From Chitinophagales bacterium (GTDB lineage: Bacteria > Bacteroidota > Bacteroidia > Chitinophagales > Chitinophagaceae), in the NCBI GenBank assembly GCA_017303335.1, contig JAFLBK010000001.1, positions 1,785,632 to 1,849,631 of the forward strand: DNA of 64,000 nt. The letters run 5' to 3'. The position numbers and the translations under genes were made by a program. Shown here piece after piece: positions 1 to 64,000 of the stretch. Each line of letters starts with the position of its first letter. Positions within the stretch are counted from its first letter, which is position 1. Below the pieces are notes generated by a model. That model saw nothing but the letters and a program-made list of their open reading frames with translations, had not been told where the DNA came from and searched no databases.

Positions 1-11
1 GAAGTTCCTGT

Positions 12-48
12 AAAATTAAACCCCGTAAAGAACGGGGTTTAATTTTTT
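12..48. terminator. Rho-independent terminator, probably bidirectional
   Basis: An 11-bp perfect stem (TTAAACCCCGT / ACGGGGTTTAA) with a short loop is followed by a T-rich run. It lies just past the 3' end of the minus-strand response regulator and could also end a gene lying left of the window. Confidence 0.75.
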
Positions 49-69
49 GTGCTTGTTTGGAATAGAGGC

Positions 70-726
70 TCAGCGCCCAAAATATTTGTTCACCGCTTCG
101 ATCCGGTTACTGACGTGTAACTTCTCGTAGATGTGGTATACGTGTTTACGTACCGTTTCGGAACTGATGGTGAGTTTATCGGAAATCTCTTTGTATAATA
201 AACCGGTAGATAACATTTCCAGGATCTCGTTCTCCCGTTTCGACAAAACAGCCAACCCTGAAGCGGGGGCGGTGCTGTTGGCGGCAGATCCGCTGTTCGC
301 CGGACTGTTTTGAAAAGCGGCTACCACTTTCCGGGCGATCTGGCTGCTCATCGGGGCGCCGCCTTCGATCAGTTCGGTAATGCCTTCCAGTAATTTTGCC
401 GGGGATGTTTTTTTAAGAATATAGCCACTGGCGCCTGCGCTCAATGCTTCGAATATTTTCTCGTCCTCGTCGTAAATCGTACACATCATGAATAAAATAT
501 CCGGGTGACTGGCCTTTAACTCACGAACCACTTCAATGCCGCTGATACCGCCCAGGCCGATGTCCATCAAAACCACTTTCGGATTCAGGATCGGCAGCTT
601 AACAAGCGCCTCTTCACCACTGATACAGGAACCGGCGAGCGTGTATTCATCAGATGCCTCGATAATCTGTTCCAGCGCAACACGGATATCGGTGTTGTCT
701 TCTACAATAGCGACTGATTTATTCAT
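70..726 (-). CDS. NarL/FixJ (LuxR-type) response regulator
   Basis: A 218-residue two-component response regulator and DNA-binding transcription factor. The N-terminal receiver domain (about 1-120) has the acidic pocket ED at 9-10, the likely phospho-acceptor Asp55 in VVLMDIG, a conserved Thr near 83 and the Lys of ILKKTSP near 106. A low-complexity Ser/Ala/Asn linker (about 138-158) leads to a LuxR-type helix-turn-helix (about 160-218) with the typical SKRENEILEMLSTGL start and SSETVRKHVYHIYEKL recognition region. No sensor kinase is adjacent, so the signal is unknown. The length is normal for the family. The next gene, rsmG, is on the same strand about 60 bp upstream. Confidence 0.93.
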   Translation of the reverse strand: MNKSVAIVEDNTDIRVALEQIIEASDEYTLAGSCISGEEALVKLPILNPKVVLMDIGLGGISGIEVVRELKASHPDILFMMCTIYDEDEKIFEALSAGASGYILKKTSPAKLLEGITELIEGGAPMSSQIARKVVAAFQNSPANSGSAANSTAPASGLAVLSKRENEILEMLSTGLLYKEISDKLTISSETVRKHVYHIYEKLHVSNRIEAVNKYFGR

Positions 727-785
727 ACCGCAAAATTGAGGCTTTATATTAGTAACGCCAATACCACAAAGCGGGTAACCCGCTA

Positions 786-1415
786 TTATTTATACGGCAC
801 GTAGAGCAGGTATTTCTCTTTGAAATAGGGTTCCTGGAAAAACTGGTCGATTTCCCAAACCATTGGTTTGCAACCGCTTTCAAAGATTTCCTGCGCCAGG
901 TCGCCACCTTTGAGGCAAACAAGCCCGTTCGGGTTGTCTTCCCTGGCGGAATTTTTCCGGATCAAGGGCCTGCTCCATCTCCACAGGTCCTTGAGCGGGG
1001 CTACTGCCCGGGAAACGACCGCATCAAATTTTTGGTTTTTGATATCCTCGGCCCTGCTGTGCTGAACCGTAAGATTCTGCAATCCGATAGAAGCCGCTAC
1101 CTCCGACACCACCTTCAGTTTCTTATTAATACTATCCACCATGTGGAATCTTGCGTCCGGGAATAAAATGGCAAGCGGTATACCCGGAAACCCACCACCA
1201 CAACCCAGGTCCATAACCTCCATGCCGGCGGAAAACGAAAACGTTGTGGCAATGGCGAGCGAGTGAAGCACATGGTGTTCATAGAAATGATCCATGTCTT
1301 TGCGGGAGATCACATTAATCTTCGTATTCCATTCTTCGTACAACCCTTTTAGTGCTGCCAGTTGCCGGATTTGTTCATCGGTGAAATCGGAAAAATAGCG
1401 GGTTATTATTTCCAT
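786..1415 (-). CDS. rsmG: 16S rRNA (guanine-N7) methyltransferase RsmG
   Basis: A 209-residue SAM-dependent methyltransferase of the GidB/RsmG family, which methylates N7 of G527 in 16S rRNA in E. coli. The SAM-binding motif VMDLGCGGGFPGIPLAI sits around residues 68-84. The motif VSRAV, typical of RsmG, follows near 134, and the C-terminal KGG region is also family-typical. Its start codon lies inside the 3' end of the upstream glycosyltransferase gene (10-bp overlap), so the two are probably co-transcribed and translationally coupled. Loss of RsmG causes low-level streptomycin resistance in other bacteria. Confidence 0.95.
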   Translation of the reverse strand: MEIITRYFSDFTDEQIRQLAALKGLYEEWNTKINVISRKDMDHFYEHHVLHSLAIATTFSFSAGMEVMDLGCGGGFPGIPLAILFPDARFHMVDSINKKLKVVSEVAASIGLQNLTVQHSRAEDIKNQKFDAVVSRAVAPLKDLWRWSRPLIRKNSAREDNPNGLVCLKGGDLAQEIFESGCKPMVWEIDQFFQEPYFKEKYLLYVPYK

Positions 1416-2527
1416 TGCTTTTTGGGTTTTTTGAACAAAGCCGGTACGAAAAGCAGGTAATAGAAAAACATCCAGATATCGATGAACAGGAACCAGGGGT
1501 AGAGATCTTTTTCATTCAGTTTTTTCATGGTCGGATATAAGATGAACGCCTGTGCCAGGAAGCGAACGCCGAATACAATCAACGACCATTGCCAGTTGAA
1601 GAACAACAGGGAGAGCACCAGCAGCGGATAAAAAAGAAAATGGGAAAAGGAATACAACCCCAGCAGGAATTTGTGCGATGGCTTGTAATATTTTCCGGTG
1701 CTGTAATGGCGGTTCTTCTGGCGCAGCCACTGGCTCCAGCTCTTGGCGGGTTTACTCAGGGTAAACGCTTCCGGGTCAATGTTGATCTTTGTATTATGCC
1801 GGGTGGCTGCCATGTTGATGAACAGGTCGTCGTCGCCGCTGGGTATATGGTTATGCGCTGTAAATCCTTTGTTGCGGAAGAATACCGTTTTTTTATAACT
1901 GAGGTTGCGGCCAACACCCATATAGGGTATGCCGGCCAGCGCATAGGAAAGGTATTGCAGGGCCGTATGGAATGTTTCCCAGCGTACCAGTTTATTCAGC
2001 AAGCCCTTCTTTTTATGGAATGCGCCGTAACCCAGTACGATCTCGGTGCCGTCATCGTAAGATTCCTGCATCTTTTCAATCCAGGATTCGCTGGCGGGTA
2101 CGCAATCGGCATCTGTCAACAGCACCACCTCATATTTGGCGGTTTTGATGCCGACGCTGAGCGGAAACTTCTTACCGGGAATAAACTTGGCCTCCTGCTT
2201 CAGCTGCACCACATGCAACTGTTTGTAGGTTTTCTGGAATTCTTCGAGCAGGTATTTGGTTTCATCAAATGAATTATCATCCACCACGATCACTTCGTGC
2301 GTGGTCCGGTATTGCTGGATAAGCACCCCGGGGAGATTTTTCACTAAATTTGCCACTTCATCGCGGGCGCAGATAATCACCGATACAGGATGTGTTTGCG
2401 AAGTGTCTTTCGGTTTGGACTTGTACGCCGCAAGCCGGATAAAGAAAAACAGGTAATAGAAGACCTGTATCAGCGTGATGAAGCAAAAAAAATAAAAAAG
2501 CAGTTGCCAGTAGAGGGTAAAATCCAT
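1406..2527 (-). CDS. Family 2 glycosyltransferase, membrane-anchored
   Basis: A 373-residue GT2 (GT-A fold) glycosyltransferase. A hydrophobic N-terminal segment (about 8-32) is followed by the nucleotide-sugar domain. VSVIICARDE lies near 48-57, the DDNSFD motif near 101, the metal-binding-type TDADC near 138, and a QKNRHYSTGKYY segment resembling the (Q/R)xxRW motif near 269. Two or three C-terminal hydrophobic segments (about 285-365) suggest an inner-membrane enzyme acting on lipid-linked or envelope glycans. The sugar and acceptor cannot be told from sequence. A -7 box (TATTTTTG, minus strand) lies only about 5 bp upstream of the start, so the leader may be very short. Confidence 0.88.
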   Translation of the reverse strand: MDFTLYWQLLFYFFCFITLIQVFYYLFFFIRLAAYKSKPKDTSQTHPVSVIICARDEVANLVKNLPGVLIQQYRTTHEVIVVDDNSFDETKYLLEEFQKTYKQLHVVQLKQEAKFIPGKKFPLSVGIKTAKYEVVLLTDADCVPASESWIEKMQESYDDGTEIVLGYGAFHKKKGLLNKLVRWETFHTALQYLSYALAGIPYMGVGRNLSYKKTVFFRNKGFTAHNHIPSGDDDLFINMAATRHNTKINIDPEAFTLSKPAKSWSQWLRQKNRHYSTGKYYKPSHKFLLGLYSFSHFLFYPLLVLSLLFFNWQWSLIVFGVRFLAQAFILYPTMKKLNEKDLYPWFLFIDIWMFFYYLLFVPALFKKPKKQWK

Positions 2528-2531
2528 TGCG

Positions 2532-2539
2532 CAAAAATA
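2532..2539 (-). promoter_or_regulatory. Bacteroidota -7 promoter box for GT2-rsmG
   Basis: Reads TATTTTTG on the minus strand, a match to TAnnTTTG. It lies 5 bp from the annotated ATG, which implies a nearly leaderless transcript or a start further downstream. Confidence 0.4.
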
Positions 2540-2607
2540 AGAAATGGAATGATGTGACCTGAGGCAAAACCGGCGAACTGCACACTCATTATCAACATAG
2601 CGAATTC

Positions 2608-3747
2608 ATGGCAGCACTTACGTTCGACCTTCAGCATACCGATTCCATAACCCGCGCCCGCGCCGGAAGGATTACCACCGACCACGGTGAAATAGATACG
2701 CCGATCTTCATGCCTGTAGGTACAGTGGGAAGCGTAAAAGCCGTAACGCAGCAGCAATTGTACGAAGATGTACAGGCGCAGATCATCCTGGGCAATACCT
2801 ATCACCTTTACCTGCGCCCCGGATTGGAGACACTGGAGGCAGCCGGTGGCTTGCATCGGTTCAATGGCTGGCATAAACCGATCCTTACCGACAGTGGCGG
2901 GTACCAGGTTTTTTCCCTGGCCAACAGCCGGAAACTTACCGAGGAGGGCGCATTGTTCCAGAGCCATATCGACGGTAGTAAGCACCTGTTCACACCCGAA
3001 TCGGTGATGGACATTCAGCGCAGCATCGGCGGGGATATCATCATGGCGTTCGACGAGTGTCCGTCTTATCCCAGCGACTATGCCTACGCGAAAAAAAGCA
3101 TGGAGCTAACGCATCGCTGGCTCGACCGGTGCATCGCCCGTTTCAATTCCACCCCGGATAAATATGGCTATACGCAGAACCTGTTTCCAATCGTGCAGGG
3201 AAGTACCTTTAAGGATCTTCGCACTGCTTCGGCCGAGTTCATTGCTTCCAGGCATGCTACCGGTAATGCCATCGGCGGACTGAGTGTTGGCGAGCCCACC
3301 GGATCCATGTACGAGTTTACCGCACTTTGTTGTGAGATCCTTCCCGTGCAAAAACCCCGCTATCTCATGGGCGTTGGTACGCCGTGGAATATACTGGAGG
3401 CGATCGCGTTGGGTGTGGATATGTTCGATTGCGTGATGCCAACCCGGAATGGCCGTAACGCCATGCTTTTCACAAGTAATGGGGTCATTAATATCGATAA
3501 CAAAAAATGGGAACGCGACTTCAGTCCCATCGACGAAGCTATTGATAGCCCGGTCAGCGGTTATTACAGCAAGGCTTACCTGCGGCACCTCGTAAAAGCG
3601 AAAGAAATACTGGGGCTTACCATTGCCAGTGTTCATAATCTCGCGTTCTACCTCTGGCTGGTTCGCGAAGCGCGGGCACATATTTTAGCGGGCGATTATG
3701 CATCGTGGAAAGCGGAAATGGTGGTTCGCCTGCAGCAACGCCTCTGA
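2608..3747 (+). CDS. tgt: tRNA-guanine transglycosylase (queuine/preQ1 insertion)
   Basis: A 379-residue TIM-barrel enzyme that exchanges G34 for preQ1 in GUN-anticodon tRNAs. Visible signatures are PIFMPVGTVGSVKAV, the catalytic-region motif LTDSGGYQVFSL (around 93-105), FDECPSYP (around 149), IGGLSVGEP (around 223) and the DCVMPTRNGR active-site motif (around 274). In many bacterial enzymes the region after DFSPIDE carries a CxCxxC zinc motif. Here it reads AIDSPVSGYYSKAYLRHL, with the three cysteines absent, although the later VHNL histidine is kept. The rest of the fold looks intact, so this is probably a functional zinc-less lineage variant rather than a broken gene. Transcribed divergently from the GT2 gene across an 80-bp gap. 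Confidence 0.95.
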   Translation: MAALTFDLQHTDSITRARAGRITTDHGEIDTPIFMPVGTVGSVKAVTQQQLYEDVQAQIILGNTYHLYLRPGLETLEAAGGLHRFNGWHKPILTDSGGYQVFSLANSRKLTEEGALFQSHIDGSKHLFTPESVMDIQRSIGGDIIMAFDECPSYPSDYAYAKKSMELTHRWLDRCIARFNSTPDKYGYTQNLFPIVQGSTFKDLRTASAEFIASRHATGNAIGGLSVGEPTGSMYEFTALCCEILPVQKPRYLMGVGTPWNILEAIALGVDMFDCVMPTRNGRNAMLFTSNGVINIDNKKWERDFSPIDEAIDSPVSGYYSKAYLRHLVKAKEILGLTIASVHNLAFYLWLVREARAHILAGDYASWKAEMVVRLQQRL

Positions 3748-3857
3748 CCTGTTCACCACCCATTAACAAAGGACCTTTGCAGCGGCACAATAATTGAAAA
3801 ACGGGGCCAGTTTATTTTTTAATAATTATCTTTAAACCAACTAAAATTATTTGTGCA

Positions 3858-4568
3858 ATGAAGCAGAAATTCTTTTACTTCCTTCTCACACTGCTGATGC
3901 CTGCCCTGGCCTTTGCCCAGGGAGGGGCTGTTCAGAATGCCAGCATACCCAAGGATGCGCCGGTAAATGTACGGATGACCGATTTCAAGAACAATGAGCT
4001 ACCCAATGAGATCGTGATCTTCCGCAGTTTTGCGAATGGAAGGGAGTACCAGGGGCTTACGGATTCCACCGGGCGGTTTTCCATTCGTCTCCCGTCGGGC
4101 GATAAATATGAATTGTTCATCCTCGGGTTCAAAGACTCCACCTCGTATAACGTTCTTGATATTCCTGCCCTGACGGGTAATTCTTATTACAAAAACCCGT
4201 TCAAGATCGATATTCAATTCCTGCCGGCAAAGAGCTTTGTCCTGGAAGACTGTAATTTTGAAACCGGTAAGGCTGATCTTTTACCCGAAGCGTTCCCGGT
4301 ACTCGATGAATTGGTGGCCTACCTGAACAGGAAGGATGATGAGCGCATCGAGATACAAGGTCATACCGATAACGTTGGAACGGCCAAGAGCAACCAGGTT
4401 CTTTCCGAAAACAGGGCTAATACCGTTCGGAACTATCTTATCTCCAAAGGAATCGACCCCAACCGGCTTACCGCCAAAGGATACGGTTTTTCTGTACCGG
4501 TAGCGGATAATAAAACAGCGGAGGGCAGGGCCCAGAACAGAAGAACAGAAGTTAAAATACTGGAATAA
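3858..4568 (+). CDS. OmpA-family outer-membrane/periplasmic protein
   Basis: A 236-residue secreted protein. A signal peptide (about 1-20, ending ALAFAQ) is followed by a short beta-rich domain (about 35-120) resembling a carboxypeptidase-like regulatory fold (inference). The C-terminal OmpA peptidoglycan-binding domain spans about 130-236 and shows FETGKADLLPEA, IEIQGHTDNVG, LSENRANTVRNYL and GRAQNRRTEV. It should anchor the envelope to peptidoglycan. It stands alone between tgt and a shared terminator. Confidence 0.9.
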   Translation: MKQKFFYFLLTLLMPALAFAQGGAVQNASIPKDAPVNVRMTDFKNNELPNEIVIFRSFANGREYQGLTDSTGRFSIRLPSGDKYELFILGFKDSTSYNVLDIPALTGNSYYKNPFKIDIQFLPAKSFVLEDCNFETGKADLLPEAFPVLDELVAYLNRKDDERIEIQGHTDNVGTAKSNQVLSENRANTVRNYLISKGIDPNRLTAKGYGFSVPVADNKTAEGRAQNRRTEVKILE

Positions 4569-4585
4569 TAAGCATGCTGTTATAG

Positions 4586-4623
4586 CATAAAAAAACATCC
4601 GCTTTTGGCGGATGTTTTTATTT
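4586..4623. terminator. Bidirectional terminator between OmpA-like gene and rpsA
   Basis: ACATCCGC / GCGGATGT stem with a 5-nt loop, flanked by an A-run on the left and a T-run on the right. It can end both convergent genes. Confidence 0.85.
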
Positions 4624-4639
4624 TACGAACGTATGTTCT

Positions 4640-6565
4640 TTATTCGGCTTTCGGTGCTTCGTCGGCAGTTGCGGCGCCGGCGGCGGCATCACTGTCCATC
4701 TTGGCTTTCAGATCGGCCAGAACACCCAGGTCGCCCAGGGTAGATTTCTCTACTTTGCTCTGCAGATTCTTCACGGCCTTTTTGGTTATTTCCGCTTCCG
4801 CCTTACGCTCTTTCATCACAGCCTGCTTTTCTTCTTCCACGGCTTGTTCCCAAAGACGTGTATGGCTTAACACGATGCGTTTGTCGTTGCGGTCGAATTC
4901 GATTACCATGAATTTGTTCACTTCCTCCGCTACGATCGCCTTGCCATCCTCCTTCATCAGGTGACGGGCAGGAGCGAATCCTTCCAATCCGTATGGCAGC
5001 TGAACGATGGCGCCTTTGTCGTCCTTGCGGATAACGGTTCCTTCGTGTATGCTTCCAACCGGGAAGGTAGCTTCAAGCGTGTTCCAGGGATCTTCTTCGA
5101 TCTGCTTGTGACCCAGCTGGAGTTTGCGGTTGTCTTTGTCGATGTTCATGATAACCACATCGATCTTATTACCCACTTTGGTGTATTCGTTCGGGTTGTT
5201 GAAGCGCTTCAGCCAGCTCAGGTCGCTGATGTGGATCATGCCACCGATGCCGGTAGCCAGTTCCACGAACACGCCATAAGGGGTGATGTTTTTCACCACG
5301 CCGGTGTGTTTGCTGCCTTCGGGGAAGGTAACCTCGATGGTGCTCCAGGGATCGGGTGTCATTTGCTTGATCGAGAGGCTCATTTTACGGGTCTCTTTAT
5401 CGAGCGTAACCACTTTGGCTTCGTATTCATCGCCCAGTTTGAAGAACTCTTTGGCGTTGATCGGTGTATTGGCCCAGGTGATCTCACTTACGTGAACAAG
5501 ACCTTCAACGCCCGGCATGATTTCCAGGAATGCGCCGTAATCTTCAATGTTCACCACTTTGCCTTTCACGATTTCACCTTCTTTCAGGTTCTCGGTAAGG
5601 GTATCCCATGGATGCGGGGTCAGTTGTTTCAGACCCAGGCTGATGCGTTTTTTGTCGTCGTCGAAATCGAGTACCACCACGTTCAGTTTCTGGTCCATTT
5701 TCAGCACCTCGCTCGGGTGGTTGATACGGCCCCATGAAATATCGGTGATGTACAACAAACCGTCTAAGCCGCCAAGGTCGAGGAATGCACCGAAATCGGT
5801 GATGTTCTTGATCGTTCCTTCCAGTACCTGGCCTTTTTCGAGTTTGCCCATGATCTCGGCACGTTGTGCTTCGATATCACTTTCGATGAGCGCTTTATGC
5901 GATACAACGGCGTTCTTGATGGCTTCGTTGATCTTAACCACTTTGAACTCCATTGTTTTACCAACGAACTGATCGTAATCGGTAACCGGTTTAACGTCGA
6001 TCTGTGAACCGGGTAAGAAGGTTTCCATACCGAATACGTCCACGATCAGGCCGCCCTTTGTTTTGCTGGTAACCTGGCCGGTAACGATCTCGCCGGTACG
6101 GTGTACTTCCACGATACGCTCCCAGGCACGGGTTGTACGGGCCGATTTACGGCTCAGGTGCAGGTTGCCGTCGCGGTCTTCTTTTTCCACTACCATTACT
6201 TCCACTACATCACCCACTTTAACGCCACCGGGAAGATCCCTGAATTCGTTAAGGGAGATCAGACCATCGCTTTTGAAACCGATGTTTACCACGGCGTCGG
6301 TCTTGGTCAGGGATTCAATGGTGGCCATGATCATTTCGCCATCGTTGATCTGTTTGAAAGTGTTGTCGTAAACCTTGTCGTATTTCGCTTTTTCATCGGC
6401 GGAATAGCTGGTTACGTTCCGTTTGTCTACGCTCCAATCAAAGTCGTCGTGAGCAGTAGCCACGGCTTCCACAGGCACGTTTGTTTTCGCAGCAGTTTCG
6501 GCGGCTTCGCCTCCGGAAACTTCCTGTGCATCTGCGTTTAATTGTTTGAAAATAGTAAATGACAT
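4640..6565 (-). CDS. rpsA: 30S ribosomal protein S1
   Basis: A 641-residue protein using the ATG at 6565 (MSFTIFKQL). An upstream in-frame ATG would add 11 unlikely residues and overlap the promoter. After an acidic N-terminal extension (about 1-72) there are six S1 RNA-binding repeats at roughly 75-145, 165-230, 245-315, 330-400, 415-485 and 500-570. Repeats 3-5 carry the typical GAFLDLGG..GLLYITDISW-like signature. A charged, Ala-rich tail ends the protein. S1 binds mRNA leaders on the 30S subunit, which matters in Bacteroidota where Shine-Dalgarno sequences are rare. Confidence 0.96.
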   Translation of the reverse strand: MSFTIFKQLNADAQEVSGGEAAETAAKTNVPVEAVATAHDDFDWSVDKRNVTSYSADEKAKYDKVYDNTFKQINDGEMIMATIESLTKTDAVVNIGFKSDGLISLNEFRDLPGGVKVGDVVEVMVVEKEDRDGNLHLSRKSARTTRAWERIVEVHRTGEIVTGQVTSKTKGGLIVDVFGMETFLPGSQIDVKPVTDYDQFVGKTMEFKVVKINEAIKNAVVSHKALIESDIEAQRAEIMGKLEKGQVLEGTIKNITDFGAFLDLGGLDGLLYITDISWGRINHPSEVLKMDQKLNVVVLDFDDDKKRISLGLKQLTPHPWDTLTENLKEGEIVKGKVVNIEDYGAFLEIMPGVEGLVHVSEITWANTPINAKEFFKLGDEYEAKVVTLDKETRKMSLSIKQMTPDPWSTIEVTFPEGSKHTGVVKNITPYGVFVELATGIGGMIHISDLSWLKRFNNPNEYTKVGNKIDVVIMNIDKDNRKLQLGHKQIEEDPWNTLEATFPVGSIHEGTVIRKDDKGAIVQLPYGLEGFAPARHLMKEDGKAIVAEEVNKFMVIEFDRNDKRIVLSHTRLWEQAVEEEKQAVMKERKAEAEITKKAVKNLQSKVEKSTLGDLGVLADLKAKMDSDAAAGAATADEAPKAE

Positions 6566-6595
6566 ATAATATCCCCGGGTTTTTGAACGGGAGGG

Positions 6596-6603
6596 CAAAG
6601 TTA
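6596..6603 (-). promoter_or_regulatory. Bacteroidota -7 promoter box for rpsA
   Basis: Reads TAACTTTG on the minus strand, an exact match to TAnnTTTG, about 30 bp upstream of the chosen rpsA start. No other gene occupies 6566-6864; the remainder looks like plain spacer. Confidence 0.6.
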
Positions 6604-6808
6604 GGCAAAAGAAGCCTGAAAGGAGGAGAAAAACCTGTCTTTTTAGGGCTGTCCTCCGGCAGCAGATAAGGGGTTTATTATTAGAGAGTTATTCCTCAGG
6701 AACCTTGTTTCTCATACTCTTGTATAAACCGGTTTGACCCGCCAGCGAACCCGGAAAACACTACTGGGGAATACCGGCAGTACATATATTATATAGAGCA
6801 GCTGTAAA

Positions 6809-6846
6809 TAAAAAGTCCCCCGGAATATTCCGGGGGACTTTTTTAT
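6809..6846. terminator. Strong terminator after the giant adhesin gene
   Basis: Perfect palindrome AAAAGTCCCCCGG-AATATT-CCGGGGGACTTTT flanked by A and T runs. It is placed 20 bp beyond the stop of the 1726-residue gene. Confidence 0.9.
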
Positions 6847-6864
6847 GGAAAGTGTTTGTTCGGT

Positions 6865-9800
6865 TTATTGAACAATTACCCTACACATGGTGAGGCGGTT
6901 TCCGTTCATGTCGCCCACTTCAACCCAGTAAACTCCTTTACCGTGTTTACGCAGGTCAACATCCATTCTGTCGTACGGTCTGCCGATGGTGTAGAACTGG
7001 GTAAGAACCCTGTCGCCATTTGCATTGTACACAGTAACAGACCTAGGCAATACGTTGTTGCGAACGCTGTAGTACCTAACCTGGAACTGTCCGCTTGTCG
7101 GGTTCGGATAAATGAAGCACCTGCTGCTTGCAGAATCAAGTATTGCTACCTGGTTCGAAGTATTGGTGCAACCATTTACGTCGGTTACCCGCAGGCTGTA
7201 TACACCCAGTGCGTCAACGTCTACATTCAGTATTCCGGTTGTAGCACCCGCTACGGCAGCGCCGTCGCGTAACCAGGTATAGGTTTGTGCTGCAGCAGGA
7301 GATACGGTAGATGTCAATGTAGTTCTCATACCAGGCATTAACCTTGTGTACGGCGCAGCGGCGATCACGATCGTCGGCAGCGGGTTCACAGTGAGGGTAA
7401 CCTGGAATGAAGTAACACTTGCGCAAGGAGCAGCGCCGGTTACAACACAGCGGTAGAAGTAACCGCTCATGCTCACCGGAGGAGCTGTAATGGTAAGAGT
7501 AGCCGCAGTAGCACCGGCATATACACCACCGTTAGCAACGTTGGTCCATGTATTACCTGTGTTGGTGCTTACCTGCCACTGATAGCTGAACGGACCAGAG
7601 CCTGCTGCTACCACAGAGTAGGTAGCTACTTTATCGGTACATACAACCTGGTTAACCGGTTGTGTAGCGATGCTGGTAGGCTGGTTAACGGTAACCGTTA
7701 CAGTTCTCGGGGCAGAAGTACAACCCGGAGTCGGATACTTGAAGCGGATGCTCCATCCACCTGCGATCTGACCCTGATCGCCTGCAGCGTCATCCACCAC
7801 CATCAGTCTCCAGGTACCATTCGCATTGTCGGTGCTTGGGAACAGTGACAGGGTTGGGTTTGCCTGGGCAAATACACCAGGACCCGGAGCAGGCCAGTTA
7901 TCAGCACCCAGACCATCAGCGAAGTTGGTCGGGCGATACGTGCCTGTTGGGTTAGCAGCGCCTGTGTTCATGGCAGCGCCGTTATCCTGGAATGTATAGG
8001 TAACGTTGGTTGGAGCGCCTGCACCACCTACGTCAGACATCAGGATTACGTTTACACCTGTTGGAGACTGGAGGAGTACATCCACGTCGTTGCTCCATGT
8101 ATGGCTCAGGCCAGCGATTACAACATTCTCAACAACAGCACCGGAAGTCGGTAATCCGGTCACAACGATCGGAGACGGATACAAACTACCATTACCTGAT
8201 GAAGGTATGGTGATCGGTGCAGGGTTAGAGAATGTCTGGAATGCGTCGAAACCTACGCTCTGAACAGTTACCTGGTATGGATAAACACCACTTGGTGTCG
8301 GACGAGCCCAAACGCAGTTAGCTGTATCGCCTGCTACATAAGGAATGGTAGCGGCAGCGTCCCTGAACAGTCCGGCAGCTGGTGACCAAACACCAGAAGC
8401 TGGAGGTCCGTACAGGTAATCGAACGCGATAGACCATGATGTAATGGTACCGGCATCACCTGCGAACGCATCGTAAGCAGCCAATGTCCAAGGACCATTT
8501 GGTGTAGAGTACAGGTTAGCCCAGTTGTTGGTTGTAGGCAGGAAGCCTGTAGGACCAGCGGCCGGTGTACCTGTTACAACACGGTCGGCCCTCCAGGTAC
8601 CTGTGTAAGGACTGGTACCGGTACCGATGGCAGGAGCCGTATTGTCGGAAGTGAAGGTTGTATTGGTGAAACCGGTTGAAGGACCAGCACCCGTAGCACT
8701 CAGGAAGAAGCTGAGGTTGATGATCTGGTTGTTTGGCGCCCTCAGTACCATGGCAACGTCGCCTGCCCAGGTATGGCTCATGTTAACGGTCACCCTTGTA
8801 TTGGTGATCTGAGCGGTAGAAGGCAATGGAACGTTGATGGTATGGTTACCACCGGCAGGAGTATTATCAGGTACTGCTACGCTGATCGCTCCTGAACTGT
8901 AAGAAGAAGTGAATGGTGAAGGTGCCAGTGAAGACGTAATGCAGAGTTGAACCGCATTCTGTCCAAGACACATCGCAACATTGGTTGGGTTAACAGCCGG
9001 AACCGGCGGTGTGTACACCACGTTCACGGTAGCTGTATTCGAACAACCGGTTGTTGTATTGGTTCCGTTCACGGTGTATACCGTGTTAACAGCAGGGGCT
9101 GCATATACAGTAGCCAGGTTGGTACCTGTGTATGCTGTAGTAGCCGTTGCGTTTGTATACAAACCTGTGTTCGGAGACCAGATGTATGTGTTGGCACCAC
9201 TTGCTGTCAGGGCTGTACCGTTGATACCTGCAACGCCACCGCAAACCGGAGAAGCCGGAGAGATGGTAACGTTCGGCAATGCATTCACAGTAAGGATTGC
9301 ACCTACTGAGTTAGCAGCCGGAGGACAAGTACCGCTGATCACGCAACGATAACGGTAGCCGTTCATGGCAACAGTTGTCGGGTTGATGGTCAGGGTTGCA
9401 GTAGTTGCACCTGAATACGGAGCACCGTTGGCGATGTTGGTATAGGTACCACCACCGTTGGTGCTTACCTGCCATTGGTAGGTAATTCCCTGGCCGGTAC
9501 CGCCTACTGTGAATGTAGCCTGGGCGCCTGCGCAAACAGTTGTGTTGCTGGGCTGGGTTACAACAGCGGGCAGTTGATATACCGTGATGGTAACAGCTGC
9601 TGATGTATTACATCCGTTCGGCGCTGTACCAAGAACCGTATACGTACGGGTAGATGATGGCGAAGCGGCAACCGGGTTGGATGTAGTAGAGCTCAGGCCG
9701 GCAGCCGGAGTCCACAGGAACGTCCAGCCTGCTGGAGGACCGGCAGGAACTGAATAGTTCAGGGTCAAAGACCAGCTGGTAATGGTACCCACATCACCAC

Positions 9801-12045
9801 CTGCGTTGTCGCGGGCAGCGAATGTCCAGTTACCATTCAGGGCCGTTGTATTATACAGCGGAGCAAACGTCGTTGCTGTTACGGTATAACCTGTTGGTGC
9901 GGGAGCTCCTAAGGCTCCATCCGGAGCATAGGTTCCGGTGAACGGAGCCGCAGCGGCAGACAGCAGGTTTGTTGATGTAGAGTTGATGGTTGTGTTGACG
10001 AAGTTGTCGCCGGAACCACCCCTTCTGTTCACCAGGTTCAGTACCTGGTTGTTTGGCGCACGCAGGAACAAGCTAAGATCACTATCCCAGGTATGTGTGA
10101 TATTGAAATTCACGCTTGCACCTGTACCCACAGCTGTGGCCGGGATACCAGCAATAGCGATGGTGTGCGAAGCGCCGGTAGCGCTTGCATCGGGAATTGC
10201 AACAGCGATAGCGCCTGAACTTTGGGTAACTGAACCCAGTGTTGGAGGACCTAAAACAGTCAGCAATTTCGGATCACCGGCGCAAAGCGGGCCAGTGGGG
10301 TTTTCAGTGATGGTCAGGCCATTCACGGTGGTTGGTAATACCGTGATGGTTGGTGTACCACTGTTGCCTGTACCAACGCAGCAAGGATTACTTGCGCTGG
10401 TTACAGAAACCAGGCTATACGTAGTATTTGCCGTTGGAGTAACAGGGATGTAGTTACCACTGGTGTAGTTGTTTACGTTGAAGTTACCGCCTGGGTTCGC
10501 GTTGATCACCAGGTTGTAAGTGTCTCCAGGAATACCGCCCTGGATGTCAACGATCAGGTTAGCGGTAGAACCGGTACATGTTGTGGGTGGCGGGCCCGGG
10601 CTCAGGGTCCTGTACACAACATCATCGATACCGATGAAGTCGGAGTTGGCGCCTGAAGGACCACCATTTTCAACAAAATAACGGAATGCCAGACGACCAG
10701 CAACGCCAGCACCTGGTAAACCGGTAATGGGGATCTTGAATTGTGTCCAGCCGGTAGGATAACCGGTTGCCGTATACGTCGGGTTGATATCCAGGAGTTG
10801 GGTAGAGTAGTCGCCAACGCTTGTAGCGGTAGCGCCTACGTTAACACCCTGGTTGGTGGTATTCATCCATACCTGCAGCCTGTCTGGGAATGTACCGGTA
10901 GTAGTGCGGGTATAGAATGAAAGGGTATCGCCGTTTTTCAGCGTGGTAGCCGGCATGAAGAGCCAGTTGCTGATGGTAGCGAGACCAGAACCGTTGTTGA
11001 AGTTGGCAGCGATGTACGAAGTAGCGGCACCACTGTTAGCGGCGAAAACGCCCGCGTTACCCTGGAACCAGCCGGTAACACCGAGCGGGCTACTGAGGTT
11101 TTGCGAAGCCCAGCCTGCAGGCAGCGGAGCAGCAACATCAAATCCCTGGTTGAAAACTGTTGTCGGAACCGGAGGCAGTAAAGCTTGGCTCAGCACAGAA
11201 GGTCCGATAGGAATACAAGCCGGAGGCGGTGTACAGGTCAGACCAGTAACAGTCAGGGTGTAGTCGCTGGCAGTACCGGAAGCGGCTGTGTTGGGGTTTG
11301 CTGAAAATACAGCGAACACAACAGTAGCATTGGCAGCCAGGTTGAAACTGAAGGTCAGACCAGCTGGAGGAGCAGGAGTACCTGTACTCACGTAAGGGTC
11401 TGCGATGTAGTTGGTTGCCAGGTTTGCCGGGTTGAATGTACCCAGCCATGCTCCCGCCTGGATGTTGGCATTCGTTACGTCGTTGGTCGTAAGAGTAACG
11501 GTAACGCACTGCGAAGCGCAGGTCAGGTTCTGCATGGTGTACGTGTCATAGAAATACTGACCGGCAGAGAACGTACCCGGGAAAGGCTGCGGTACGGCGC
11601 AGGTACCGCCAGGGGTACCGGGCCTGAACAGCCTTGCAGGCATTGAGTTATCACCGGCAAGCAGGGCTCCGGTGAAGGTACAAACAGCCGATGTGCTGTT
11701 TTCGATCTGAGGTCCCTGGAAGCTTTGGCTCTGCGGAGCTTTTGCCATAGCCGCCAGTTTCTCGGCGAATTGTTTGTTCAGAACAGGGTTATCGCTGGGC
11801 ATGGCTGCATCCGTAGCGACACCTGAAACGGTGCTCCGGTTTGGCATTGCAGCCCTGACCTGTTCTTTGGTCATACCCGGAGTGAACGTGACAGCAGAAT
11901 TTTGTATACGCTTCCCATCTTTCTTAGGCGGCGTTACAACATTCTGCGCACTCGTGACATAAAATGCGCTGGTCAGAACAAGGACCGGAAGGACCGTTTT
12001 GAGCAGCAACACTTTAAGGTCTCTTAAAGTAGTTTTTTTGTGCAT
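6865..12045 (-). CDS. Giant T9SS-secreted protein with P-domain-like and Ig-like modules
   Basis: A 1726-residue extracellular protein. A signal peptide (about 1-34, ending TSAQN) leads to a choice-of-anchor/cleaved-adhesin-like domain (about 295-485, starting FNQGFDVAAPLPAGW). Three proprotein-convertase P-domain-like modules follow at about 610-765, 1045-1215 and 1280-1440, each with SHTW..D, a TGTY/TGTW segment and a GxIxxWS strand. Two Ig-like modules (about 850-920 and 1480-1550) show YQWQVSTN..GYxYRCV. The C-terminal domain (about 1645-1726) begins with FIYPNPTSGQFQV, the type A sorting signal of the type IX secretion system. No catalytic domain is visible, so surface adhesion or matrix binding is the likeliest role (inference). 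Confidence 0.9.
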   Translation of the reverse strand: MHKKTTLRDLKVLLLKTVLPVLVLTSAFYVTSAQNVVTPPKKDGKRIQNSAVTFTPGMTKEQVRAAMPNRSTVSGVATDAAMPSDNPVLNKQFAEKLAAMAKAPQSQSFQGPQIENSTSAVCTFTGALLAGDNSMPARLFRPGTPGGTCAVPQPFPGTFSAGQYFYDTYTMQNLTCASQCVTVTLTTNDVTNANIQAGAWLGTFNPANLATNYIADPYVSTGTPAPPAGLTFSFNLAANATVVFAVFSANPNTAASGTASDYTLTVTGLTCTPPPACIPIGPSVLSQALLPPVPTTVFNQGFDVAAPLPAGWASQNLSSPLGVTGWFQGNAGVFAANSGAATSYIAANFNNGSGLATISNWLFMPATTLKNGDTLSFYTRTTTGTFPDRLQVWMNTTNQGVNVGATATSVGDYSTQLLDINPTYTATGYPTGWTQFKIPITGLPGAGVAGRLAFRYFVENGGPSGANSDFIGIDDVVYRTLSPGPPPTTCTGSTANLIVDIQGGIPGDTYNLVINANPGGNFNVNNYTSGNYIPVTPTANTTYSLVSVTSASNPCCVGTGNSGTPTITVLPTTVNGLTITENPTGPLCAGDPKLLTVLGPPTLGSVTQSSGAIAVAIPDASATGASHTIAIAGIPATAVGTGASVNFNITHTWDSDLSLFLRAPNNQVLNLVNRRGGSGDNFVNTTINSTSTNLLSAAAAPFTGTYAPDGALGAPAPTGYTVTATTFAPLYNTTALNGNWTFAARDNAGGDVGTITSWSLTLNYSVPAGPPAGWTFLWTPAAGLSSTTSNPVAASPSSTRTYTVLGTAPNGCNTSAAVTITVYQLPAVVTQPSNTTVCAGAQATFTVGGTGQGITYQWQVSTNGGGTYTNIANGAPYSGATTATLTINPTTVAMNGYRYRCVISGTCPPAANSVGAILTVNALPNVTISPASPVCGGVAGINGTALTASGANTYIWSPNTGLYTNATATTAYTGTNLATVYAAPAVNTVYTVNGTNTTTGCSNTATVNVVYTPPVPAVNPTNVAMCLGQNAVQLCITSSLAPSPFTSSYSSGAISVAVPDNTPAGGNHTINVPLPSTAQITNTRVTVNMSHTWAGDVAMVLRAPNNQIINLSFFLSATGAGPSTGFTNTTFTSDNTAPAIGTGTSPYTGTWRADRVVTGTPAAGPTGFLPTTNNWANLYSTPNGPWTLAAYDAFAGDAGTITSWSIAFDYLYGPPASGVWSPAAGLFRDAAATIPYVAGDTANCVWARPTPSGVYPYQVTVQSVGFDAFQTFSNPAPITIPSSGNGSLYPSPIVVTGLPTSGAVVENVVIAGLSHTWSNDVDVLLQSPTGVNVILMSDVGGAGAPTNVTYTFQDNGAAMNTGAANPTGTYRPTNFADGLGADNWPAPGPGVFAQANPTLSLFPSTDNANGTWRLMVVDDAAGDQGQIAGGWSIRFKYPTPGCTSAPRTVTVTVNQPTSIATQPVNQVVCTDKVATYSVVAAGSGPFSYQWQVSTNTGNTWTNVANGGVYAGATAATLTITAPPVSMSGYFYRCVVTGAAPCASVTSFQVTLTVNPLPTIVIAAAPYTRLMPGMRTTLTSTVSPAAAQTYTWLRDGAAVAGATTGILNVDVDALGVYSLRVTDVNGCTNTSNQVAILDSASSRCFIYPNPTSGQFQVRYYSVRNNVLPRSVTVYNANGDRVLTQFYTIGRPYDRMDVDLRKHGKGVYWVEVGDMNGNRLTMCRVIVQ

Positions 12046-12287
12046 AATAAATGTTTTAGTTTGATGAAATAACCAAATACAAATACCGGAAAGGAGATCC
12101 GGCTTTTGCAGTTAGTCAGAAAGATGTTTAAAGGTAACAACTTTAACGTTAAGTTAGGAAATTTTCGACCTTTTTTTTTGGCCCCGAATTGCTGCCGGAG
12201 ACGAGGCCTGCCGCACCCGGTGTGGATGCCCTTCAACCTATTGCCTTTCAATTGGTATGAAGTGATAAATTCCGGGCTCAGGGCATT

Positions 12288-12316
12288 AAAAAACCCCCTG
12301 TAAAAAGGGGGTTAAA
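12288..12316. terminator. Terminator of the small secreted protein gene
   Basis: AACCCCCT / AGGGGGTT stem with A-rich flank on the left, so it serves the minus-strand gene ending at 12350. The rest of 12046-12287 shows no gene. Confidence 0.8.
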
Positions 12317-12349
12317 TGTATTCATCAAACCGGTAATTTCTTACCTGAT

Positions 12350-12637
12350 TCAGGATTTGCTTTTTGCTTTCTTAGCAGCGGGCTGAGCTGTCTTTTTTGC
12401 CTCGGCCTCCACTTTTGGAGCAGCGGCTTTATCGGAAGCTACTTTGTCGGCAGCCTGTGTTTGTTTGGCTTCTGCAGATTTGGCCGTTTCGCCGTCAGAC
12501 GTGGTAAATGCGGGTTGAACCGATTGGGATTGTGCTTTTGCGGCTTCTTTCTTGGCCTTCAGCGCTTCGGAAGTTTGAGCAGAAGCAACAGTGCCAATGC
12601 CAAGCATTACGAATGAAACAAGTAATAATTTTTTCAT
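12350..12637 (-). CDS. Small secreted Ala/Lys-rich protein, unknown function
   Basis: 95 residues: a clear signal peptide (1-20, MKKLLLVSFVMLGIGTVASAQ) and a low-complexity mature part rich in Ala, Lys, Glu and Gln. The tail is strongly basic (KKAKSKS). No domain is recognised. The composition suggests a disordered, charged periplasmic polypeptide. It has its own terminator and a spacer of about 90 bp from the HAD gene, so it is probably monocistronic. The reading frame is supported by the signal peptide and by a lack of competing ORFs. Confidence 0.7.
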   Translation of the reverse strand: MKKLLLVSFVMLGIGTVASAQTSEALKAKKEAAKAQSQSVQPAFTTSDGETAKSAEAKQTQAADKVASDKAAAPKVEAEAKKTAQPAAKKAKSKS

Positions 12638-12726
12638 TGTGTCTGTTTTTATTGATGGAATGATTCTTATCCAGTTGCCAAATGTATACTTTTCTGGCAG
12701 AAAAAAAACAGGCGATGGTATTTTTT

Positions 12727-13413
12727 TTATCCGCTGATATCCTGCTTTCCGGCAGGAACCAGTTCTTCCAGTACCGCCTCATCAAAATCCAGGAGCGATG
12801 AAAGTTTCTTGTCGGCGGCAGCCCAGGCGGCCCGTGAAAAAGAGGCGGGTTCGGGTACAATGATGCATTTCATGCCAGCCGATTTGGCGGCGATCATGCC
12901 ATTGAAGGAATCTTCAAAACAGATGCATTGACGGGGATTCGAATCGAGCTTGCCGGCGCAATCCAGGTATACCTGCGGATGGGGTTTTCCATAGGGCAAT
13001 CCCTCGGCCGACGCGATGGCTTCGAGTTGGTGGCGGATACCCAGTTTATTGATCACCACGTCAATCAAGGCAGGGCCGGATGATGTGGCCAAACCGGTCC
13101 GGAATCCCCGGCTCCTGAAAAAATCCACGATGTACGTGGCGCCCGGCATGGGCTCGCCCTGCTTTTTTACCAGTTCCACCACATGCTGTACAATGCGCTG
13201 TTCGGCTTCTGCCAGCGCTTCTCCGGGAAGCCCGAAATGCGTAAACCAGTATTGCAGGAATTCTTTTGTGCGCATGCCGGTTGTAAGGGCGTATTGCTGT
13301 TTGGTCAGCCGGATATGGTGTCCGTCGAAATAAGCTTCTGCAGCCTTTCCCCACAAGGGTTCCGAGTCGATAAGCAGGCCATCCATGTCGAAGATCACGG
13401 TATTCAGTTCCAT
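12727..13413 (-). CDS. HAD-superfamily phosphatase/phosphoglucomutase-like
   Basis: A 228-residue HAD hydrolase. Motif I FDMDGLLIDSEPLW (about 8-21) carries the nucleophile Asp and acid/base Asp. Motif II is TSSGP (about 116-120). The motif III Lys region is GKPHPQVYL (about 147), and motif IV is CFEDSFNGM (about 166). The helical cap between motifs I and II places it with beta-phosphoglucomutase and the YniC-type sugar-phosphate phosphatases. The substrate cannot be assigned. It is transcribed divergently from the acyltransferase gene. Confidence 0.9.
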   Translation of the reverse strand: MELNTVIFDMDGLLIDSEPLWGKAAEAYFDGHHIRLTKQQYALTTGMRTKEFLQYWFTHFGLPGEALAEAEQRIVQHVVELVKKQGEPMPGATYIVDFFRSRGFRTGLATSSGPALIDVVINKLGIRHQLEAIASAEGLPYGKPHPQVYLDCAGKLDSNPRQCICFEDSFNGMIAAKSAGMKCIIVPEPASFSRAAWAAADKKLSSLLDFDEAVLEELVPAGKQDISG

Positions 13414-13498
13414 GCCTGCGAAGGTAAGCCGGTCTGTTTTTTTCGGGCCTGAAAAGTTAGGGAAACAAGTTCTACGGAGTGATCAATTCATACGGAGA

Positions 13499-14305
13499 AT
13501 GTATAAATTGCACGAAACTAACCAGGGCGAAATGAGTAATTTGCTGAGCAGGATCAAGCATTCTTCATTGGTAAAAAAGTTCGTGTACACGGCCGTCGGA
13601 ATCTTCTCTTACCCGGGACTCAACATCATCAATAAACTACAGGTGAACGGCATGGATAAACTCCGTTCGCTCCCGAAAAAAAACGTATTGTTTGTGAGCA
13701 ACCACCAGACCTATTTCGCGGAGGTCATCGCCATGCTCCATGTATTCAGCGCAGTGAGCTGGGGCCGGAAAAAGCGGATCGGTTTTCCCTTTTACCTGCT
13801 CTGGCCATATACCCGGGTACAATTTGTATCGGCGGAAGAAACGATGAAAAAGAATTTTCTCAGCAAGTTGTTTGCGCTTGCGGGATCTATAATGGTGAAG
13901 CGGGTATGGGTAACCGACAGCAAGGAAAGCCGCAAGGGACTCGATCCCAGTGATACACGTAAGATATCAAGAGCGCTGGATAAGAACTGGGTCATCACAT
14001 TCCCGCAGGGAACCACTACGCCCTTCGTGCCGGGCCGCAAAGGAACAGCCTTCATCATCAAGCACCAGCGACCGGTCGTGATACCGGTTGTGGTGAATGG
14101 TTTCAGCACAGCTTTCGACAAGAAAGGGGTGAAGCTCATCAAAAAAGGAACGGGGCTTTCGATCACGTTCAAGGAGCCGATGCAGATCAATTACGAAGAT
14201 TCCACCGAGCATATCCTGGAGCAGATCATGGATGCCATCGAACAGAGCGACCGCTTCCGGCCGGCTGAAAACAGGCGCCGGGAAACAAGAACGGGCCGGG
14301 CTTAA
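13499..14305 (+). CDS. PlsC-like lysophospholipid acyltransferase, divergent motifs
   Basis: About 268 residues from the ATG at 13499; an internal ATG at 13532 would give 257. The PlsC/LPLAT fold is suggested by SNHQTYFAEVIAM (motif I region), FPQGTTTPF (motif III, usually FPEGTR) and VVIPVVVNGF (motif IV). The catalytic HxxxxD is altered: the residue four positions after the His is not Asp, and FPEG has become FPQG. It may therefore be a divergent acyltransferase of ornithine-lipid or lyso-lipid type (inference). The 3' end overlaps the convergent thioesterase gene by 4 bp. Confidence 0.75.
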   Translation: MYKLHETNQGEMSNLLSRIKHSSLVKKFVYTAVGIFSYPGLNIINKLQVNGMDKLRSLPKKNVLFVSNHQTYFAEVIAMLHVFSAVSWGRKKRIGFPFYLLWPYTRVQFVSAEETMKKNFLSKLFALAGSIMVKRVWVTDSKESRKGLDPSDTRKISRALDKNWVITFPQGTTTPFVPGRKGTAFIIKHQRPVVIPVVVNGFSTAFDKKGVKLIKKGTGLSITFKEPMQINYEDSTEHILEQIMDAIEQSDRFRPAENRRRETRTGRA

Positions 14306-14817
14306 TCCTTTACGAATAAGGCTTTCAATTCCGTCGCTTCTTCGGGTTTCATCTTTCCGCCCAGGATCAGGCGCAATTGCCGCCGGCGCAACGCGCCATT
14401 ATACAGTTTCTTTTCTTCTTCCGTTTCCGCGATCACCTGGTTCACTTTCCGCGGCTTGCCATTTGGGTCAAGCGCCACAAACGTATAATACGCTTCGTTG
14501 CTTTTGTATTTGTATTGCTGGATCGCGTCTTCGCCCCACACATTCAGGTGCACCTCCATGCTGCTGTTGAAACTGCGGGTGAGGCTCGCCTCGATGTGTA
14601 CCACGTTGCCCAGTTTGATCGGGCTCTCGAAAGAAATATTATCGACAGAAGCGGTTACCACCGGGGCGCCGCAATGTTTCATCGCCGCCAGGGCCGCGGC
14701 AATATCCATCCAGTACATCAACCGGCCGCCCATCAGGTTTCCGAATGTATTGGTATCGTTGGGAAGAACCAGTTCCGTCATCACCACGAGCGACTCTTTG
14801 ACTTTCTTATCCATCAT
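14302..14817 (-). CDS. Acyl-CoA thioesterase, hotdog fold
   Basis: About 171 residues starting at MMDKKVKESLVVMTEL. Longer in-frame starts upstream overlap the promoter. It is a YciA/BACH-type acyl-CoA hydrolase: LVLPNDTNTFGNLMGGRLMYWMD (about 14-36) contains the hotdog helix with catalytic Asn and Asp. ASVDNISFESPIKLGNVV and the central strand YYTFVALDPNGKPRKV follow. It hydrolyses acyl-CoA to fatty acid and CoA. A clean -7 box (TATCTTTG, minus strand, 14830-14837) lies about 15 bp upstream, supporting this start. Confidence 0.9.
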   Translation of the reverse strand: MMDKKVKESLVVMTELVLPNDTNTFGNLMGGRLMYWMDIAAALAAMKHCGAPVVTASVDNISFESPIKLGNVVHIEASLTRSFNSSMEVHLNVWGEDAIQQYKYKSNEAYYTFVALDPNGKPRKVNQVIAETEEEKKLYNGALRRRQLRLILGGKMKPEEATELKALFVKD

Positions 14818-14829
14818 TACTTTTTTTGA

Positions 14830-14837
14830 CAAAGATA
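14830..14837 (-). promoter_or_regulatory. Bacteroidota -7 promoter box for thioesterase gene
   Basis: TATCTTTG on the minus strand matches TAnnTTTG exactly. A TTG-containing -33 candidate lies upstream, and the start codon is about 15 bp downstream. Confidence 0.6.
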
Positions 14838-15001
14838 CAGGGATTCTTTGCTGCAACCCGAAGAAGCGGCAACGCAAGAAAGCGTACTGGCCGAACCGGT
14901 TACCACTCATCGATATCAGTAAAAAATATGACGGCAATTAGCAGTGAATATTTGGCGGTTCGTTCTTGTTTGGCGAATTTAGCCGGCAGAATTGCTATTA
15001 T

Positions 15002-16234
15002 ATGAAGAACGAACCAGCGCCCATTTCCTTTGATAATACAGAATACGCCTTCGCGGCCAAATCCGACACGGAATTAAAAAAGGCACACTTTCTCTTTAAC
15101 ATGATGGGGAAACCCTGGTTGGTGAACGCGGGGATCCGCTTTACACCCCTTGCGATCAAATGGCATCTGCCGTTTACCAAAACGATCATCCGCGCTACTA
15201 TTTTCCGGCAGTTCGTAGGTGGGGAAACACTCGATCAGACAGCCGCTGTAGCTGCAAAACTGGCGAAATACAATGTGCAGGTGATCCTTGATTACGGCGT
15301 GGAAGGCAAGGAAGGTGAAGCCAATTTTGATCATGCACGGGACGAATTCATCCGGGTGATCAATTACGCGGCCACGCAGGAAAACATTCCGTTCATGAGT
15401 GTGAAGGTAACAGGCTTCGCCCGCTTCGCCCTGCTCGAGAAACTGCACAGTGAAATGAATAAACTGGAAGGAAGCCTGATCAAACGATACCTGAAGGCGG
15501 TGAACAATCTTTCGGACGACGAACGCGACGAATGGCACCGGGTACGCCTGCGCACCCAGCGGGTATGCGAGGAAGGAAACAAACGAAACGTAGGCGTGCT
15601 CATCGACGCCGAAGAAACATGGATACAGGACCCGGTAGACGCACTCACCATCCTGATGATGGACATCTTCAACCGCGGGAAAGCCGTTGTTTATAATACG
15701 CTGCAACTGTACCGGCACGACCGCCTGAAATTCCTGCACGATTACCACGCGGCGGCGGTGGAGCGTGATTTTATCCTCGGCGCCAAACTGGTTCGCGGAG
15801 CCTATATGGAAAAGGAACGGGAACGGGCGGCTGCGATGAATTATCCATCGCCCATACAGCCCGATAAAGAAGCCTGCGACAAGGATTACAACGCGGCGGT
15901 GGCCTATTGCGTGGAGCATCTCGACCGGATCGCGTTGATCGTGGCGTCGCACAACGAATACAGTAATTTATATACCACGCAATTGCTCGATCAGAAAGGA
16001 CTGCCGCACCATCACCCGCATGTGCATTTTTCGCAACTCTATGGCATGAGCGATAATATCACCTTCAACCTGGCCCGGTCGGGTTGTTCGGTAAGTAAAT
16101 ACCTTCCCTTCGGCCCGATCAAGGACGTAATTCCTTACCTCATGCGCCGTGCACAGGAAAACAGTTCCGTTTCCGGGCAAACCGGGCGGGAACTGGGCCT
16201 AATCAAAAAAGAAATGAAACGCCGGGGGCACTAA
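15002..16234 (+). CDS. Proline dehydrogenase (FAD-dependent)
   Basis: A 410-residue monofunctional PRODH, starting at MKNEPAPISF. It oxidises proline to delta-1-pyrroline-5-carboxylate and passes electrons via FAD to the quinone pool. Recognisable parts are the barrel strands VQVILDYGVEGKEGE, FMSVKVTGFARFALLEKL, GVLIDAEETWIQDPVD, the family signature AKLVRGAYMEKERERA (around 265-280) and VASHNEYSN near 320. The C-terminal SKYLPFGPIKDVIPYLMRRAQENSSVSGQ contains the flavin/substrate arginine region. There is no P5C dehydrogenase domain, so that step must be encoded elsewhere. Confidence 0.94.
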   Translation: MKNEPAPISFDNTEYAFAAKSDTELKKAHFLFNMMGKPWLVNAGIRFTPLAIKWHLPFTKTIIRATIFRQFVGGETLDQTAAVAAKLAKYNVQVILDYGVEGKEGEANFDHARDEFIRVINYAATQENIPFMSVKVTGFARFALLEKLHSEMNKLEGSLIKRYLKAVNNLSDDERDEWHRVRLRTQRVCEEGNKRNVGVLIDAEETWIQDPVDALTILMMDIFNRGKAVVYNTLQLYRHDRLKFLHDYHAAAVERDFILGAKLVRGAYMEKERERAAAMNYPSPIQPDKEACDKDYNAAVAYCVEHLDRIALIVASHNEYSNLYTTQLLDQKGLPHHHPHVHFSQLYGMSDNITFNLARSGCSVSKYLPFGPIKDVIPYLMRRAQENSSVSGQTGRELGLIKKEMKRRGH

Positions 16235-16334
16235 AAAAAAGCCCAATCACCGTTTTGTCTGCATTCAACCGGGAGGTTGCACCGGCGTGCTTTGATTTGC
16301 CGGATGAACACTGTATCTTGTCAAGAAAAAAAAT

Positions 16335-16829
16335 ATGAACCAGGAAAACACCGCAGATAACCTGAACATCGGAGAAGAAAAAAAACTTCCGACAGGATTG
16401 AACGTACTGACCATACTTACGCTGATCTGGTGCGCCTATGAATTATACAGCGGCGTCAATAATTTCATCTCCGGCAAGAAGGCGCTCGAAGAAATTGAAA
16501 AGAACCAGGAAAAACTCGAGAATGCGCCGGCCTGGGCTAAGAAATTTGCCGGCCCGGAGGTGCAGGAAATGATGACAAAAGCGGTGGAGAATAAAGTGCC
16601 ACTGCTGATCATCAGTCTTGTTGCCGTGGGACTTTGTGTTTTCGGGGCTTTGCAGATGCGGAAACTGAAAAAAGAAGGATATTATCTCTGGCTGGTTGGC
16701 GAAATATTGCCGTGGATCGGTTCGGCTATTTTTATACCGATTTTCTACAACACAGTATTTGCTTACTTCATGGTATTCCCCATCCTGTTCATCATCCTGT
16801 ATACGGTACAGCGTAAACACTTGTCCTGA
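16335..16829 (+). CDS. Small polytopic membrane protein, unknown function
   Basis: 164 residues with a charged N-terminus, then about four hydrophobic segments (about 22-42, 95-113, 122-140 and 141-158). A charged Glu/Lys/Asn-rich loop (about 52-85) separates the first from the rest. No domain is recognised. A promoter-like stretch with TATCTTGT about 15 bp upstream and a terminator 20-50 bp downstream suggest a single-gene transcript. Confidence 0.7.
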   Translation: MNQENTADNLNIGEEKKLPTGLNVLTILTLIWCAYELYSGVNNFISGKKALEEIEKNQEKLENAPAWAKKFAGPEVQEMMTKAVENKVPLLIISLVAVGLCVFGALQMRKLKKEGYYLWLVGEILPWIGSAIFIPIFYNTVFAYFMVFPILFIILYTVQRKHLS

Positions 16830-16848
16830 TAAAAAAATAGGAGCAATA

Positions 16849-16882
16849 AAAAAATCCCGGAAGTACATTCCGGGATTTTTAT
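16849..16882. terminator. Bidirectional terminator
   Basis: AAAAATCCCGGAA / TTCCGGGATTTTT stem around a short loop, between convergent genes ending at 16829 (plus) and 16882 (minus). Confidence 0.85.
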
Positions 16883-18093
16883 TACCAGGCCTTGCTGGCC
16901 GTTCCGTTCAGCAGGCGGATGATGTAAAGATGTTTGTTTTCGAAATAGTCGGGAGCGCTGCTTTCTTTATTGATCAGTACCGGGCGGAAACTGTAATCGG
17001 TGATCACCCGGAAACTTTTGTCGTTGATATTGTCGAGGAACCCGTCGTGGAATTTGCCCAGTATCCGGGCGAAGAGGTATACGGCTTCAAATCCTTTGAA
17101 CACCATATCGCCGGGCAATGTCTTGTACTTCTTCTTGTACGTTTCATTGATCCATTTGCTGAAATCATCTGTTTTGCTGTTGAAGTACGGGGTGGTGTAA
17201 TAGATGGGCATATCCGTCATTTCTCCCTTCCGCGAAAGTGCCGTAAAGCCATCCCAGGTGGGCATGCCGATGAGGGTGATGGGATATGATTTTTTCAGTT
17301 CAAAGCATGCCTTGGCCAGGTTGGTCGCGAATGTTTCATCGAGGCTTCCGCCGATGAGAACGCTGTTCTGGTTGCTGTCGAGTTTGGTTTTAAGAAACGC
17401 GGCATTGAGGTTATTGCTGAACTGGATGGTTTCGATCGGGAGCAGTGCTTTCCCTTCCTGTTCGTTGATCTTTTTGAAGAAGGACGCCACCATATCTTCC
17501 TGGCTGCCTGGCTGGCGGCAGAGGTATATCTTCTCAGTGCCGTGCTTCTGCAGGAGATAACTGTAGATGGCCTCGCAGTGCGAGCGCAGTGTTGAGTTTA
17601 CGATAACCAGGTTCGGGTTGCGGGTAATGCCGGCATCATTGGGATAGGTGGCCGAAATAAACGGAATGTTTTTTTGCTGTGCGAAGGCCGCGAGTTGCTG
17701 GAAGTCGGCGTCTTTCACGCTACCGATGATCAGGTTCAGGCTATCGAGTTTACCCTGCTGTATCAGCGAGGAGAGTGGCTGCGTGTACGATTTGCTGTCG
17801 TAGATGGCGGCCTGTATGTAATCGCTGCCCGCTTGCAGGCTGTCGAGCGCCAGCTGGGTGCCACGGATGAAATCCACCGCGGGTACAATAAAGCGGGGCA
17901 TGCTTTGTTTGTATCGGAAAGTATTGTTGCTGAAAACAGAATCGAGATAAAGGGGGGCAAAGATGCCGATCCGCAGGGATGATTTTTGGGCCGAATCAAC
18001 CTGCGCCCGGAGGGGGTGAAGGCTAAAAACCGTTGCACACAAAAACAGAATTACCTGGAGCCGCTTCTTCATTACTAATTTTAAATTCTTCAT
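16882..18093 (-). CDS. Periplasmic binding-protein-like (Leu/Ile/Val receptor fold)
   Basis: 403 residues (382 if the second ATG at 18072 is used, which gives a cleaner signal peptide MKKRLQVILFLCATVFS). The mature part resembles the type I periplasmic-binding fold of amino-acid ABC receptors: LRIGIFAPLYLDSV at the start, FIRGTQLALDSL, IGSVKDADFQQLAAFA, IPFISATYPNDAG and a second lobe with VFKGFEAVYLFARIL. No ABC permease or ATPase is nearby, so it may be a stand-alone sensor or amidase-associated protein (inference). It follows guaA by only 11-32 bp and is probably in its operon. Confidence 0.75.
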   Translation of the reverse strand: MKNLKLVMKKRLQVILFLCATVFSLHPLRAQVDSAQKSSLRIGIFAPLYLDSVFSNNTFRYKQSMPRFIVPAVDFIRGTQLALDSLQAGSDYIQAAIYDSKSYTQPLSSLIQQGKLDSLNLIIGSVKDADFQQLAAFAQQKNIPFISATYPNDAGITRNPNLVIVNSTLRSHCEAIYSYLLQKHGTEKIYLCRQPGSQEDMVASFFKKINEQEGKALLPIETIQFSNNLNAAFLKTKLDSNQNSVLIGGSLDETFATNLAKACFELKKSYPITLIGMPTWDGFTALSRKGEMTDMPIYYTTPYFNSKTDDFSKWINETYKKKYKTLPGDMVFKGFEAVYLFARILGKFHDGFLDNINDKSFRVITDYSFRPVLINKESSAPDYFENKHLYIIRLLNGTASKAW

Positions 18094-18104
18094 TCTTAAT
18101 TAAT

Positions 18105-19640
18105 CTATTCCCATTCAATGGTTGCCGGCGGCTTGCTGCTGATATCATACACCACCCGGTTGATTCCTTTCACGTTGTTGATGATCTCATTGGAAATGTT
18201 CGCCAGGAAATCGTAGGGGAGGTGCGCCCAATCGGCTGTCATACCATCCACGGATGTTACGGCCCGCAACGCAACGGTAAACTCGTAGGTTCTTTCGTCG
18301 CCCATTACGCCTACGCTTTTTACGGGTAACAGGATCGTACCTGCCTGCCAGACGCTTGTATAGAGATTGTATTTCTTCAAACCATTGATATAAATGGCGT
18401 CGGCCTCTTGCAATAACCGTACCCTTTCCTCGGTTACTTCACCGAGTATGCGTATGCCCAGGCCGGGTCCAGGGAAGGGGTGGCGGTAGAGCATTTCATG
18501 CGGTATGCCCAGTTCAAGTCCGACCTTCCGCACCTCATCTTTGAATAAGGAACGTAAGGGTTCCACCAGTCCGAGTTTCATGGTTTCCGGAAGCCCGCCC
18601 ACATTGTGATGCGATTTGATGGTGGCCGACGGCCCGTGAACAGAGAGTGATTCGATCACATCGGGATAGATGGTTCCCTGCCCGAGGAGTTCAACACCCT
18701 CGATCTTGTGCGCTTCCTGGTCGAATACTTCGATGAATGCATTGCCGATGGCCTTGCGTTTTTCTTCGGGGTCGGTCTTGCCTTCAAGTTTATTGTAAAA
18801 ATGTTTCCGGGCATCCACGCCGATAACGTGCAGGCCAAGCTGGTTATATATATTCAGTACGTCTTCAAATTCATTCTTCCGCAGTACCCCGTTGTCTACA
18901 AAAATACCGTAGAGGTTTTCGCCAATGGCTTTGTTGATCAGCGTGGCGGCAACCGTGCTGTCGACACCACCGCTCAAACCCATGATCACTTTCCGGTTAC
19001 CGATCTGCGCCTTTAAGGCTTCAACGGTTTCGGTAATGAAATGGGCGGGCGTCCAGTCCTGCGTGCATCCGCAGATATTTACCAGGAAGTTCTTCAGGAT
19101 GATTTTGCCTTCGGCGGAATGGTATACTTCGGGATGGAACTGCAATCCGTAGAGCGGGTGCGTGCCGTTGTTGTTATGCCGGAACGCGGCAACCGGGATG
19201 CTTTCTGTAGTGCCCAGTATTTCGCATCCTTCGGGCAATACTTTGATGGTGTCGCTGTGACTCATCCAAACCTGCGAACTTTCGGATACATGCTGCAGCA
19301 GCACATCTTCCTTGAGTTTGCTGAAAATGGCCCTGCCGTATTCGCGTTTATCGCTTTTCTCCACCCTTCCTCCATACAGCTTGGCGGTAAGTTGTGCGCC
19401 GTAGCAGATGCCCAGTACCGGAACCTGCCGGGTCATTTCTTTTACATCCACCACCGGGGCGTTTTCTTCGTTCACCGAAAAAGGCGATCCGCCCAGGATG
19501 ATGCCTTTTAATTCCGGACCATAATGTATCGGTTTGTTGTAAGGAATGATCTCGCAGTATACATTGGCTTCCCGTACGGTTCGGGCGATAAGTTGTGTGT
19601 ACTGGGAGCCAAAATCAAGGATGAGAATTTTTTCCGTCAT
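18105..19640 (-). CDS. guaA: GMP synthase (glutamine-hydrolysing)
   Basis: A 511-residue bifunctional enzyme converting XMP to GMP. The N-terminal class I glutamine amidotransferase domain (about 1-190) has [13 protein letters not shown], the nucleophile in [10 protein letters not shown] (about Cys79), and the His/Glu pair in [12 protein letters not shown]. The ATP-pyrophosphatase domain begins with the P-loop [15 protein letters not shown] (around 220). The C-terminal dimerisation domain ends PPATIEWE. Full length for the family. A downstream binding-protein-like gene follows closely on the same strand. Confidence 0.97.
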
Positions 19641-19736
19641 AGTAGGCTGCGAAGGTAAACAATTACGTCAGGATTTTACCCGCTTCCTGCCGTTGCGGAT
19701 GAACAGATTGATTATATTTACGCAAACTTTTGCGCC

Positions 19737-20438
19737 ATGAAACAGTTTTTTCTCTTCCTTTTTTCCGCTGTCATTCTTGCTTCCTGCGATATTACCAGGG
19801 GCAGCGGTAATATTATTACCGAGAGCCGGTCGGTGGGTGGCTTTACCGGGGTATCGGTAGGAGGCGATTTTGATGTAGAGGTGAAGATCGGTCCCGAGAC
19901 CAAATTGGTGGTGGAGGCCGATGATAATATCATGAAGTACATCGACACCCGTGTGTCGGGCAATATGCTAAAAATACGGACAGAAGACATGCACAACTAC
20001 CGGGATGTGCATATGAAGGTATATATTACCACTCCGTCGCTTACCAAAGTGTATGCATCCGCCAGTGCCCGGGTAGATGTGCTCGACCTGCTGAAATCGG
20101 ATAATCGACTCACATTCAATGCCTCCAGTTCCGCAGATATCCAGGCCGAGGTGGAAACCCCCGAAGTAGAGGCCGATGCCAGCAGCGCCGGCACCGTAAA
20201 ACTCAGGGGGCGTACCCGCACCTACAAAGCCCAGGCTTCCAGCGGGGCCGATATCCGCTCCTACGACCTGCTCAGCGAAAATACCAAGGTATCGGTGAGC
20301 AGCGGGGCAAAGGCCCAGGTGCACGCCAGCGTAAATCTCGACGCCCAGGCCAGCAGCGGCGGGGATGTTGGTTACCGGGGCGGAGCCGCCGTCAGCAAAT
20401 CGGAGAGCAGTGGCGGCAGTGTCAGTAAAAAAGACTGA
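19737..20438 (+). CDS. DUF2807 (head GIN domain) lipoprotein
   Basis: A 233-residue putative outer-membrane or periplasmic lipoprotein. A lipobox-like LASC at about 14-17 ends the signal peptide. The rest is a right-handed beta-helix-like DUF2807 domain: RSVGGFTGVSVGGDFDVEV, LVVEADDNIMKYIDT, and repeating TKVYASASARVDV..SADIQAEVETPEVEADASSAGTVKLRG rungs. A Gly/Ser-rich tail closes the protein. The function is unknown; these proteins are common in Bacteroidota. Confidence 0.87.
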   Translation: MKQFFLFLFSAVILASCDITRGSGNIITESRSVGGFTGVSVGGDFDVEVKIGPETKLVVEADDNIMKYIDTRVSGNMLKIRTEDMHNYRDVHMKVYITTPSLTKVYASASARVDVLDLLKSDNRLTFNASSSADIQAEVETPEVEADASSAGTVKLRGRTRTYKAQASSGADIRSYDLLSENTKVSVSSGAKAQVHASVNLDAQASSGGDVGYRGGAAVSKSESSGGSVSKKD

Positions 20439-20536
20439 TCCTTAACGTACTGCCCGATTCCTTTCCTTCTTTCAGCAAAATCCTCTTTTACGGAAAAAAA
20501 CTTTCTGTAATCCTTTGCTGTTTACATGCCTTCCCC

Positions 20537-20544
20537 TACCTTTG
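20537..20544 (+). promoter_or_regulatory. Bacteroidota -7 promoter box of the S10 ribosomal cluster
   Basis: TACCTTTG matches TAnnTTTG exactly. A TTTG at about 20513 fits the -33 element, and rpsJ starts about 42 bp downstream. Confidence 0.7.
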
Positions 20545-20585
20545 CACTCCCAAATCAAAAAAGGTATTTTAAAAGTTCTTTTCAT

Positions 20586-20891
20586 ATGTCACAGAGAATC
20601 AGAATAAAACTGCAGTCTTACGACCACAACCTGGTGGATAAATCAGCCGAAAAGATCGTAAAAACTGTACGCAGTACAGGTGCCGTGGTAACAGGTCCTA
20701 TTCCGTTGCCTACGCACAAGAAGATATTCACCGTATTGCGCTCGCCGCACGTGAACAAAAAAGCCCGTGAGCAATTCCAACTCTGCACGCATAAACGTTT
20801 ATTAGACATTTACACCAGCAGCAGCCGTACCGTGGATGCCCTGAGCAAACTGGACCTGCCAAGTGGTGTGGATGTTGAGATCAAAGCCTGA
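20586..20891 (+). CDS. rpsJ: 30S ribosomal protein S10
   Basis: 101 residues from [14 protein letters not shown]; a longer upstream frame would cross the promoter box. S10 signatures visible are [43 protein letters not shown] and the C-terminal [11 protein letters not shown]. It sits in the 30S head and also acts with NusB/NusG in antitermination. It is first in the cluster; no rpsL, rpsG or fusA precedes it here. Confidence 0.97.
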
Positions 20892-20894
20892 TGA

Positions 20895-21012
20895 ACTGTC
20901 CCGGTACTGAGCAACGTCGAGGTATAAGGGACAAGCAAAAGGTAAGCTCTTAAAAAAGAAAAAATAGTGAACATCCATCTCCTCAATCCTGAGCGTAGTC
21001 GAAGGAAGGAGC
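20895..21012. repeat. rpsJ-rplC spacer with CTGAGC-type repeats and inverted repeat
   Basis: The 142-bp spacer contains TGTCCC / GGGACA arms at about 20897-20931. It also holds two relatives of the motif CTGAGCGTAGTCGAAGG (around 20908 and 20989), a sequence I recall as recurrent in Bacteroidota intergenic DNA. Confidence 0.5.
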
Positions 21013-21033
21013 GCTGGATATAAATAAGATACA

Positions 21034-21651
21034 ATGAAAAGTATTATTGGAAAGAAGATCGGCATGACCAGTGTCTTCGATGCTGCCGGCAAGCAAACAG
21101 CCGTAACGATCATTGAGGCAGGCCCATGCGTGGTTACTCAGAAAAAGACCGTTGAATCAGACGGCTACAATGCGCTCCAGATCGCGTTCGGCGATAAAAA
21201 GGAAAAGCACTCCACCAAATCAGAGGTTAATCATTTCTCTAAAGCGCAAACCTCTCCCAAACGTTTCGTAAAAGAAATCCGCGATAGCGAAATTGACAAG
21301 AATGTTGGTGAATCCATCACTGTCGACATTTTTACCGAAGGTGAAAAGGTGGAAGTAGTGGGTACTACCAAGGGTAAAGGTTTCCAGGGTGTCGTACGGC
21401 GCCACGGATTCGGCGGTGTGGGCCAGCAATCGCATGGTCAGCACGACCGTCAGCGTGCCCCGGGTTCAATCGGTAACTCTTCCGACGCCAGCCGTGTATT
21501 CAAAGGGATGCGCATGGCGGGCCGTATGGGCCAGGACCGGGTGACCATGAAGGGCCTGAAAGTGGTGAAAATCTTCCCCGAGAAGAATTACATCCTCGTA
21601 AGCGGTTCGGTACCGGGCCACAACGGTTCAATTGTTTTAATTCAAAAATAA
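21034..21651 (+). CDS. rplC: 50S ribosomal protein L3
   Basis: 205 residues, the usual length. It starts [14 protein letters not shown] and carries the long loop [25 protein letters not shown] that reaches the peptidyl-transferase centre, including the Gln commonly methylated in other bacteria, and [12 protein letters not shown]. It ends NGSIVLIQK. Confidence 0.97.
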
Positions 21652-21660
21652 AACTGCATA

Positions 21661-21693
21661 AGACCTATAAGGTTTTTAAAACCTTATAGGTCT
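21661..21693. repeat. Near-perfect palindrome between rplC and rplD
   Basis: AGACCTATAAGGTTTT / AAAACCTTATAGGTCT around a single T-rich centre, 33 bp in all, wholly within the intercistronic spacer. It could be an mRNA hairpin or a small mobile palindrome. Confidence 0.85.
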
Positions 21694-21709
21694 GCAAAAC
21701 ATACACACC

Positions 21710-22342
21710 ATGCAAGTAGACGTTTTAAATAAAGAAGGAAAGAAGACCGGCAGAACGGTTGAGTTACCGGAAGATATTTTCGGTATCGAGCCCAACGACC
21801 ATGCCATTTACCTGGCTGTGAAACAATACCAGGGCGCTCAACGCCAGGGTACACACAAGGTAAAAACCCGTATGGAAGTGCATGGTTCTTCCAAGAAGCT
21901 GCACAAACAAAAAGGTACCGGTGGCGCACGTAAGGGTAACCTGCGTAACCCGCTGTACAAAGGCGGTGGTACCATCTTCGGACCCAAGCCGCACGGTTAC
22001 GACATCAAGCTGAACCGCAAGGTGAAGGACCTGGCCAAGATGAGCGCTCTTGCCTACAAAGCGAAAGACAACGCCATCGTGGTACTGGAAGACATTCAGA
22101 TGGATACCCCGAAAACAGCCGCTTTCACCGGTATTCTCAGCAATCTGAACATCGCCGGAAAGAAAGCCCTGGTGGTGATGCCCGAGTACAACGACAACCT
22201 GTACCTGAGCCTTCGCAACGTGCCCGCTGTGAATGGCACCCTGCTGAGCGATCTGAATACATACGATATCCTGGACGCGAATGTGCTGGTACTTACCGAA
22301 AGCGCCGCCCGGATTTTCACCGAAGAAGCAGTTGAAGCATAA
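21710..22342 (+). CDS. rplD: 50S ribosomal protein L4
   Basis: 210 residues. The basic loop KLHKQKGTGGARKGNLRNPLYKGGG that lines the nascent-chain exit tunnel is intact, as is FGPKPHGYDIKLNRKVK. In E. coli L4 also represses its own operon; no comparable leader is recognised here. Confidence 0.97.
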   Translation: MQVDVLNKEGKKTGRTVELPEDIFGIEPNDHAIYLAVKQYQGAQRQGTHKVKTRMEVHGSSKKLHKQKGTGGARKGNLRNPLYKGGGTIFGPKPHGYDIKLNRKVKDLAKMSALAYKAKDNAIVVLEDIQMDTPKTAAFTGILSNLNIAGKKALVVMPEYNDNLYLSLRNVPAVNGTLLSDLNTYDILDANVLVLTESAARIFTEEAVEA

Positions 22343-22373
22343 GCATAACACAAACCATTAAAATTAGTAAGAC

Positions 22374-22676
22374 ATGAAACTGTCTGATGTATTGATAAAG
22401 CCGATCTTATCTGAAAAAGCCAACAAGCAGGCTGAGAAAATGAACCGCTACTCTTTTGTGGTGGACCGCAAAGCCAATAAGCTGGAGATCAAGAAGGCGG
22501 TAGAAAATTTCTACGGTGTGCAGGTGCAGGATGTGAATACCATCGTGGTTCCTTCCAAAGCAAAAGCCCGCTATACCAAGGCCGGATTCATCGTGGGCCG
22601 CAAGCCTGCCAAGAAAAAGGCGATCGTGACTGTTGCCGAAGGCGAAACCATCGACCTGTACGGAAGCAGCATCTAA
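22374..22676 (+). CDS. rplW: 50S ribosomal protein L23
   Basis: 100 residues, normal length. It begins KLSDVLIKPILSEKANKQ and shows YSFVVDRKANKLEIKKAVE and the VNTIVVPSKAKARY segment. L23 sits at the tunnel exit and is the docking site for SRP and trigger factor. Confidence 0.97.
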   Translation: MKLSDVLIKPILSEKANKQAEKMNRYSFVVDRKANKLEIKKAVENFYGVQVQDVNTIVVPSKAKARYTKAGFIVGRKPAKKKAIVTVAEGETIDLYGSSI

Positions 22677-22735
22677 TCTGAATTCATGAATGGTGGTCAG
22701 CACCGCAAAGTTTTGACAAATAAAAGCGTTTAACA

Positions 22736-23575
22736 ATGGCATTAAGGAAATACAAACCAACAACAGCAGGAACCCGGTGGAGGATCGGTAACGCCTACGA
22801 GGAGATTACGACCAATGTTCCCGAGAAATCACTGCTCGAGAAACAAAAAAGCACAGCAGGTCGTAACGCCCAGGGACGCCGCTCCATGCGCTACATGGGC
22901 AGCGGAAACAAAACCATGTACCGGGTGATCGATTTCAAGCGTGATAAGAAGAATATCCCCGCTGTTGTAAAGACGATCGAATACGATCCGAACCGTACGG
23001 CTTTCATCGCCCTGCTGGCTTACGCGGATGGCGAAAAGCGTTACATCATCGCTCCGCAGGGATTGCAGGTTGGACAAACCGTTCTGAGCGGCGACGAAGT
23101 GGCTCCGGAATTAGGAAACGCCCTGATGCTGAAGAATATGCCGCTCGGTACCAACGTACACAATATTGAAATGCAGCCCAGCCACGGCGGTATCCTGGTA
23201 CGCAGTGCCGGTACCTCTGCCCAGCTGAGCAACAAGGAAGAAAAATACGCGATCCTCAAAATGCCCAGCGGCGAATTGCGGAAAGTACTGATCAACTGCT
23301 ACGCTACCGTAGGTGTGGTGAGCAACAGCGATCACAACCTCGAGAGCATGGGTAAAGCCGGCCGTAACCGCTGGAAAGGCATCCGCCCCCGCAACAGGGC
23401 CGTGGCCATGAACCCGGTGGATCACCCGATGGGTGGTGGCGAAGGAAGGGCTTCCGGTGGTCACCCACGCAGCCGCAAAGGCAAATACGCGAAAGGCGAA
23501 ATCACCCGTACACGTGGCAAAGGATCCGATAAGATGATCATCCAGCGCCGGAACGGAAAGAAATTAAGTAACTAA
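22736..23575 (+). CDS. rplB: 50S ribosomal protein L2
   Basis: 279 residues. The conserved C-terminal segment [19 protein letters not shown] near the peptidyl-transferase centre is intact, with the universally conserved His. [21 protein letters not shown] forms the basic tail. Required for subunit joining. Confidence 0.97.
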
Positions 23576-23601
23576 TCAATCACTGTTAAAATGGTTTCCT
23601 G

Positions 23602-23615
23602 CCCTGGCAGGAGGC
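23602..23615. repeat. Short inverted repeat between rplB and rpsS
   Basis: CCTGCC-CT-GGCAGG, a perfect 6-bp stem in a 61-bp spacer. Confidence 0.6.
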
Positions 23616-23636
23616 AAATCAACAAAAAAATAAAAC

Positions 23637-23909
23637 ATGGCTCGTTCATTAAGAAAAGGACCTTACGTAGAAACCAAGCTGAATGAAAAGGTGATGGCGG
23701 TAAACGAAGGGAAAGCAAAAAAAGGCGTGATCAAAACCTGGAGTCGCCGGAGCACGATCACCCCGGATTTCGTAGGACAGACATTCGCGGTACACAACGG
23801 GAATAAATTCATCCCGGTTTACGTAACCGAATTCATGGTGGGACATAAGCTGGGCGAATTCGCACCTACCCGCCAGTTCAAAGGTCACTCAAGTAAAAAA
23901 ATCGCTTAA
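23637..23909 (+). CDS. rpsS: 30S ribosomal protein S19
   Basis: 90 residues with the family signatures [33 protein letters not shown] and [15 protein letters not shown]. It binds the 30S head with S13. Confidence 0.97.
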
Positions 23910-23917
23910 ATCGTTTA

Positions 23918-23964
23918 ATCGTTTGTTCGTTGCAACGTTTCAAACGGCTTAAACCATTCAAACA
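23918..23964. repeat. Palindromic spacer between rpsS and rplV
   Basis: Nested arms CGTTTG / CAAACG around GTTGCAAC form a compact hairpin in the 62-bp spacer. Confidence 0.5.
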
Positions 23965-23971
23965 ATAAAAA

Positions 23972-24319
23972 ATGGAAGCAGTAGCAAAATTGAATAACTA
24001 CCCGACGTCGCCCCGCAAAATGCGTTTGCTGGTTGACCTGATCCGTGGTATGGAGGTTGAAAAGGCATTGGCTGTTCTGGAACACAACCCGAAACACCCC
24101 GCCGTTCCCCTGCGCAAACTCGTTCTGTCGGCCATCAACAACTGGAAGCAGAAGAATGAAGGCGGCGACGAAACGAGCCTGGTAGTGAAAACAGTTATGG
24201 TCGATGGTGGCCGCGTGATCAAACGTATGCGCCCCGCGCCGCAAGGCCGTGGTTACCGGGTACGCAAACGCAGCAATCACGTAACGCTCGTTGTAGACAC
24301 AAAAGCAAGTAAAAATTAA
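23972..24319 (+). CDS. rplV: 50S ribosomal protein L22
   Basis: 115 residues. It shows [23 protein letters not shown] and the long beta-hairpin [23 protein letters not shown] that reaches into the exit tunnel, where macrolide-resistance changes occur in other species. Confidence 0.97.
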
Positions 24320-24342
24320 TAATAAAAGCATTAACCACTAAT

Positions 24343-25122
24343 ATGGGTCAGAAAACAAATCCGATAGGTGCCAGGTTAGGAATCATCCGTGGATGGGACA
24401 GCAACTGGTTTGCCACCAAAACGGACTATTCCAAAAAACTGATTGAAGACAACAAGATCAGGAATTACCTGAACGCACGTATCAACAAGGGTGGTATCTC
24501 CAAGATCGTGATTGAGCGTACGCTCAACAAACTGATCGTTACCATCCACACCTCCAAGCCCGGTATCATCATCGGTAAAGGTGGTGGCGAGGTTGACCGC
24601 ATCAAGGAAGAGCTGAAGAAACTCTGCGGTAAGGATGATGTGCAGATCAACATCCTCGAGATCCGCCGCCCGGAACTGGATGCCAACATCGTAGCGGATA
24701 CCATCGCCCGTCAATTGGAAAATCGTATCAATTATAAGCGTGCCATCAAAATGTCGATCGCTTCTGCTCTCCGTATGGGCGCCGAAGGGATCAAGGTGAA
24801 AGTAGGTGGCCGTTTGGGTGGAGCCGAGATCGCCCGGAGCGAGGAGATCAAACAGGGCCGTACCCCGCTGCATACCCTGCGCATGGACATCGACTACGCG
24901 AATGTGTTCGCACTGACCGTATACGGTAAGATCGGTATCAAGGTATGGATCTGTAAAGGTGAAGTGCTGGGCAAGCGTGACCTGAACCCGAACATGGTAG
25001 CCGGTGGTAAAGACATGGGCGAACGCCAGGGCGGATTCGAAAGAAGGGATGACCGCCGCGGCGGTGGTGAACGTAGGGGTGGTAGCGACCGCGACCGCAG
25101 GGGTGGTGGAAGAAGAAACTAA
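24343..25122 (+). CDS. rpsC: 30S ribosomal protein S3 with Arg/Gly-rich tail
   Basis: 259 residues. The type II KH domain is intact with the [14 protein letters not shown] loop (around 75-88), and the C-domain has [17 protein letters not shown] and [14 protein letters not shown]. After about residue 222 there is a low-complexity tail of about 37 residues dominated by Arg, Gly and Asp ([16 protein letters not shown] and so on), resembling RGG RNA-binding tails. S3 forms part of the mRNA entry helicase. Confidence 0.97.
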
Positions 25123-25217
25123 TTAACCGATTTGAAACGTTGGTGATGTGCTGATCAGATAGTTAAAAGCAATCATCATCAAATCATCAAATCTCCAAAT
25201 TATCAAATTGAACTAAG

Positions 25218-25637
25218 ATGTTACAACCGAAAAGAACGAAACACAGAAAGACCCAGAAAGGAAGAATGAAGGGAGATACCAAGCGTGGTGCCACCCTGGC
25301 TTTCGGAACATTCGGACTGAAGGCGATGGGTAGTGTGTGGATGACCAGCCGCCAGATCGAGAGCGCACGCCAGGCCCTGACCAGGCACATGAAACGTGAA
25401 GGTAATGTGTGGATCCGCGTTTTCCCCGATAAACCTGTAACCGCTAAGCCGGCCGAGGTGAGGATGGGTAAAGGTAAAGGTAACCCGGAAGGATGGGCAG
25501 CCATCGTACAACCCGGAAGGATCCTGTTCGAATGCGACGGTGTTCCCGAGCAGGTGGCTAAAGAAGCCTTTGAACTCGCCGCCCAGAAACTGCCGATCCT
25601 GACCAAGTTTGTGGTTCGCCGCGATTACAAAGCGTAA
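25218..25637 (+). CDS. rplP: 50S ribosomal protein L16
   Basis: 139 residues: [37 protein letters not shown] and [23 protein letters not shown]. It contacts the A-site tRNA region. The 95-bp spacer before it contains repeated ATCAAATC-like words. Confidence 0.97.
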
Positions 25638-25732
25638 GAAAATTTGAAAATTAATCGGTTTGAGGGTTGAAGATGTCCCCGGTTATTCAATCAGCACATC
25701 ATCAAATCGTCAAATCAGCAAATCGAATAACG

Positions 25733-25942
25733 ATGTCTAAGAAAATTGATTTTTTGAACAGCCTGAAAGGTTTGAATGAAGCCGACCTGAAAGCGAAGAT
25801 CGCCGAAGACGAACAACGCCTGAAGAAGTTGTCATTCTCGCATGCCATTTCTCCCCTGGAGAATCCGCAGAGCATCCGTACACTCCGCAGGGACGTGGCC
25901 CGGTTGAAGACCATGCTGAAAAAAGTACAATCAGGGTTTTAA
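25733..25942 (+). CDS. rpmC: 50S ribosomal protein L29
   Basis: 69 residues from MSKKIDFLNSL. The longer in-frame start upstream lies in the repeat-rich spacer and adds unrelated residues. Typical two-helix L29 with FSHAISPLENPQSIRTLRRDVARLKT. Confidence 0.95.
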   Translation: MSKKIDFLNSLKGLNEADLKAKIAEDEQRLKKLSFSHAISPLENPQSIRTLRRDVARLKTMLKKVQSGF

Positions 25943-25966
25943 TCAATCCATATAAATTAAAAGAAA

Positions 25967-26221
25967 GTGGAAAGAAATTTAAGAAAAACAAAATTGGGTG
26001 TGGTGTCCAGCAACAAGATGGACAAAACCATCACCGTTAGCGTAGAACGTAAGGTGAAACACCCCCTTTACGGAAAATTCGTGAAGAAGTCGACCAAGTT
26101 CCATGCGCACGACGAAAAGAACGAGTGCAGCATCGGTGATACCGTACGCATCATGGAAACAAGGCCTTTGAGCAAGTTGAAGCGCTGGAGGCTCGTGGAG
26201 ATCGTGGAAAAAGTAAAATAA
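25967..26221 (+). CDS. rpsQ: 30S ribosomal protein S17
   Basis: 84 residues with a GTG start (GTGGAAAGAAATTTA). Family features are [31 protein letters not shown] and [21 protein letters not shown]. The following spacer (26222-26308) holds an inverted repeat built from GGTTTGAGGTTTGA and TCAAACGTCAGACATCAAAC. Confidence 0.96.
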
Positions 26222-26308
26222 TACAGTTTATCGTTTACGGTTTGAGGTTTGAAGTTTTAATACCGCATAACATCAAACGTCAGACATCAAACAACAAATC
26301 ATAGAAAG

Positions 26309-26677
26309 ATGATACAGCAAGAAAGCAGACTAAACGTAGCGGATAACAGCGGCGCCAAAGAGGTGCTTTGCATCCGTGTACTGGGTAACAGCGGACAGGA
26401 TTATGCAAAGATCGGCGACAAGATCGTGGTAACCGTAAAAGATGCCATGCCTGCCGGCGGTATCAAGAAAGGTACGGTGAGCAAAGCCGTGATCGTACGC
26501 ACGACCAATAAGCTGCGGCGTAAAGACGGATCCTACATCCGTTTCGACGACAACGCCGTGGTACTGCTGAACGCATCCGACGAACCCCGCGGTACCCGTA
26601 TTTTCGGGCCCGTAGCCAGGGAACTGCGTGATAAAGGATACATGAAGATCATTTCACTGGCACCGGAAGTGCTGTAA
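26309..26677 (+). CDS. rplN: 50S ribosomal protein L14
   Basis: 122 residues, highly conserved: [49 protein letters not shown] and [28 protein letters not shown]. It lies at the subunit interface. Confidence 0.98.
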
Positions 26678-26746
26678 GCCGCCGTCCGCGAAGGATCAGC
26701 AACGAAGAATAATCAAAGAAATAAACGCTGCAAAGCAACAAATAAA

Positions 26747-27085
26747 ATGAGTACAAGATTCAAACCCAAATTCAGCATCAAGAAAGGCGACTCCGTGGTG
26801 GTGATCACCGGTGAAGACAAGGACCTGAAGAAGCCACGCAAAGTGCTGGAAGTACTGTTAGAAAAAGGCCGTGTACTGGTAGAAGGCGTTAACATCGTAA
26901 CCCGGCATTCAAAACCCACTTCACAGAATACCAAAGGCGGTATCGTGAAGAAGGAAGCGCCGATCGCCATCAGCAACGTGATGTTGTGGGATGCCAAAAC
27001 CGGCGGTCCTACCAAGATCAAACGTACACGGGAAGACGGTAAATTAGTTCGAATTTCTAAAAAATCAGGAGGGGTAATAAAATAA
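26747..27085 (+). CDS. rplX: 50S ribosomal protein L24
   Basis: 112 residues. A KOW motif region [22 protein letters not shown] is followed by [21 protein letters not shown]. The stop codon overlaps the rplE start by one base (TAATG), implying translational coupling. Confidence 0.97.
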
Positions 27086-27651
27086 TGAGCACAAAAACAA
27101 ACACTCCCAGATTGGCAGTTAAGTACAAATCAGAAGTTGTACCTGCCTTAATGAAAAAGTTCAGTTACAAAACGGTGATGCAGACTCCGCGTCTGACAAA
27201 GATCTGCCTAAACCGTGGCGTGAACGGAGCCGTGACCGATAAGAAACTGGTAGACATCGCCATCGATGAACTTTCCAACATCACCGGTCAGAAAGCGGTA
27301 GCCACCATGTCGAAGAAGGATATCTCCAACTTCAAACTGCGTAAGCACATGCCCATCGGCGCAAAAGTGACACTGCGTGGTGTGAAGATGTACGAATTCC
27401 TCGACAGGCTGGTGTCCGTGTCGCTGCCCCGCGTACGCGACTTCAAGGGTATCAACGACAAATCCTTTGATGGTCGTGGTAACTACACCCTCGGTGTTAC
27501 CGAGCAGATCATCTTCCCGGAGATCGACATCGATAAGGTGAACAAGATCACCGGTTTGGACATCACGTTCGTAACAACCGCCGGTACCAACGAAGAAGCA
27601 TACGAATTGCTGAAAGAGCTGGGTATGCCATTTAAAAACATCAAGAAATAA
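27085..27651 (+). CDS. rplE: 50S ribosomal protein L5
   Basis: 188 residues. It shows [31 protein letters not shown] and [21 protein letters not shown]. It binds 5S rRNA in the central protuberance. The start overlaps the rplX stop. Confidence 0.97.
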
Positions 27652-27663
27652 TTAAAATACACT

Positions 27664-27933
27664 ATGGCAAAAAAATCAGTTGAAGCCAGGCAAAGAAAGC
27701 GTGAAGCAATGGTTGCTAAATACGCCGAGAAAAAGGCCGCGTTGAAAGCAGCCGGCGACTACGCCGCACTGGATCTGCTTCCGAAAAACGCGTCTGTCAT
27801 CCGCCTGCGTAACCGCTGCCAGCTGTCTGGTCGTCCGAGGGGCTACATGCGCCACTTCGGTCTCTCCCGTAACATGTTCCGGGATATGGCCCTGCAGGGT
27901 AAGATCCCCGGCGTGGTAAAAGCGAGCTGGTAA
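27664..27933 (+). CDS. rpsN: 30S ribosomal protein S14 (zinc-independent type)
   Basis: 89 residues, the long C-minus form: [30 protein letters not shown] with only one Cys and no CxxC pairs, so no zinc ribbon. Confidence 0.97.
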
Positions 27934-27939
27934 ACCAAG

Positions 27940-28032
27940 GCCGGATACTGGCTACCAGATACTGGATAACTGCATACAAATCAAGAAGCAACCATCAAGT
28001 ATCCAGCATCCAGAATCAAGTATCCAGAAAAG
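27940..28032. repeat. Imperfect inverted repeat between rpsN and rpsH
   Basis: The left arm, built on GGATACTGGCTACCAGATACTGGA, faces a right arm of CAAGTATCCAGCATCCAGAATC-type words (each given here in part). It is a long degenerate palindrome filling most of the 147-bp spacer. Confidence 0.6.
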
Positions 28033-28080
28033 GATATCGCATTGTAAAAAAAATATTTAAATCAATTAACTGACATAACA

Positions 28081-28479
28081 ATGGTTACTGATCCGATAGC
28101 AGATTACTTAACAAGAATCCGTAATGCCCAGATGGCGAATCACCGGATCGTGGAGATCCCCGCCAGCAACCTGAAAAAACGCATTACCGAGATCCTGTAT
28201 GAAAAAGGATACATCCTGAAGTACAAGTTCGAGGATAACAGCAAACAAGGCGTTATCAAGATCGCTCTTAAATACGATCCGGCCACCAAGGTTCCGGCCA
28301 TCCAGAGCCTGGAAAGGATCAGCCGCCCGGGTCTGCGTACCTACGCCAAACCGGCCGAATTCCGCCGCGTGAAGAACGGACTGGGTATCGCCATCGTATC
28401 CACTTCCAAGGGAGTGATGACCGATAAAGAAGCGAAGGCCCAGAATGTAGGTGGTGAAATATTGTGCAATATCTATTAA
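28081..28479 (+). CDS. rpsH: 30S ribosomal protein S8
   Basis: 132 residues with DPIADYLTRIRNAQMANH, LERISRPGLRTYAKPAEFRRV and GIAIVSTSKGVMTDKEA. It binds the central domain of 16S rRNA and is the spc-operon regulator in E. coli. Confidence 0.97.
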   Translation: MVTDPIADYLTRIRNAQMANHRIVEIPASNLKKRITEILYEKGYILKYKFEDNSKQGVIKIALKYDPATKVPAIQSLERISRPGLRTYAKPAEFRRVKNGLGIAIVSTSKGVMTDKEAKAQNVGGEILCNIY

Positions 28480-28554
28480 TCAAACAAGGCTCTCCCGATA
28501 CATTAAGCCGGACCTATAGCAGGCTGACCGGTCGGAGAGAAAAAAATAACAACT

Positions 28555-29109
28555 ATGTCTCGTATAGGTAAAAAACCGATCTCGATCCCTGCAGGGGTAA
28601 CTGTAACCGTAGGAAGCGGAAACGTGGTAAGCGTGAAAGGACCCAAGGGCGAACTGAAAGAAAACATCGACCGCGACATCACGGTGGAAGTAAAGGATGG
28701 CCTGGTGAATATCGGCCGCCCGACCGACCAGATCCGTCACCGTGCCATGCACGGCCTGTACCGTTCACTCATCAGCAACATGGTGAAAGGCGTTACAGAA
28801 GGCTACACCAAACAACTCGAACTGGTGGGTGTGGGTTACAAAGCCGCCAACCAGGGTAACCTGCTCGACCTGTCGCTGGGTTATTCGCACAATATCATTT
28901 TCGAAGTTCCGAAAGAACTGAAAGTGACCACGTCGCAGGAGAAAGGTCAGAACCCGATGATCAATTTTGAAAGCATCGACAAGCAGCTGATCGGCCAGGT
29001 ATGCGCCAAGATCCGCAGCCTGCGCAAGCCTGAACCATACAAGGGTAAGGGGGTGAAATTCGCCGGTGAGGTATTGAGGAGGAAAGCCGGTAAAGCAGCC
29101 GGTAAGTAA
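28555..29109 (+). CDS. rplF: 50S ribosomal protein L6
   Basis: 184 residues: MSRIGKKPISIPAGVTVTV, a duplicated domain structure, and the signature KPEPYKGKGVKFAGEVLRRKAGK at the C-terminus. The preceding spacer has CTCTCC / GGAGAG arms and the following one has TTTATTGG / CCAATAAA arms. Confidence 0.97.
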   Translation: MSRIGKKPISIPAGVTVTVGSGNVVSVKGPKGELKENIDRDITVEVKDGLVNIGRPTDQIRHRAMHGLYRSLISNMVKGVTEGYTKQLELVGVGYKAANQGNLLDLSLGYSHNIIFEVPKELKVTTSQEKGQNPMINFESIDKQLIGQVCAKIRSLRKPEPYKGKGVKFAGEVLRRKAGKAAGK

Positions 29110-29221
29110 GTGAGGTGATTTATTGGATAATCTGTTTACCAGTACGGGTTAACCAGCAAACCAATAAACAAATAAACAAACAACAAATTTCCTGGCAGTA
29201 TCAGGAATAAAAAATAAGAAT

Positions 29222-29575
29222 ATGAACAACAAGTCAACAGCAAGGCAAAAGATCAGGTACCGCATCCGCAAAAAGATCAGCGGTGTCGCTTCCAAACCAC
29301 GCCTGAGCGTTTTCCGCAGTAACAGTGATATCTATGCGCAACTGATCGATGACAGCAACGGCGTTACACTCGCTGCCGCTTCATCCAGGCAGAAGGATAT
29401 CCAGGCTCAAAAAGCCCCGAAGACGGAGAAAAGCAAACTGGTTGGCGCTGCCATCGCTGCCAAAGCCAAAGAACTCGGAATCTCTGCAGTGGTATTCGAC
29501 CGCGGTGGTTATATCTACCATGGCCGTGTTAAGGCGGTTGCGGAAGGAGCCCGTGAAGGCGGACTGGTATTCTAA
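29222..29575 (+). CDS. rplR: 50S ribosomal protein L18
   Basis: 117 residues: KIRYRIRKKISGVASKPRLSVFRSNSDIYAQLIDD and VVFDRGGYIYHGRVKAVAEGAREGGL. A 5S rRNA-binding protein. Confidence 0.97.
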   Translation: MNNKSTARQKIRYRIRKKISGVASKPRLSVFRSNSDIYAQLIDDSNGVTLAAASSRQKDIQAQKAPKTEKSKLVGAAIAAKAKELGISAVVFDRGGYIYHGRVKAVAEGAREGGLVF

Positions 29576-29602
29576 ATTGTAAACTTTCTAATCAGAACAT
29601 AG

Positions 29603-30121
29603 ATGTCAAACGTAATCGTAAATAAAGTAAAAGCCGGCGACCTCGAACTGAAAGACAAGGTGGTTGCGATCAACCGTGTTGTTAAAACAACCAAGGGCGG
29701 ACGTGCCTTCAGTTTTTCGGCCCTCGTGGTGGTAGGTAACGAAGCCGGTGTGGTTGGACACGGACTTGGTAAAGCCAAAGAAGTTCAGGAAGCGATCACC
29801 AAGGGTATCGAAGATGCCAAGAAGAACCTGATCAAAGTGCCCATCATGCACGGTACCATCCCGCACGACCAGCTTACCAAAGAAGGCGCCGCCAAGGTAT
29901 ACATCAAGCCGGCCGCCCACGGTACCGGTGTGATCGCCGGAGGCAGCATGCGTGCCGTTCTGGAAGCAGCCGGAATCACCGACGTATTGGCCAAGAACCT
30001 CGGTTCTGCCAATCCGCACAACGTGGTGAAAGCTACGTTTAAGGCGTTGGCCGAATTGCGTGAGCCCGTTTCTGTTGCCAAAACACGCGGCGTTTCGCTG
30101 AAGAAAGTATTTAATGGATGA
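29603..30121 (+). CDS. rpsE: 30S ribosomal protein S5
   Basis: 172 residues. It shows an S5 double-stranded RNA-binding region [40 protein letters not shown] and the C-domain [23 protein letters not shown]. It is involved in decoding fidelity. Confidence 0.97.
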
Positions 30122-30200
30122 TAAACGTTTAACGTTTAAAGTTTAATGTTCAAAGTTCATCGCTCTTAACCTTAAACTTTAAACCTTGAACCTTAAACAG
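30122..30200. repeat. Long A/T-rich palindromic spacer between rpsE and rpmD
   Basis: TTTAAAGTTTAATGTTCAAAG on the left (20 bases quoted in part) is roughly complementary to CTTAAACTTTAAACCTTGAAC on the right. It is an imperfect palindrome of about 75 bp occupying nearly the whole spacer. Confidence 0.65.
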
Positions 30201-30208
30201 ATTAAGGT

Positions 30209-30391
30209 ATGAAAAAGATAAAAGTAACACAGGTAAAAAGCACGATCGACCGCCCGGAGCGTCAGAAAAGGACCATGGAAGCGCTCGGACTGAAAAAGAT
30301 GAATGCCTCTGTAGAAATGGAAGCCACTCCGCAGATCCTGGGTATGGTGAATAAAGTGAATCACCTCATCCGGGTTGAAGAGGTAAAGTAA
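30209..30391 (+). CDS. rpmD: 50S ribosomal protein L30
   Basis: 60 residues: IKVTQVKSTIDRPERQKRTMEALGL and MVNKVNHLIRVEEV. Normal size for L30. Confidence 0.96.
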   Translation: MKKIKVTQVKSTIDRPERQKRTMEALGLKKMNASVEMEATPQILGMVNKVNHLIRVEEVK

Positions 30392-30429
30392 AAACTCAAA
30401 AATCAAAAACGAAAAGTCAGGGTTTCAAC

Positions 30430-30492
30430 TTTTGACTTTTTATTATGTAAAGCGAGCCCCGTTCAGGAACCTGCCGGAAGCTTTCGGGGCGT
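30430..30492. repeat. Two hairpins between rpmD and rplO
   Basis: AAAAGTCA / TGACTTTT precedes and partly overlaps this interval (from about 30411). A second hairpin GCCCCG / CGGGGC with a long loop lies at about 30456-30490. The gene spacer is 121 bp. Confidence 0.5.
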
Positions 30493-30512
30493 AAGTTTAA
30501 AATAAAAGCAAC

Positions 30513-30962
30513 ATGAAATTACATTCTCTCAGGCCTGCAAAAGGCGCTACGCACAAAGAAAAAAGAATCGGACGCGGTGAAGCCAGCGGTAAAGGCGGAA
30601 CCTCTACAAAAGGTAACAAGGGCGGACAGAGCCGTGCCGGTTACAAGAATAAAAAGGCGCACGAAGGTGGCCAGATGCCGATCCAGCGCCGTATCCCCAA
30701 ACGCGGATTCACCAACCCGCATCGCGTAGAATATAAAGTATTTAATATCGGTCAGCTCGACCAGCTCGCGGAAAAATACAGCCTGACCGAATTCAGCCTG
30801 CAGAATCTCTATATCAACGGACTTATCAGCCAGACAGACAATGTGAAGATTCTCGGCAACGGCGAACTGAAAGGCAAATACAGCTTCAAGGTGAACGCGG
30901 CCAGTGAAAAGGCAAAAGCGGCCATCGAAGCTGCGGGCGGATCCATCGAGATAGTTAAATAA
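30513..30962 (+). CDS. rplO: 50S ribosomal protein L15
   Basis: 149 residues with the glycine-rich N-terminal GEASGKGGTSTKGNKGGQSRAG, then GGQMPIQRRIPKRGFTNPHR and a C-terminal AASEKAKAAIEAAGGSIEIVK. Confidence 0.97.
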   Translation: MKLHSLRPAKGATHKEKRIGRGEASGKGGTSTKGNKGGQSRAGYKNKKAHEGGQMPIQRRIPKRGFTNPHRVEYKVFNIGQLDQLAEKYSLTEFSLQNLYINGLISQTDNVKILGNGELKGKYSFKVNAASEKAKAAIEAAGGSIEIVK

Positions 30963-30981
30963 TTTCACGATATTTGCCAGA

Positions 30982-31001
30982 CCTGCCTGCCGGCAGGCAG
31001 G
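30982..31001. repeat. Perfect 20-bp GC-rich palindrome before secY
   Basis: CCTGCCTGCC / GGCAGGCAGG with no loop, 19 bp after the rplO stop and 54 bp before secY. It would form a stable mRNA hairpin but has no T-run. Confidence 0.85.
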
Positions 31002-31055
31002 CCCCCGCCGCGGTCATTTTTAATTCAGCGGAAAACATTTAAATCGCTACATTCT

Positions 31056-32390
31056 GTGAAGAAATTCATTCAAACACTAAAGAATATCTGGAGCATAGAA
31101 GAACTGCGCAACAAGATAACGTTCACCCTGCTGCTGATCTTTATCTACCGCGTGGGTTCTTATATCGTGCTGCCGGGTATCGATCCCAATAAATTAGCTT
31201 CGCTTACCGATAATACCAAAACAGGTATGCTGGGATTGCTCGACACCTTCGTGGGTGGCGCATTCTCCAAAGCATCGATCTTCGCCCTCGGCATCATGCC
31301 CTATATCTCCGCGTCGATCTTCATGCAGCTCATGACCATCCTGGTTCCCCAAATGGCCAAGATCCAGAAAGAAGGCGAAAGCGGACGTAAAAAGATCAAC
31401 CAATGGACACGCTACCTCACCGTACTGGTTACTGCCTTCCAGGCCGCCGCGTATATCGGCTACCTGCGCAGTCTCGGTGAAGCCGTGGTTCCTTCCTACA
31501 GCGCCTATTTCTGGCCTTCAACCGTGATCATCCTCACCGTAGGTACGCTCTTCGTGATGTGGCTGGGTGAAAAGATCACCGACAAAGGCCTGGGTAACGG
31601 TACTTCCATCATTATCATGGTGGGTATCCTGGCACGTTTCCCGGCATCCATTCAGCACGAATGGGCCTCACGCATCACCCGCGGCGCCGGCGGTATCCTC
31701 ATCATGCTGATCGAGGTGGTATTGCTGATCGCTGTAATCCTCGGTGTGATCCTGCTGGTGCAGGGAACCCGTAAGGTACCGGTGAACTATGCCAAGCAGA
31801 TTGTAGGCAACCGCCAGTTCGGCGGCGCCCGCAACTTTCTGCCACTGAAAGTAAATGCATCCGGTGTAATGCCGATCATCTTCGCCCAGGCCATCCTGTT
31901 CCTGCCGACCTTGTTCTCGTACAACGGAACAGCCAGCTGGACGAAATATTTCACCGATCATACCCATGCCGGTTACATGATCGTATACTCTGTCTGTGTG
32001 ATCGCCTTTACCTTCCTGTACACGGCTCTTATCTTCAACCCGAAGCAAATGGCCGACGACCTGAAGCGTAACAACGGTTTCATACCAGGCGTTAAGCCGG
32101 GGCAGCCAACCGCGGATTATATCGGTACCATCATGGACCGCATCACCCTGCCGGGCGCTGTGTTACTGGCCTTCATCGGTATCCTGCCGGGTATCATCCA
32201 GGTATTGTTTGGTATGCAGCAGGATTTCTCCACCTTCTTCGGCGGTACATCACTGCTGATCAACGTAGCGGTGATCCTCGATACCCTGCAACAGATCGAA
32301 ACACAATTACTCATGCGCCAGTACGATGGCCTGATGAGCAGCGGACGTATCCAGGGCAGGCAGCAGGTAACCACTGCCGGCGGCGTATAA
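31056..32390 (+). CDS. secY: Preprotein translocase subunit SecY
   Basis: 444 residues with a GTG start and about ten transmembrane helices. It shows RNKITFTLLLIFIYRVGSYIVLPGID (TM1), the plug region after VGGAFSKASIFALGIMPYISASI, and the cytosolic loop VNYAKQIVGNRQFGGARNFLPLKVNASGVMPIIFA. It is the channel of the Sec translocon in the inner membrane. Confidence 0.97.
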   Translation: MKKFIQTLKNIWSIEELRNKITFTLLLIFIYRVGSYIVLPGIDPNKLASLTDNTKTGMLGLLDTFVGGAFSKASIFALGIMPYISASIFMQLMTILVPQMAKIQKEGESGRKKINQWTRYLTVLVTAFQAAAYIGYLRSLGEAVVPSYSAYFWPSTVIILTVGTLFVMWLGEKITDKGLGNGTSIIIMVGILARFPASIQHEWASRITRGAGGILIMLIEVVLLIAVILGVILLVQGTRKVPVNYAKQIVGNRQFGGARNFLPLKVNASGVMPIIFAQAILFLPTLFSYNGTASWTKYFTDHTHAGYMIVYSVCVIAFTFLYTALIFNPKQMADDLKRNNGFIPGVKPGQPTADYIGTIMDRITLPGAVLLAFIGILPGIIQVLFGMQQDFSTFFGGTSLLINVAVILDTLQQIETQLLMRQYDGLMSSGRIQGRQQVTTAGGV

Positions 32391-32430
32391 AACGAATACC
32401 TACCCCTTAGGGGGACTTAAAAAATAACAT

Positions 32431-32462
32431 TAAGCCCCGACCTTGCGTCGGGGTTTGTTTTA
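32431..32462 (+). terminator. Terminator after secY
   Basis: GCCCCGAC / GTCGGGGT stem followed by a short T-rich run. A weaker CCCCTTAGGGG hairpin lies just upstream. It separates secY from map. Confidence 0.75.
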
Positions 32463-32471
32463 AAACAAGCG

Positions 32472-33296
32472 ATGATACACTACAAAAGCAAAACGGAGAT
32501 CGAACTGATGCGGCAAAGCAGTTTGCTCGTGAGTGAAACGCTGGCACTGGTGGCTTCGCATATCAAGCCGGGTGTTACCACACTGGCTCTTGATTCAATA
32601 GCCGAGCAATTCATTCTCGATCATGGAGCAACGGCTTCCTTCAAAGGATATCACGGCTATCCGTTCACCTGCTGCATTTCGGTGAATGATGCCGTGGTGC
32701 ATGGTTTCCCCGGCAAGCAGGAACTGAAAGACGGCGATATCGTTTCGGTTGACGTAGGGGTGTTTAAGAATGGTTTTCATGGCGACAGCGCTTATACATT
32801 TGCCGTTGGCGAGGTCAGTGAAGAACTCCAGCAATTGCTCCGCGTTACGAAAGAATCTTTATACAAGGGTATCGAAAAAGCCATCCACGGAAACAGGGTA
32901 GGCGATATCTCCTGGGCCATCCAGGAACACACCGAAAAGAAATACGGTTATGGGGTGGTACGCGACCTTGTGGGGCATGGCCTTGGCCGACAGCTGCACG
33001 AAGAACCCCAGGTGCCCAATTATGGTAAACGCGGTACCGGCGCCAAGCTCAAAGAAGGAATGGTGATCGCCATCGAACCCATGATCAACCTGGGTACACG
33101 GGATGTTTACCAGGATAAAGACGGATGGACCATCCGCACCGCCGATGGAAAACCCGCCGCCCATTTCGAACACGATGTGGCTATTGAGAAAGGCAAGCCC
33201 GATATTCTCTCTTCCTTCGCCCCCATCGAAGCGGCCGAAAAGGCGAATGCCAACCTCTGCTCTTCGTATTACGGTTTAGAGAATCCGGTACTTTAA
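32472..33296 (+). CDS. map: Type I methionine aminopeptidase
   Basis: 274 residues, removing the initiator Met from nascent proteins. Dimetal ligands are visible in SVDVGVFKNGFHGDSAYTF (two Asp), GHGLGRQLHEEPQVPNYG (His), IAIEPMI (Glu) and the final HFEHDVAIE (Glu). The substrate His is in GYHGYPFTCCISVNDAVVHGFP. In many Bacteroidota infA, rpmJ, rpsM, rpsK, rpsD, rpoA and rplQ follow; here the next gene is convergent and unrelated. Confidence 0.97.
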   Translation: MIHYKSKTEIELMRQSSLLVSETLALVASHIKPGVTTLALDSIAEQFILDHGATASFKGYHGYPFTCCISVNDAVVHGFPGKQELKDGDIVSVDVGVFKNGFHGDSAYTFAVGEVSEELQQLLRVTKESLYKGIEKAIHGNRVGDISWAIQEHTEKKYGYGVVRDLVGHGLGRQLHEEPQVPNYGKRGTGAKLKEGMVIAIEPMINLGTRDVYQDKDGWTIRTADGKPAAHFEHDVAIEKGKPDILSSFAPIEAAEKANANLCSSYYGLENPVL

Positions 33297-33866
33297 TTCC
33301 ACCCGTTCGTCGCTCCAGATATTGTCCGGGCTGATATAGGTATCCTTGTAATGGATCACCACGCCTGCCCGGGCGAAGATATCCCTGACGAGTTCACTGC
33401 AGATATACGATTTGTTCTTCTCCCGCCGGCTGATGTGAAAGAGGATGCGGATCATGATGCGGAAGATCTCGTAGTTGTCGTAAGGCCTAGTGAGTTCATC
33501 CAGCCCGAAACTGATTCCCTTGTTCAGGTTTTCCTTTTGCAGATCGATATTCAGTTTGGCGATGGCGATCTGTCCCTTGTAGGGCCGTTTGGTACCCTTG
33601 TAATTTTTGAGGTAGTTGGAAAGCGGGATCAGGCGTATACCGATGCTGGGCTCAGCTTCCAGTACCAGCACCCTGCCCAATTCCTCATCTTTGTAGATCA
33701 CGGCCACATGACTCCAGGTACTCCGGGTCAGGTTCTGGATGATACCGGAAAAGGTGTAGCTGCCGCTGCTGAAAAAGATATGGCCTGTTTTAAGGTGTTC
33801 CCGGATCTTTTCGTACGGGATCACCGGCATCTGCAATAAATCTTTTTTATTGATCTTGTCGGCCAT
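33276..33866 (-). CDS. YiiX/NlpC-P60-like permuted papain-fold protein
   Basis: About 196 residues from MADKINKKD; an upstream ATG at 33881 would add five. It resembles the YiiX/orthopox G6R family of circularly permuted NlpC/P60 hydrolases. A TGHIFFSSG segment precedes the STWSHVAVIY histidine (around 60), and the candidate catalytic Cys is in KSYICSELV (around 162). A LEAEPSIGIRLIPLSNYL strand lies between. The substrate is unknown (peptide, amide or lipid linkages are possible). The 3' end overlaps map by 21 bp tail to tail. Confidence 0.75.
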   Translation of the reverse strand: MADKINKKDLLQMPVIPYEKIREHLKTGHIFFSSGSYTFSGIIQNLTRSTWSHVAVIYKDEELGRVLVLEAEPSIGIRLIPLSNYLKNYKGTKRPYKGQIAIAKLNIDLQKENLNKGISFGLDELTRPYDNYEIFRIMIRILFHISRREKNKSYICSELVRDIFARAGVVIHYKDTYISPDNIWSDERVELKYRIL

Positions 33867-33916
33867 GACGGGTGGGTTCAATGTTATGTGTATGTTTGAA
33901 GATACAAATTAACGGG

Positions 33917-35146
33917 ATGTATAAAAAGCGATTGATCGTGATCGGAGGGGGAGCCGCCGGATTTTTCTGCGCAGTGAACGCTGCCCGCATCTGTCCGGAT
34001 TTGGAAGTGATCATCCTGGAAAAAACAAGTAAACTGCTCGGCAAAGTGCGCATCAGCGGCGGCGGCAGATGCAATGTCACCCATGCCTGTTTCAGCATCG
34101 CCGACATGATAAAGAAATACCCCCGCGGCGGATCCTTCCTCAAAAAAGCCTTTCATCATTTCTTTACGGAAGATACCATCCACTGGTTCCGGGAACGGGG
34201 TGTGGAATTGAAAACAGAAGCCGACGGGCGCATGTTCCCGGTTACCGATTCTTCGCAAACCATTATCGACTGCCTGTTGAAAGAGGCAAATAAATACGGG
34301 GTGCAGATCCGCATGAACAGGGAACTGAAACAACTGTCGGCCGAAAATGGCCGTTGGTCATTGCGTATTAATGAAGATGAGATCATGCAGTCCGACTTCG
34401 TATGCATCGCCAGCGGCGGATATCCAAAAATGGCACAATATGGCTGGCTTTCAAACGCCGGTGTGGAAGTGGAAAACCCGGTGCCATCGCTGTTTACATT
34501 CAACCTGCCCGAAAGCCCGGTCCGTTCGCTGATGGGCGTTACGGTGGAAAATGCCCGCGTGAAGGTCGCGGGTTCCAAACTTACCGAAGAAGGCCCTCTT
34601 CTCATAACACACTGGGGTATGAGTGGCCCGGTTATCCTGAAATTATCCGCCTGGGGGGCGAGGGAACTGGCGGCCCGCAACTGGGAGTTCAGCATCCTGG
34701 TGAACTGGCTGCCGGATTACAACGAGAACAGTTTGCGGGACCTGTTTCAGCAAAAGCGTTTCGAACTGGCTTCGCAAAAGATCGCCAACCGAAACCCCTT
34801 CGGCCTGCCCAACCGGCTCTGGGAATTCCTGTTGACGCAGTCGGGCGTCAGGGAAGACCTGCGTTGGGCCGATCTTCCGGCAGCCGCACAAAACAAGCTC
34901 ATTAAAAACTGTTGTGCCTCCGAATACGCGGTGAAAGGGAAAACCACGTTTAAAGAGGAGTTTGTGACCGCCGGTGGCGTGAAACTCAGCGGGATCGATG
35001 TGAACAGCATGCAGAGCAGGAAATACCCGAACCTGTTTTACGCCGGCGAGGCGATCGATGTGGACGGCATTACCGGCGGATTCAATTTTCAGAATGCCTG
35101 GACCACGGGCTGGATCGCCGCTAAGGGTATCGTTTCAAACGTTTAA
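33917..35146 (+). CDS. HI0933/BaiN-family FAD flavoprotein
   Basis: 409 residues from MYKKRLIVIGGGAAG. The N-terminal Rossmann FAD-binding motif GGGAAGFFCAVNAAR and EKTSKLLGKVRISGGGRCNVTH (7-65) are diagnostic of the HI0933-like family. LITHWGMSGPVILKLSAW and the C-terminal FAEFVTAGGV-like stretch GEAIDVDGITGGFNFQNAWTTGW complete the fold. It is a predicted NAD(P)/FAD-dependent oxidoreductase of unknown substrate. Confidence 0.92.
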   Translation: MYKKRLIVIGGGAAGFFCAVNAARICPDLEVIILEKTSKLLGKVRISGGGRCNVTHACFSIADMIKKYPRGGSFLKKAFHHFFTEDTIHWFRERGVELKTEADGRMFPVTDSSQTIIDCLLKEANKYGVQIRMNRELKQLSAENGRWSLRINEDEIMQSDFVCIASGGYPKMAQYGWLSNAGVEVENPVPSLFTFNLPESPVRSLMGVTVENARVKVAGSKLTEEGPLLITHWGMSGPVILKLSAWGARELAARNWEFSILVNWLPDYNENSLRDLFQQKRFELASQKIANRNPFGLPNRLWEFLLTQSGVREDLRWADLPAAAQNKLIKNCCASEYAVKGKTTFKEEFVTAGGVKLSGIDVNSMQSRKYPNLFYAGEAIDVDGITGGFNFQNAWTTGWIAAKGIVSNV

Positions 35147-35221
35147 TAAGTAACCAGGTTGTTTGAAACGTTAAACCCTGAAACGGTGAAACGTTTTCAC
35201 TGCCTTAACCGGCTTTTCGTT

Positions 35222-35229
35222 TACTTTTG
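35222..35229 (+). promoter_or_regulatory. Bacteroidota -7 promoter box for the LptF/LptG-like gene
   Basis: TACTTTTG, matching TAnnTTTG, sits 14 bp upstream of the chosen ATG and argues against the longer in-frame start at 35159. Confidence 0.55.
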
Positions 35230-35242
35230 TCGCGTCAATTTC

Positions 35243-36337
35243 ATGAAAAAGATCGACCGCTACATACTCGGAAAGTACCTGACTACTTTCTTTTTTTGCC
35301 TGCTGTTATTCACAGTGATCGTGGTGGTGGTTGATATCAGTGAGAAGACAGATAATTTCGTGAAGTCGAAGTTATCGGTATCCCAGATCATCATGGACTA
35401 TTACATCGGTTTCATTCCCCGGATCGATGCCATGCTTTTCCCCCTGTTCGTATTCATTTCGGTCATCTTTTTTACCTCCAAAATGGCCGGCCGTTCCGAA
35501 GTGATCGCCATCCTCAGCAGCGGGGTGAGTTTCCGCCGTTTCCTGGCGCCATACCTCGTTGGCGGACTGATACTGGCAACCATTCTCTGGGCCGGTTACC
35601 AGTACGTGGTGCCCAAGGCCAACCAGATCTGGGGAAATTTTGAGGCCCGGTATATCGATGGGCCGGCAACGGTGCAGAACAATAATTCCGTGGTGAAGCA
35701 AAAGCTCTATTTTAAACTCGACTCCAACAGTTATGTGGGTATCCGGAGCTATGATACCGTTACCAAGACCGGCACCGGGCTTTTTGTTCAGCGTTTTGCG
35801 GGGAACAAACTGGTGTATAACCTGCGGGCCGAGAATTTCAGTTGGGATTCCGCGTCGAAGCAATGGAAACTGATCGAACCCCTCGAACGCAGCTTTGATA
35901 GTTTGTCGGAGCGGCTGCGGAAAACGCCGGTACGGTACGTCAATTATAATTTCAAACCCCGCGACCTGCGCAAGGACGATTATTTCAAAGACCAGCTTCC
36001 CACCCCCGAGCTGAATGCCTTCATCAAGGTAGAGCGGATGCGGGGATCGGAGATGCTCAATGCCTTATTGGTGGAACGCTATAACCGCGACGCTATTCCT
36101 TTTTCGGTACTGATCCTCACCATCATCGGCGCTGTGCTCGCCTCCCGGAAAATCCGGGGGGGCAGTGGTCTGCACCTGGCCATCGGCGTGGTCATCAGCG
36201 TACTCTATATCCTTTTCAGCCGCTTTTCCATCGTGTTCGCCACCAAGGGAAATTTCACGCCGTTGCTGGCCGCCTGGACCCCCAATATCCTGTTCGGGCT
36301 CCTTGCCTTGTACCTCTACCGGCAGGCGCCCAAGTAA
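35243..36337 (+). CDS. LptF/LptG-family permease of LPS export
   Basis: 364 residues from MKKIDRYILGKYLTTFF. YjgP/YjgQ topology: TM helices at about 14-35, 55-80 and 100-120, a periplasmic beta-jellyroll (about 130-260), then helices at about 278-296, 303-322 and 330-350. With LptB and its partner it extracts LPS from the inner membrane. Typical segments are GRSEVIAILSSGVSFRRFLAPYL and the C-terminal PFSVLILTIIGAVLASRKIRGGSGLHLA. Only one of the two permeases is present, and I cannot say whether it is F or G. Confidence 0.92.
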   Translation: MKKIDRYILGKYLTTFFFCLLLFTVIVVVVDISEKTDNFVKSKLSVSQIIMDYYIGFIPRIDAMLFPLFVFISVIFFTSKMAGRSEVIAILSSGVSFRRFLAPYLVGGLILATILWAGYQYVVPKANQIWGNFEARYIDGPATVQNNNSVVKQKLYFKLDSNSYVGIRSYDTVTKTGTGLFVQRFAGNKLVYNLRAENFSWDSASKQWKLIEPLERSFDSLSERLRKTPVRYVNYNFKPRDLRKDDYFKDQLPTPELNAFIKVERMRGSEMLNALLVERYNRDAIPFSVLILTIIGAVLASRKIRGGSGLHLAIGVVISVLYILFSRFSIVFATKGNFTPLLAAWTPNILFGLLALYLYRQAPK

Positions 36338-36527
36338 GCCTTTTTTTATCAGCCCGTTTTACCAAACTTTCTCCTGAAACTTTTGTTTAGGAGGCGTATC
36401 CATCGTAATTTTAGCCGCCTCCCAAGAGCGATTGCCTGCTGGTTTTGTACCGGCTGAAAGGCAATGACAGCAAGGCGAAAATCGGATCCGTAAAAACACG
36501 TTTCATCAATACTATAACTGAGTTATT

Positions 36528-37853
36528 ATGGGCATAATCAAAGACAGGTTCAAAGAGAAAGCCGATGCCGTCGCGACGGAAATCAAAGATCTTTTGAAAG
36601 AGCATGGAAACAAAGTGATCGGGGAGGTAACCCTCAGCCAGATCTACCAGGGTATGCGGGGTATGACAGGGCTGGTATCGGAAACATCGCTGCTGGATGC
36701 GCAGGATGGTATCCGTTTTCGCGGATACTCGATACCCGAATTGCGTGAAAAACTTCCGAAGGTGAATGGCGGAACCGAACCGCTTCCCGAAGGATTGTTC
36801 TACCTGATGCTGGTTGGCGAATTACCCACCGAAGAAGATGTGCAGCACCTGAGCAGCGTATGGCAGCGCCGCAGCCATGTACCCAACCATGTGTTTGCCA
36901 CCATTGAAGCACTGCCTGTAAGCACACACCCCATGACACAGTTTGTGGTGGCGATCATGAGCCTGCAAACGGAAAGTCAGTTTGCCAAACGCTACGCGAA
37001 AGGCATGAGCAAGAAAGAATACTGGGATGCCGTGTTCGATGATTCCATGGACCTGATCGCACGCTTACCCCGTATCGCCGCCTACATCTATCGCCGTAAA
37101 TACAAGAACGGGGAACATATTCAACCCAATGGATTGCTCGACTGGTCGGGCAACTTCGCCCACATGATGGGATACGAAGATGAAGGCTTCCATGAACTCA
37201 TGCGGTTGTACATGACCATTCATGCCGACCACGAAGGTGGTAACGTATCGGCCCATACCACGCACCTCGTTGGTTCGGCGCTGAGTGATCCCTACCTCAG
37301 TTTCGCGGCAGGCATGAACGGACTCGCCGGCCCGCTGCACGGCCTGGCCAACCAGGAAGTGATCAAATGGATCTATGAAATGCGGGAAGAGATCGGTGTA
37401 GAGATACCAACGAAACAGCAGATCGAGGAATACGTAAAGAAAACACTCAACGAAGGCAAAGTGGTTCCCGGGTACGGGCACGCGGTACTCCGCAAAACCG
37501 ATCCGCGTTTCACCGCCCAGATGGAATTCGGCAAGAAACACATGCCCGATGATCCATTGGTGCAAACCGTCTGGAATATCTATGAAGCCGTGCCGCCGGT
37601 GCTTGGATCGATCGCCAAGATCAAGAATCCCTGGCCCAACGTGGATGCGCATAGCGGGGCCCTGCTGGTGCATTATGGTTTCGTGGAGTATGAATTCTAC
37701 ACGGTATTATTCGGTGTATCAAGGGCACTGGGTGTACTGGCCAGCCTTTGCTGGGACAGGGCCCTGGGCTTCCCCCTCGAAAGGCCCAAATCCGTTACCA
37801 CCAACCTCGTTAAGGACTGGCTGGCCGGTAAAGAGGAGATCTGGGAAGGCTAA
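36528..37853 (+). CDS. gltA: Citrate synthase, mitochondrial-like type
   Basis: 441 residues, condensing oxaloacetate and acetyl-CoA. Catalytic residues are visible: the His of MNGLAGPLHGLANQEV, the His of VPGYGHAVLRKTDPR and the Asp of NPWPNVDAHSGALL. Segments such as GMRGMTGLVSETSLLDAQDG, IRFRGYSIPE, PEGLFYLMLVGELPTEE and YTVLFGVSRALGVLA closely match my memory of animal mitochondrial citrate synthase rather than the E. coli GltA type. The NADH-sensitive E. coli N-domain is absent. It is a single gene with a terminator after it. Confidence 0.95.
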   Translation: MGIIKDRFKEKADAVATEIKDLLKEHGNKVIGEVTLSQIYQGMRGMTGLVSETSLLDAQDGIRFRGYSIPELREKLPKVNGGTEPLPEGLFYLMLVGELPTEEDVQHLSSVWQRRSHVPNHVFATIEALPVSTHPMTQFVVAIMSLQTESQFAKRYAKGMSKKEYWDAVFDDSMDLIARLPRIAAYIYRRKYKNGEHIQPNGLLDWSGNFAHMMGYEDEGFHELMRLYMTIHADHEGGNVSAHTTHLVGSALSDPYLSFAAGMNGLAGPLHGLANQEVIKWIYEMREEIGVEIPTKQQIEEYVKKTLNEGKVVPGYGHAVLRKTDPRFTAQMEFGKKHMPDDPLVQTVWNIYEAVPPVLGSIAKIKNPWPNVDAHSGALLVHYGFVEYEFYTVLFGVSRALGVLASLCWDRALGFPLERPKSVTTNLVKDWLAGKEEIWEG

Positions 37854-37877
37854 GCAAAAGCAAGCAACAACACTGTA

Positions 37878-37908
37878 TAAAACCGGAACCTGTTTCCGGT
37901 TTTTTTGC
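37878..37908 (+). terminator. Terminator after citrate synthase
   Basis: AAACCGGAA / TTTCCGGTTT stem with a 4-nt loop followed by seven T residues, 25 bp after the stop codon. Confidence 0.85.
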
Positions 37909-37932
37909 TATTTTGAGCGACCTAAAACGAAT

Positions 37933-38697
37933 ATGATGAAAAAAGCGATCGCTGCAATCCTGTACCTGTTCATGGCTGTAACGGTATCTGCCCAAAGCGG
38001 TAAAACCACAGCGCCGGCGTCTAAGAACAACCCCCACCTGAAAGTATTCAATCAATCCGTAATGAGCGGCGACGTGCCTTCAGCGGTGGTGGCGCTCAAT
38101 TATTATGTATCCGATCAGGGAGCCAATACCGTATACGAAGACACGCTGGCGATGCTCTACATGCAACTGGGTTCCTATGTTCAATGTTATTACTGGGCCG
38201 ATAAACGTTCTAAACTGCGGCCCAACGACAATAACCTGCTTGAGATGAAAGGGATCTGCCTCGACAAATTGCAGCAGCCCAAGGAAGCCATTGCGGTTTT
38301 CGAACAATTGTATTCCAAAACACAAAATCCCTATCACGCGTATAAGCTGATGGAACTGCAATATGGCATCAAGCGGCTGGCCGAATGCGTGGCAACCGGT
38401 ATGGCGGTAGAGAAGCAGACCTTCAAGCCCGAATACACCATGACCTACAATGTCGGCGAACAGATGGGCCGTACCTACCTGCAGGCAGGCATTTTCAACA
38501 TTCATGGATTGGCCTTATACGACCTCGACAGGAAGGCTGAGGCGAAGCAGTATTTTGAAAAAGCCCTGGTGCTCGACAGTACCTTTATGCTGGCCAAACA
38601 GAACCTGGAAGCGATGAAAGCCATCGAAGCCGGGGCCGGTAAACCGAAGGCAAACAACCCGTCGCCCGGTGCTCCACCGGCCAATAAGCAGGACTAA
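37933..38697 (+). CDS. Secreted TPR-repeat protein
   Basis: About 254 residues from the first of two adjacent ATGs (37933 or 37936), giving the signal peptide MMKKAIAAILYLFMAVTVSAQ. The mature part has at least three TPR-like helical hairpins (about 60-110, 110-145 and 185-225), for example DRKAEAKQYFEKALVLDSTFMLAKQNLE. A Pro/Asn-rich tail follows (about 232-254). The role is probably protein-protein interaction in the periplasm. An alternative longer frame reaching back into gltA is rejected because it lacks the signal peptide. Confidence 0.8.
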   Translation: MMKKAIAAILYLFMAVTVSAQSGKTTAPASKNNPHLKVFNQSVMSGDVPSAVVALNYYVSDQGANTVYEDTLAMLYMQLGSYVQCYYWADKRSKLRPNDNNLLEMKGICLDKLQQPKEAIAVFEQLYSKTQNPYHAYKLMELQYGIKRLAECVATGMAVEKQTFKPEYTMTYNVGEQMGRTYLQAGIFNIHGLALYDLDRKAEAKQYFEKALVLDSTFMLAKQNLEAMKAIEAGAGKPKANNPSPGAPPANKQD

Positions 38698-38728
38698 AAA
38701 ATGATTTTGCACCAAGCGTCAGGGGGCC

Positions 38729-38736
38729 TATATTTG
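38729..38736 (+). promoter_or_regulatory. Bacteroidota -7 promoter box for tRNA-Ala
   Basis: TATATTTG, an exact TAnnTTTG, with TTTG about 20 bp upstream as -33 box. The tRNA begins 10 bp downstream. Confidence 0.7.
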
Positions 38737-38746
38737 CACTCCATTT

Positions 38747-38820
<74 letters not shown>

Positions 38821-38825
38821 CAGAA

Positions 38826-38864
38826 CGGGACAACTCGATATTTTTGAAGAGTTGTCCTTTTTTA
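38826..38864 (+). terminator. Terminator of tRNA-Ala
   Basis: GGACAACTC / GAGTTGTCC stem with a loop of about 13 nt followed by a T-run, directly after the tRNA. Confidence 0.8.
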
Positions 38865-39180
38865 TTTCCTTCAAAACCCTTGTCTGTATTGAGTATTAGC
38901 CGGATGGCTTCATTGATCCGGCGAGTTCGACTTTTGTTTTTTGAAAAAAGCATTTTTTCGGGGAAAATCGAACTTAATATTTGTGTTTATCTGACTTTCG
39001 GAACGAAAACTGGTAATCTTTTATGACCCGAGAATAAGGCTTAAGGCTCACCCAAAGCGTGGGCCTTCGATATTTGAGTCAGGGCATACCAGTGCTTAGT
39101 TCCTGTAGCTATATGTCCAAATCTTATTTATTTCCCATCAGCTATTAGGGACTACGGCGACCCAAAATCTCAGTTTATGC
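38865..39180. other. Gene-free junction DNA
   Basis: I see no plausible coding frame, RNA gene or repeat here. No second copy of the tRNA 3' end is visible to suggest an attachment site. Confidence 0.5.
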
Positions 39181-39252
39181 ATGAAAAGTTCAGTTTTACT
39201 GCAGGCGGCATTTCTGGCCGCTAGCATGGCCTGTCGACCGCAGATCACCTAG
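39181..39252 (+). pseudogene. Lipoprotein signal-peptide remnant
   Basis: A 23-codon frame encodes a complete-looking lipoprotein signal (hydrophobic core VLLQAAFLAASMAC, Cys at 18), then stops after five residues. Neighbouring frames continue with plausible but interrupted coding text. Probably the decayed start of a lipoprotein gene. Confidence 0.35.
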
Positions 39253-39255
39253 TGC

Positions 39256-39585
39256 TTACCGGTACATTACTACCGGCCTAAAAGATAAACAGGACAGTGT
39301 AAAAGGCCGGAAAGCCAGGGTTATCGTCTCGCCTGGATAGGGAATATGATAACAGTGCCCGGCGATCAAGGCAACGAACGCAGTTTTCAACTCTAGTCCT
39401 TCAAAAATGGAGATGCTTTTAGGGGGCATGCCATTTAATGCTATGAAACAGCTAACGGAGGGTTCTACTTCTACTTGTGCATCCCAACGGCCAATGCCCC
39501 TGGCGAAATATGAGACAAATACGCCTTTGATCTGTCCGGGCTGGAACGTGAATGGCATTACCTGATTTCCCTTGCATTTTCTCAA
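39256..39585 (-). CDS. Hypothetical protein, doubtful
   Basis: A 109-residue frame (about 99 from the second Met) with balanced composition and segments such as FTFQPGQIKGVFVSYFARG. It has no signal peptide and no recognised domain. It lies in DNA that looks decayed, and a competing plus-strand frame exists, so it may be spurious. Confidence 0.3.
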   Translation of the reverse strand: MRKCKGNQVMPFTFQPGQIKGVFVSYFARGIGRWDAQVEVEPSVSCFIALNGMPPKSISIFEGLELKTAFVALIAGHCYHIPYPGETITLAFRPFTLSCLSFRPVVMYR

Positions 39586-39607
39586 TTAACCGCTAAAAAG
39601 TACTGAC

Positions 39608-39989
39608 ATGACCAACCTATTCAGAATACCGCTCTATTTGCTGAGGGCAACAACTATTTTGGCCTCCTGCGCAAGCAATTTAGGTATCCAGAAATTCGCA
39701 GAATCCTGCTCGAATTTTAATGAACCTCCCGTTCTGATTAACAATAATTATCCTACAGAGAATATGTACCGAAATTAATAAAAGGGGTAAATGCCTTTAA
39801 ACAGGTAGACAAATCCGGGGTAACTAGAGCGTCAAATTGCAAATTTAGCAAAAAAGAGAGAGGGTATTTGTAATTCTCAGGCAAGGTACTGCTAATCCTG
39901 ATATTAGAAGATTTCCAGCTGTGGAGATTGTTTTAGCCCAGGTCGGGAGGTCCGATAATGATAATTTATTTGGGGAGGGAAGAATTTGA
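39608..39989 (+). pseudogene. Frameshifted lipoprotein gene remnant
   Basis: It starts with a 56-residue frame having a lipobox (ILASC, Cys about 21) and stops at 39778. Coding-like text continues in other frames to a stop near 39989, ending with QGTANPDIRRFPAVEIVLAQ and SDNDNLFGEGRI. At least two frame changes are needed, so this is probably a dead gene. The region ends where the first attC-like site begins. Confidence 0.35.
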
Positions 39990-40006
39990 TGACGGCCGGA
40001 TTCTTA

Positions 40007-40178
40007 ATGTTAGTGGAGGCTGTATGTTCGCCCGGTTGGCGATGATTTTAGGATTTGTGATTTCGAATTTACCGGATTTTGGTGAAGTATCAGGTCAACC
40101 CCTTGCCGCTGCCCGGCTTTGTTTTTATGCTGAAATTTGCTTGTCAGGCCCCCATTGCAGCCAATGCCCGTGTTGTAC
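40007..40178 (-). repeat. attC-like site S0 (class A, truncated outer end)
   Basis: The right end is intact (CCCCCATTGCAGCCAATGCC then GTTGTAC). The left end has lost its RYYYAAC and inner-stem arm, being replaced by unrelated sequence near 40007-40016. It would be the last attC of the array and probably can no longer recombine. Confidence 0.7.
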
Positions 40179-40198
40179 GCTGTACCTTTCGATTCTTC

Positions 40199-40474
40199 TT
40201 ATGAATTGTAGCCCCAAGAGTTTCGTAACTGCTGAAGCATCTCTTTGGGAATATTGTAGGCTTTTAATATGGGCTTCCCAAATTGCCCAGCTACACCATA
40301 TATTACACCTGATTTTAGCCCATTTAACTTTGTAATATCTGCGCAATCGACAAGAAAACTACTTTTTACATTCCCCTTTATTTTGGTAACACTTCCTTCT
40401 GATATTTTGATAATAAATGTGGGATTCTGAATCCAACAAAATATGACTTTCAGGTTTAATAAAAGATTGTTCAT
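40199..40474 (-). CDS. Cassette 1: small hypothetical protein
   Basis: 91 residues, no signal peptide. An N-terminal hydrophobic stretch (LLLNLKVIFCWI) is followed by IKISEGSVTKIKGNVKSSFL and GVIYGVAGQFGKPILKAYNIP. The strand-rich middle resembles small single-domain cassette proteins, but I do not recognise the family. The flanking cores GTTGTACGCTGTACC and GGTATAGCGTACAAC are complementary at 14 of 15 positions. Confidence 0.65.
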   Translation of the reverse strand: MNNLLLNLKVIFCWIQNPTFIIKISEGSVTKIKGNVKSSFLVDCADITKLNGLKSGVIYGVAGQFGKPILKAYNIPKEMLQQLRNSWGYNS

Positions 40475-40521
40475 AATGAAATCAAAGATCGACTAATTTA
40501 TGGAGTGTAAAAATGGTATAG

Positions 40522-40724
40522 CGTACAACGAGCAGGTATTGCCGAAGTGCAGGGAATAGAATTCCGTCCGCCCCGGCTAACTGCTGCTGAATAAAGATAT
40601 AAAAGCTGATGATATGCACATAGCTAAATAGATAAGGTCAAGCTGGATATGCAGCTCAATAAAGTTACAACAGTTGAAACACGGCTTCCGTCAGCCTGCA
40701 TTTTGGCAATACCCATGTTGTATG
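40522..40724 (-). repeat. attC-like site S1 (class C)
   Basis: CGTACAAC ... GTTGTATG, with inner arms GGTATTGCCGAAGTG and CATTTTGGCAATACC. About 200 bp; the body contains the TTCCGTCCGCC word of class C. Confidence 0.8.
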
Positions 40725-40802
40725 TTCGCCCTTCGTCTTGGTGATTTGAAGTGAAAGTATGTGTCCACCGAAGCAGGGTGTGTCCCGGAAGCGTGGGAAC
40801 AA

Positions 40803-40868
40803 GACAGGCTCTTTTGCAAGGTTGGCTTTTGTGTGTCGACTTTGTGTGCCTTGCAAATGTGCCTGACT
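40803..40868. repeat. Nested hairpin copy 1 (left end of cassette 2)
   Basis: Inner arms TTTTGCAAGG / CCTTGCAAA and outer arms CAGGC / GCCTG around a GTGTGTCG-rich loop. The same element recurs at 43930, 60047 and 62722 with different but self-complementary outer arms. Confidence 0.75.
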
Positions 40869-40879
40869 TGGTGCATCGG

Positions 40880-41788
40880 CTAATTAAGATGTCTATACTC
40901 ATTAGGCGTATAACCCGTTTCGCTTTTGAACAATCTGCTAAAATGCTGTGTATGCTTAAAGCCTAATTCATAAGCAATTTGACTAAGTGTCTTACTTTGG
41001 TCAAATATTTTTTCTTTGGCAAGATTGATTAGTTTGAATTGAATATGTTCCAGGGGAGATTTGCCTGTTTCTTTTTTAATCAAGTCTCCAAGATAGTTTG
41101 CTGATAAATGCAATTGGTCGGCGCAATATTTAACCGTCGGTATTCCTGCTTCGGATAAATCTTCCTTCTCAAAATATCCGTTAAGCAAGTTTTCAAACCT
41201 GATTAGTATATCCTTATTCGTGTCGCTCCTTGTAATAAATTGGCGGTCGTAAAAGCGAACACAATAACCCAACAGTAATTCAATATTGGCAACAATAAGC
41301 GTTTTACTATGTTTATCAATGGGGCGTTTAAGTTCGATTGAAATTTTTGAAATGCAATCCAGCACCGTCTGTTTTTCCTGTTCTGATAAATGCAATGCCT
41401 CAAAGACTTCGTAAGAGAAAAATGAATAATTCTTAATGTTATGCCCTAACGCTGTGCCTCTTAAAATGTCTTGGTGGAAAAGCAATGTCATGCCCTTATA
41501 GTTTGTCTGCGTTTCCATATTTGGCTCAACGGTCAGTATTTGTTCGGGAGCACTAAATATGATAGTCCCGTTCTGGTAATCGTAATAGTTTCGCCCATAC
41601 TTGATATTACCGCAATGAGTTTCTTTCAGGCTTATTGAATAAAATCCTAACCTAATTCGTGTCACTTCATCAAAATTCTGTGGGGTAGCTTCTGAAAGGT
41701 TTATTACACTCACCAGTGGGTGAAATGTTTCTACTCCGAATGCTGTATTGTACTCAGATATATGCTTTATGTCATAAATATTTTCCAT
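40880..41788 (-). CDS. Cassette 2: AraC-family transcriptional regulator
   Basis: About 302 residues from MENIYDIKH; upstream in-frame Mets exist at 41833 and 41896. The N-terminal effector-like domain spans about 1-180. The C-terminal double helix-turn-helix spans about 195-302: YCADQLHLSANYLGDLIKKETGKSPLEHI, then LSQIAYELGFKHTQHFSRLFKSETGYTPNEYR. It is divergent from the adjacent reductase and hydrolase genes, which it probably controls. Codon use is AT-rich, unlike the core genome. Confidence 0.9.
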   Translation of the reverse strand: MENIYDIKHISEYNTAFGVETFHPLVSVINLSEATPQNFDEVTRIRLGFYSISLKETHCGNIKYGRNYYDYQNGTIIFSAPEQILTVEPNMETQTNYKGMTLLFHQDILRGTALGHNIKNYSFFSYEVFEALHLSEQEKQTVLDCISKISIELKRPIDKHSKTLIVANIELLLGYCVRFYDRQFITRSDTNKDILIRFENLLNGYFEKEDLSEAGIPTVKYCADQLHLSANYLGDLIKKETGKSPLEHIQFKLINLAKEKIFDQSKTLSQIAYELGFKHTQHFSRLFKSETGYTPNEYRHLN

Positions 41789-41947
41789 GTTCTTCTCTTT
41801 ACTATGCAAAGAAACACCCTTTTTGGTAGCCATTTCTATTCGCTTTACAAAACCAGTAAAAGTGTTACAACAAACAGTAATCTGTATAAAGGACACCCCA
41901 TTTAGTCATCTCACCTTTGCATCAGAAAAATCAAAATTTAAAACAAA

Positions 41948-42793
41948 ATGCATACAGTAAAATTAAATAATAATGTAGAGATGCCCATTCTTGGTTTTGG
42001 TGTATTAATAGACGATGCTCAAAAGTGCGAACAAAGTGTTATTGATGCCATTAATACGGGCTACCGGTTAATTGATACGGCATCAGGGTACTTAAACGAA
42101 GCTGCAGTTGGCAACGGTATTAAGAAAAGCGGTGTAGCAAGGGAAGAACTATTCATTGCTACCAAACTTTGGATTCAAGAAGCAGGTTATGAGAAAACAA
42201 AACTTGCATTTGAGAAATCCTTAGAAAAACTGCAACTTGATTATTTGGACTTATACATGATTCATATGCCATTTGGCGATGTATATGGCTCATGGCGGGC
42301 TATGGAAGAACTTTACAAAGAAGGTAAGGTAAGAGCCATTGGAGTTTGCAATTTTCAGCCAGACCGTTTAATGGATTTAATGCTGTTCAATGAAATTAAG
42401 CCAGCAGTTTGCCAAATAGAAACACACCCATTTTGCCAGCAAAGTGATACCCTTAAATTTCTTCAAGATAACAATATACAAATAGAAGCCTGGGGGCCAT
42501 TAGCACAAGGGAAAAACGACATTTTCAATAATGAAATATTAGTTGCTATTGCCGGAAAGCATAACAAATCAGTTTCGCAAGTCGTACTTCGTTGGCATCT
42601 ACAGCGTGGCGTAGTTGCTATTCCAAAGTCAGTGAACAAGTATAGAATTGAACAAAATTTTCAGGTGTTTGATTTTGAATTAACCACTGAAGATATGAAT
42701 GCTATTACTCATTTGGATACTAAAACAACCTCATTTGACCTTCGGAATCCTGAACTGATTAAGATGATGGGAAAGTTTAAGTATGATATTTAA
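41948..42793 (+). CDS. Cassette 2: aldo-keto reductase
   Basis: 281 residues, NADPH-dependent TIM-barrel reductase of the 2,5-diketo-gluconate reductase type. The catalytic tetrad is visible: Asp and Tyr in LIDTASGYLNE, Lys in FIATKLWI, His in DLYMIHMPFGD. GKVRAIGVCNF and the NADP-binding IPKSVNKYRIEQNF motif are present. A promoter-like CACCTTTG lies about 30 bp upstream. One of the few cassette genes on the plus strand, opposite to the array direction. Confidence 0.93.
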   Translation: MHTVKLNNNVEMPILGFGVLIDDAQKCEQSVIDAINTGYRLIDTASGYLNEAAVGNGIKKSGVAREELFIATKLWIQEAGYEKTKLAFEKSLEKLQLDYLDLYMIHMPFGDVYGSWRAMEELYKEGKVRAIGVCNFQPDRLMDLMLFNEIKPAVCQIETHPFCQQSDTLKFLQDNNIQIEAWGPLAQGKNDIFNNEILVAIAGKHNKSVSQVVLRWHLQRGVVAIPKSVNKYRIEQNFQVFDFELTTEDMNAITHLDTKTTSFDLRNPELIKMMGKFKYDI

Positions 42794-42832
42794 AAAAACA
42801 GTTTCAAATAAATCTCAAATAAAATAAAAGAT

Positions 42833-43876
42833 ATGAAGTCAATTAAATTAAAAAAAGCAGTGTTGGCATTACTCTGCTTAACAATCACAACAATGTCATT
42901 TGCACAATCAAAAAATGACTCTCTTACAAAAGCAAAAAAAACTCAAACAAAATTAAACTCAATTATTATGGAACGAGTAACTTTCAAAAACAATGGAGTA
43001 ACGATGGTTGGCAATCTTTACTATCATGAACACATGGATAGAACAAAGAAATATCCAGCTATTGTATGTACACACGCAGCCGGAATGGTTAAAGAACAGG
43101 CTTCCGGTTTATATGCCCAAAAATTGTCAGAACAAGGATTTATTACACTTGCCTTTGATGCTTCACATCAAGGCGAAAGTGGTGGCGAACCTCGTTTTTT
43201 AGAAGCCCCTGCTGAAAGAGTAGAAGACATTAAAGCAGCAGTTGATTACCTAACCACATTGCCTTTTGTAGATGCAGATAAAATTGGTGCATTTGGTATT
43301 TGTGCAGGTTCAGGGTACTCTATTCAGGCAGCAACTACTGACCATCGCATCAAAGCTGTAGCAGGCACAAGTGGTACCGATGCCGGAGCAGCCATTCGTG
43401 AAGGTTGGTTAGGCGACCAACCTGCTGCCGTACAATTGCAAATACTTGATATGGTTTCTAAAGAACGCACTGCAGTTGCCAACGGTGCAAAACCTACTTA
43501 TGGTAACTATGTACCAGAAGCCGTTGACCTGAAAGCCCCGGTTACTATGAATGAGGCTTATGAATACTATCGTACTCCTCGTTGTCAAAAACCTAATTCT
43601 CAAAACAAAGTGCTTTTGCTGAGCCTTGACAAAGTGATGGCATTTGATGCTTTTAAAAATATGGAAACACTTTTAACACAACCATTGTTGATGGTTGTTG
43701 GAAGCAAATCAGATGCGATGTATTTAACAGACAGGGCAATTAGTAAAGCTACTTCGTCTGTGTCTAAAGAGAAGTTTGTAATTGAAGGTGCTACTCACGT
43801 AGATTTATATGATAAACCACAATATGTTGACCAGGCTGTAAAAAAGATGGCTGAATTTTATAAAGCCAAATTGTAA
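42833..43876 (+). CDS. Cassette 2: secreted alpha/beta hydrolase (dienelactone-hydrolase-like)
   Basis: 347 residues with a signal peptide (1-25, ending TTMSFAQ). After a linker comes an alpha/beta-hydrolase domain: FDASHQGESGGEPRF, nucleophile elbow GAFGICAGSGYS with Cys in the nucleophile position (G-x-C-x-G), and a C-terminal His in EGATHVDLYDKP. Such Cys-type hydrolases resemble dienelactone hydrolases. It is 40 bp after the reductase, so the two likely form an operon. Confidence 0.88.
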   Translation: MKSIKLKKAVLALLCLTITTMSFAQSKNDSLTKAKKTQTKLNSIIMERVTFKNNGVTMVGNLYYHEHMDRTKKYPAIVCTHAAGMVKEQASGLYAQKLSEQGFITLAFDASHQGESGGEPRFLEAPAERVEDIKAAVDYLTTLPFVDADKIGAFGICAGSGYSIQAATTDHRIKAVAGTSGTDAGAAIREGWLGDQPAAVQLQILDMVSKERTAVANGAKPTYGNYVPEAVDLKAPVTMNEAYEYYRTPRCQKPNSQNKVLLLSLDKVMAFDAFKNMETLLTQPLLMVVGSKSDAMYLTDRAISKATSSVSKEKFVIEGATHVDLYDKPQYVDQAVKKMAEFYKAKL

Positions 43877-43929
43877 AGATTAAAAGCTGATAAGAATTCC
43901 GTCAGCCGGGGTGTGTGGGTTGTGTGTTG

Positions 43930-44000
43930 GCATTTTTAGCTCTTGGCAAGGTTGGCTTCGTGTCTGGGCATTGTGAGCCTTGCCATGTGCTAAAAATTGC
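43930..44000. repeat. Nested hairpin copy 2 (right end of cassette 2)
   Basis: Inner arms GGCAAGG / CCTTGCC and outer arms TTTTTAGC / GCTAAAAA. The inner arm pair differs from the other copies by a compensated substitution (TTGCAAGG to TTGGCAAGG-type). Confidence 0.75.
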
Positions 44001-44062
44001 GTGGGGAAGCTTGGTAAAGTCATGGTTTGTGTCAAACTGCAAGCTGTGTCCCAATAGGGTGA

Positions 44063-44260
44063 CATACAACGTTCGAGCATTTACGCTGTTGGAGGGAGGA
44101 TTTGTACGTCCGCCCGGACGGCGATGCTTTTAGGATTTGTGAGTTCGAATTTACGGTAGTTTGTCTGAGGATCAGGTCCAGCCCAGAACTGATGCCTGGC
44201 TTTGGGTTTTAGCTGATGTTCGCTTGTCTGGCCCCAATAGCGTAAATGCCTGTGTTAGCG
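44063..44260 (-). repeat. attC-like site S2 (class B)
   Basis: CATACAAC ... GTTAGCG, inner arms GCATTTACGCTG / TAGCGTAAATGC. The CATACAAC core pairs with GTTGTATG at the far end of cassette 2, 3.3 kb away. Confidence 0.85.
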
Positions 44261-44271
44261 GAAGTTATGGC

Positions 44272-44724
44272 TTAGTTCTCTGCAATCGCCATAGCATAGT
44301 CCGTTATTTCCGTAAATAAAATTGACAATCGTTTAATGTCATCACCCCTGTCGAATTCAAAAAAAGGATAATCGAAAAGCAAACATGTGAAATCTCCAAA
44401 GTATTCAACTCGCCCACCCTCTATTTTTTTGGAAATTATGTACGATTTAAGTTTGTTATGAAATTCAATTGGAGCAGTATCGTAATAATTAACTACAATC
44501 GATAAAGGTATCCCAAATTGCTCCCATAGGTCGTACCAAATGCCAAAAAAGACATCACATTTTATCGGCTTTTCCTTATAATAAAAACCAATTTCCTCAT
44601 TAGAATCTCTTGACCATTTTAACCCCTCATATGATTGAAATAATTCCACAATCATTTCGGTAAACATTTTTAACTCCCTAGGAACACGAGGATTGAATGA
44701 ATATGGTCTATCGTTATTTTCCAC
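44272..44724 (-). CDS. Cassette 3: hypothetical cytosolic protein
   Basis: 150 residues, no signal peptide or TM helix. Rich in aromatic and acidic residues (FGIWYDLWEQFG, FDYPFFEFDRGDD). No family recognised; the size and composition resemble immunity-type proteins, but that is only an impression. The cassette cores match: GTTAGCGGAAGTTA pairs with TAATTTCCGCTAAC. Confidence 0.65.
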   Translation of the reverse strand: MENNDRPYSFNPRVPRELKMFTEMIVELFQSYEGLKWSRDSNEEIGFYYKEKPIKCDVFFGIWYDLWEQFGIPLSIVVNYYDTAPIEFHNKLKSYIISKKIEGGRVEYFGDFTCLLFDYPFFEFDRGDDIKRLSILFTEITDYAMAIAEN

Positions 44725-44754
44725 TTTCTAACTTGAGGGTGATGAAATAATTTC

Positions 44755-44952
44755 CGCTAACGCCCCCAGCATTTACGCTGTTGGAGGGAGGAGGTGTTCC
44801 GTCCGCCTGGTTGGGGATGCTTTTAGGGTTTGTGAGTTTGAAATTACCGCGTTTTGTCTTAGGATTAGGTCAGCCCAGAACTAATGCCTGGCTTTGGGTT
44901 TATGCTGAAGTTCGCTTGTCAGGCCCCAATAGCGTAAATGCCTATGTTAGGC
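44755..44952 (-). repeat. attC-like site S3 (class B)
   Basis: CGCTAAC ... GTTAGGC, inner arms GCATTTACGCTG / TAGCGTAAATGC. The spacer after the left core is GCCCCCA rather than GTTCGA. Confidence 0.85.
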
Positions 44953-44957
44953 GAAGG

Positions 44958-45254
44958 CTATTGGAGTAGTCGGGTAGAAGGATCTCTTCTTCCATCCCAA
45001 ATTGATAAAACGAAAATTTTTTTAGGGGATATTTCGTAGAAGATAAGATAGTCACGAACTATTTTAACTCTTACATCTTCAATTTCAGTTTTCCGACCGA
45101 TGAAAGGATTTTTACTTATTTCCCTGAGAGCTGTAATTATAAGCTTATTAAGTTTTATGCTGTAGGTTTTTGATTTATTTCTTTTTACCCAATATTCTAA
45201 AATTTCACGACGTTCAGTTTGAGCTGAAACTGTCCAAATTATTTGTCGAGCCAT
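44958..45254 (-). CDS. Cassette 4: RelE/ParE-family toxin
   Basis: 98 residues with the RelE/ParE fold pattern: an N-terminal strand (RQIIWTVSAQ), two helices (ERREILEYWVKRNKSKTYSIKLNKLI), ISKNPFIGRKTE, then VRDYLIFYEI and a final strand IFVLSIWDGRRDP. It is probably a ribosome-dependent mRNA interferase or gyrase poison. The start overlaps the upstream antitoxin gene by 16 bp, as in type II toxin-antitoxin operons. Such modules stabilise cassette arrays in other integrons. Confidence 0.87.
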   Translation of the reverse strand: MARQIIWTVSAQTERREILEYWVKRNKSKTYSIKLNKLIITALREISKNPFIGRKTEIEDVRVKIVRDYLIFYEISPKKIFVLSIWDGRRDPSTRLLQ

Positions 45255-45472
45255 TCGGATATTTCTTTATTAGCTGACAATTCTGTTATGTACTTTTTTT
45301 GTTTTACCTCTTGCTTAGCATCCATAATTCTTTTCTTTTGAGGGGCGGTGAGTTTAAAAATACCCTCATTGAGTTCAAAATCAAGGACCCTTTGTATTTC
45401 TTTAATTACGTTTGTCTCCTTGATCTGAGTAATTTTATTTATCAGGTCTATTTTTAAGTCGGCTGTTTTCAT
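45239..45472 (-). CDS. Cassette 4: antitoxin partner
   Basis: 77 residues, charged and mostly helical, lying upstream of and overlapping the RelE/ParE-like toxin. The C-terminal half (EVKQKKYITELSANKEISEWLDK) is likely the toxin-wrapping region. No DNA-binding motif is obvious. Assigned from position and size more than from sequence. Confidence 0.75.
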   Translation of the reverse strand: MKTADLKIDLINKITQIKETNVIKEIQRVLDFELNEGIFKLTAPQKKRIMDAKQEVKQKKYITELSANKEISEWLDK

Positions 45473-45535
45473 TATCTGATAGTTTATGTGTAAATATACA
45501 GAAATTAAAATTCAGTTAGTCTTTCGCTAGCTTTC

Positions 45536-45735
45536 GCCTAACGCCCCCAGCATTTACGCTGTTGGAGGGAGGAGGTCTTAGGTCTGCCCGGTAGGGGATG
45601 ATTTTAGGATTTGTGAGTTCAAAATTAGTGTGTTTTGTCTTAGGATCAGGTCAAGCCCAGAACAGATGCCTGGCTTCGGGTTCTAGGTTGAAGTTCGCTT
45701 GTCAGGCCCCAATAGCGTAAATGCCCGTGTTGGCT
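45536..45735 (-). repeat. attC-like site S4 (class B)
   Basis: GCCTAAC ... GTTGGCT. The left core pairs with GTTAGGC of cassette 4, and the right core followed by GCAG belongs to cassette 5. Confidence 0.85.
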
Positions 45736-45743
45736 GCAGTTGT

Positions 45744-46052
45744 TTAAAGCTTAGTTAACCATTCAGGTTTATTAAGCTTAAGGTACCCTTTAAATTCTGC
45801 TTTTGAAAATTCGGAAAGTCCATTGAAATATCTCTTTGAGAAAGTTGAAGTTCGAACCATGATCTCTGCTAATGATTCGCCACAAGAACTTTGGATAATA
45901 TTATCTTCATTTGGATCCGAAGCACATTGGTACAAAGCCAACAAAACCTCTTCGCCGTCATAGTCTGCTAAATCCATTGCACAATCATCTCGTAGACCTA
46001 AGTCGGCAGTTTTGTCAAGAAGATACTTAAGTAGATATTCTTTTTCTTTCAT
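45744..46052 (-). CDS. Cassette 5: small helical protein
   Basis: 102 residues from MKEKEYLLKYLL (a longer frame would start inside the attC core). Helical pattern with HEAT-like units: CAMDLADYDGEEVLLALYQCASD and SCGESLAEIMVRTSTF. Such single-HEAT proteins often act as immunity or adaptor proteins; no specific assignment. Cassette cores: GTTGGCTGCAGTTG pairs with CAATTGCAGCCAAC. Confidence 0.68.
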   Translation of the reverse strand: MKEKEYLLKYLLDKTADLGLRDDCAMDLADYDGEEVLLALYQCASDPNEDNIIQSSCGESLAEIMVRTSTFSKRYFNGLSEFSKAEFKGYLKLNKPEWLTKL

Positions 46053-46072
46053 TTTACTGTCTATACAATTGC

Positions 46073-46268
46073 AGCCAACGTTCAAGCATTGGCGCAGTGG
46101 GAGAGAGGCTTTGTTCGTCTGCCCGGCCGCGGATGCTTTTAGAATTTATGAATTTGAAGTTACTGGGTTTTACTGAAGGATCAGGTCAACCCCTGACCGA
46201 TGCCTGGCTTTGTTTTATGCTGAAGTCTGGGTGTCAAGCCCCCATTGCCGCCAATGCCCATGTTAGCA
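46073..46268 (-). repeat. attC-like site S5 (class A)
   Basis: AGCCAAC ... GTTAGCA, inner arms GCATTGGCGCAGTGGG / CCCATTGCCGCCAATGC with one extra G/C on the right arm. Confidence 0.87.
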
Positions 46269-46274
46269 GCAGTA

Positions 46275-46892
46275 TTACATGTCCTGCTTAAGTAAACTGT
46301 CAATAATTTCTTTTCTAGATTTCCTTAAAAACCCAAGGAATTCCGCTCTGTATAGACTATCCATTTTTAACTCTAATATTTCATTTTCCATGGCTCGAGC
46401 CTTTTCTTCTTCCCCTTTAAGAATTAAAGTATATGCTTTGTCAGAGAGTAAAACTTGATAAGCAATATTGCTTTTTGACATTGTGTCAAGTATTTTATCT
46501 ATATAAACTTTTGCAAGGGAAAGATATTTGTCAGCCATGAGGGAATCGCCTTTTTCTATATAGAGGATTCCGGAATAAAGGTAGTATTCAGGAATTGTCG
46601 GCCTTATCCTAATCATATTTTGTAATGTATTTAGCGCCTTATCCTTGTCATATGGTCTGATCATTCCTAGAAAACTAAATTTAGTGCTATATGCCGCTAA
46701 ATAGTTACTATCTAATTTTATTGCTTGGTCGATTATAAATATGGCTTTTTTAAAGTCATTTTTGTGGACCCCTTCGTTAGCACCACTATCAAGAAGTTTT
46801 CTAGCTTGTGGATTTACTGTATGCTTCGGTTTGCTGCTACTTGTTGAACAAGCGGAGAGTGCAAGAAAAAGAAATAGTATTAGATTTCGCAT
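46275..46892 (-). CDS. Cassette 6: TPR lipoprotein
   Basis: 205 residues. The lipoprotein signal is MRNLILFLFLALSAC (Cys15 in LSAC). After a Ser/Lys linker come TPR-like repeats (about 32-150): KKAIFIIDQAIKLDSNYLAAYS, KALNTLQNMIRIRPTIPEYYLYSG and DSLMADKYLSLAKVYIDK. It ends in a helical tail. Likely surface or periplasmic scaffold. Cores GTTAGCAGCAG / TTGCTGCTAAC flank it. Confidence 0.78.
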   Translation of the reverse strand: MRNLILFLFLALSACSTSSSKPKHTVNPQARKLLDSGANEGVHKNDFKKAIFIIDQAIKLDSNYLAAYSTKFSFLGMIRPYDKDKALNTLQNMIRIRPTIPEYYLYSGILYIEKGDSLMADKYLSLAKVYIDKILDTMSKSNIAYQVLLSDKAYTLILKGEEEKARAMENEILELKMDSLYRAEFLGFLRKSRKEIIDSLLKQDM

Positions 46893-46909
46893 GCTCTGAA
46901 AATATTGCT

Positions 46910-47106
46910 GCTAACGTTCGAGGCTTGCCGCAGGGCTGGTATTTTATAACAGTCAGCCCGGCAACTGAAGCCGATTAAAAAACTGATGCTGAAGTTAACA
47001 ACTAAAAGCCAAATAGAATTCGGTCAAGCCCGATATTAGCTGATAGCAGTACAACTGATGATTGTTATTCCGTCCGCCAGCCTTGCGGCAAACCTTTTGT
47101 TGGTGG
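46910..47106 (-). repeat. attC-like site S6 (class C variant)
   Basis: GCTAAC ... GTTGGTGG, inner arms GGCTTGCCGCAGGG and CCTTGCGGCAAACC. The body differs from classes A and B and includes TTCCGTCCGCC. Confidence 0.8.
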
Positions 47107-47109
47107 CAG

Positions 47110-47445
47110 TTATAGTTCTGTATCGTTAAAATACTCTCTGATTTTTTCTGAAATCTGTCCACCATTTAAAATGTCTCGTAAAAACTCATCTGGTAAGATG
47201 AACCAAGTTGCATAGCCTCTGGAATTAGGTTCTCCAACACAAACAATTTTTCCCGAAACTTTGTCAGGATTATTTAATTCTCGTTCTGTGATATTCCATC
47301 TAATACCGATGCAAGGGTTTCCTTGCCATTGAATAATTGCAACTGAATATTCCCCTTGTATTGGTCCTCCGTCATAAATTGGTGTGACACTGTCAACACA
47401 ATCTTTTGGACTTAATACTGTGTTTGCTGGATAATGCTTTGCCAT
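47110..47445 (-). CDS. Cassette 7: hypothetical protein
   Basis: 111 residues, no signal. A beta-rich pattern with YSVAIIQWQGNPCIGIRWNI and GKIVCVGEPNSRGYATWFILP. No domain recognised. It follows the YfbU-like gene by 28 bp in the same cassette, so the two probably act or are expressed together. Confidence 0.65.
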   Translation of the reverse strand: MAKHYPANTVLSPKDCVDSVTPIYDGGPIQGEYSVAIIQWQGNPCIGIRWNITERELNNPDKVSGKIVCVGEPNSRGYATWFILPDEFLRDILNGGQISEKIREYFNDTEL

Positions 47446-47473
47446 ATAAGGTTAATACTTTTAAAGAAGGTTA

Positions 47474-47986
47474 TTAGGCTACGTCTATTAATTGTTGAAG
47501 TTCATTAACGCCAAAGTCGTAAATGTGATTAGCAAGAATTGACTTATAAACGGGCAACATTCTTCTATAACGTATCATGGAAGCCATGCTATGCGAATTA
47601 ATATCACGTTCTGAATACTCAGTATATTTTTCCTGCTTTTCAATCATGAAGGTTGCAAAATGATAATGGTCGTCATTATTTGCATCAAAACCGTCAAACT
47701 TGATTTTGTTTAAATCTAAAGCTGCTTTTTCTGCTGCTGTCAGTCTATCAATAGCATTTGAAATGTATCGAAACATAGTTAGTATGTCATGGGTTTCTGT
47801 GCATACCTCTCTTGAAGTCTCTTCAGAATTTATATGCTGCAACGCCTCTGAATATAAACCCGTATATCCATTCTCAAAAATTTCTGCATCGGTCAAATGA
47901 CTTTCGGTGTTTGCTGTGTCAAGGAATGACAGGATTTTGAATTGATTAGCTAAAGTCGCTCTTTCAAAAATTGTAAGTGTGTCCAT
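47474..47986 (-). CDS. Cassette 7: YfbU-family protein
   Basis: 170 residues matching the pattern of E. coli YfbU: ERATLANQFKILSFLD at the start, ENGYTGLYSEALQHI, CTETHDILTMFRYI, then KFDGFDANNDDHYHFATFMI and RYRRMLPVYKSIL. YfbU is a conserved cytosolic helical protein of poorly known function. The full family length appears present. It is the first gene in array-reading order of a two-gene cassette. Confidence 0.85.
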   Translation of the reverse strand: MDTLTIFERATLANQFKILSFLDTANTESHLTDAEIFENGYTGLYSEALQHINSEETSREVCTETHDILTMFRYISNAIDRLTAAEKAALDLNKIKFDGFDANNDDHYHFATFMIEKQEKYTEYSERDINSHSMASMIRYRRMLPVYKSILANHIYDFGVNELQQLIDVA

Positions 47987-48039
47987 TGTAATGTTTTTTT
48001 AATTTATGTTGAAAGTATTAGGGTGTCACAAATAATTGC

Positions 48040-48237
48040 CACCAACGTTCGAGCATTGGCGCAGTGGGAGTGAGGCTTTGTTCGTCTGCCCGGCCCGCGA
48101 ATGCCCTTAGAATTTGAAAATTTGAATTTACTGGGTTTTACTGAAGTATCAGGTCAACTCCTGACCGCTGCCTGGCTTTGTTTTTAAGCTGAAATCTGCT
48201 TGTCCAGCCCCCATTGCCGCCAATGCCTTTGTTGGCT
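48040..48237 (-). repeat. attC-like site S7 (class A)
   Basis: CACCAAC ... GTTGGCT; the left core pairs with GTTGGTGG of cassette 7. Inner arms as in S5. Confidence 0.87.
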
Positions 48238-48247
48238 GAAGTTTTTG

Positions 48248-48895
48248 TTATAGAATTGTAAGGACTCTCGGTTTTGCATGTCTTTTAGAACCATCACTTC
48301 CAGTGACACGGATGTTAGTTAGTAGTATCTTGTCGTTAGGGCTTAACTTTTTAAGCAGTTCTTTTGTTATGTCATCTAATTTATTTCCAATATTTACATG
48401 AGGTGCTGTTACCGATGTATCTTTTATTAGCTGTATTGTAAAACTGTCGACTGTGTACCTAAACCATTCTGAACAAATAATATTATTGTTGTCATCGATT
48501 TCTGCTCTGGAGTATAATTGTGAGGCTATCTCTATTGCAGAAACTGAGTCTTTGCCAGATCCAATTTTTAAAACGGGTTCTGGCAATACTCTAACTCTAA
48601 AATCTGACGTGCCGATTAATTTTAGTTTGTTATTCTCTTTGACTTTTACTGTTATTGTGGCAATGCCGACTTTGGAGGGATATAAAGTGTAATAACCATC
48701 CCCTTTCTCAATAGTCCCATTATCAGTTGAAACTCTCAAATCCGTAAATTTTTTATCCTTTGCGAAAATTGTCACAGGTGTCGGAAGGTATTGGTATGTG
48801 CTATTACCTAGATTATTCGAGATAATTAAATTCTGAGAAAAACTAGTTTGTGAAATAATTAAAAGGATACAAAGAAAAGAGACAATTTTAAGCAT
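48248..48895 (-). CDS. Cassette 8: secreted GldM C-domain-like protein
   Basis: 215 residues with a signal peptide (1-20, QTSFSQ). The region from about 25-100 is beta-rich (PVTIFAKDKKFTDLRVSTDNG). From about 100 onward it shows the GldM C-terminal-domain style: FRVRVLPEPVLKIGSGKDSVSA, then WFRYTVDSFTIQLI and LSPNDKILLTNIRVTG. GldM is the periplasmic shaft of the gliding/T9SS motor; this is a short stand-alone relative without the transmembrane region, so it is not GldM itself. Confidence 0.7.
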   Translation of the reverse strand: MLKIVSFLCILLIISQTSFSQNLIISNNLGNSTYQYLPTPVTIFAKDKKFTDLRVSTDNGTIEKGDGYYTLYPSKVGIATITVKVKENNKLKLIGTSDFRVRVLPEPVLKIGSGKDSVSAIEIASQLYSRAEIDDNNNIICSEWFRYTVDSFTIQLIKDTSVTAPHVNIGNKLDDITKELLKKLSPNDKILLTNIRVTGSDGSKRHAKPRVLTIL

Positions 48896-48928
48896 AGTGT
48901 TAATAATTTAAATACTCTTCTCAATTTC

Positions 48929-49126
48929 AGCCAACGTTCGAGCATTGGCGCAGTGGGAGTGAGGCTTTGACCGTCTGCCCGGCCCGCGAATGCTTTTAGA
49001 AGTTGGGAATTTGAATTTACTGGGTTTTACTGGAGGATCAGGTCGATCCCTGACCGCTGCCTGGCTTTGTTTTAGGCTGAAGTATGGGTGTCAAGCCCCC
49101 ATTGCGGCCAATGCCTTTGTTAACTG
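48929..49126 (-). repeat. attC-like site S8 (class A)
   Basis: AGCCAAC ... GTTAACTG. The left core pairs with GTTGGCTGAAG of cassette 8. Confidence 0.87.
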
Positions 49127-49134
49127 CTGGCGAT

Positions 49135-49407
49135 TTACTTTATTCCGAGGGAGGTGATTATTTCCTCTAAGCTTTTGTTCTCATTTCCGAGGAAAAGCTG
49201 CAATAAAGAAGAAATACTTTCCGCTTCCCAAGAGTTTACAGATAAATTAATTGTTTTTGAATATGTCAAAAGACTTTCAAGAGTAATTGGTGGAGGCAAT
49301 TTTTTGTATAATTCTGATAGTAGCTCTTTTGATGTGGATACCCCTGACTTTGGATAATCATTTATTGCGTCAAGCAAAGTACTTTGCATAAGAGTCTTGC
49401 TATTCAT
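49135..49407 (-). CDS. Cassette 9: small hypothetical protein
   Basis: 90 residues, mostly helical (STSKELLSELYKKLPPPITLESLLTYSKT, quoted here in pieces: SKELLSELYKKLPPP and LESLLTYSKTINLS). No signal peptide, no recognised domain. Cores GTTAACTGC / GCAGTTAAC fit exactly. Confidence 0.62.
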   Translation of the reverse strand: MNSKTLMQSTLLDAINDYPKSGVSTSKELLSELYKKLPPPITLESLLTYSKTINLSVNSWEAESISSLLQLFLGNENKSLEEIITSLGIK

Positions 49408-49415
49408 ACGCTTGC

Positions 49416-49612
49416 AGTTAACGGTCCTGCATTTACGCTGTTGGAGGGAGGAGGTGTTAAGTCCGCCCGGTTGGTAATACTTTTAGAGTTGTGAATTTGA
49501 AATTACGTTGTTTTGTCTGAGGATCTGGTCCAGCCCAGAACTGATGCCTGGCTTTGGGTTTTAGCTGAAGTTCGCTTGTCATGCCCCAATAGCGTAAATG
49601 CCTTTGTTGGCT
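49416..49612 (-). repeat. attC-like site S9 (class B)
   Basis: AGTTAAC ... GTTGGCT, inner arms GCATTTACGCTG / TAGCGTAAATGC. Confidence 0.85.
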
Positions 49613-49616
49613 GAAG

Positions 49617-49955
49617 TTATTGTTTCTTAAAATTGTAATTAGGTGTCATACTTTTTACGATTCTGTCTGTTATTTTGCGAACAGGATTATAATATTCAAA
49701 ATAGGTGAGAGATATTTTATTTCCTGTCTTCTTTAACAATTGAATTTCAGCCTTGTCAAGTGGCATAATAGTCAAGAATTTCACGGTGTCATTTTCATTC
49801 CTTAGATAGAGATAGTATTCCTTGGAGTTTATCTTTTCAATTTTCAAAAATTTACCTTCAAATTTCTTAAGCGAGTCTTGCGAAATTGTGTTCTTTGGTA
49901 TAGCAATTAGCAAACATAATAGGGTAATTGTCAATAAAGATATTTTAAAAGTCAT
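49617..49955 (-). CDS. Cassette 10: small secreted protein
   Basis: 112 residues from MTFKISLLTITLLCLLIAIP (signal peptide); the longer frame begins in the attC core. The mature part is a compact beta-type domain with YYLYLRNENDTVKFLTIMPLDKAEI. Lys-rich, unknown function. The stop lies 5 bp from the GTTGGCT core. Confidence 0.65.
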   Translation of the reverse strand: MTFKISLLTITLLCLLIAIPKNTISQDSLKKFEGKFLKIEKINSKEYYLYLRNENDTVKFLTIMPLDKAEIQLLKKTGNKISLTYFEYYNPVRKITDRIVKSMTPNYNFKKQ

Positions 49956-49973
49956 GGGTTTATAAATAATTTC

Positions 49974-50170
49974 AGCCAACGTTCAAGCATTGGCGCAGTG
50001 GGAGTGAGGCTTTGTTCGTCTGCCCGGCTGCGGATGCCTTTAGAATTTACGAATTTGAATTTACCGGATTTTGGTGAAGAATCAAGTCAACCCCAGACCG
50101 CTGACTGGCTTTGTTTTTAAGCTGAAATTAGCTTGTCAGGCCCCCATTGCCGCCAATGCCCCTGTTAGCT
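49974..50170 (-). repeat. attC-like site S10 (class A)
   Basis: AGCCAAC ... GTTAGCT; the right core belongs to cassette 11. Confidence 0.87.
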
Positions 50171-50198
50171 GGCGTAAAACGATAAATGAGGGATTTCA

Positions 50199-50549
50199 TC
50201 AGGGCAAGGCATTGTAAAATAAAGGCTCAATAAATAGGGAAACCACAAACAGAGCGATGGTTATGAGAGAAGCAATAATTACGTTTCTTCTCCTACTAAA
50301 ATATAGATTATAAGATAGCCATACTAATAAAACCGAAAACAGGCTTATCCAAATACCGCAATACACCATCGCTTGTTTGTCACTTAACCATGATCTCTGA
50401 GAAAAATAAGTGTTTAGGCCTAAGCCTCTATTGCTGAATTCTTGGAAATCTATAAATACTGTATAAAAACAAACTATAAAGGCAAGTACAACTAATAGTG
50501 TATATAGGGCACTTTGAAAATTAAACCTTTGAATTGGTTTACTCTGCAT
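50199..50549 (-). CDS. Cassette 11: small membrane protein
   Basis: 116 residues with three hydrophobic helices (about 12-32, 56-76 and 88-108). Positive residues flank them (YFSRRRNVI), placing the loop on the cytosolic side. No family recognised. Flanked by GTTAGCTGGC / GCCAGCTAAC. Confidence 0.68.
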   Translation of the reverse strand: MQSKPIQRFNFQSALYTLLVVLAFIVCFYTVFIDFQEFSNRGLGLNTYFSQRSWLSDKQAMVYCGIWISLFSVLLVWLSYNLYFSRRRNVIIASLITIALFVVSLFIEPLFYNALP

Positions 50550-50583
50550 AATTCGCTATGATATTTCGAATATTATTTATGCC

Positions 50584-50779
50584 AGCTAACGTTAAAGCAT
50601 TGGCGCAGTGGGAGTGAGGCTTTGTACGTCTGCCCGGCGGCGAATGCTTTTAGAATTTAGGAATTCGAATTAAAGCGTTTTGCTCAAGGATCTGGTCAGC
50701 CCCGGACTGCTGCCTGGCTTTGTTTTTAAGCTGAAATTAGCTTGTTAAGCCCCCATTGCTGCCAATGCCGCTGTTGTGT
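50584..50779 (-). repeat. attC-like site S11 (class A)
   Basis: AGCTAAC ... GTTGTGT, inner arms GCATTGGCGCAGTGGG / CCCATTGCTGCCAATGC. Confidence 0.87.
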
Positions 50780-50795
50780 GCAGTTTTGTTGAATG

Positions 50796-52112
50796 CTAAT
50801 TAAATGTTCGCATGTAACGTCTTGTATCATTAATGATGTCTGGGTCATAGAATAAATTTGATACATGCTGTCTTACAATTCTAATTGTGTCTTCTGGGTT
50901 TCCCGCTGCCATATTTCTATATGCTTGCATAACTTGGTTAAAAACATCGTCAACTATTTGTGCAGGAAGCTGATTGTTTGACTTTTCTTTGAACTCAATT
51001 AACAGGTCAAAGAAATAGTATCTCAGTAATGCAAGAACATGGTCACGTCTGACTGCTTCATAAGTATTTTCCAACCTGCCCCAAAGACCTCGTAAGTCAT
51101 TTTCAAAAGTCTCGGTCATGTCTGGAAGCCGAACAGAACCATATAAAGGATGGTCAACTTGAATGTTCAAAGGATTTGGTTGTCCGTGTTTAAACGCAAC
51201 ACGAAAAACGTCAGAGAAATTTTCCATATCATCGCTGTTTTCAAATTCTTCTTCACCGATTTCTTCATCTTCATCCTCGTCATTATCTTCTTCGTCAAAT
51301 AAATCCGAAAAGTTTTCAGATTCTTTAGTTTGAATTTTGACCGTGTTTATGATTTTACTATTTGTAACATCAATTCCCTTTTTGGCTAACATTTCAACAA
51401 TTTCTTCTGTGACAAAAAAATATTCAAGATTGATTATTGAATCGTTAACGAACTGTGGGTCTAATTCAATTAAATCCCGGATACTGACACCCTCATATTT
51501 GCCTTCTAAAAAATAATAATTTTCATTTCCAAACAATTTCCTTGGTAGTTCATAACTAAATTCAATCAGTTCTTTTCCTCTATAGGTGTTATGGATTGAC
51601 ATGTCTCGTATCCATGTGTTGAATGTTTTGTTTCTGAGTTGAACTTTTGAAAAAGCGATGTCTTGAATGATTTGGTCAATTGTTAATGTAGGCGGGTGTT
51701 CGTTTTCTACACAAAACTCAAGTACAGAATACAAATTAAGCAAACAGTTTAAGTCGTCGCCGCTATTGCCCAATAGTACCGCTTTTTCATATCGTACCTC
51801 TACATTGTCTGGGTGTTTCTTCAAAAAGTTTGTCAGTAGAGTTAGACCTCGGTGGTGTTGTTGAGTTTGGTCTGATAAAATTCTTACATTCCTGTAAGCT
51901 GCTACTTGGTTAGGGTCTATTGTTACGACTTTTTCAAATAAATCTAAAGCTTTGTGTGGGTCGGTAGTTGTGTTGTTTAACCCTTTGTTGAATAGATAAA
52001 TAACATTTAAAGGGTCATTAGTGAGTAACTGGTCGTATAGCACTTCTGCCTCAGTATTTTGTCCTGCTCGCCTATATCGGTTGGCTAAATCTAAAGTTGC
52101 AGTGTCTGTCAT
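50796..52112 (-). CDS. Cassette 12: TPR protein with acidic linker
   Basis: 438 residues, cytosolic. The N-terminal TPR block (about 1-110) shows ATLDLANRYRRAGQNTEAEVLYDQLL and HKALDLFEKVVTIDPNQVAAYRN. A middle domain follows (about 150-260). Next is a very acidic segment near 270-295 (DEEDNDEDEDEEIGEEEFE). A C-terminal helical domain (about 300-438) has LRGLWGRLENTYEAVRRDHVLALLRYY. The function is unknown. It is the largest single-gene cassette ORF after the methyltransferase. Confidence 0.75.
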   Translation of the reverse strand: MTDTATLDLANRYRRAGQNTEAEVLYDQLLTNDPLNVIYLFNKGLNNTTTDPHKALDLFEKVVTIDPNQVAAYRNVRILSDQTQQHHRGLTLLTNFLKKHPDNVEVRYEKAVLLGNSGDDLNCLLNLYSVLEFCVENEHPPTLTIDQIIQDIAFSKVQLRNKTFNTWIRDMSIHNTYRGKELIEFSYELPRKLFGNENYYFLEGKYEGVSIRDLIELDPQFVNDSIINLEYFFVTEEIVEMLAKKGIDVTNSKIINTVKIQTKESENFSDLFDEEDNDEDEDEEIGEEEFENSDDMENFSDVFRVAFKHGQPNPLNIQVDHPLYGSVRLPDMTETFENDLRGLWGRLENTYEAVRRDHVLALLRYYFFDLLIEFKEKSNNQLPAQIVDDVFNQVMQAYRNMAAGNPEDTIRIVRQHVSNLFYDPDIINDTRRYMRTFN

Positions 52113-52147
52113 TGTCTATTTGAAATGGGGAGTCGCTTTAAAATTGC

Positions 52148-52345
52148 ACACAACGTTCGAGCATTTACGCTGTTGGAGGGAGGATTTGTACGTCCGCCCG
52201 GTTGGCGATGCTTTTAGGGGTTGTGAGTTGGAAATTACAGTGTTTTGTCTTAGGAGTTGGTCCAGCCCAGAACTGAAGCTTGGCTTTGGGTTTTAGGTTG
52301 AAGTATGCTTGTCAGGCCCCAATAGCGTAAATGCCTGTGTTGTGC
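52148..52345 (-). repeat. attC-like site S12 (class B)
   Basis: ACACAAC ... GTTGTGC; the left core pairs with GTTGTGTGCA of cassette 12. Confidence 0.85.
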
Positions 52346-52377
52346 GTTCGTGCTCTAATTGTTCTAGTGGCATTAAT

Positions 52378-52926
52378 TCATTTAGTGGATTTATATACTG
52401 AACGATAACCCATCAACCATCCGAATGGTGCAAAAAGAAAATAGGCAAAAATCTGCATAAACCATGGCGGCTTCGTTATACGAATTTCATTCTGATGTTT
52501 TAGCATAATCACCGAACCATGCAATAAATTTGGTATTCCATGCTTATTCAGTTTCCCATCTTTTGATAATGCAAAAAATGTTTCAAAAAATTCTTCAATA
52601 TGCAAAGCAGGTCTAAACTCCTGAATGTAATAACAATCGCTGTCTCCAGAATTGTAAAAAAAATGCGGTGTTTTTGCAGGAATATTGATTGAATTACCTG
52701 CTTCCAGCACTTGTTCATTTCCATTGACGGAGAATACACACGAGCCTGAAATGATTTTGAAGTTGTTTTCCTGAAAAGGATGAATATGCTCTGGCTCTTT
52801 AACACCTGTAGGTGGGCTTACACATTCAATCTCTAATAACTCTCCTTTTGAAGATGAAAATGTTTGAATGAAAAGCATGGTTTGCCCTGTCCTTATATTT
52901 GTAATTTTGTCTCCTGGATTTGCCAT
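52378..52926 (-). CDS. Cassette 13: cupin-domain protein with C-terminal membrane segment
   Basis: 182 residues. The cupin barrel (about 20-115) carries EHIHPFQENNFKIISGSCVFSVNG, with two His and a Glu typical of motif 1, and GNSINIPAKTPHFFYN with the motif 2 His. A hydrophobic segment near 155-172 (WFMQIFAYFLFAPFGWLMGY) likely anchors it in the inner membrane. Substrate unknown. It is followed in the same cassette by the 143-residue membrane protein in upstream position. Confidence 0.83.
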   Translation of the reverse strand: MANPGDKITNIRTGQTMLFIQTFSSSKGELLEIECVSPPTGVKEPEHIHPFQENNFKIISGSCVFSVNGNEQVLEAGNSINIPAKTPHFFYNSGDSDCYYIQEFRPALHIEEFFETFFALSKDGKLNKHGIPNLLHGSVIMLKHQNEIRITKPPWFMQIFAYFLFAPFGWLMGYRSVYKSTK

Positions 52927-52941
52927 TGTACAAATGTTTAT

Positions 52942-53373
52942 TTATTTGACTATATCAGTAGATGGCTTTTGCCGGCCTAACCACCAACCTATTACACCGC
53001 CTACTGCTGCCCCAGCAATAAGACTGCCCACTGCGCTGTATAATATGATAAGCCCACTACTATATAAATTAGTCGAAGCTAAGGTGGCTGTATCAAAGGC
53101 GCCTCCTGCCAGAATAAAAATGAAAGCACCTGCAATAGCGCCTTTTTTACCATTGATACCATTACGCCAATTAGAAAAAACATAAACAAACAAAAAACTA
53201 ATAAGTAAACTCGCAATCACAATTAAGCGAAGGTCAACATCCAGCCCTTTGGATAATCCAGCGTTCGTGAATTTTGCATATGCATCATTGAGAAATAAGA
53301 AGCCGAAAGCAATGCCCTGTATTAAATAAGTTATTGCTCCCAAAATTCCAGCGATAAAAATCTTTGTATTCAT
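52942..53373 (-). CDS. Cassette 13: four-helix membrane protein
   Basis: 143 residues from MNTKIFIAGILGAITYL; the longer frame overlaps the attC core. Four hydrophobic segments (about 4-27, 46-66, 75-95 and 104-130), the last Gly/Ala-rich (VGSLIAGAAVGGVIGWWLG). No recognised family. It is 15 bp from the cupin gene on the same strand, so it is probably co-expressed with it. Confidence 0.75.
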   Translation of the reverse strand: MNTKIFIAGILGAITYLIQGIAFGFLFLNDAYAKFTNAGLSKGLDVDLRLIVIASLLISFLFVYVFSNWRNGINGKKGAIAGAFIFILAGGAFDTATLASTNLYSSGLIILYSAVGSLIAGAAVGGVIGWWLGRQKPSTDIVK

Positions 53374-53426
53374 TTGACGTTGATTTTTTTCTGTTTGTTC
53401 AGTTTGCAATGCCTCAAATACATGAC

Positions 53427-53625
53427 GCACAACGTCCCCAGCATTTACGCTGTTGGAGGGAGGAGATGTTTGTCCGCCCGCTTGGTAAAGCTTTTAGGGT
53501 TTGTGTATTTGAAATTACCGCATTTTATTTGAGGATCAGGTCCAGCCCAGAACACATGCCTGGCTTTGGGTTTTAGCTGAAAATATGCTTGTCAGGCCCC
53601 AATAGCGTAAATGCCTATGTTGTGC
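53427..53625 (-). repeat. attC-like site S13 (class B)
   Basis: GCACAAC ... GTTGTGC. Cores on both sides of cassettes 13 and 14 share the extension GTTCGTGC. Confidence 0.85.
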
Positions 53626-53638
53626 GTTCGTGCATGGG

Positions 53639-54007
53639 TCACTCTTTTATGATTTTAAAATTTACTTTCCTGAGCATGTATATAATACCGGAGATTATCA
53701 GCCCAACGAGTAGTATAAATAAACTATGACTACCAAATGTGTCTGCAATAACTTGTGTAAAAGTTCTAAAATCTCTCGTATTTTCATTTAAATCTCTTAC
53801 TGACATACCTTGACAACTTCCGGAATGACTAACGCCTAAGGAGCATTTATAACTACAGCTAGCGACCGAATACGTTGGTGCATCATATGTATAATTCCAG
53901 TCTACTGGGATTACATGTAGTATGATAACTAATGATATACTTATTAAAAATCCCCAAAGACATGAGGTTAGTAATTGTTCAGAAACGGATATTGTTACTT
54001 GTTTCAT
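53639..54007 (-). CDS. Cassette 14: membrane protein with Cys-rich loop
   Basis: 122 residues with two hydrophobic segments (about 12-32 and 92-112). The connecting extracytoplasmic loop holds four Cys (SVASCSYKCSLGVSHSGSCQG), presumably disulphide-bonded. No family recognised. The small gene upstream in the same cassette is 21 bp away. Confidence 0.68.
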   Translation of the reverse strand: MKQVTISVSEQLLTSCLWGFLISISLVIILHVIPVDWNYTYDAPTYSVASCSYKCSLGVSHSGSCQGMSVRDLNENTRDFRTFTQVIADTFGSHSLFILLVGLIISGIIYMLRKVNFKIIKE

Positions 54008-54028
54008 TTATTGGATAATATCTAACTA

Positions 54029-54226
54029 TCAAAAGCCATTAGTTTTATTAACTATCTCCTTTATTAAAGAAGAAACATCCGGAGGCAAGTAGTCTAAAAG
54101 TTCTGGTTCAATTTCTATTATTTCATCATCAGAAATTTTATAAACTGGTTGCTTCCCATTGTAATTGTCAATGTAGGAAAAGGTTAATTGATTAAACTGG
54201 CTTTTAAAATATTCTATTTTGTCCAC
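54029..54226 (-). CDS. Cassette 14: 65-residue acidic protein
   Basis: Small, acidic, no signal peptide; contains KISDDEIIEIEPELLDYLPP. Could be a regulatory or antitoxin-like partner of the neighbouring membrane protein, but nothing in the sequence proves it. Confidence 0.6.
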   Translation of the reverse strand: MDKIEYFKSQFNQLTFSYIDNYNGKQPVYKISDDEIIEIEPELLDYLPPDVSSLIKEIVNKTNGF

Positions 54227-54258
54227 GATAGAAGTAATTTAATCTCATTATGCATGAC

Positions 54259-54453
54259 GCACAACGTTCAAGCATTGGCGCAGTGGGAGTGCGGCTTTGT
54301 TCGTCTGCCCGGCTGGCGATGCCTTTAGAAGTTAAGAGTTTGAAGTTATCGGGTTTACCCAAGGATCAGGTCAACCCCTGACCGCTGCCTGGCTTTGTTT
54401 TATGCTGAAGTATGGGTGTCAAGCCCCCATTGCCGCCAATGCCGCTGTTAGCG
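54259..54453 (-). repeat. attC-like site S14 (class A)
   Basis: GCACAAC ... GTTAGCG, class A inner arms. Confidence 0.87.
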
Positions 54454-54465
54454 GTTCGTGCTATC

Positions 54466-55142
54466 TCATTTTATTTTTGCGTAAATTTTTCCTTTCCAGA
54501 ATATTGGTGTTTTGGGATCTTCGTCGTTTTTAAAATTGAAACTGAATATGGCTTTGATAATTCCTTTGGCCCAAAGTGTTTTATCAAGTGTTATATACCC
54601 GTCTGTGCAATAGAATAGCGCACTTCCTCCCGAAACTACACTAACTAAATTGATAACTGCATAACAAGTGTCTTTGATAAATGAAAGCTCAAGACTACAG
54701 TGTGTACCTTCATTTAATTGAGAGGCTAGAAAAACGGTGTCTCCTGATTTTCTTGACGCTTCGATAAAGTTAGTGCCAGCCCATTCATAACACCAAGCAG
54801 TTGATGACAGTGAATGAGGAATGTGTGAGGTGTCAACAAATTTGTAAAAGGACTTTAATGAATCTTTTTTTATTTTCCCCTTAATGTCGAACATGTCATG
54901 AACTTCATCCGGACAAAACCGTCGCATGTCACTTGCCCATATGAATTTCTAAATACTCCTTCTGGATATTCCCATTTGTGCCTAAAAGAAAAATCTCCCT
55001 TTAATTCTTTTAGCCAACTAATTTTAATTGGGGAGGAGTTCGTGATCTTTATCTTTCCTTGATTTGGTCTTGCGCTACGTCTTTGAGCAAATGAAGGCAA
55101 GCAGAGATATAGGGAAAGAAATAATAAGATTAATGTCTTCAT
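54466..55142 (-). pseudogene. Cassette 15: secreted protein gene with a frameshift
   Basis: Two overlapping minus-strand frames fit one protein. The first (54870-55142) starts with a signal peptide (MKTLILLFLSLYLCLPSFAQ) and runs 90 residues. The second (54466-54927, 153 residues) continues it without its own start context. The 58-bp overlap is read in two frames, as after a single indel near 54930. The product would be about 215 residues, unknown function, ending FWKGKIYAKIK. Either a real mutation or a sequencing error. Confidence 0.6.
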
Positions 55143-55179
55143 CGCTGGATTATCTCCTATGTAGCCTTGATAGCATGAC

Positions 55180-55375
55180 CGCTAACGTTCAAGCATTGGC
55201 GCAGTGGGAGTGAGGCTTTGTTCGTCTGCCCAGCTGGCGGTGCCTTTAGAATTTAAGAATTTGAAGTTACCGGACTTTTCTCAAGTAGCAGGTCAACCCC
55301 CGACCGCTGCCTGGCTTTGTTTTATGCTGAAGTATGGGTGTCTAGCCCCCATTGCCGCCAATGCCCGTGTTAGCG
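55180..55375 (-). repeat. attC-like site S15 (class A)
   Basis: CGCTAAC ... GTTAGCG. The left core with preceding GAC pairs with GTTAGCGGTTC of cassette 15. Confidence 0.87.
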
Positions 55376-55387
55376 GCTGCCTTGTCG

Positions 55388-55975
55388 CTATTTCGCCGGA
55401 TAAATTCCAAATTTGTCTGAAGCATTACCATAATAAATTCCGTCCCAGCCTCTTTTACCATTGTCAATAAAAGTTTGTAATTCTATTTTTTCATACTTGG
55501 GATTGACGATTTCAAAATCATCAAACCAAATTTTCATATCAATATGTTTGTTCCCACCGTCTTGAAACAAATCTATTGTGTTTTGTCTGCCATGTTGGTT
55601 TTCAGAGTTGAAGTCAAAGCTCAATCTGTCAAGCCAATGATTTTCGTCATTGCAATTAATGAATTCCCAACCGTAAATTGAAACATGTTTAAATTCTTCA
55701 ACTTTTTCTAAAATTTGTTCCGGTTCAAACTTTACTACTTGTGCAGATTTGTCGTCCCAGCGACCAAGTCTATATGAAGCAATAAATTTCCCAATTGGTT
55801 TGAACACAAATTGAACTCTATTGTCAGTTGGAACTTGTCCATTAATGTCAAGTGCGACTGGAGAAAAAGTAACAACCACTATTTCCTTTTCCTTTTGAAA
55901 TTCTACACCAAGAATTGTCGCTTCATTGAGTGCTAGATTTATTCCATCAATTATGTCTTGAGAAAATGTTGCCAT
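55388..55975 (-). CDS. Cassette 16: hypothetical cytosolic protein
   Basis: 195 residues, no signal. Beta-rich with VVTFSPVALDINGQVP, VQFVFKPIGKFIASYRLGRWDD, SIYGWEFINCND and HIDMKIWFDDFEIVNP. No domain recognised; the regular strand pattern suggests one globular domain. Cores GTTAGCGGCT / AGCCGCTAAC. Confidence 0.68.
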   Translation of the reverse strand: MATFSQDIIDGINLALNEATILGVEFQKEKEIVVVTFSPVALDINGQVPTDNRVQFVFKPIGKFIASYRLGRWDDKSAQVVKFEPEQILEKVEEFKHVSIYGWEFINCNDENHWLDRLSFDFNSENQHGRQNTIDLFQDGGNKHIDMKIWFDDFEIVNPKYEKIELQTFIDNGKRGWDGIYYGNASDKFGIYPAK

Positions 55976-56000
55976 AGTTGAACTGTGTCATTAAGGTAGC

Positions 56001-56198
56001 CGCTAACGGACAGGTATTGCCGATGGTGGGGAATTAGAATTCCGTCCGCCGGAACTATTGCCTGGTTTTTTGATAAAGTTAAATATTAAGAACCAAAGCT
56101 GGGCTTTATTCGTCGAGCCCCGAACCACAGCACAGCAAAATTACCGCTGCTGATTGTTCCAATGTCCAGCCCCACTATTGGCAATACCAATGTTAGCG
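56001..56198 (-). repeat. attC-like site S16 (class C)
   Basis: CGCTAAC ... GTTAGCG, inner arms GGTATTGCCGATGGTGGGG / CCCCACTATTGGCAATACC; body with GAATTCCGTCCGCCGG. Confidence 0.85.
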
Positions 56199-57311
56199 GT
56201 TGTGTTTCTCATTCCAGTCAATTCGTATCAATTTATTTCCTTCAACAATTAATGAAGTAACTTCCCTTTCACCGGCGATGCCGTAAAAGTCTAAATTCAT
56301 TAAGGCTCTTTTGTCATATAGAGTTGTTACAGGTCGATGAGTGTATAAATCGTCATTAAATAATGGATTAACTATCGAAATTGTGCTATCAATAATCTCT
56401 GCTAAGAAAGTTCTTTGTCGCCAGTTAACCAGATAAAGAGTTTTGTCTGCAAAAGGAATGGACGAAAACGTTTGAAGGTCATAAAAATCAAAAATAACTT
56501 TTGCATGCTTTGAAGTGTCAGAATATCCTAATGCTTGTCCTTGGAAGGTTTTGTTTGTTTTATTGAAGTCAACTATGGTAAGGTTGTCTGGATTTTCAAT
56601 TACTTTAAGCTCGGAACTGCCACTCATGTGTCCTAACTTGGAAAGAACAAAATATTTTCCATCTCTTTTTGTTATTGTGTTGGCACAAGTCGCTTCGGTG
56701 AAATATGTCTTTTGGGTATTCTTATTAAAAAAGTAAACTGTTCCTCCCCATTCACCATGACAGTCAAAGAAGATAATATATTTGTCGTCTTCAAATAACT
56801 TTGGTTGGTTTTTTAAGGGGTTTATAATGTTGGAAGCTTCCCATTTAAAGTCAGCATCTAAAACGTAAGTCTGATTATCGGATTGTGCAATAAGATTGTT
56901 GCCTAATAGCCACTGATATTTAAATTTCCTTGTGTTTAATTTACGTTCAAGGTCACTATTCCTTTCCAGCGAAGGTATTTTATAACAAACAAAATTTCCG
57001 GGTTCAAATAATGCAATTAAATTGTCTTGAAAAATTAGAGAGTAGGCAACTGGATATTTGTTGCCAAACGGGTTTTTTAATACTGTGTCAATTAGATTAA
57101 CAAAAATGGGGTTGTCACTTAAGATTACTTTATAATTGTCACCTTTGTAAATCAACGGCAATTTAATTGTGTCATTCTCATAGTTATACTCTTTAAACCG
57201 GTTGATTAAAGTGTCAAAGTTTACAATAATATTAGGCGTGTCAGATTTACTCTGTCCACATGAACAAAAAAATGTCGAAATAAAAATTGTTAATAGTAGT
57301 GAAGTCTTCAT
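56193..57311 (-). CDS. Cassette 17: lipoprotein, possibly beta-propeller
   Basis: 372 residues from MKTSLLLTIF with a lipobox at FFCSC (the longer frame begins in the attC core). The mature part is strand-rich with repeated Trp/aromatic motifs (RKFKYQWLLGNNLIAQ, DADFKWEASNI, DDKYIIFFDCHGEWGG), suggesting a beta-propeller-like fold (inference). The TAA stop lies inside the GTTAGCG core at 56193-56195, so the recombination site supplies the stop codon. Confidence 0.75.
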   Translation of the reverse strand: MKTSLLLTIFISTFFCSCGQSKSDTPNIIVNFDTLINRFKEYNYENDTIKLPLIYKGDNYKVILSDNPIFVNLIDTVLKNPFGNKYPVAYSLIFQDNLIALFEPGNFVCYKIPSLERNSDLERKLNTRKFKYQWLLGNNLIAQSDNQTYVLDADFKWEASNIINPLKNQPKLFEDDKYIIFFDCHGEWGGTVYFFNKNTQKTYFTEATCANTITKRDGKYFVLSKLGHMSGSSELKVIENPDNLTIVDFNKTNKTFQGQALGYSDTSKHAKVIFDFYDLQTFSSIPFADKTLYLVNWRQRTFLAEIIDSTISIVNPLFNDDLYTHRPVTTLYDKRALMNLDFYGIAGEREVTSLIVEGNKLIRIDWNEKHNR

Positions 57312-57319
57312 AACATAAC

Positions 57320-57516
57320 CGCTAACGTTCAAGCATTGGCGCAGTGGGAGTGAGGCTTTGTACGTCTGCCCGGCTGGGGAATGCTCTTAGAATTTAAGAG
57401 TTTTAAGTTACCGAGTTTTGGCCAAGGATCAGGTCAACCCCTGACCGCTGCCTGGCTTTGTTTTGTGCTAAAGTTTGGGTGTCAAGCCCCCATTGCTGCC
57501 AATGCCGCTGTTGGCT
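57320..57516 (-). repeat. attC-like site S17 (class A)
   Basis: CGCTAAC ... GTTGGCT, inner arms GCATTGGCGCAGTGGG / CCCATTGCTGCCAATGC. Confidence 0.87.
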
Positions 57517-57527
57517 GCAGTGTTGAC

Positions 57528-58073
57528 TTATTCGGCATTAGTTACAATTCTGAATCGAGTAACTCCACTTCGTCGAAAGATGGCTTGAATGTTTTTAAAA
57601 TCAATATGATCATAGTTGTTTGGAAGTTTAAGTATTAAGTGTTTATCGAGGGGGTATAATCCTCCGTATGCACCCACAAAGGCTTTTAGCCATGCCGATA
57701 ATTCGCTATTAAGAGTATCACTAATTGAAATTCCAATCTGGTTAAACTGATTGTTTATGGCATTCGAAAAAGTAGCCAAATCTTTTAACGCCACCCCAAT
57801 TGTATCAATTTGATTTAGTTTATCAATTTGACTATCTGTTAGGCCAAGATTATTGGAGGTATCTAAATATGAGTAAATAGCTCTTTTGGGAGTTGAATCT
57901 CCGAGCAAAATGAACACTACTCCTTTCTCAGTGATAGTCAATAATATTGCTTGGTCTGGTGAAATCTTAGATGCAACAGAAGTTGGCGCCTTAACAACAA
58001 CGGTTTGGCTTTCCGTCTTGTGGTGGCAACTAAATAGAAATGCTAAACTTAATGTAATGCCTAAAAGTTTCAA
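57528..58073 (-). CDS. Cassette 18: small lipoprotein
   Basis: 181 residues with lipoprotein signal (AFLFSC, Cys16) followed by a His/Lys/Thr linker. The domain contains ILLTITEKGVVFILLGDST, DSQIDKLNQIDTIGVALKDL and HLILKLPNNYDHIDFKNIQAIF. The last stretch resembles ExbD-type C-domains (KADKNVPYGxV/Vxxlxr-like), but the match is weak. No confident function. Confidence 0.68.
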   Translation of the reverse strand: MKLLGITLSLAFLFSCHHKTESQTVVVKAPTSVASKISPDQAILLTITEKGVVFILLGDSTPKRAIYSYLDTSNNLGLTDSQIDKLNQIDTIGVALKDLATFSNAINNQFNQIGISISDTLNSELSAWLKAFVGAYGGLYPLDKHLILKLPNNYDHIDFKNIQAIFRRSGVTRFRIVTNAE

Positions 58074-58112
58074 TTTTTTTGTTTACTGATTATTATATCC
58101 TAAGAACATTGC

Positions 58113-58309
58113 AGCCAACGGTCAAGCATTGGCGCAGTGGGAGTGAGGCTTTGTTCGTCTGCCCGGCCGCGGATGCTTTTAGAATTTAGAAATTTGAAAT
58201 TACTGGATTTTGTTGAAGTTTCAGGTCGACCCCTGACCGCTGCCAGGCTTTGCTTTTATGCTGAAGTATGGGTGTCTAGCCCCCATTGCGGCCAATGCCC
58301 ATGTTAGCC
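58113..58309 (-). repeat. attC-like site S18 (class A)
   Basis: AGCCAAC ... GTTAGCC; class A arms (CCCATTGCGGCCAATGC on the right). Confidence 0.87.
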
Positions 58310-58527
58310 GGTCGGTTACCTTCGAGTTGATAAAAATGCTGAATCAGGGTCCAGTTGTCGGGCGTGGCTGTGCATGTACTGAAGTTCAATTGGCGGTACC
58401 AAGCCACTCTTCAAATTAAGTACTGCTTACCTCCAACTAATTGAAAAGAGCCCGAATAAAGCTGACTGATGAGTTACTGCTGAAGTTTGATTCCTGTCGC
58501 TCAGTAAAGCAGTAACTGCCGGCTAAC
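58303..58527 (-). other. Cassette 19: gene-free cassette
   Basis: 225 bp between cores GTTAGCCGG and CCGGCTAAC (complementary over 9 bp). No ORF of meaningful length on either strand. It contains a hairpin with arms GTTACTGCT / AGCAGTAAC at about 58473-58516. It may carry a small RNA or a promoter rather than a protein; nothing more can be seen. Confidence 0.7.
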
Positions 58528-58716
58528 GGTCCTGCATTGGCGCAGTGGGAGTGAGGCTTTGTTCGTCTGCCCAGCTGCAGATGCTTTTAGAATTTGGGAA
58601 TTTGAAATTACCGGGTTTTGCCAAAGGATCAGGTCAACCCCTGACTGCTGCCTGGCTTTGTTTTATGCTGAAGTATGGGTGTCAAGCCCCCATTGCTGCC
58701 AATGCCCTTGTTGTAC
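58521..58716 (-). repeat. attC-like site S19 (class A)
   Basis: GGCTAAC ... GTTGTAC; contains a CTGCAG site in the body at about 58575. Confidence 0.87.
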
Positions 58717-58724
58717 GTTCGTTT

Positions 58725-59081
58725 TTAGTCCCTTACTATAGTTTCCCATTTAATCTGACCATCAATTTCACTACAAAGTCCTATTCCACCCATTCCATAA
58801 TCATAAGCTAAATAATATTCGATTTGCCGTTGTTTTATGAACTCTGCAAATTCGGTTGAATTCTCAACCATTTGTGAGAATAGCCTTTTGACTTCAAATA
58901 GTTCATTTAAAGTGGACTCTTTGGTAATATTCTCTAAATTATTAGTAAGTGTCCAACCAGTTACTGACAAATGGTTTGAATGGTCGCTGCCAAAAGTCAA
59001 TTCACCAACATTTAGGGAATGGCAGTTTTTTAATAATATCATTGCAGATTTAAGCCTATGATTCAATTCATCTTTGTCCAT
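58725..59081 (-). CDS. Cassette 20: small hypothetical protein
   Basis: 118 residues, acidic, cytosolic; KDELNHRLKSAMILLKNCHSL at the start and QIEYYLAYDYGMGGIGLCSEIDG near the end. No family recognised. Cores GTTGTACGT / ACGTACAAC. Confidence 0.65.
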   Translation of the reverse strand: MDKDELNHRLKSAMILLKNCHSLNVGELTFGSDHSNHLSVTGWTLTNNLENITKESTLNELFEVKRLFSQMVENSTEFAEFIKQRQIEYYLAYDYGMGGIGLCSEIDGQIKWETIVRD

Positions 59082-59158
59082 TTTGTAGTATCAGTTGGTA
59101 TTAGAAATTTACTAGCATGAAAAATTTGTGATTAAATGGATGCCTTTTTAAAAATGAC

Positions 59159-59354
59159 GTACAACGTTCAAGCATTGGCGCAGTGGGAGTGAGGCTTTGT
59201 TCGTCTGCCCAGCTTGCGATGCTTTTAGAATTGAGAAATTTGAATTTACCGGATTTTGTTGAAGTATCAGGTCAACCCCTGACCGCTGCCTGGCTTTGTT
59301 TTATGCTGATGTATGGATGTCAAGCCCCCATTGCTGCCAATGCCGCTGTTAGCT
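59159..59354 (-). repeat. attC-like site S20 (class A)
   Basis: GTACAAC ... GTTAGCT, class A inner arms. Confidence 0.87.
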
Positions 59355-59359
59355 GGCGT

Positions 59360-59767
59360 TTAAATTGTGGGATTTGTCATTAGACTGTTTATTTCAATTA
59401 TTTCACAGTCTGAAATTCGTCCTGCCTCAAAAAAATACCCCTTTGTTCCTACTTTAATTCTTTCTTGGTGATACTTTCTTAATGGGTCCATTATAATCCA
59501 CATTTTGGCCGTTCCTGACCACGGAATATGTTTATCAGCTTCAAGAATAAGGTCTCCATTTTCATCTTCAAATTCTGGCCAGATAATGAAATTCCCTTTC
59601 ATAGTGTGGTTGGCATTTTCATACCAAAAATCCCATCTTATTCCTTGAAAAGGAGTCTGAGATCTACCGCCTTCTTCCTGTGAATAAAGACGATATCTTA
59701 CACGAAAATCACAAGGGTGCCCCAAAATTTCTTCATATGGTTTATGAAATCGTGAAGTCATGCTCAT
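59360..59767 (-). CDS. Cassette 21: hypothetical cytosolic protein
   Basis: 135 residues, aromatic and basic: GHPCDFRVRYRLYSQEEGG, IRWDFWYENANHTMKG, HIPWSGTAKMWIIMDPLR. Probably a beta-barrel-like single domain. No family recognised. Cores GTTAGCTGGC / GCCAGCTAAC, identical to those of cassette 11. Confidence 0.67.
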   Translation of the reverse strand: MSMTSRFHKPYEEILGHPCDFRVRYRLYSQEEGGRSQTPFQGIRWDFWYENANHTMKGNFIIWPEFEDENGDLILEADKHIPWSGTAKMWIIMDPLRKYHQERIKVGTKGYFFEAGRISDCEIIEINSLMTNPTI

Positions 59768-59778
59768 ATATTAATGCC

Positions 59779-59973
59779 AGCTAACGTTCGAGCATTTACG
59801 CTGTTGGAGGGAGGATTTGTACGTCCGCCCGGTTTGTAAAGCTTTTAGGCTTTGTGTACTTGAAATTACGATGATTTACTTAGGATCAAGTCAGCCAAGA
59901 ACTAATGCCTGGCTTTGGGCTTTTGCTGAAGCTCGCTTGTCAGGCCCCAATAGCGTAAATGCCTTTGTTATGC
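59779..59973 (-). repeat. attC-like site S21 (class B)
   Basis: AGCTAAC ... GTTATGC, inner arms GCATTTACGCTG / TAGCGTAAATGC. Confidence 0.85.
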
Positions 59974-60046
59974 GTTCGCCCTTCTTCTCTGTCTGTCAAG
60001 TTGTGTTCTGTGTCCAACGAAGCAGAGTGTGTCCCCGAAGCGTTGG

Positions 60047-60120
60047 CAAAAAGCATACTCTTTTGCAAGGTTGGCTTTGTGTGTCGGCTATGTGTGCCTT
60101 GCAAATGTGTATGCTTTTGT
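60047..60120. repeat. Nested hairpin copy 3 (left end of cassette 22)
   Basis: Outer arms AAAAGCATAC / GTATGCTTTT, inner arms TTTTGCAAGG / CCTTGCAAA. The upstream flank resembles the flank of copy 1 (both contain CGAAGCAG, GTGTGTCCC and GAAGCGT). Confidence 0.78.
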
Positions 60121-60128
60121 GTGTTGGA

Positions 60129-61064
60129 TTATCGTGGCCCCATAAAACGGTCACCATTAAAGTGTATCATGTGTTCGGGAAAATCTACAACCCAAACTTC
60201 TGTCTCCCATGCGATGTTTGTCGAATGCTTTTTAAATTCTGCAAAGTCGGGAAATGCCGAAACATAAACTTTGCCTGCTTTGCAGTCTTTGAGTAATTCC
60301 TCCAATTCAACAATTCGTTTTGGTGAAACAGGACCATGAGAAGTAACCGCTTCAATTAAGTAAAGCCAATTTTTCTTTCTGTCAAACAGAACTACGTCAG
60401 GTAACTTGCTATGTTCTGTAATTGGTATGCCTATTTCTTTTAAAACTTTCTTGTCAACATATAGGTCTTTGTTTGCAGTATCGCCCAAATAAAGAACTTC
60501 GCTGCCATTTGCAAAACGTGCAGCAAAATCTTGAATGATTGCAGCTTGCACAACATTATGTTTGCCAGCAGAAAGTTTAAGTGTTTTACCGTTACTTAAT
60601 TTTACAGGAATTAAATTTTGCTTTCTCTCTTTTAAGTATTTCTTTGAAAGTTCGCCAACTTCCGACTTAAATCTTTCTGATGCTTCTTTCCATGCCTTTG
60701 TCCCGAATGTTCTAATGGCTTCAAGTGCTTCTTTTGTTATTGCATAATGAGCATTGGGGCTGTTAACAGGTAGAGTAGGATTGTCAGGATTGTAGTCAGC
60801 TATTCTTGCTTGAACAAATTGATGTAGTACTTGGCGTCGAAATGTTTCTCTCGTATTGGGAGCATATTCCTTTTTGTAAACTTCCTTACAAAATGCCATA
60901 ATGCCTTTTGAAACTTTTAGACTTGCTTTAGTTGCCTTGCTCCAATTGCCACGGGGCTTAATATCACAAAGGGCAAGCAATGTGTAGGCTGAAATTTCAT
61001 TTTGTTGTGCTGCTGGCAACCCTAATTCTTTAAGGATTTCTTTTGCTTCATCAATTTTGTTCAT
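60129..61064 (-). CDS. Cassette 22: BsuBI/PstI-family restriction endonuclease
   Basis: 311 residues matching the BsuBI/PstI type II endonuclease family, whose characterised members cut CTGCAG. An N-terminal helical domain (about 1-170) is followed by a catalytic domain with KLSAGKHNVVQAAIIQDFA, and a PD-(D/E)xK-like core LPDVVLFDRKKNWLYLIEAVTSHGP (Asp near 223, Glu near 237, written here as LPDVVLF and LIEAVTSHGP). VYVSAFPDFAEFKKH follows. It overlaps the methyltransferase gene by 14 bp, a typical R-M arrangement with the methyltransferase first. Confidence 0.9.
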   Translation of the reverse strand: MNKIDEAKEILKELGLPAAQQNEISAYTLLALCDIKPRGNWSKATKASLKVSKGIMAFCKEVYKKEYAPNTRETFRRQVLHQFVQARIADYNPDNPTLPVNSPNAHYAITKEALEAIRTFGTKAWKEASERFKSEVGELSKKYLKERKQNLIPVKLSNGKTLKLSAGKHNVVQAAIIQDFAARFANGSEVLYLGDTANKDLYVDKKVLKEIGIPITEHSKLPDVVLFDRKKNWLYLIEAVTSHGPVSPKRIVELEELLKDCKAGKVYVSAFPDFAEFKKHSTNIAWETEVWVVDFPEHMIHFNGDRFMGPR

Positions 61065-62652
61065 AAGCGAATATATGTTCTATATCAAAGTAGTTGTTTA
61101 TGATTTCATCAACCTTTGATTGTGTAAAGTCGTTTAGTAAGATTATTTGGTTGCCAATTTGTTTTATATCTTCTAATGGGGGCAAAGGCATTTCCCTTAA
61201 TTCGGTCGCACTCACATTTATATTTCCGTTGAAGGTTCTGAAATATGTGTCAAAAAGATTGCTATTTAACAAAGCAGCAAGTCCTAATATTTCATTTCTT
61301 TCAAGATGCCCTTTAGGTCTGTAAATGTAATTGAGATGATTTTCGACACCGATATATTCTGCTTGGGTAATGTCAACAAAATAAGGAGTTGCGACCAATC
61401 TGCTCTTATCGTCCTTTGCACTAAAGCGGCGAAGGAAAACATAATTCTTATTCGGAATCAAAAGCGATTTGGTTTCTTCGCAAAGTTGAATGTATTGAGG
61501 TTTGTTTCTTTTAGCAACCGGCCATTCAAATTGCATTTTAGCTGTGTTGATAAGCTGATAAAGCGGAACTAAAAAAACTGTTCCATTTTGATATTGCTCA
61601 AACAAGTATTGAGTTGCTCTGAATGAAACAACTGGGCCTGTTGAGATTTGAATATCGTATTGACGTAAACTACCTGCCCATGATTTAAACAGCTTGATTA
61701 CTTTATCGTCTGTTTCATTTGTTGGAAGATGAATGATTTTTTCTTTTGACTTTAAGTCAATCAGTTCATCGGTTTTATAAATCTTTTCAGTAAAACTTTC
61801 GATGTCTCTAATTCCATTAGAATGTGTTACAAGTATAGAAGGCAAATGTCCATTTAGCTTTTGCTTTTTGCCTTTCAATATTAGTGTTTCTTGCAAAACG
61901 CTATCACGGTCAAAAGTATCAGTCCTTGAGCCGAATAAGTGTATTTGTTCTATTTCAATTTCCTGAAAGAATGCTTCACGGAAAGCCCTGAAATAATTTC
62001 CTGATGCAAAACTTCTCGGTGTGATAAAAATTAGTTCACCGCCTTCTTTTAAAAGTTTTGTAGCAACCATCATAAAGATTGAGTAGATGTTTGGTTGCCC
62101 CCAAACAATAGACTTTGCTACTGTCGCCCGTTTATCATCCTTAGATATTTTGAAATAGGGTGGATTTGAAATTACAATATCGTAAGTGGCATTTTTCGGT
62201 TCAGAAAAAAGTGTCGCCGAAACTTGAAAGCAATCTTTATTTTCAAGAACAAAATCATTTGTGTCAAGCGTTGCTTTAAACTTGATTTTATATTGCTTTA
62301 GCCATTTGCCTAAATAGTCAAGCACTGCTTGTGTGTAAGGGAGAATGTCTTGGTCGGTTTCGTAAACTACAAGTTCAATTTCTTTTAAACTGTCATTATG
62401 TTTTGCAATTGTCTCAATGAGTGAACTTGAAAGAATGGCCATACCGCAACCTGGGTCAAGTATTTTGAATTTTTCTTTTGTTTGTTTGGCAAGTCCCGCC
62501 ATGAAGTGAGCAATTTCTGTCGGAGTAAAAAATTGTCCATTGTCCTTCTTGTGCTGTGTCGTAACGGTTTTAGCATAAAGCTGTCCAACCCTGTCTGCAA
62601 AGTGGCTGGGTAACTCATTGGTGAGTGGTTTTATGTCTATCGCTACTGTCAT
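61051..62652 (-). CDS. Cassette 22: N6-adenine DNA methyltransferase (PstI/BsuBI-type partner)
   Basis: 533 residues. SAM motif I KILDPGCGMAILSSSL (around 46-61), VVYETD (motif II) and catalytic NPPY in DIVISNPPYFKIS (around 168) define an N6-adenine methyltransferase. ITPRSFASGNYFRAFRE follows, and the C-terminal half (about 300-533) is the target-recognition part. NNGQFFTPTEIA-like DNGQFFTPTEIAHFMAGL at about 36 is typical of type II/IIG enzymes. It protects the host from the adjacent endonuclease. Confidence 0.92.
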   Translation of the reverse strand: MTVAIDIKPLTNELPSHFADRVGQLYAKTVTTQHKKDNGQFFTPTEIAHFMAGLAKQTKEKFKILDPGCGMAILSSSLIETIAKHNDSLKEIELVVYETDQDILPYTQAVLDYLGKWLKQYKIKFKATLDTNDFVLENKDCFQVSATLFSEPKNATYDIVISNPPYFKISKDDKRATVAKSIVWGQPNIYSIFMMVATKLLKEGGELIFITPRSFASGNYFRAFREAFFQEIEIEQIHLFGSRTDTFDRDSVLQETLILKGKKQKLNGHLPSILVTHSNGIRDIESFTEKIYKTDELIDLKSKEKIIHLPTNETDDKVIKLFKSWAGSLRQYDIQISTGPVVSFRATQYLFEQYQNGTVFLVPLYQLINTAKMQFEWPVAKRNKPQYIQLCEETKSLLIPNKNYVFLRRFSAKDDKSRLVATPYFVDITQAEYIGVENHLNYIYRPKGHLERNEILGLAALLNSNLFDTYFRTFNGNINVSATELREMPLPPLEDIKQIGNQIILLNDFTQSKVDEIINNYFDIEHIFAYEQN

Positions 62653-62721
62653 GCCAACAAATTTACTAAAAGTATTGCTGTTTAAAGCGATTTCGATTTA
62701 TGAGATGGTCGCAGTGTGTCG

Positions 62722-62796
62722 GCAAAATTTTAGCTCTTTTGCAAGGTTGGCTTTGTGTCTGGGTTTTGTGTGCCTTGCAAATGTGCTAAAATGTGC
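62722..62796. repeat. Nested hairpin copy 4 (right end of cassette 22)
   Basis: Outer arms ATTTTAGC / GCTAAAAT, inner arms TTTTGCAAGG / CCTTGCAAA. The right flank ends CCAATAGGGTGAC before the core, as in copy 2. Confidence 0.78.
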
Positions 62797-62860
62797 GGTG
62801 GCTTGTTGAGGTCTTCGCTGTCAAACCCCAATGAAGAACGGAAAGCTCCAATAGGGTGAC

Positions 62861-63059
62861 GCATAACGCCCCCAGCATTTACGCTGTTGGAGGGAGGAGG
62901 TGTTCCGTCCGCCCGGTTGGGGATGATTTTAGTACTAGTGAGTTTGAAATTACGGTGATTTCTTGGAGAAGCATGTCCAGCCCAGAACATATGCCTGGCT
63001 TTGGGTTTTAGCTGAAGTTCGCTTGTCAAGCCCCAATAGCGTAAATGCCTTTGTTGGCT
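62861..63059 (-). repeat. attC-like site S22 (class B)
   Basis: GCATAAC ... GTTGGCT; the left core pairs with GTTATGCGT at the other end of cassette 22, 2.9 kb away. Confidence 0.85.
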
Positions 63060-63346
63060 GCTGTACTTTTTTTGACGAAATAGTATAGAGTGGTCACCAC
63101 TACCCACGATAAGAAGATGTCAATGAGAAGATTTGTGACAATCCATTCAGAATTAGGAATTGTACTACCACTAAGCCAAAACTGCCGGTAGTAAGTAAAG
63201 GGAAATCCAACATCAAGTTTGTATGCTTCATTTTTCCTATAATAATGTAGTGGGTTTATTTGTATTAAAAATGTTATGAAGGAAATGGAAAAGAACACAA
63301 ACGCAGATAGTATTGTTCCTTTAAAAAATACCCAAGTGGTTTTCAT
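63026..63346 (-). CDS. Cassette 23: membrane protein running into the attC site
   Basis: 106 residues with two hydrophobic helices (about 8-30 and 66-88) and an extracytoplasmic loop containing HYYRKNEAYKLDVG. The frame has no stop before the recombination core and continues about 11 codons into S22, ending at 63026. The last residues (AANKGIYAIGA) are therefore encoded by the attC and would change if the cassette moved. It is 7 bp from the other gene of the cassette. Confidence 0.68.
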   Translation of the reverse strand: MKTTWVFFKGTILSAFVFFSISFITFLIQINPLHYYRKNEAYKLDVGFPFTYYRQFWLSGSTIPNSEWIVTNLLIDIFLSWVVVTTLYYFVKKSTAANKGIYAIGA

Positions 63347-63353
63347 ATAAGTA

Positions 63354-63635
63354 TTAGAATTGGGAGATTAAGTACACTACCGGGATAAACAGAGCCAGTA
63401 ATCCAAGTGAAATTTGCTTGTATATTTTCGCTTCTTTTCTGTTCAATAACCATAATCCAAGAGCTGTAAGCACATTCAGTAATACCAGGAGGGGATAACC
63501 TATCATGAAGATAATTGGCGATTTATCTGAATTGTCGGTTACTACAATATAGATGAGACCAGCAATTATTGCTAGATTTAGGGTAATAGCAACTATTTTA
63601 TGAATTGTCAAGCTTCTGGAAAGAGATGTGATCAT
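63354..63635 (-). CDS. Cassette 23: small membrane protein
   Basis: 93 residues from MITSLSRSLTIHKIV (longer frame starts in the attC flank). Three hydrophobic segments (about 12-30, 37-60 and 70-90) separated by short charged loops. No family recognised. Likely co-expressed with the following membrane protein. Confidence 0.68.
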   Translation of the reverse strand: MITSLSRSLTIHKIVAITLNLAIIAGLIYIVVTDNSDKSPIIFMIGYPLLVLLNVLTALGLWLLNRKEAKIYKQISLGLLALFIPVVYLISQF

Positions 63636-63644
63636 AGGTATAGC

Positions 63645-63882
63645 AGCCAACGGTCCTGCATTGGCGAAGTACGTGGGAATTAGTATTTCGTCAAGCCGGG
63701 TTTGTGATTTTGGTTAAGATACGAAATTGCCTGGGTAACCAAATGCAGACAGCAGAACTAGGAGCGTAGCAAAAGACTGCTGGCGGCTAAGGTTAAAGTC
63801 AGACTAAGAACTGATGCTTGGTAGAGTTTTGAAGCTGAAGTTAGGGTGTCAAGCCCCGTATTTTGCCAATGCCTTGTTAGCT
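63645..63882 (-). repeat. attC-like site S23 (long variant)
   Basis: AGCCAAC ... GTTAGCT, 238 bp, inner arms GCATTGGCGAAGTACGTGGG / CCCCGTATTTTGCCAATGC. The middle differs from classes A-C, with extra sequence around 63730-63800. Confidence 0.8.
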
Positions 63883-63890
63883 GCTGTTTC

Positions 63891-64000
63891 TTAGTACTCA
63901 GACTTTTCGACATGAATCGTCCAGTTATCATCGATTCTTCGAGAAACTACTCTTGTATTTTCAAACCAACTGCCTTGAAAATTGGGGGCTAGACGTAAGC
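63891..64000 (-). CDS. Cassette 24: partial gene, 3' end only
   Basis: An open minus-strand frame enters from the right edge and ends at a TAA at 63891-63893, 9 bp from the GTTAGCT core, as in the other cassettes. The visible tail reads LAPNFQGSWFENTRVVSRR and DDNWTIHVEKSEY. Family unknown. Confidence 0.65.
   Translation of the reverse strand, partial: LRLAPNFQGSWFENTRVVSRRIDDNWTIHVEKSEY

Follow-up and report, generated by a model that had tools for sequence, protein, structure and literature searches.

What kind of element fills the right third of this window, a stretch of 64,000 nucleotides from a Chitinophagales bacterium, and which enzyme would move its parts? An integron-like cassette array had been proposed, and that reading is backed by the complementarity of cassette ends, by compensatory changes in the stems of the sites and by cassette mobility: the right third of the window is a single segment of large cassette arrays of the integron type.

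A cassette array truncated by a contig end

The array occupies 40030..64000 on the minus strand with its genes reading leftwards, and is cut off by the contig end, the right edge of the window being the exact end of contig C1 (C1-C6 are contigs of G000, the genome holding the window). The alternation of structured sites with short genes proposed in the original prediction is real: 24 related structured sites span 40030-63878 with 23 cassettes between them, and a single site, at 40030-40174, has a degenerate left end. The genes are AT-rich, as had been claimed, with a G+C content of 36% in the cassettes, 49% in the sites and 50% in the window left of the array. The one-strand bias holds as well. 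One of the 23 cassettes has no ORF of at least 60 aa, the threshold used for this count; in 21 of the other 22, the longest ORF lies on the minus strand. The features are as follows.

40030-40174, minus, attC-like site 1, left end degenerate
40199-40474, minus, cassette gene, 91 aa, PF12321 DUF3634
40527-40719, minus, attC-like site 2, class E
40720-44067, large cassette of three genes, the sole one with its longest ORF on the plus strand
40880-41896, minus, AraC-type regulator, in the large cassette
41948-42793, plus, aldo/keto reductase, in the large cassette
42833-43876, plus, dienelactone-hydrolase-like, in the large cassette
44068-44256, minus, attC-like site 3, class B
44272-44724, minus, cassette gene, 150 aa
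44759-44948, minus, attC-like site 4, class B
44958-45472, minus, toxin cassette, ParE-type toxin at 44958-45254
45239-45472, minus, 77-aa gene upstream of the toxin, likely antitoxin
45540-45733, minus, attC-like site 5, class B
45744-46085, minus, cassette gene, 113 aa
46077-46264, minus, attC-like site 6, class A
46275-46892, minus, cassette gene, 205 aa
46913-47101, minus, attC-like site 7, class C
47110-47986, minus, two-gene cassette, 111 aa and YfbU-domain 170 aa
48044-48233, minus, attC-like site 8, class A
48248-48895, minus, cassette gene, GldM-domain protein, 215 aa
48933-49121, minus, attC-like site 9, class A
49135-49407, minus, cassette gene, 90 aa
49420-49608, minus, attC-like site 10, class B
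49617-49979, minus, cassette gene, 120 aa
49978-50166, minus, attC-like site 11, class A
50199-50549, minus, cassette gene, 116 aa
50588-50775, minus, attC-like site 12, class A
50796-52112, minus, cassette gene, TPR protein, 438 aa
52152-52341, minus, attC-like site 13, class B
52378-53430, minus, cassette, cupin protein (52378-52926) and 162-aa gene
53431-53621, minus, attC-like site 14, class B
53639-54226, minus, cassette, 122-aa and 65-aa genes
54263-54449, minus, attC-like site 15, class A
54466-55142, minus, cassette, 153-aa and 90-aa ORFs
55184-55371, minus, attC-like site 16, class A
55388-55975, minus, cassette gene, 195 aa
56005-56194, minus, attC-like site 17, class D
56193-57332, minus, cassette gene, 379 aa
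57324-57512, minus, attC-like site 18, class A
57528-58073, minus, cassette gene, 181 aa
58117-58305, minus, attC-like site 19, class A
58306-58524, no strand, 219-nt cassette, no ORF of 60 aa
58525-58712, minus, attC-like site 20, class A
58725-59081, minus, cassette gene, 118 aa
59163-59350, minus, attC-like site 21, class A
59360-59767, minus, cassette gene, 135 aa
59783-59969, minus, attC-like site 22, class B
60129-62652, minus, restriction cassette, BsuBI/PstI-type endonuclease (60129-61064) and Eco57I-type methylase (61051-62652)
62865-63055, minus, attC-like site 23, class B
63026-63650, minus, cassette, 106-aa and 98-aa ORFs
63649-63878, minus, attC-like site 24, class F
63889-64000, no strand, start of cassette Y, 112 bases also present at the end of contig C5

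Like sites lie at four further contig ends of this genome (C5 start, C5 end, C3 start and C6 end).

Cassette ends and cassette mobility

Within 50 cassettes, the left and right ends complement each other at 307 of 400 positions, against a mean of 170 and a maximum of 206 when cassette ends were permuted, and 0 of 5000 permutations reached 307; the two ends of one site, by comparison, are complementary near chance. The test was clear in four of five other arrays and failed in G044 (21/40 in 5 cassettes, with 1164 of 5000 permutations as high). Neighbouring pairs matched at cassette ends in 0/2 cases in G110 and in 1/2 in each of G261 and G486. Cassettes also recur in new surroundings. The first 127 nt of cassette X are identical at the end of C4, the start of C2 and the start of C5, where they adjoin two attI-like sites and one attC-like site, and the neighbours differ from the AAC outwards. 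Identical cassettes of 640 nt and 1308 nt are each found twice in C5. Because cassette ends are complementary, site ends disagree and the junctions of cassette X switch at AAC, the sequences indicate that cassettes have been moved by crossover at AAC/GTT.

A recombinase without the IntI insert

Contig C4 encodes a tyrosine recombinase of 405 aa that lacks the insert specific to IntI. Its gene reads towards a putative attI-like site that lies 237 nt downstream and is adjoined by cassette X. The attI-like sites of C4 and C5 are alike in 127 of 169 columns, and a third is on C2. Five other arrays have 6-28 GTTs ahead of the first site, of which the best agrees with its cassette end in 6-7 of 7 positions. 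Continuity between the recombinase and the array of the window is unassembled in G000, as the recombinase contig ends within the first cassette.

The protein scores 176.2 bits against the whole of TIGR02249 (cut-off 265). Its best NCBIfam score is that of XerA (206.1, cut-off 220), and it is not an XerC or XerD equivalog (172.8 and 162.7 bits against cut-offs of 335.15 and 329.6). Unlike XerA and other Xer proteins, it has an extra N-terminal domain of ~80 residues, is found with cassette arrays, and in a tree stands apart from two Xer-like proteins of G000 and outside the IntI clade. Of the 99 array-type or near recombinases with both motifs, 97 have a KGxxDR-to-HxLRH spacing of 63-74 residues and two a spacing of 107, which is also the spacing in 28/28 IntI proteins with both motifs; a motif is absent in 8 further recombinases and 3 further IntI.

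The order of recombinase gene and then attI-like site recurs in many relatives, and many Bacteroidia relatives of the recombinase, not all, carry similar sites on the 3' side. The gene's 3' end is closer than its 5' end to the end of the contig in 16 of 19 genomes of the genus, in 32 of 35 untied loci from the best 40 named matches, and in 17 of 34 from the more distant 40. Around ten recombinases on large contigs, attC-like hairpins in the array polarity number 26 on the 3' side versus 3 on the 5' side (2 and 1 on the opposite strand), and the 3' flank holds at least three sites in five of the ten, one in two and none in three. At 29 named loci, chosen by hand, 123 kb of 3' flank contained 37 such hairpins and 250 kb of 5' flank contained 4; the opposite strand had 2 and 3, respectively. 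Within the genus, co-occurrence of the recombinase with arrays located by a single DNA query is weak (17, 11, 6, 13; Fisher p 0.075). G018 carries repeats on the 5' side of its recombinase, and the single-contig G039 has an array with no such recombinase within the 20 kb read; attC-like self-repeat arrays were found only in G110 and G133. The recombinase family is common: of 197 genomes sampled from the class, 100 match its profile at E 1e-75 or better, and at least 7820 of 8000 candidates scored reached 1e-30, counts that cover gene copies with or without an adjoining array.

How the sites may be read

Across the 22 of 24 window sites that were aligned, 99.8% of stem cells are paired, cells altered on both stem sides number 48 versus 14.1 in shuffles, and 9 of 20 stem pairs have changes on both sides. 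The inner helix of 16 pairs varies in sequence and keeps its pairing through compensatory changes. The ends are paired in the predicted fold of 52/53 sites, and the sites fold moderately better than shuffles (mean z -1.8; 17/53 sites below -2). The sites possess the palindromic, structure-conserved arms of attC. Contrary to what had been claimed, they do not obey RYYYAAC...GTTRRRY: strict matches to the two boxes were found in 0/19 and 0/19 callable window sites, and in 8 and 11 of 105 sites over six arrays. The end signature is instead GTTNNNNGNNA, in which a C precedes AAC by five bases. The length of callable sites in the window is 187-230 nt, and that of Rufibacter sites 58-60 nt.

An Xer-like enzyme could handle such sites as double-stranded DNA, the hairpin being a by-product of inverted binding sites. 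XerA as the best-scoring NCBIfam model would fit this, as would the missing insert, which in IntI reads extrahelical bases, and so would the fact that the alignment of window sites defines no conserved pair of extrahelical bases. The compensated inner helix, the paired ends and the nearly single polarity of the hairpins argue against it, and we consider it rather unlikely.

Still less probable is a canonical IntI integron whose integrase sits in an assembly gap or acts in trans, the I2-less recombinase beside attI being incidental. The arrays do break off at contig ends, and IntI-family matches are common in the other classes of the phylum, with TIGR02249 above cut-off in 84 of 223 sampled genomes; one match is in G063, of the same order as G000. 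In the same class or nearer the figure is 1/73 (the class split was made by hand), in agreement with both the prediction that such integrons are rare here and the available text of PMC9024848, which gives few integrons in Bacteroidetes. Against a canonical integron, only one of the 78 genomes in the relatives set has a TIGR02249 match above cut-off; the other 77 have none, nor do G000 itself (completeness 100) and single-contig G110 and G133, in which attC-like sites are present. The integrase with an IntI-specific patch that the original prediction sent us to look for was not found in G000, and the recombinase beside the attI-like site is without the patch. The lack of the IntI core consensus in the window sites and the I2-less recombinase at the attI-like end across many genomes also count against this explanation. 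Other repetitive hairpins scattered between genes (REP-type elements, terminators or small inverted-repeat transposons) are refuted by the cassette-end test and can be dismissed: the sites are indeed intergenic, structured and at 3' ends of genes, but such hairpins would neither give complementary cassette ends with disagreeing site ends nor cluster 3' of one recombinase family.

Discussion

We conclude with good confidence that this is a chromosomal integron-type array whose cassettes are likely excised, circularised and reinserted by an I2-less tyrosine recombinase encoded elsewhere in the genome. We term the system integron-like, with a non-IntI recombinase, and the array is likely shuffled by an enzyme lacking a part thought essential in integron enzymes. 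In the mechanism we infer, the C4 recombinase would be the catalyst, cutting out cassettes as circles for re-insertion and acting in trans on the three attI-like sites. It would read the attC-like site as a folded single strand, and its extra N-terminal domain, replacing the I2 helix, may help in this. More tentatively, and with somewhat less than even confidence, this could be a second, independent integron class across Bacteroidia, reaching Paenibacillaceae, with folded attC sites and I2-less enzymes that read them via an N-terminal domain that may resemble HARP (PF07443) and via an extended GTTNNNNGNNA arm in which a mismatch is built in; single-strand cassette recombination would then have arisen twice or preceded IntI.

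The array shares with the sedentary chromosomal IntI integrons of Vibrio type its tandem, mostly single-gene cassettes in one orientation, its hairpin sites bounded by AAC and GTT, crossover at GTT, an attI-like site adjoining a tyrosine recombinase, and ParE-type and restriction cassettes. It differs from them in a recombinase without the IntI insert and outside the IntI clade, in the core GTTNNNNGNNA in place of GTTRRRY, and in window sites longer than the 57-141 nt of attC in the accessible part of PMC3053210, a range that includes the Rufibacter sites. In Treponema integrons, too, the integrase gene is transcribed towards attI, in cassette direction (according to the portion of PMC3607928 available), but the Treponema enzyme is IntI. 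IntegronFinder, as outlined in part in PMC9024848, relies on HMM profiles to detect the integrase and gives the name CALIN to attC clusters without one; because of that search the arrays here would at best be CALINs, although unlike a CALIN they have a recombinase, of a non-IntI family. Pseudomonas ILE and the strand-biased Vibrio SE are likewise integron-like or integron-compared and have non-IntI tyrosine recombinases (PMC4542609, PMC9345347, both in partial text). In those texts, ILE are single inserts in rulB carrying an xerD-type gene, SE attachment sites had no detected attC/attI-like inverted repeats, and neither is described as a cassette array. The literature searched yielded no description of such an array with a non-IntI recombinase and does not contradict the suggestion of an undescribed system.

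The text available from PMC7790495 treats the I2 helix as a requirement for cassette capture and the recombination of single- with double-stranded sites as a capacity unique to integron integrases. With hairpin-site arrays lying next to I2-less relatives, that claim can be tested directly. If the recombinase is active, a large system for gene capture in a major phylum has escaped IntI-based surveys, and if our reading is true, bacteria have a second route for collecting genes.

Cassette array of the studied genome

The right end of the window is also the end of contig C1, and positions 40030-63878 hold 24 related attC-like hairpin sites, which we sorted into six sequence classes (A to F), with 23 cassettes between them. 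The minus strand carries the longest ORF in 21 of the 22 cassettes that have an ORF of at least 60 aa, and the G+C content of the cassettes is 36%, against 50% in the window left of the array. Their contents are similar in kind to those of integrons: small genes of no known function, one cassette with a ParE-type toxin and, upstream of it, a partner gene, YfbU, cupin, TPR and GldM-domain proteins, and a BsuBI/PstI-type restriction pair. A 219-nt cassette (58306-58524) without an ORF has relatives with 72-77% identity in other cassettes on contig C5, and is perhaps a non-coding mobile cassette. Further sites lie at both the start and the end of C5, at the C3 start and at the C6 end, bringing the genome to ~71 sites or fragments (73 BLAST rows, two sites being split). 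Read by eye, the C3 start (locus L076, 1-120) has an apparent insertion-sequence gene within a cassette array. In each of the two largest window cassettes (3.3 and 2.9 kb), direct hairpin repeats, TTTGCAAGG ... CCTTGCAAA, occur as a pair, one close to either end, which gives the impression of another type of element nested within the cassette:

Window 40760-40861, direct hairpin repeat
Window 43943-43983, direct hairpin repeat
Window 60009-60109, direct hairpin repeat
Window 62718-62785, direct hairpin repeat

Site structure and end signature

The alignment covers 22 window sites, all but degenerate site 1 and site 24, the long one of class F; it contains an outer helix of four pairs and an inner helix of sixteen, with 99.8% of 440 cells paired when scored on the same 22 sequences from which the helix model was drawn. 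Nine stem pairs have changes on both sides, doubly changed stem cells number 48 against 14.1 in shuffles, and pairing is lost when the partner strand is slid along. By this comparison, the sequence of the sites varies and their structure is retained. Predicted DNA folds of 53 sites of the genome pair the site ends together in 52 and are more stable for the bottom strand in 42, with a mean stability z of -1.8. The compensatory changes, together with the polarity of the hairpins, suggest that the sites fold as single strands.

The original prediction described the sites by the consensus RYYYAAC ... GTTRRRY, which as stated fails: each half occurs in 0/19 callable window sites, and across 105 sites of six arrays GTTRRRY occurs in 11 and RYYYAAC in eight. 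In those 105 sites, the cassette starts with GTTNNNNGNNA (G in 99, A in 104) and ends with a C five bases before AAC in 100. The base opposite the A of the start signature is T in just two, so position 8 is nearly always mismatched.

A tyrosine recombinase without the IntI insert

No match to the profile of the classic integron integrase IntI (TIGR02249) exceeds the 265-bit cut-off in the studied genome. The best stretch (97.8 bits) belongs to a tyrosine recombinase of 405 aa, encoded close to the end of contig C4, that scores 176.2 bits as a whole protein and whose gene points to a putative array-head (attI-like) site 237 nt downstream; a cassette that we call X starts past it. Sites of the same kind lie at 19.7 kb on C5 and at the C2 start. 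Because no recombinase was noticed beside these two, one enzyme would have to act in trans on all three.

The recombinase comprises an N-terminal domain of ~80 residues, a SAM-like domain and a catalytic domain. Residues R252, K279, H344, R347, H370 and Y379, presumably the catalytic ones, are invariant in 16 aligned relatives. The protein lacks the IntI insert: among 99 array-type or near recombinases, 97 have two catalytic motifs 63-74 residues apart, against 107 residues in 28/28 IntI, counts that exclude eight of the former and three of the latter lacking a motif. Its nearest named relatives come from Ferruginibacter, Terrimonas and a Chitinophagaceae genome, which makes a Chitinophagaceae-like host likely. 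A predicted structure of the Terrimonas relative (mean pLDDT 82.6, pTM 0.50) has the IntI-attC structure 2a3v as its first Foldseek match (E 1e-15). In a quick tree of 66 rows, a branch with support 100 sets the 12 IntI apart from all other rows, among them the 13 marked as array-associated. The N-terminal domain weakly resembles HARP and XPB domains, of which the former provide annealing-helicase activity according to excerpts of PMC4035279.

Recurrence of the arrangement

Of 46 other genomes of the genus, at least 18 encode a relative of the recombinase that shares 43-56% identity and whose alignment begins at residue 14 or before. The contig end is closer to the 3' than to the 5' end of the gene in 16 of 19 genus cases, including the studied genome (p 0.004), and nine 3' ends but no 5' ends lie <700 bases from it. 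The 3' end is likewise nearer in 32 of the best 40 named loci (5' in three, five ties; p 4e-7), whereas 40 more distant named hits divide 17 vs 17 with six ties. Arrays of repeats at which assemblies break off would account for this bias.

Arrays were seen immediately 3' of the gene in genomes G016, G044, G026 and G008 and, upon inspection of 56 of 80 named loci, in Flavobacterium enshiense, Flavobacterium sp., Rufibacter, Winogradskyella, Carboxylicivirga and others. At 29 hand-chosen loci of the 80, a polarity-specific detector of attC-like hairpins found 37 in 123 kb of 3' flank (opposite strand 2) and four in 250 kb of 5' flank (opposite strand 3). Ten recombinases on large contigs gave 26 hits 3' (opposite strand 2) vs three 5' (opposite strand 1). 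Against the association, three of the ten have no site and two only one, and in the single-contig genome G039 no such recombinase lies within the 20 kb read around one array:

Locus L276 of G039, 9032-17972, orphan array of seven attC-like sites

Genome G018 (locus L279) also counts against it: attC-like repeats stand 5' of a shorter, divergent recombinase there, which is the divergent gene order of classical integrons. Genome G063, of the same order, encodes a true IntI (421.9 bits), with no self-repeats in 12 kb around its gene (L146, L281). In Saccharibacillus kuerlensis (Bacillota), three ~105-nt attC-like repeats lie 3' of a related recombinase (L185, 11062-13144), and the cassette ends, compared by eye, are complementary.

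Cassette mobility

Circles inserted by crossover at AAC/GTT would leave complementary cassette ends. For 50 cassettes from the 53 sites of the studied genome with both ends called, we compared the bases immediately outward of GTT, at the cassette start, with those immediately outward of AAC, at its end, and found complementarity at 307/400 (permutation mean 169.8, sd 8.8, maximum 206; 0/5000 as high); the two ends of a single site agree only near chance. Arrays of Rufibacter (57/80; sites of 58-60 nt), Flavobacterium enshiense (48/64) and G026 (40/56), each with 1/5000 permutations as high, and G016 (93/128; 0/5000) give the same signal, which is absent from the five cassettes of G044 (21/40; 1164/5000). 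Neighbouring detector sites on large contigs have matching ends in 3/6 pairs in G133, 1/2 in G261, 1/2 in G486 and 0/2 in G110.

Cassette X has 127/127 bases in common at the C4, C2 and C5 ends, and a fourth copy is 97% identical. Outward of it the sequence switches at AAC, being attI-like on C4 and C2 and attC-like on C5. C5 also holds two cassettes (640 and 1308 nt) twice each in identical copies, and the same 112 bases terminate C1 and C5. Judged from these sequences, cassettes have moved, with crossover at AAC/GTT. In G044, attC-like sites (L121, 3221-3708, 8490-8981 and 11513-12016) continue into the same ~270-nt stretch ending in another site.

Known systems and proposed mechanism

Bacteroidota are listed among phyla with integrons in excerpts of PMC9668308 and PMC8618304; the main text of metagenome survey PMC7370490 has no word starting 'Bacteroid'. 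According to excerpts of a tyrosine recombinase survey (PMC8138268), the insert is incompletely conserved within its integron-like subgroup, so that such recombinases may already have been seen; these excerpts mention no array. Pseudomonas integron-like elements (PMC4542609) and Vibrio SE elements (PMC9345347) have non-IntI tyrosine recombinases but are not presented as attC arrays in the excerpts. Among the published papers that literature searches listed, no title or abstract announces integron arrays operated by a recombinase other than IntI.

By analogy with integrons, two neighbouring sites would recombine to give a cassette circle, which would then insert at attI or another site by crossover at GTT; cassettes would share one orientation because the site is asymmetric. 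The position of the recombinase and the repetition of that arrangement point to this enzyme as the catalyst.
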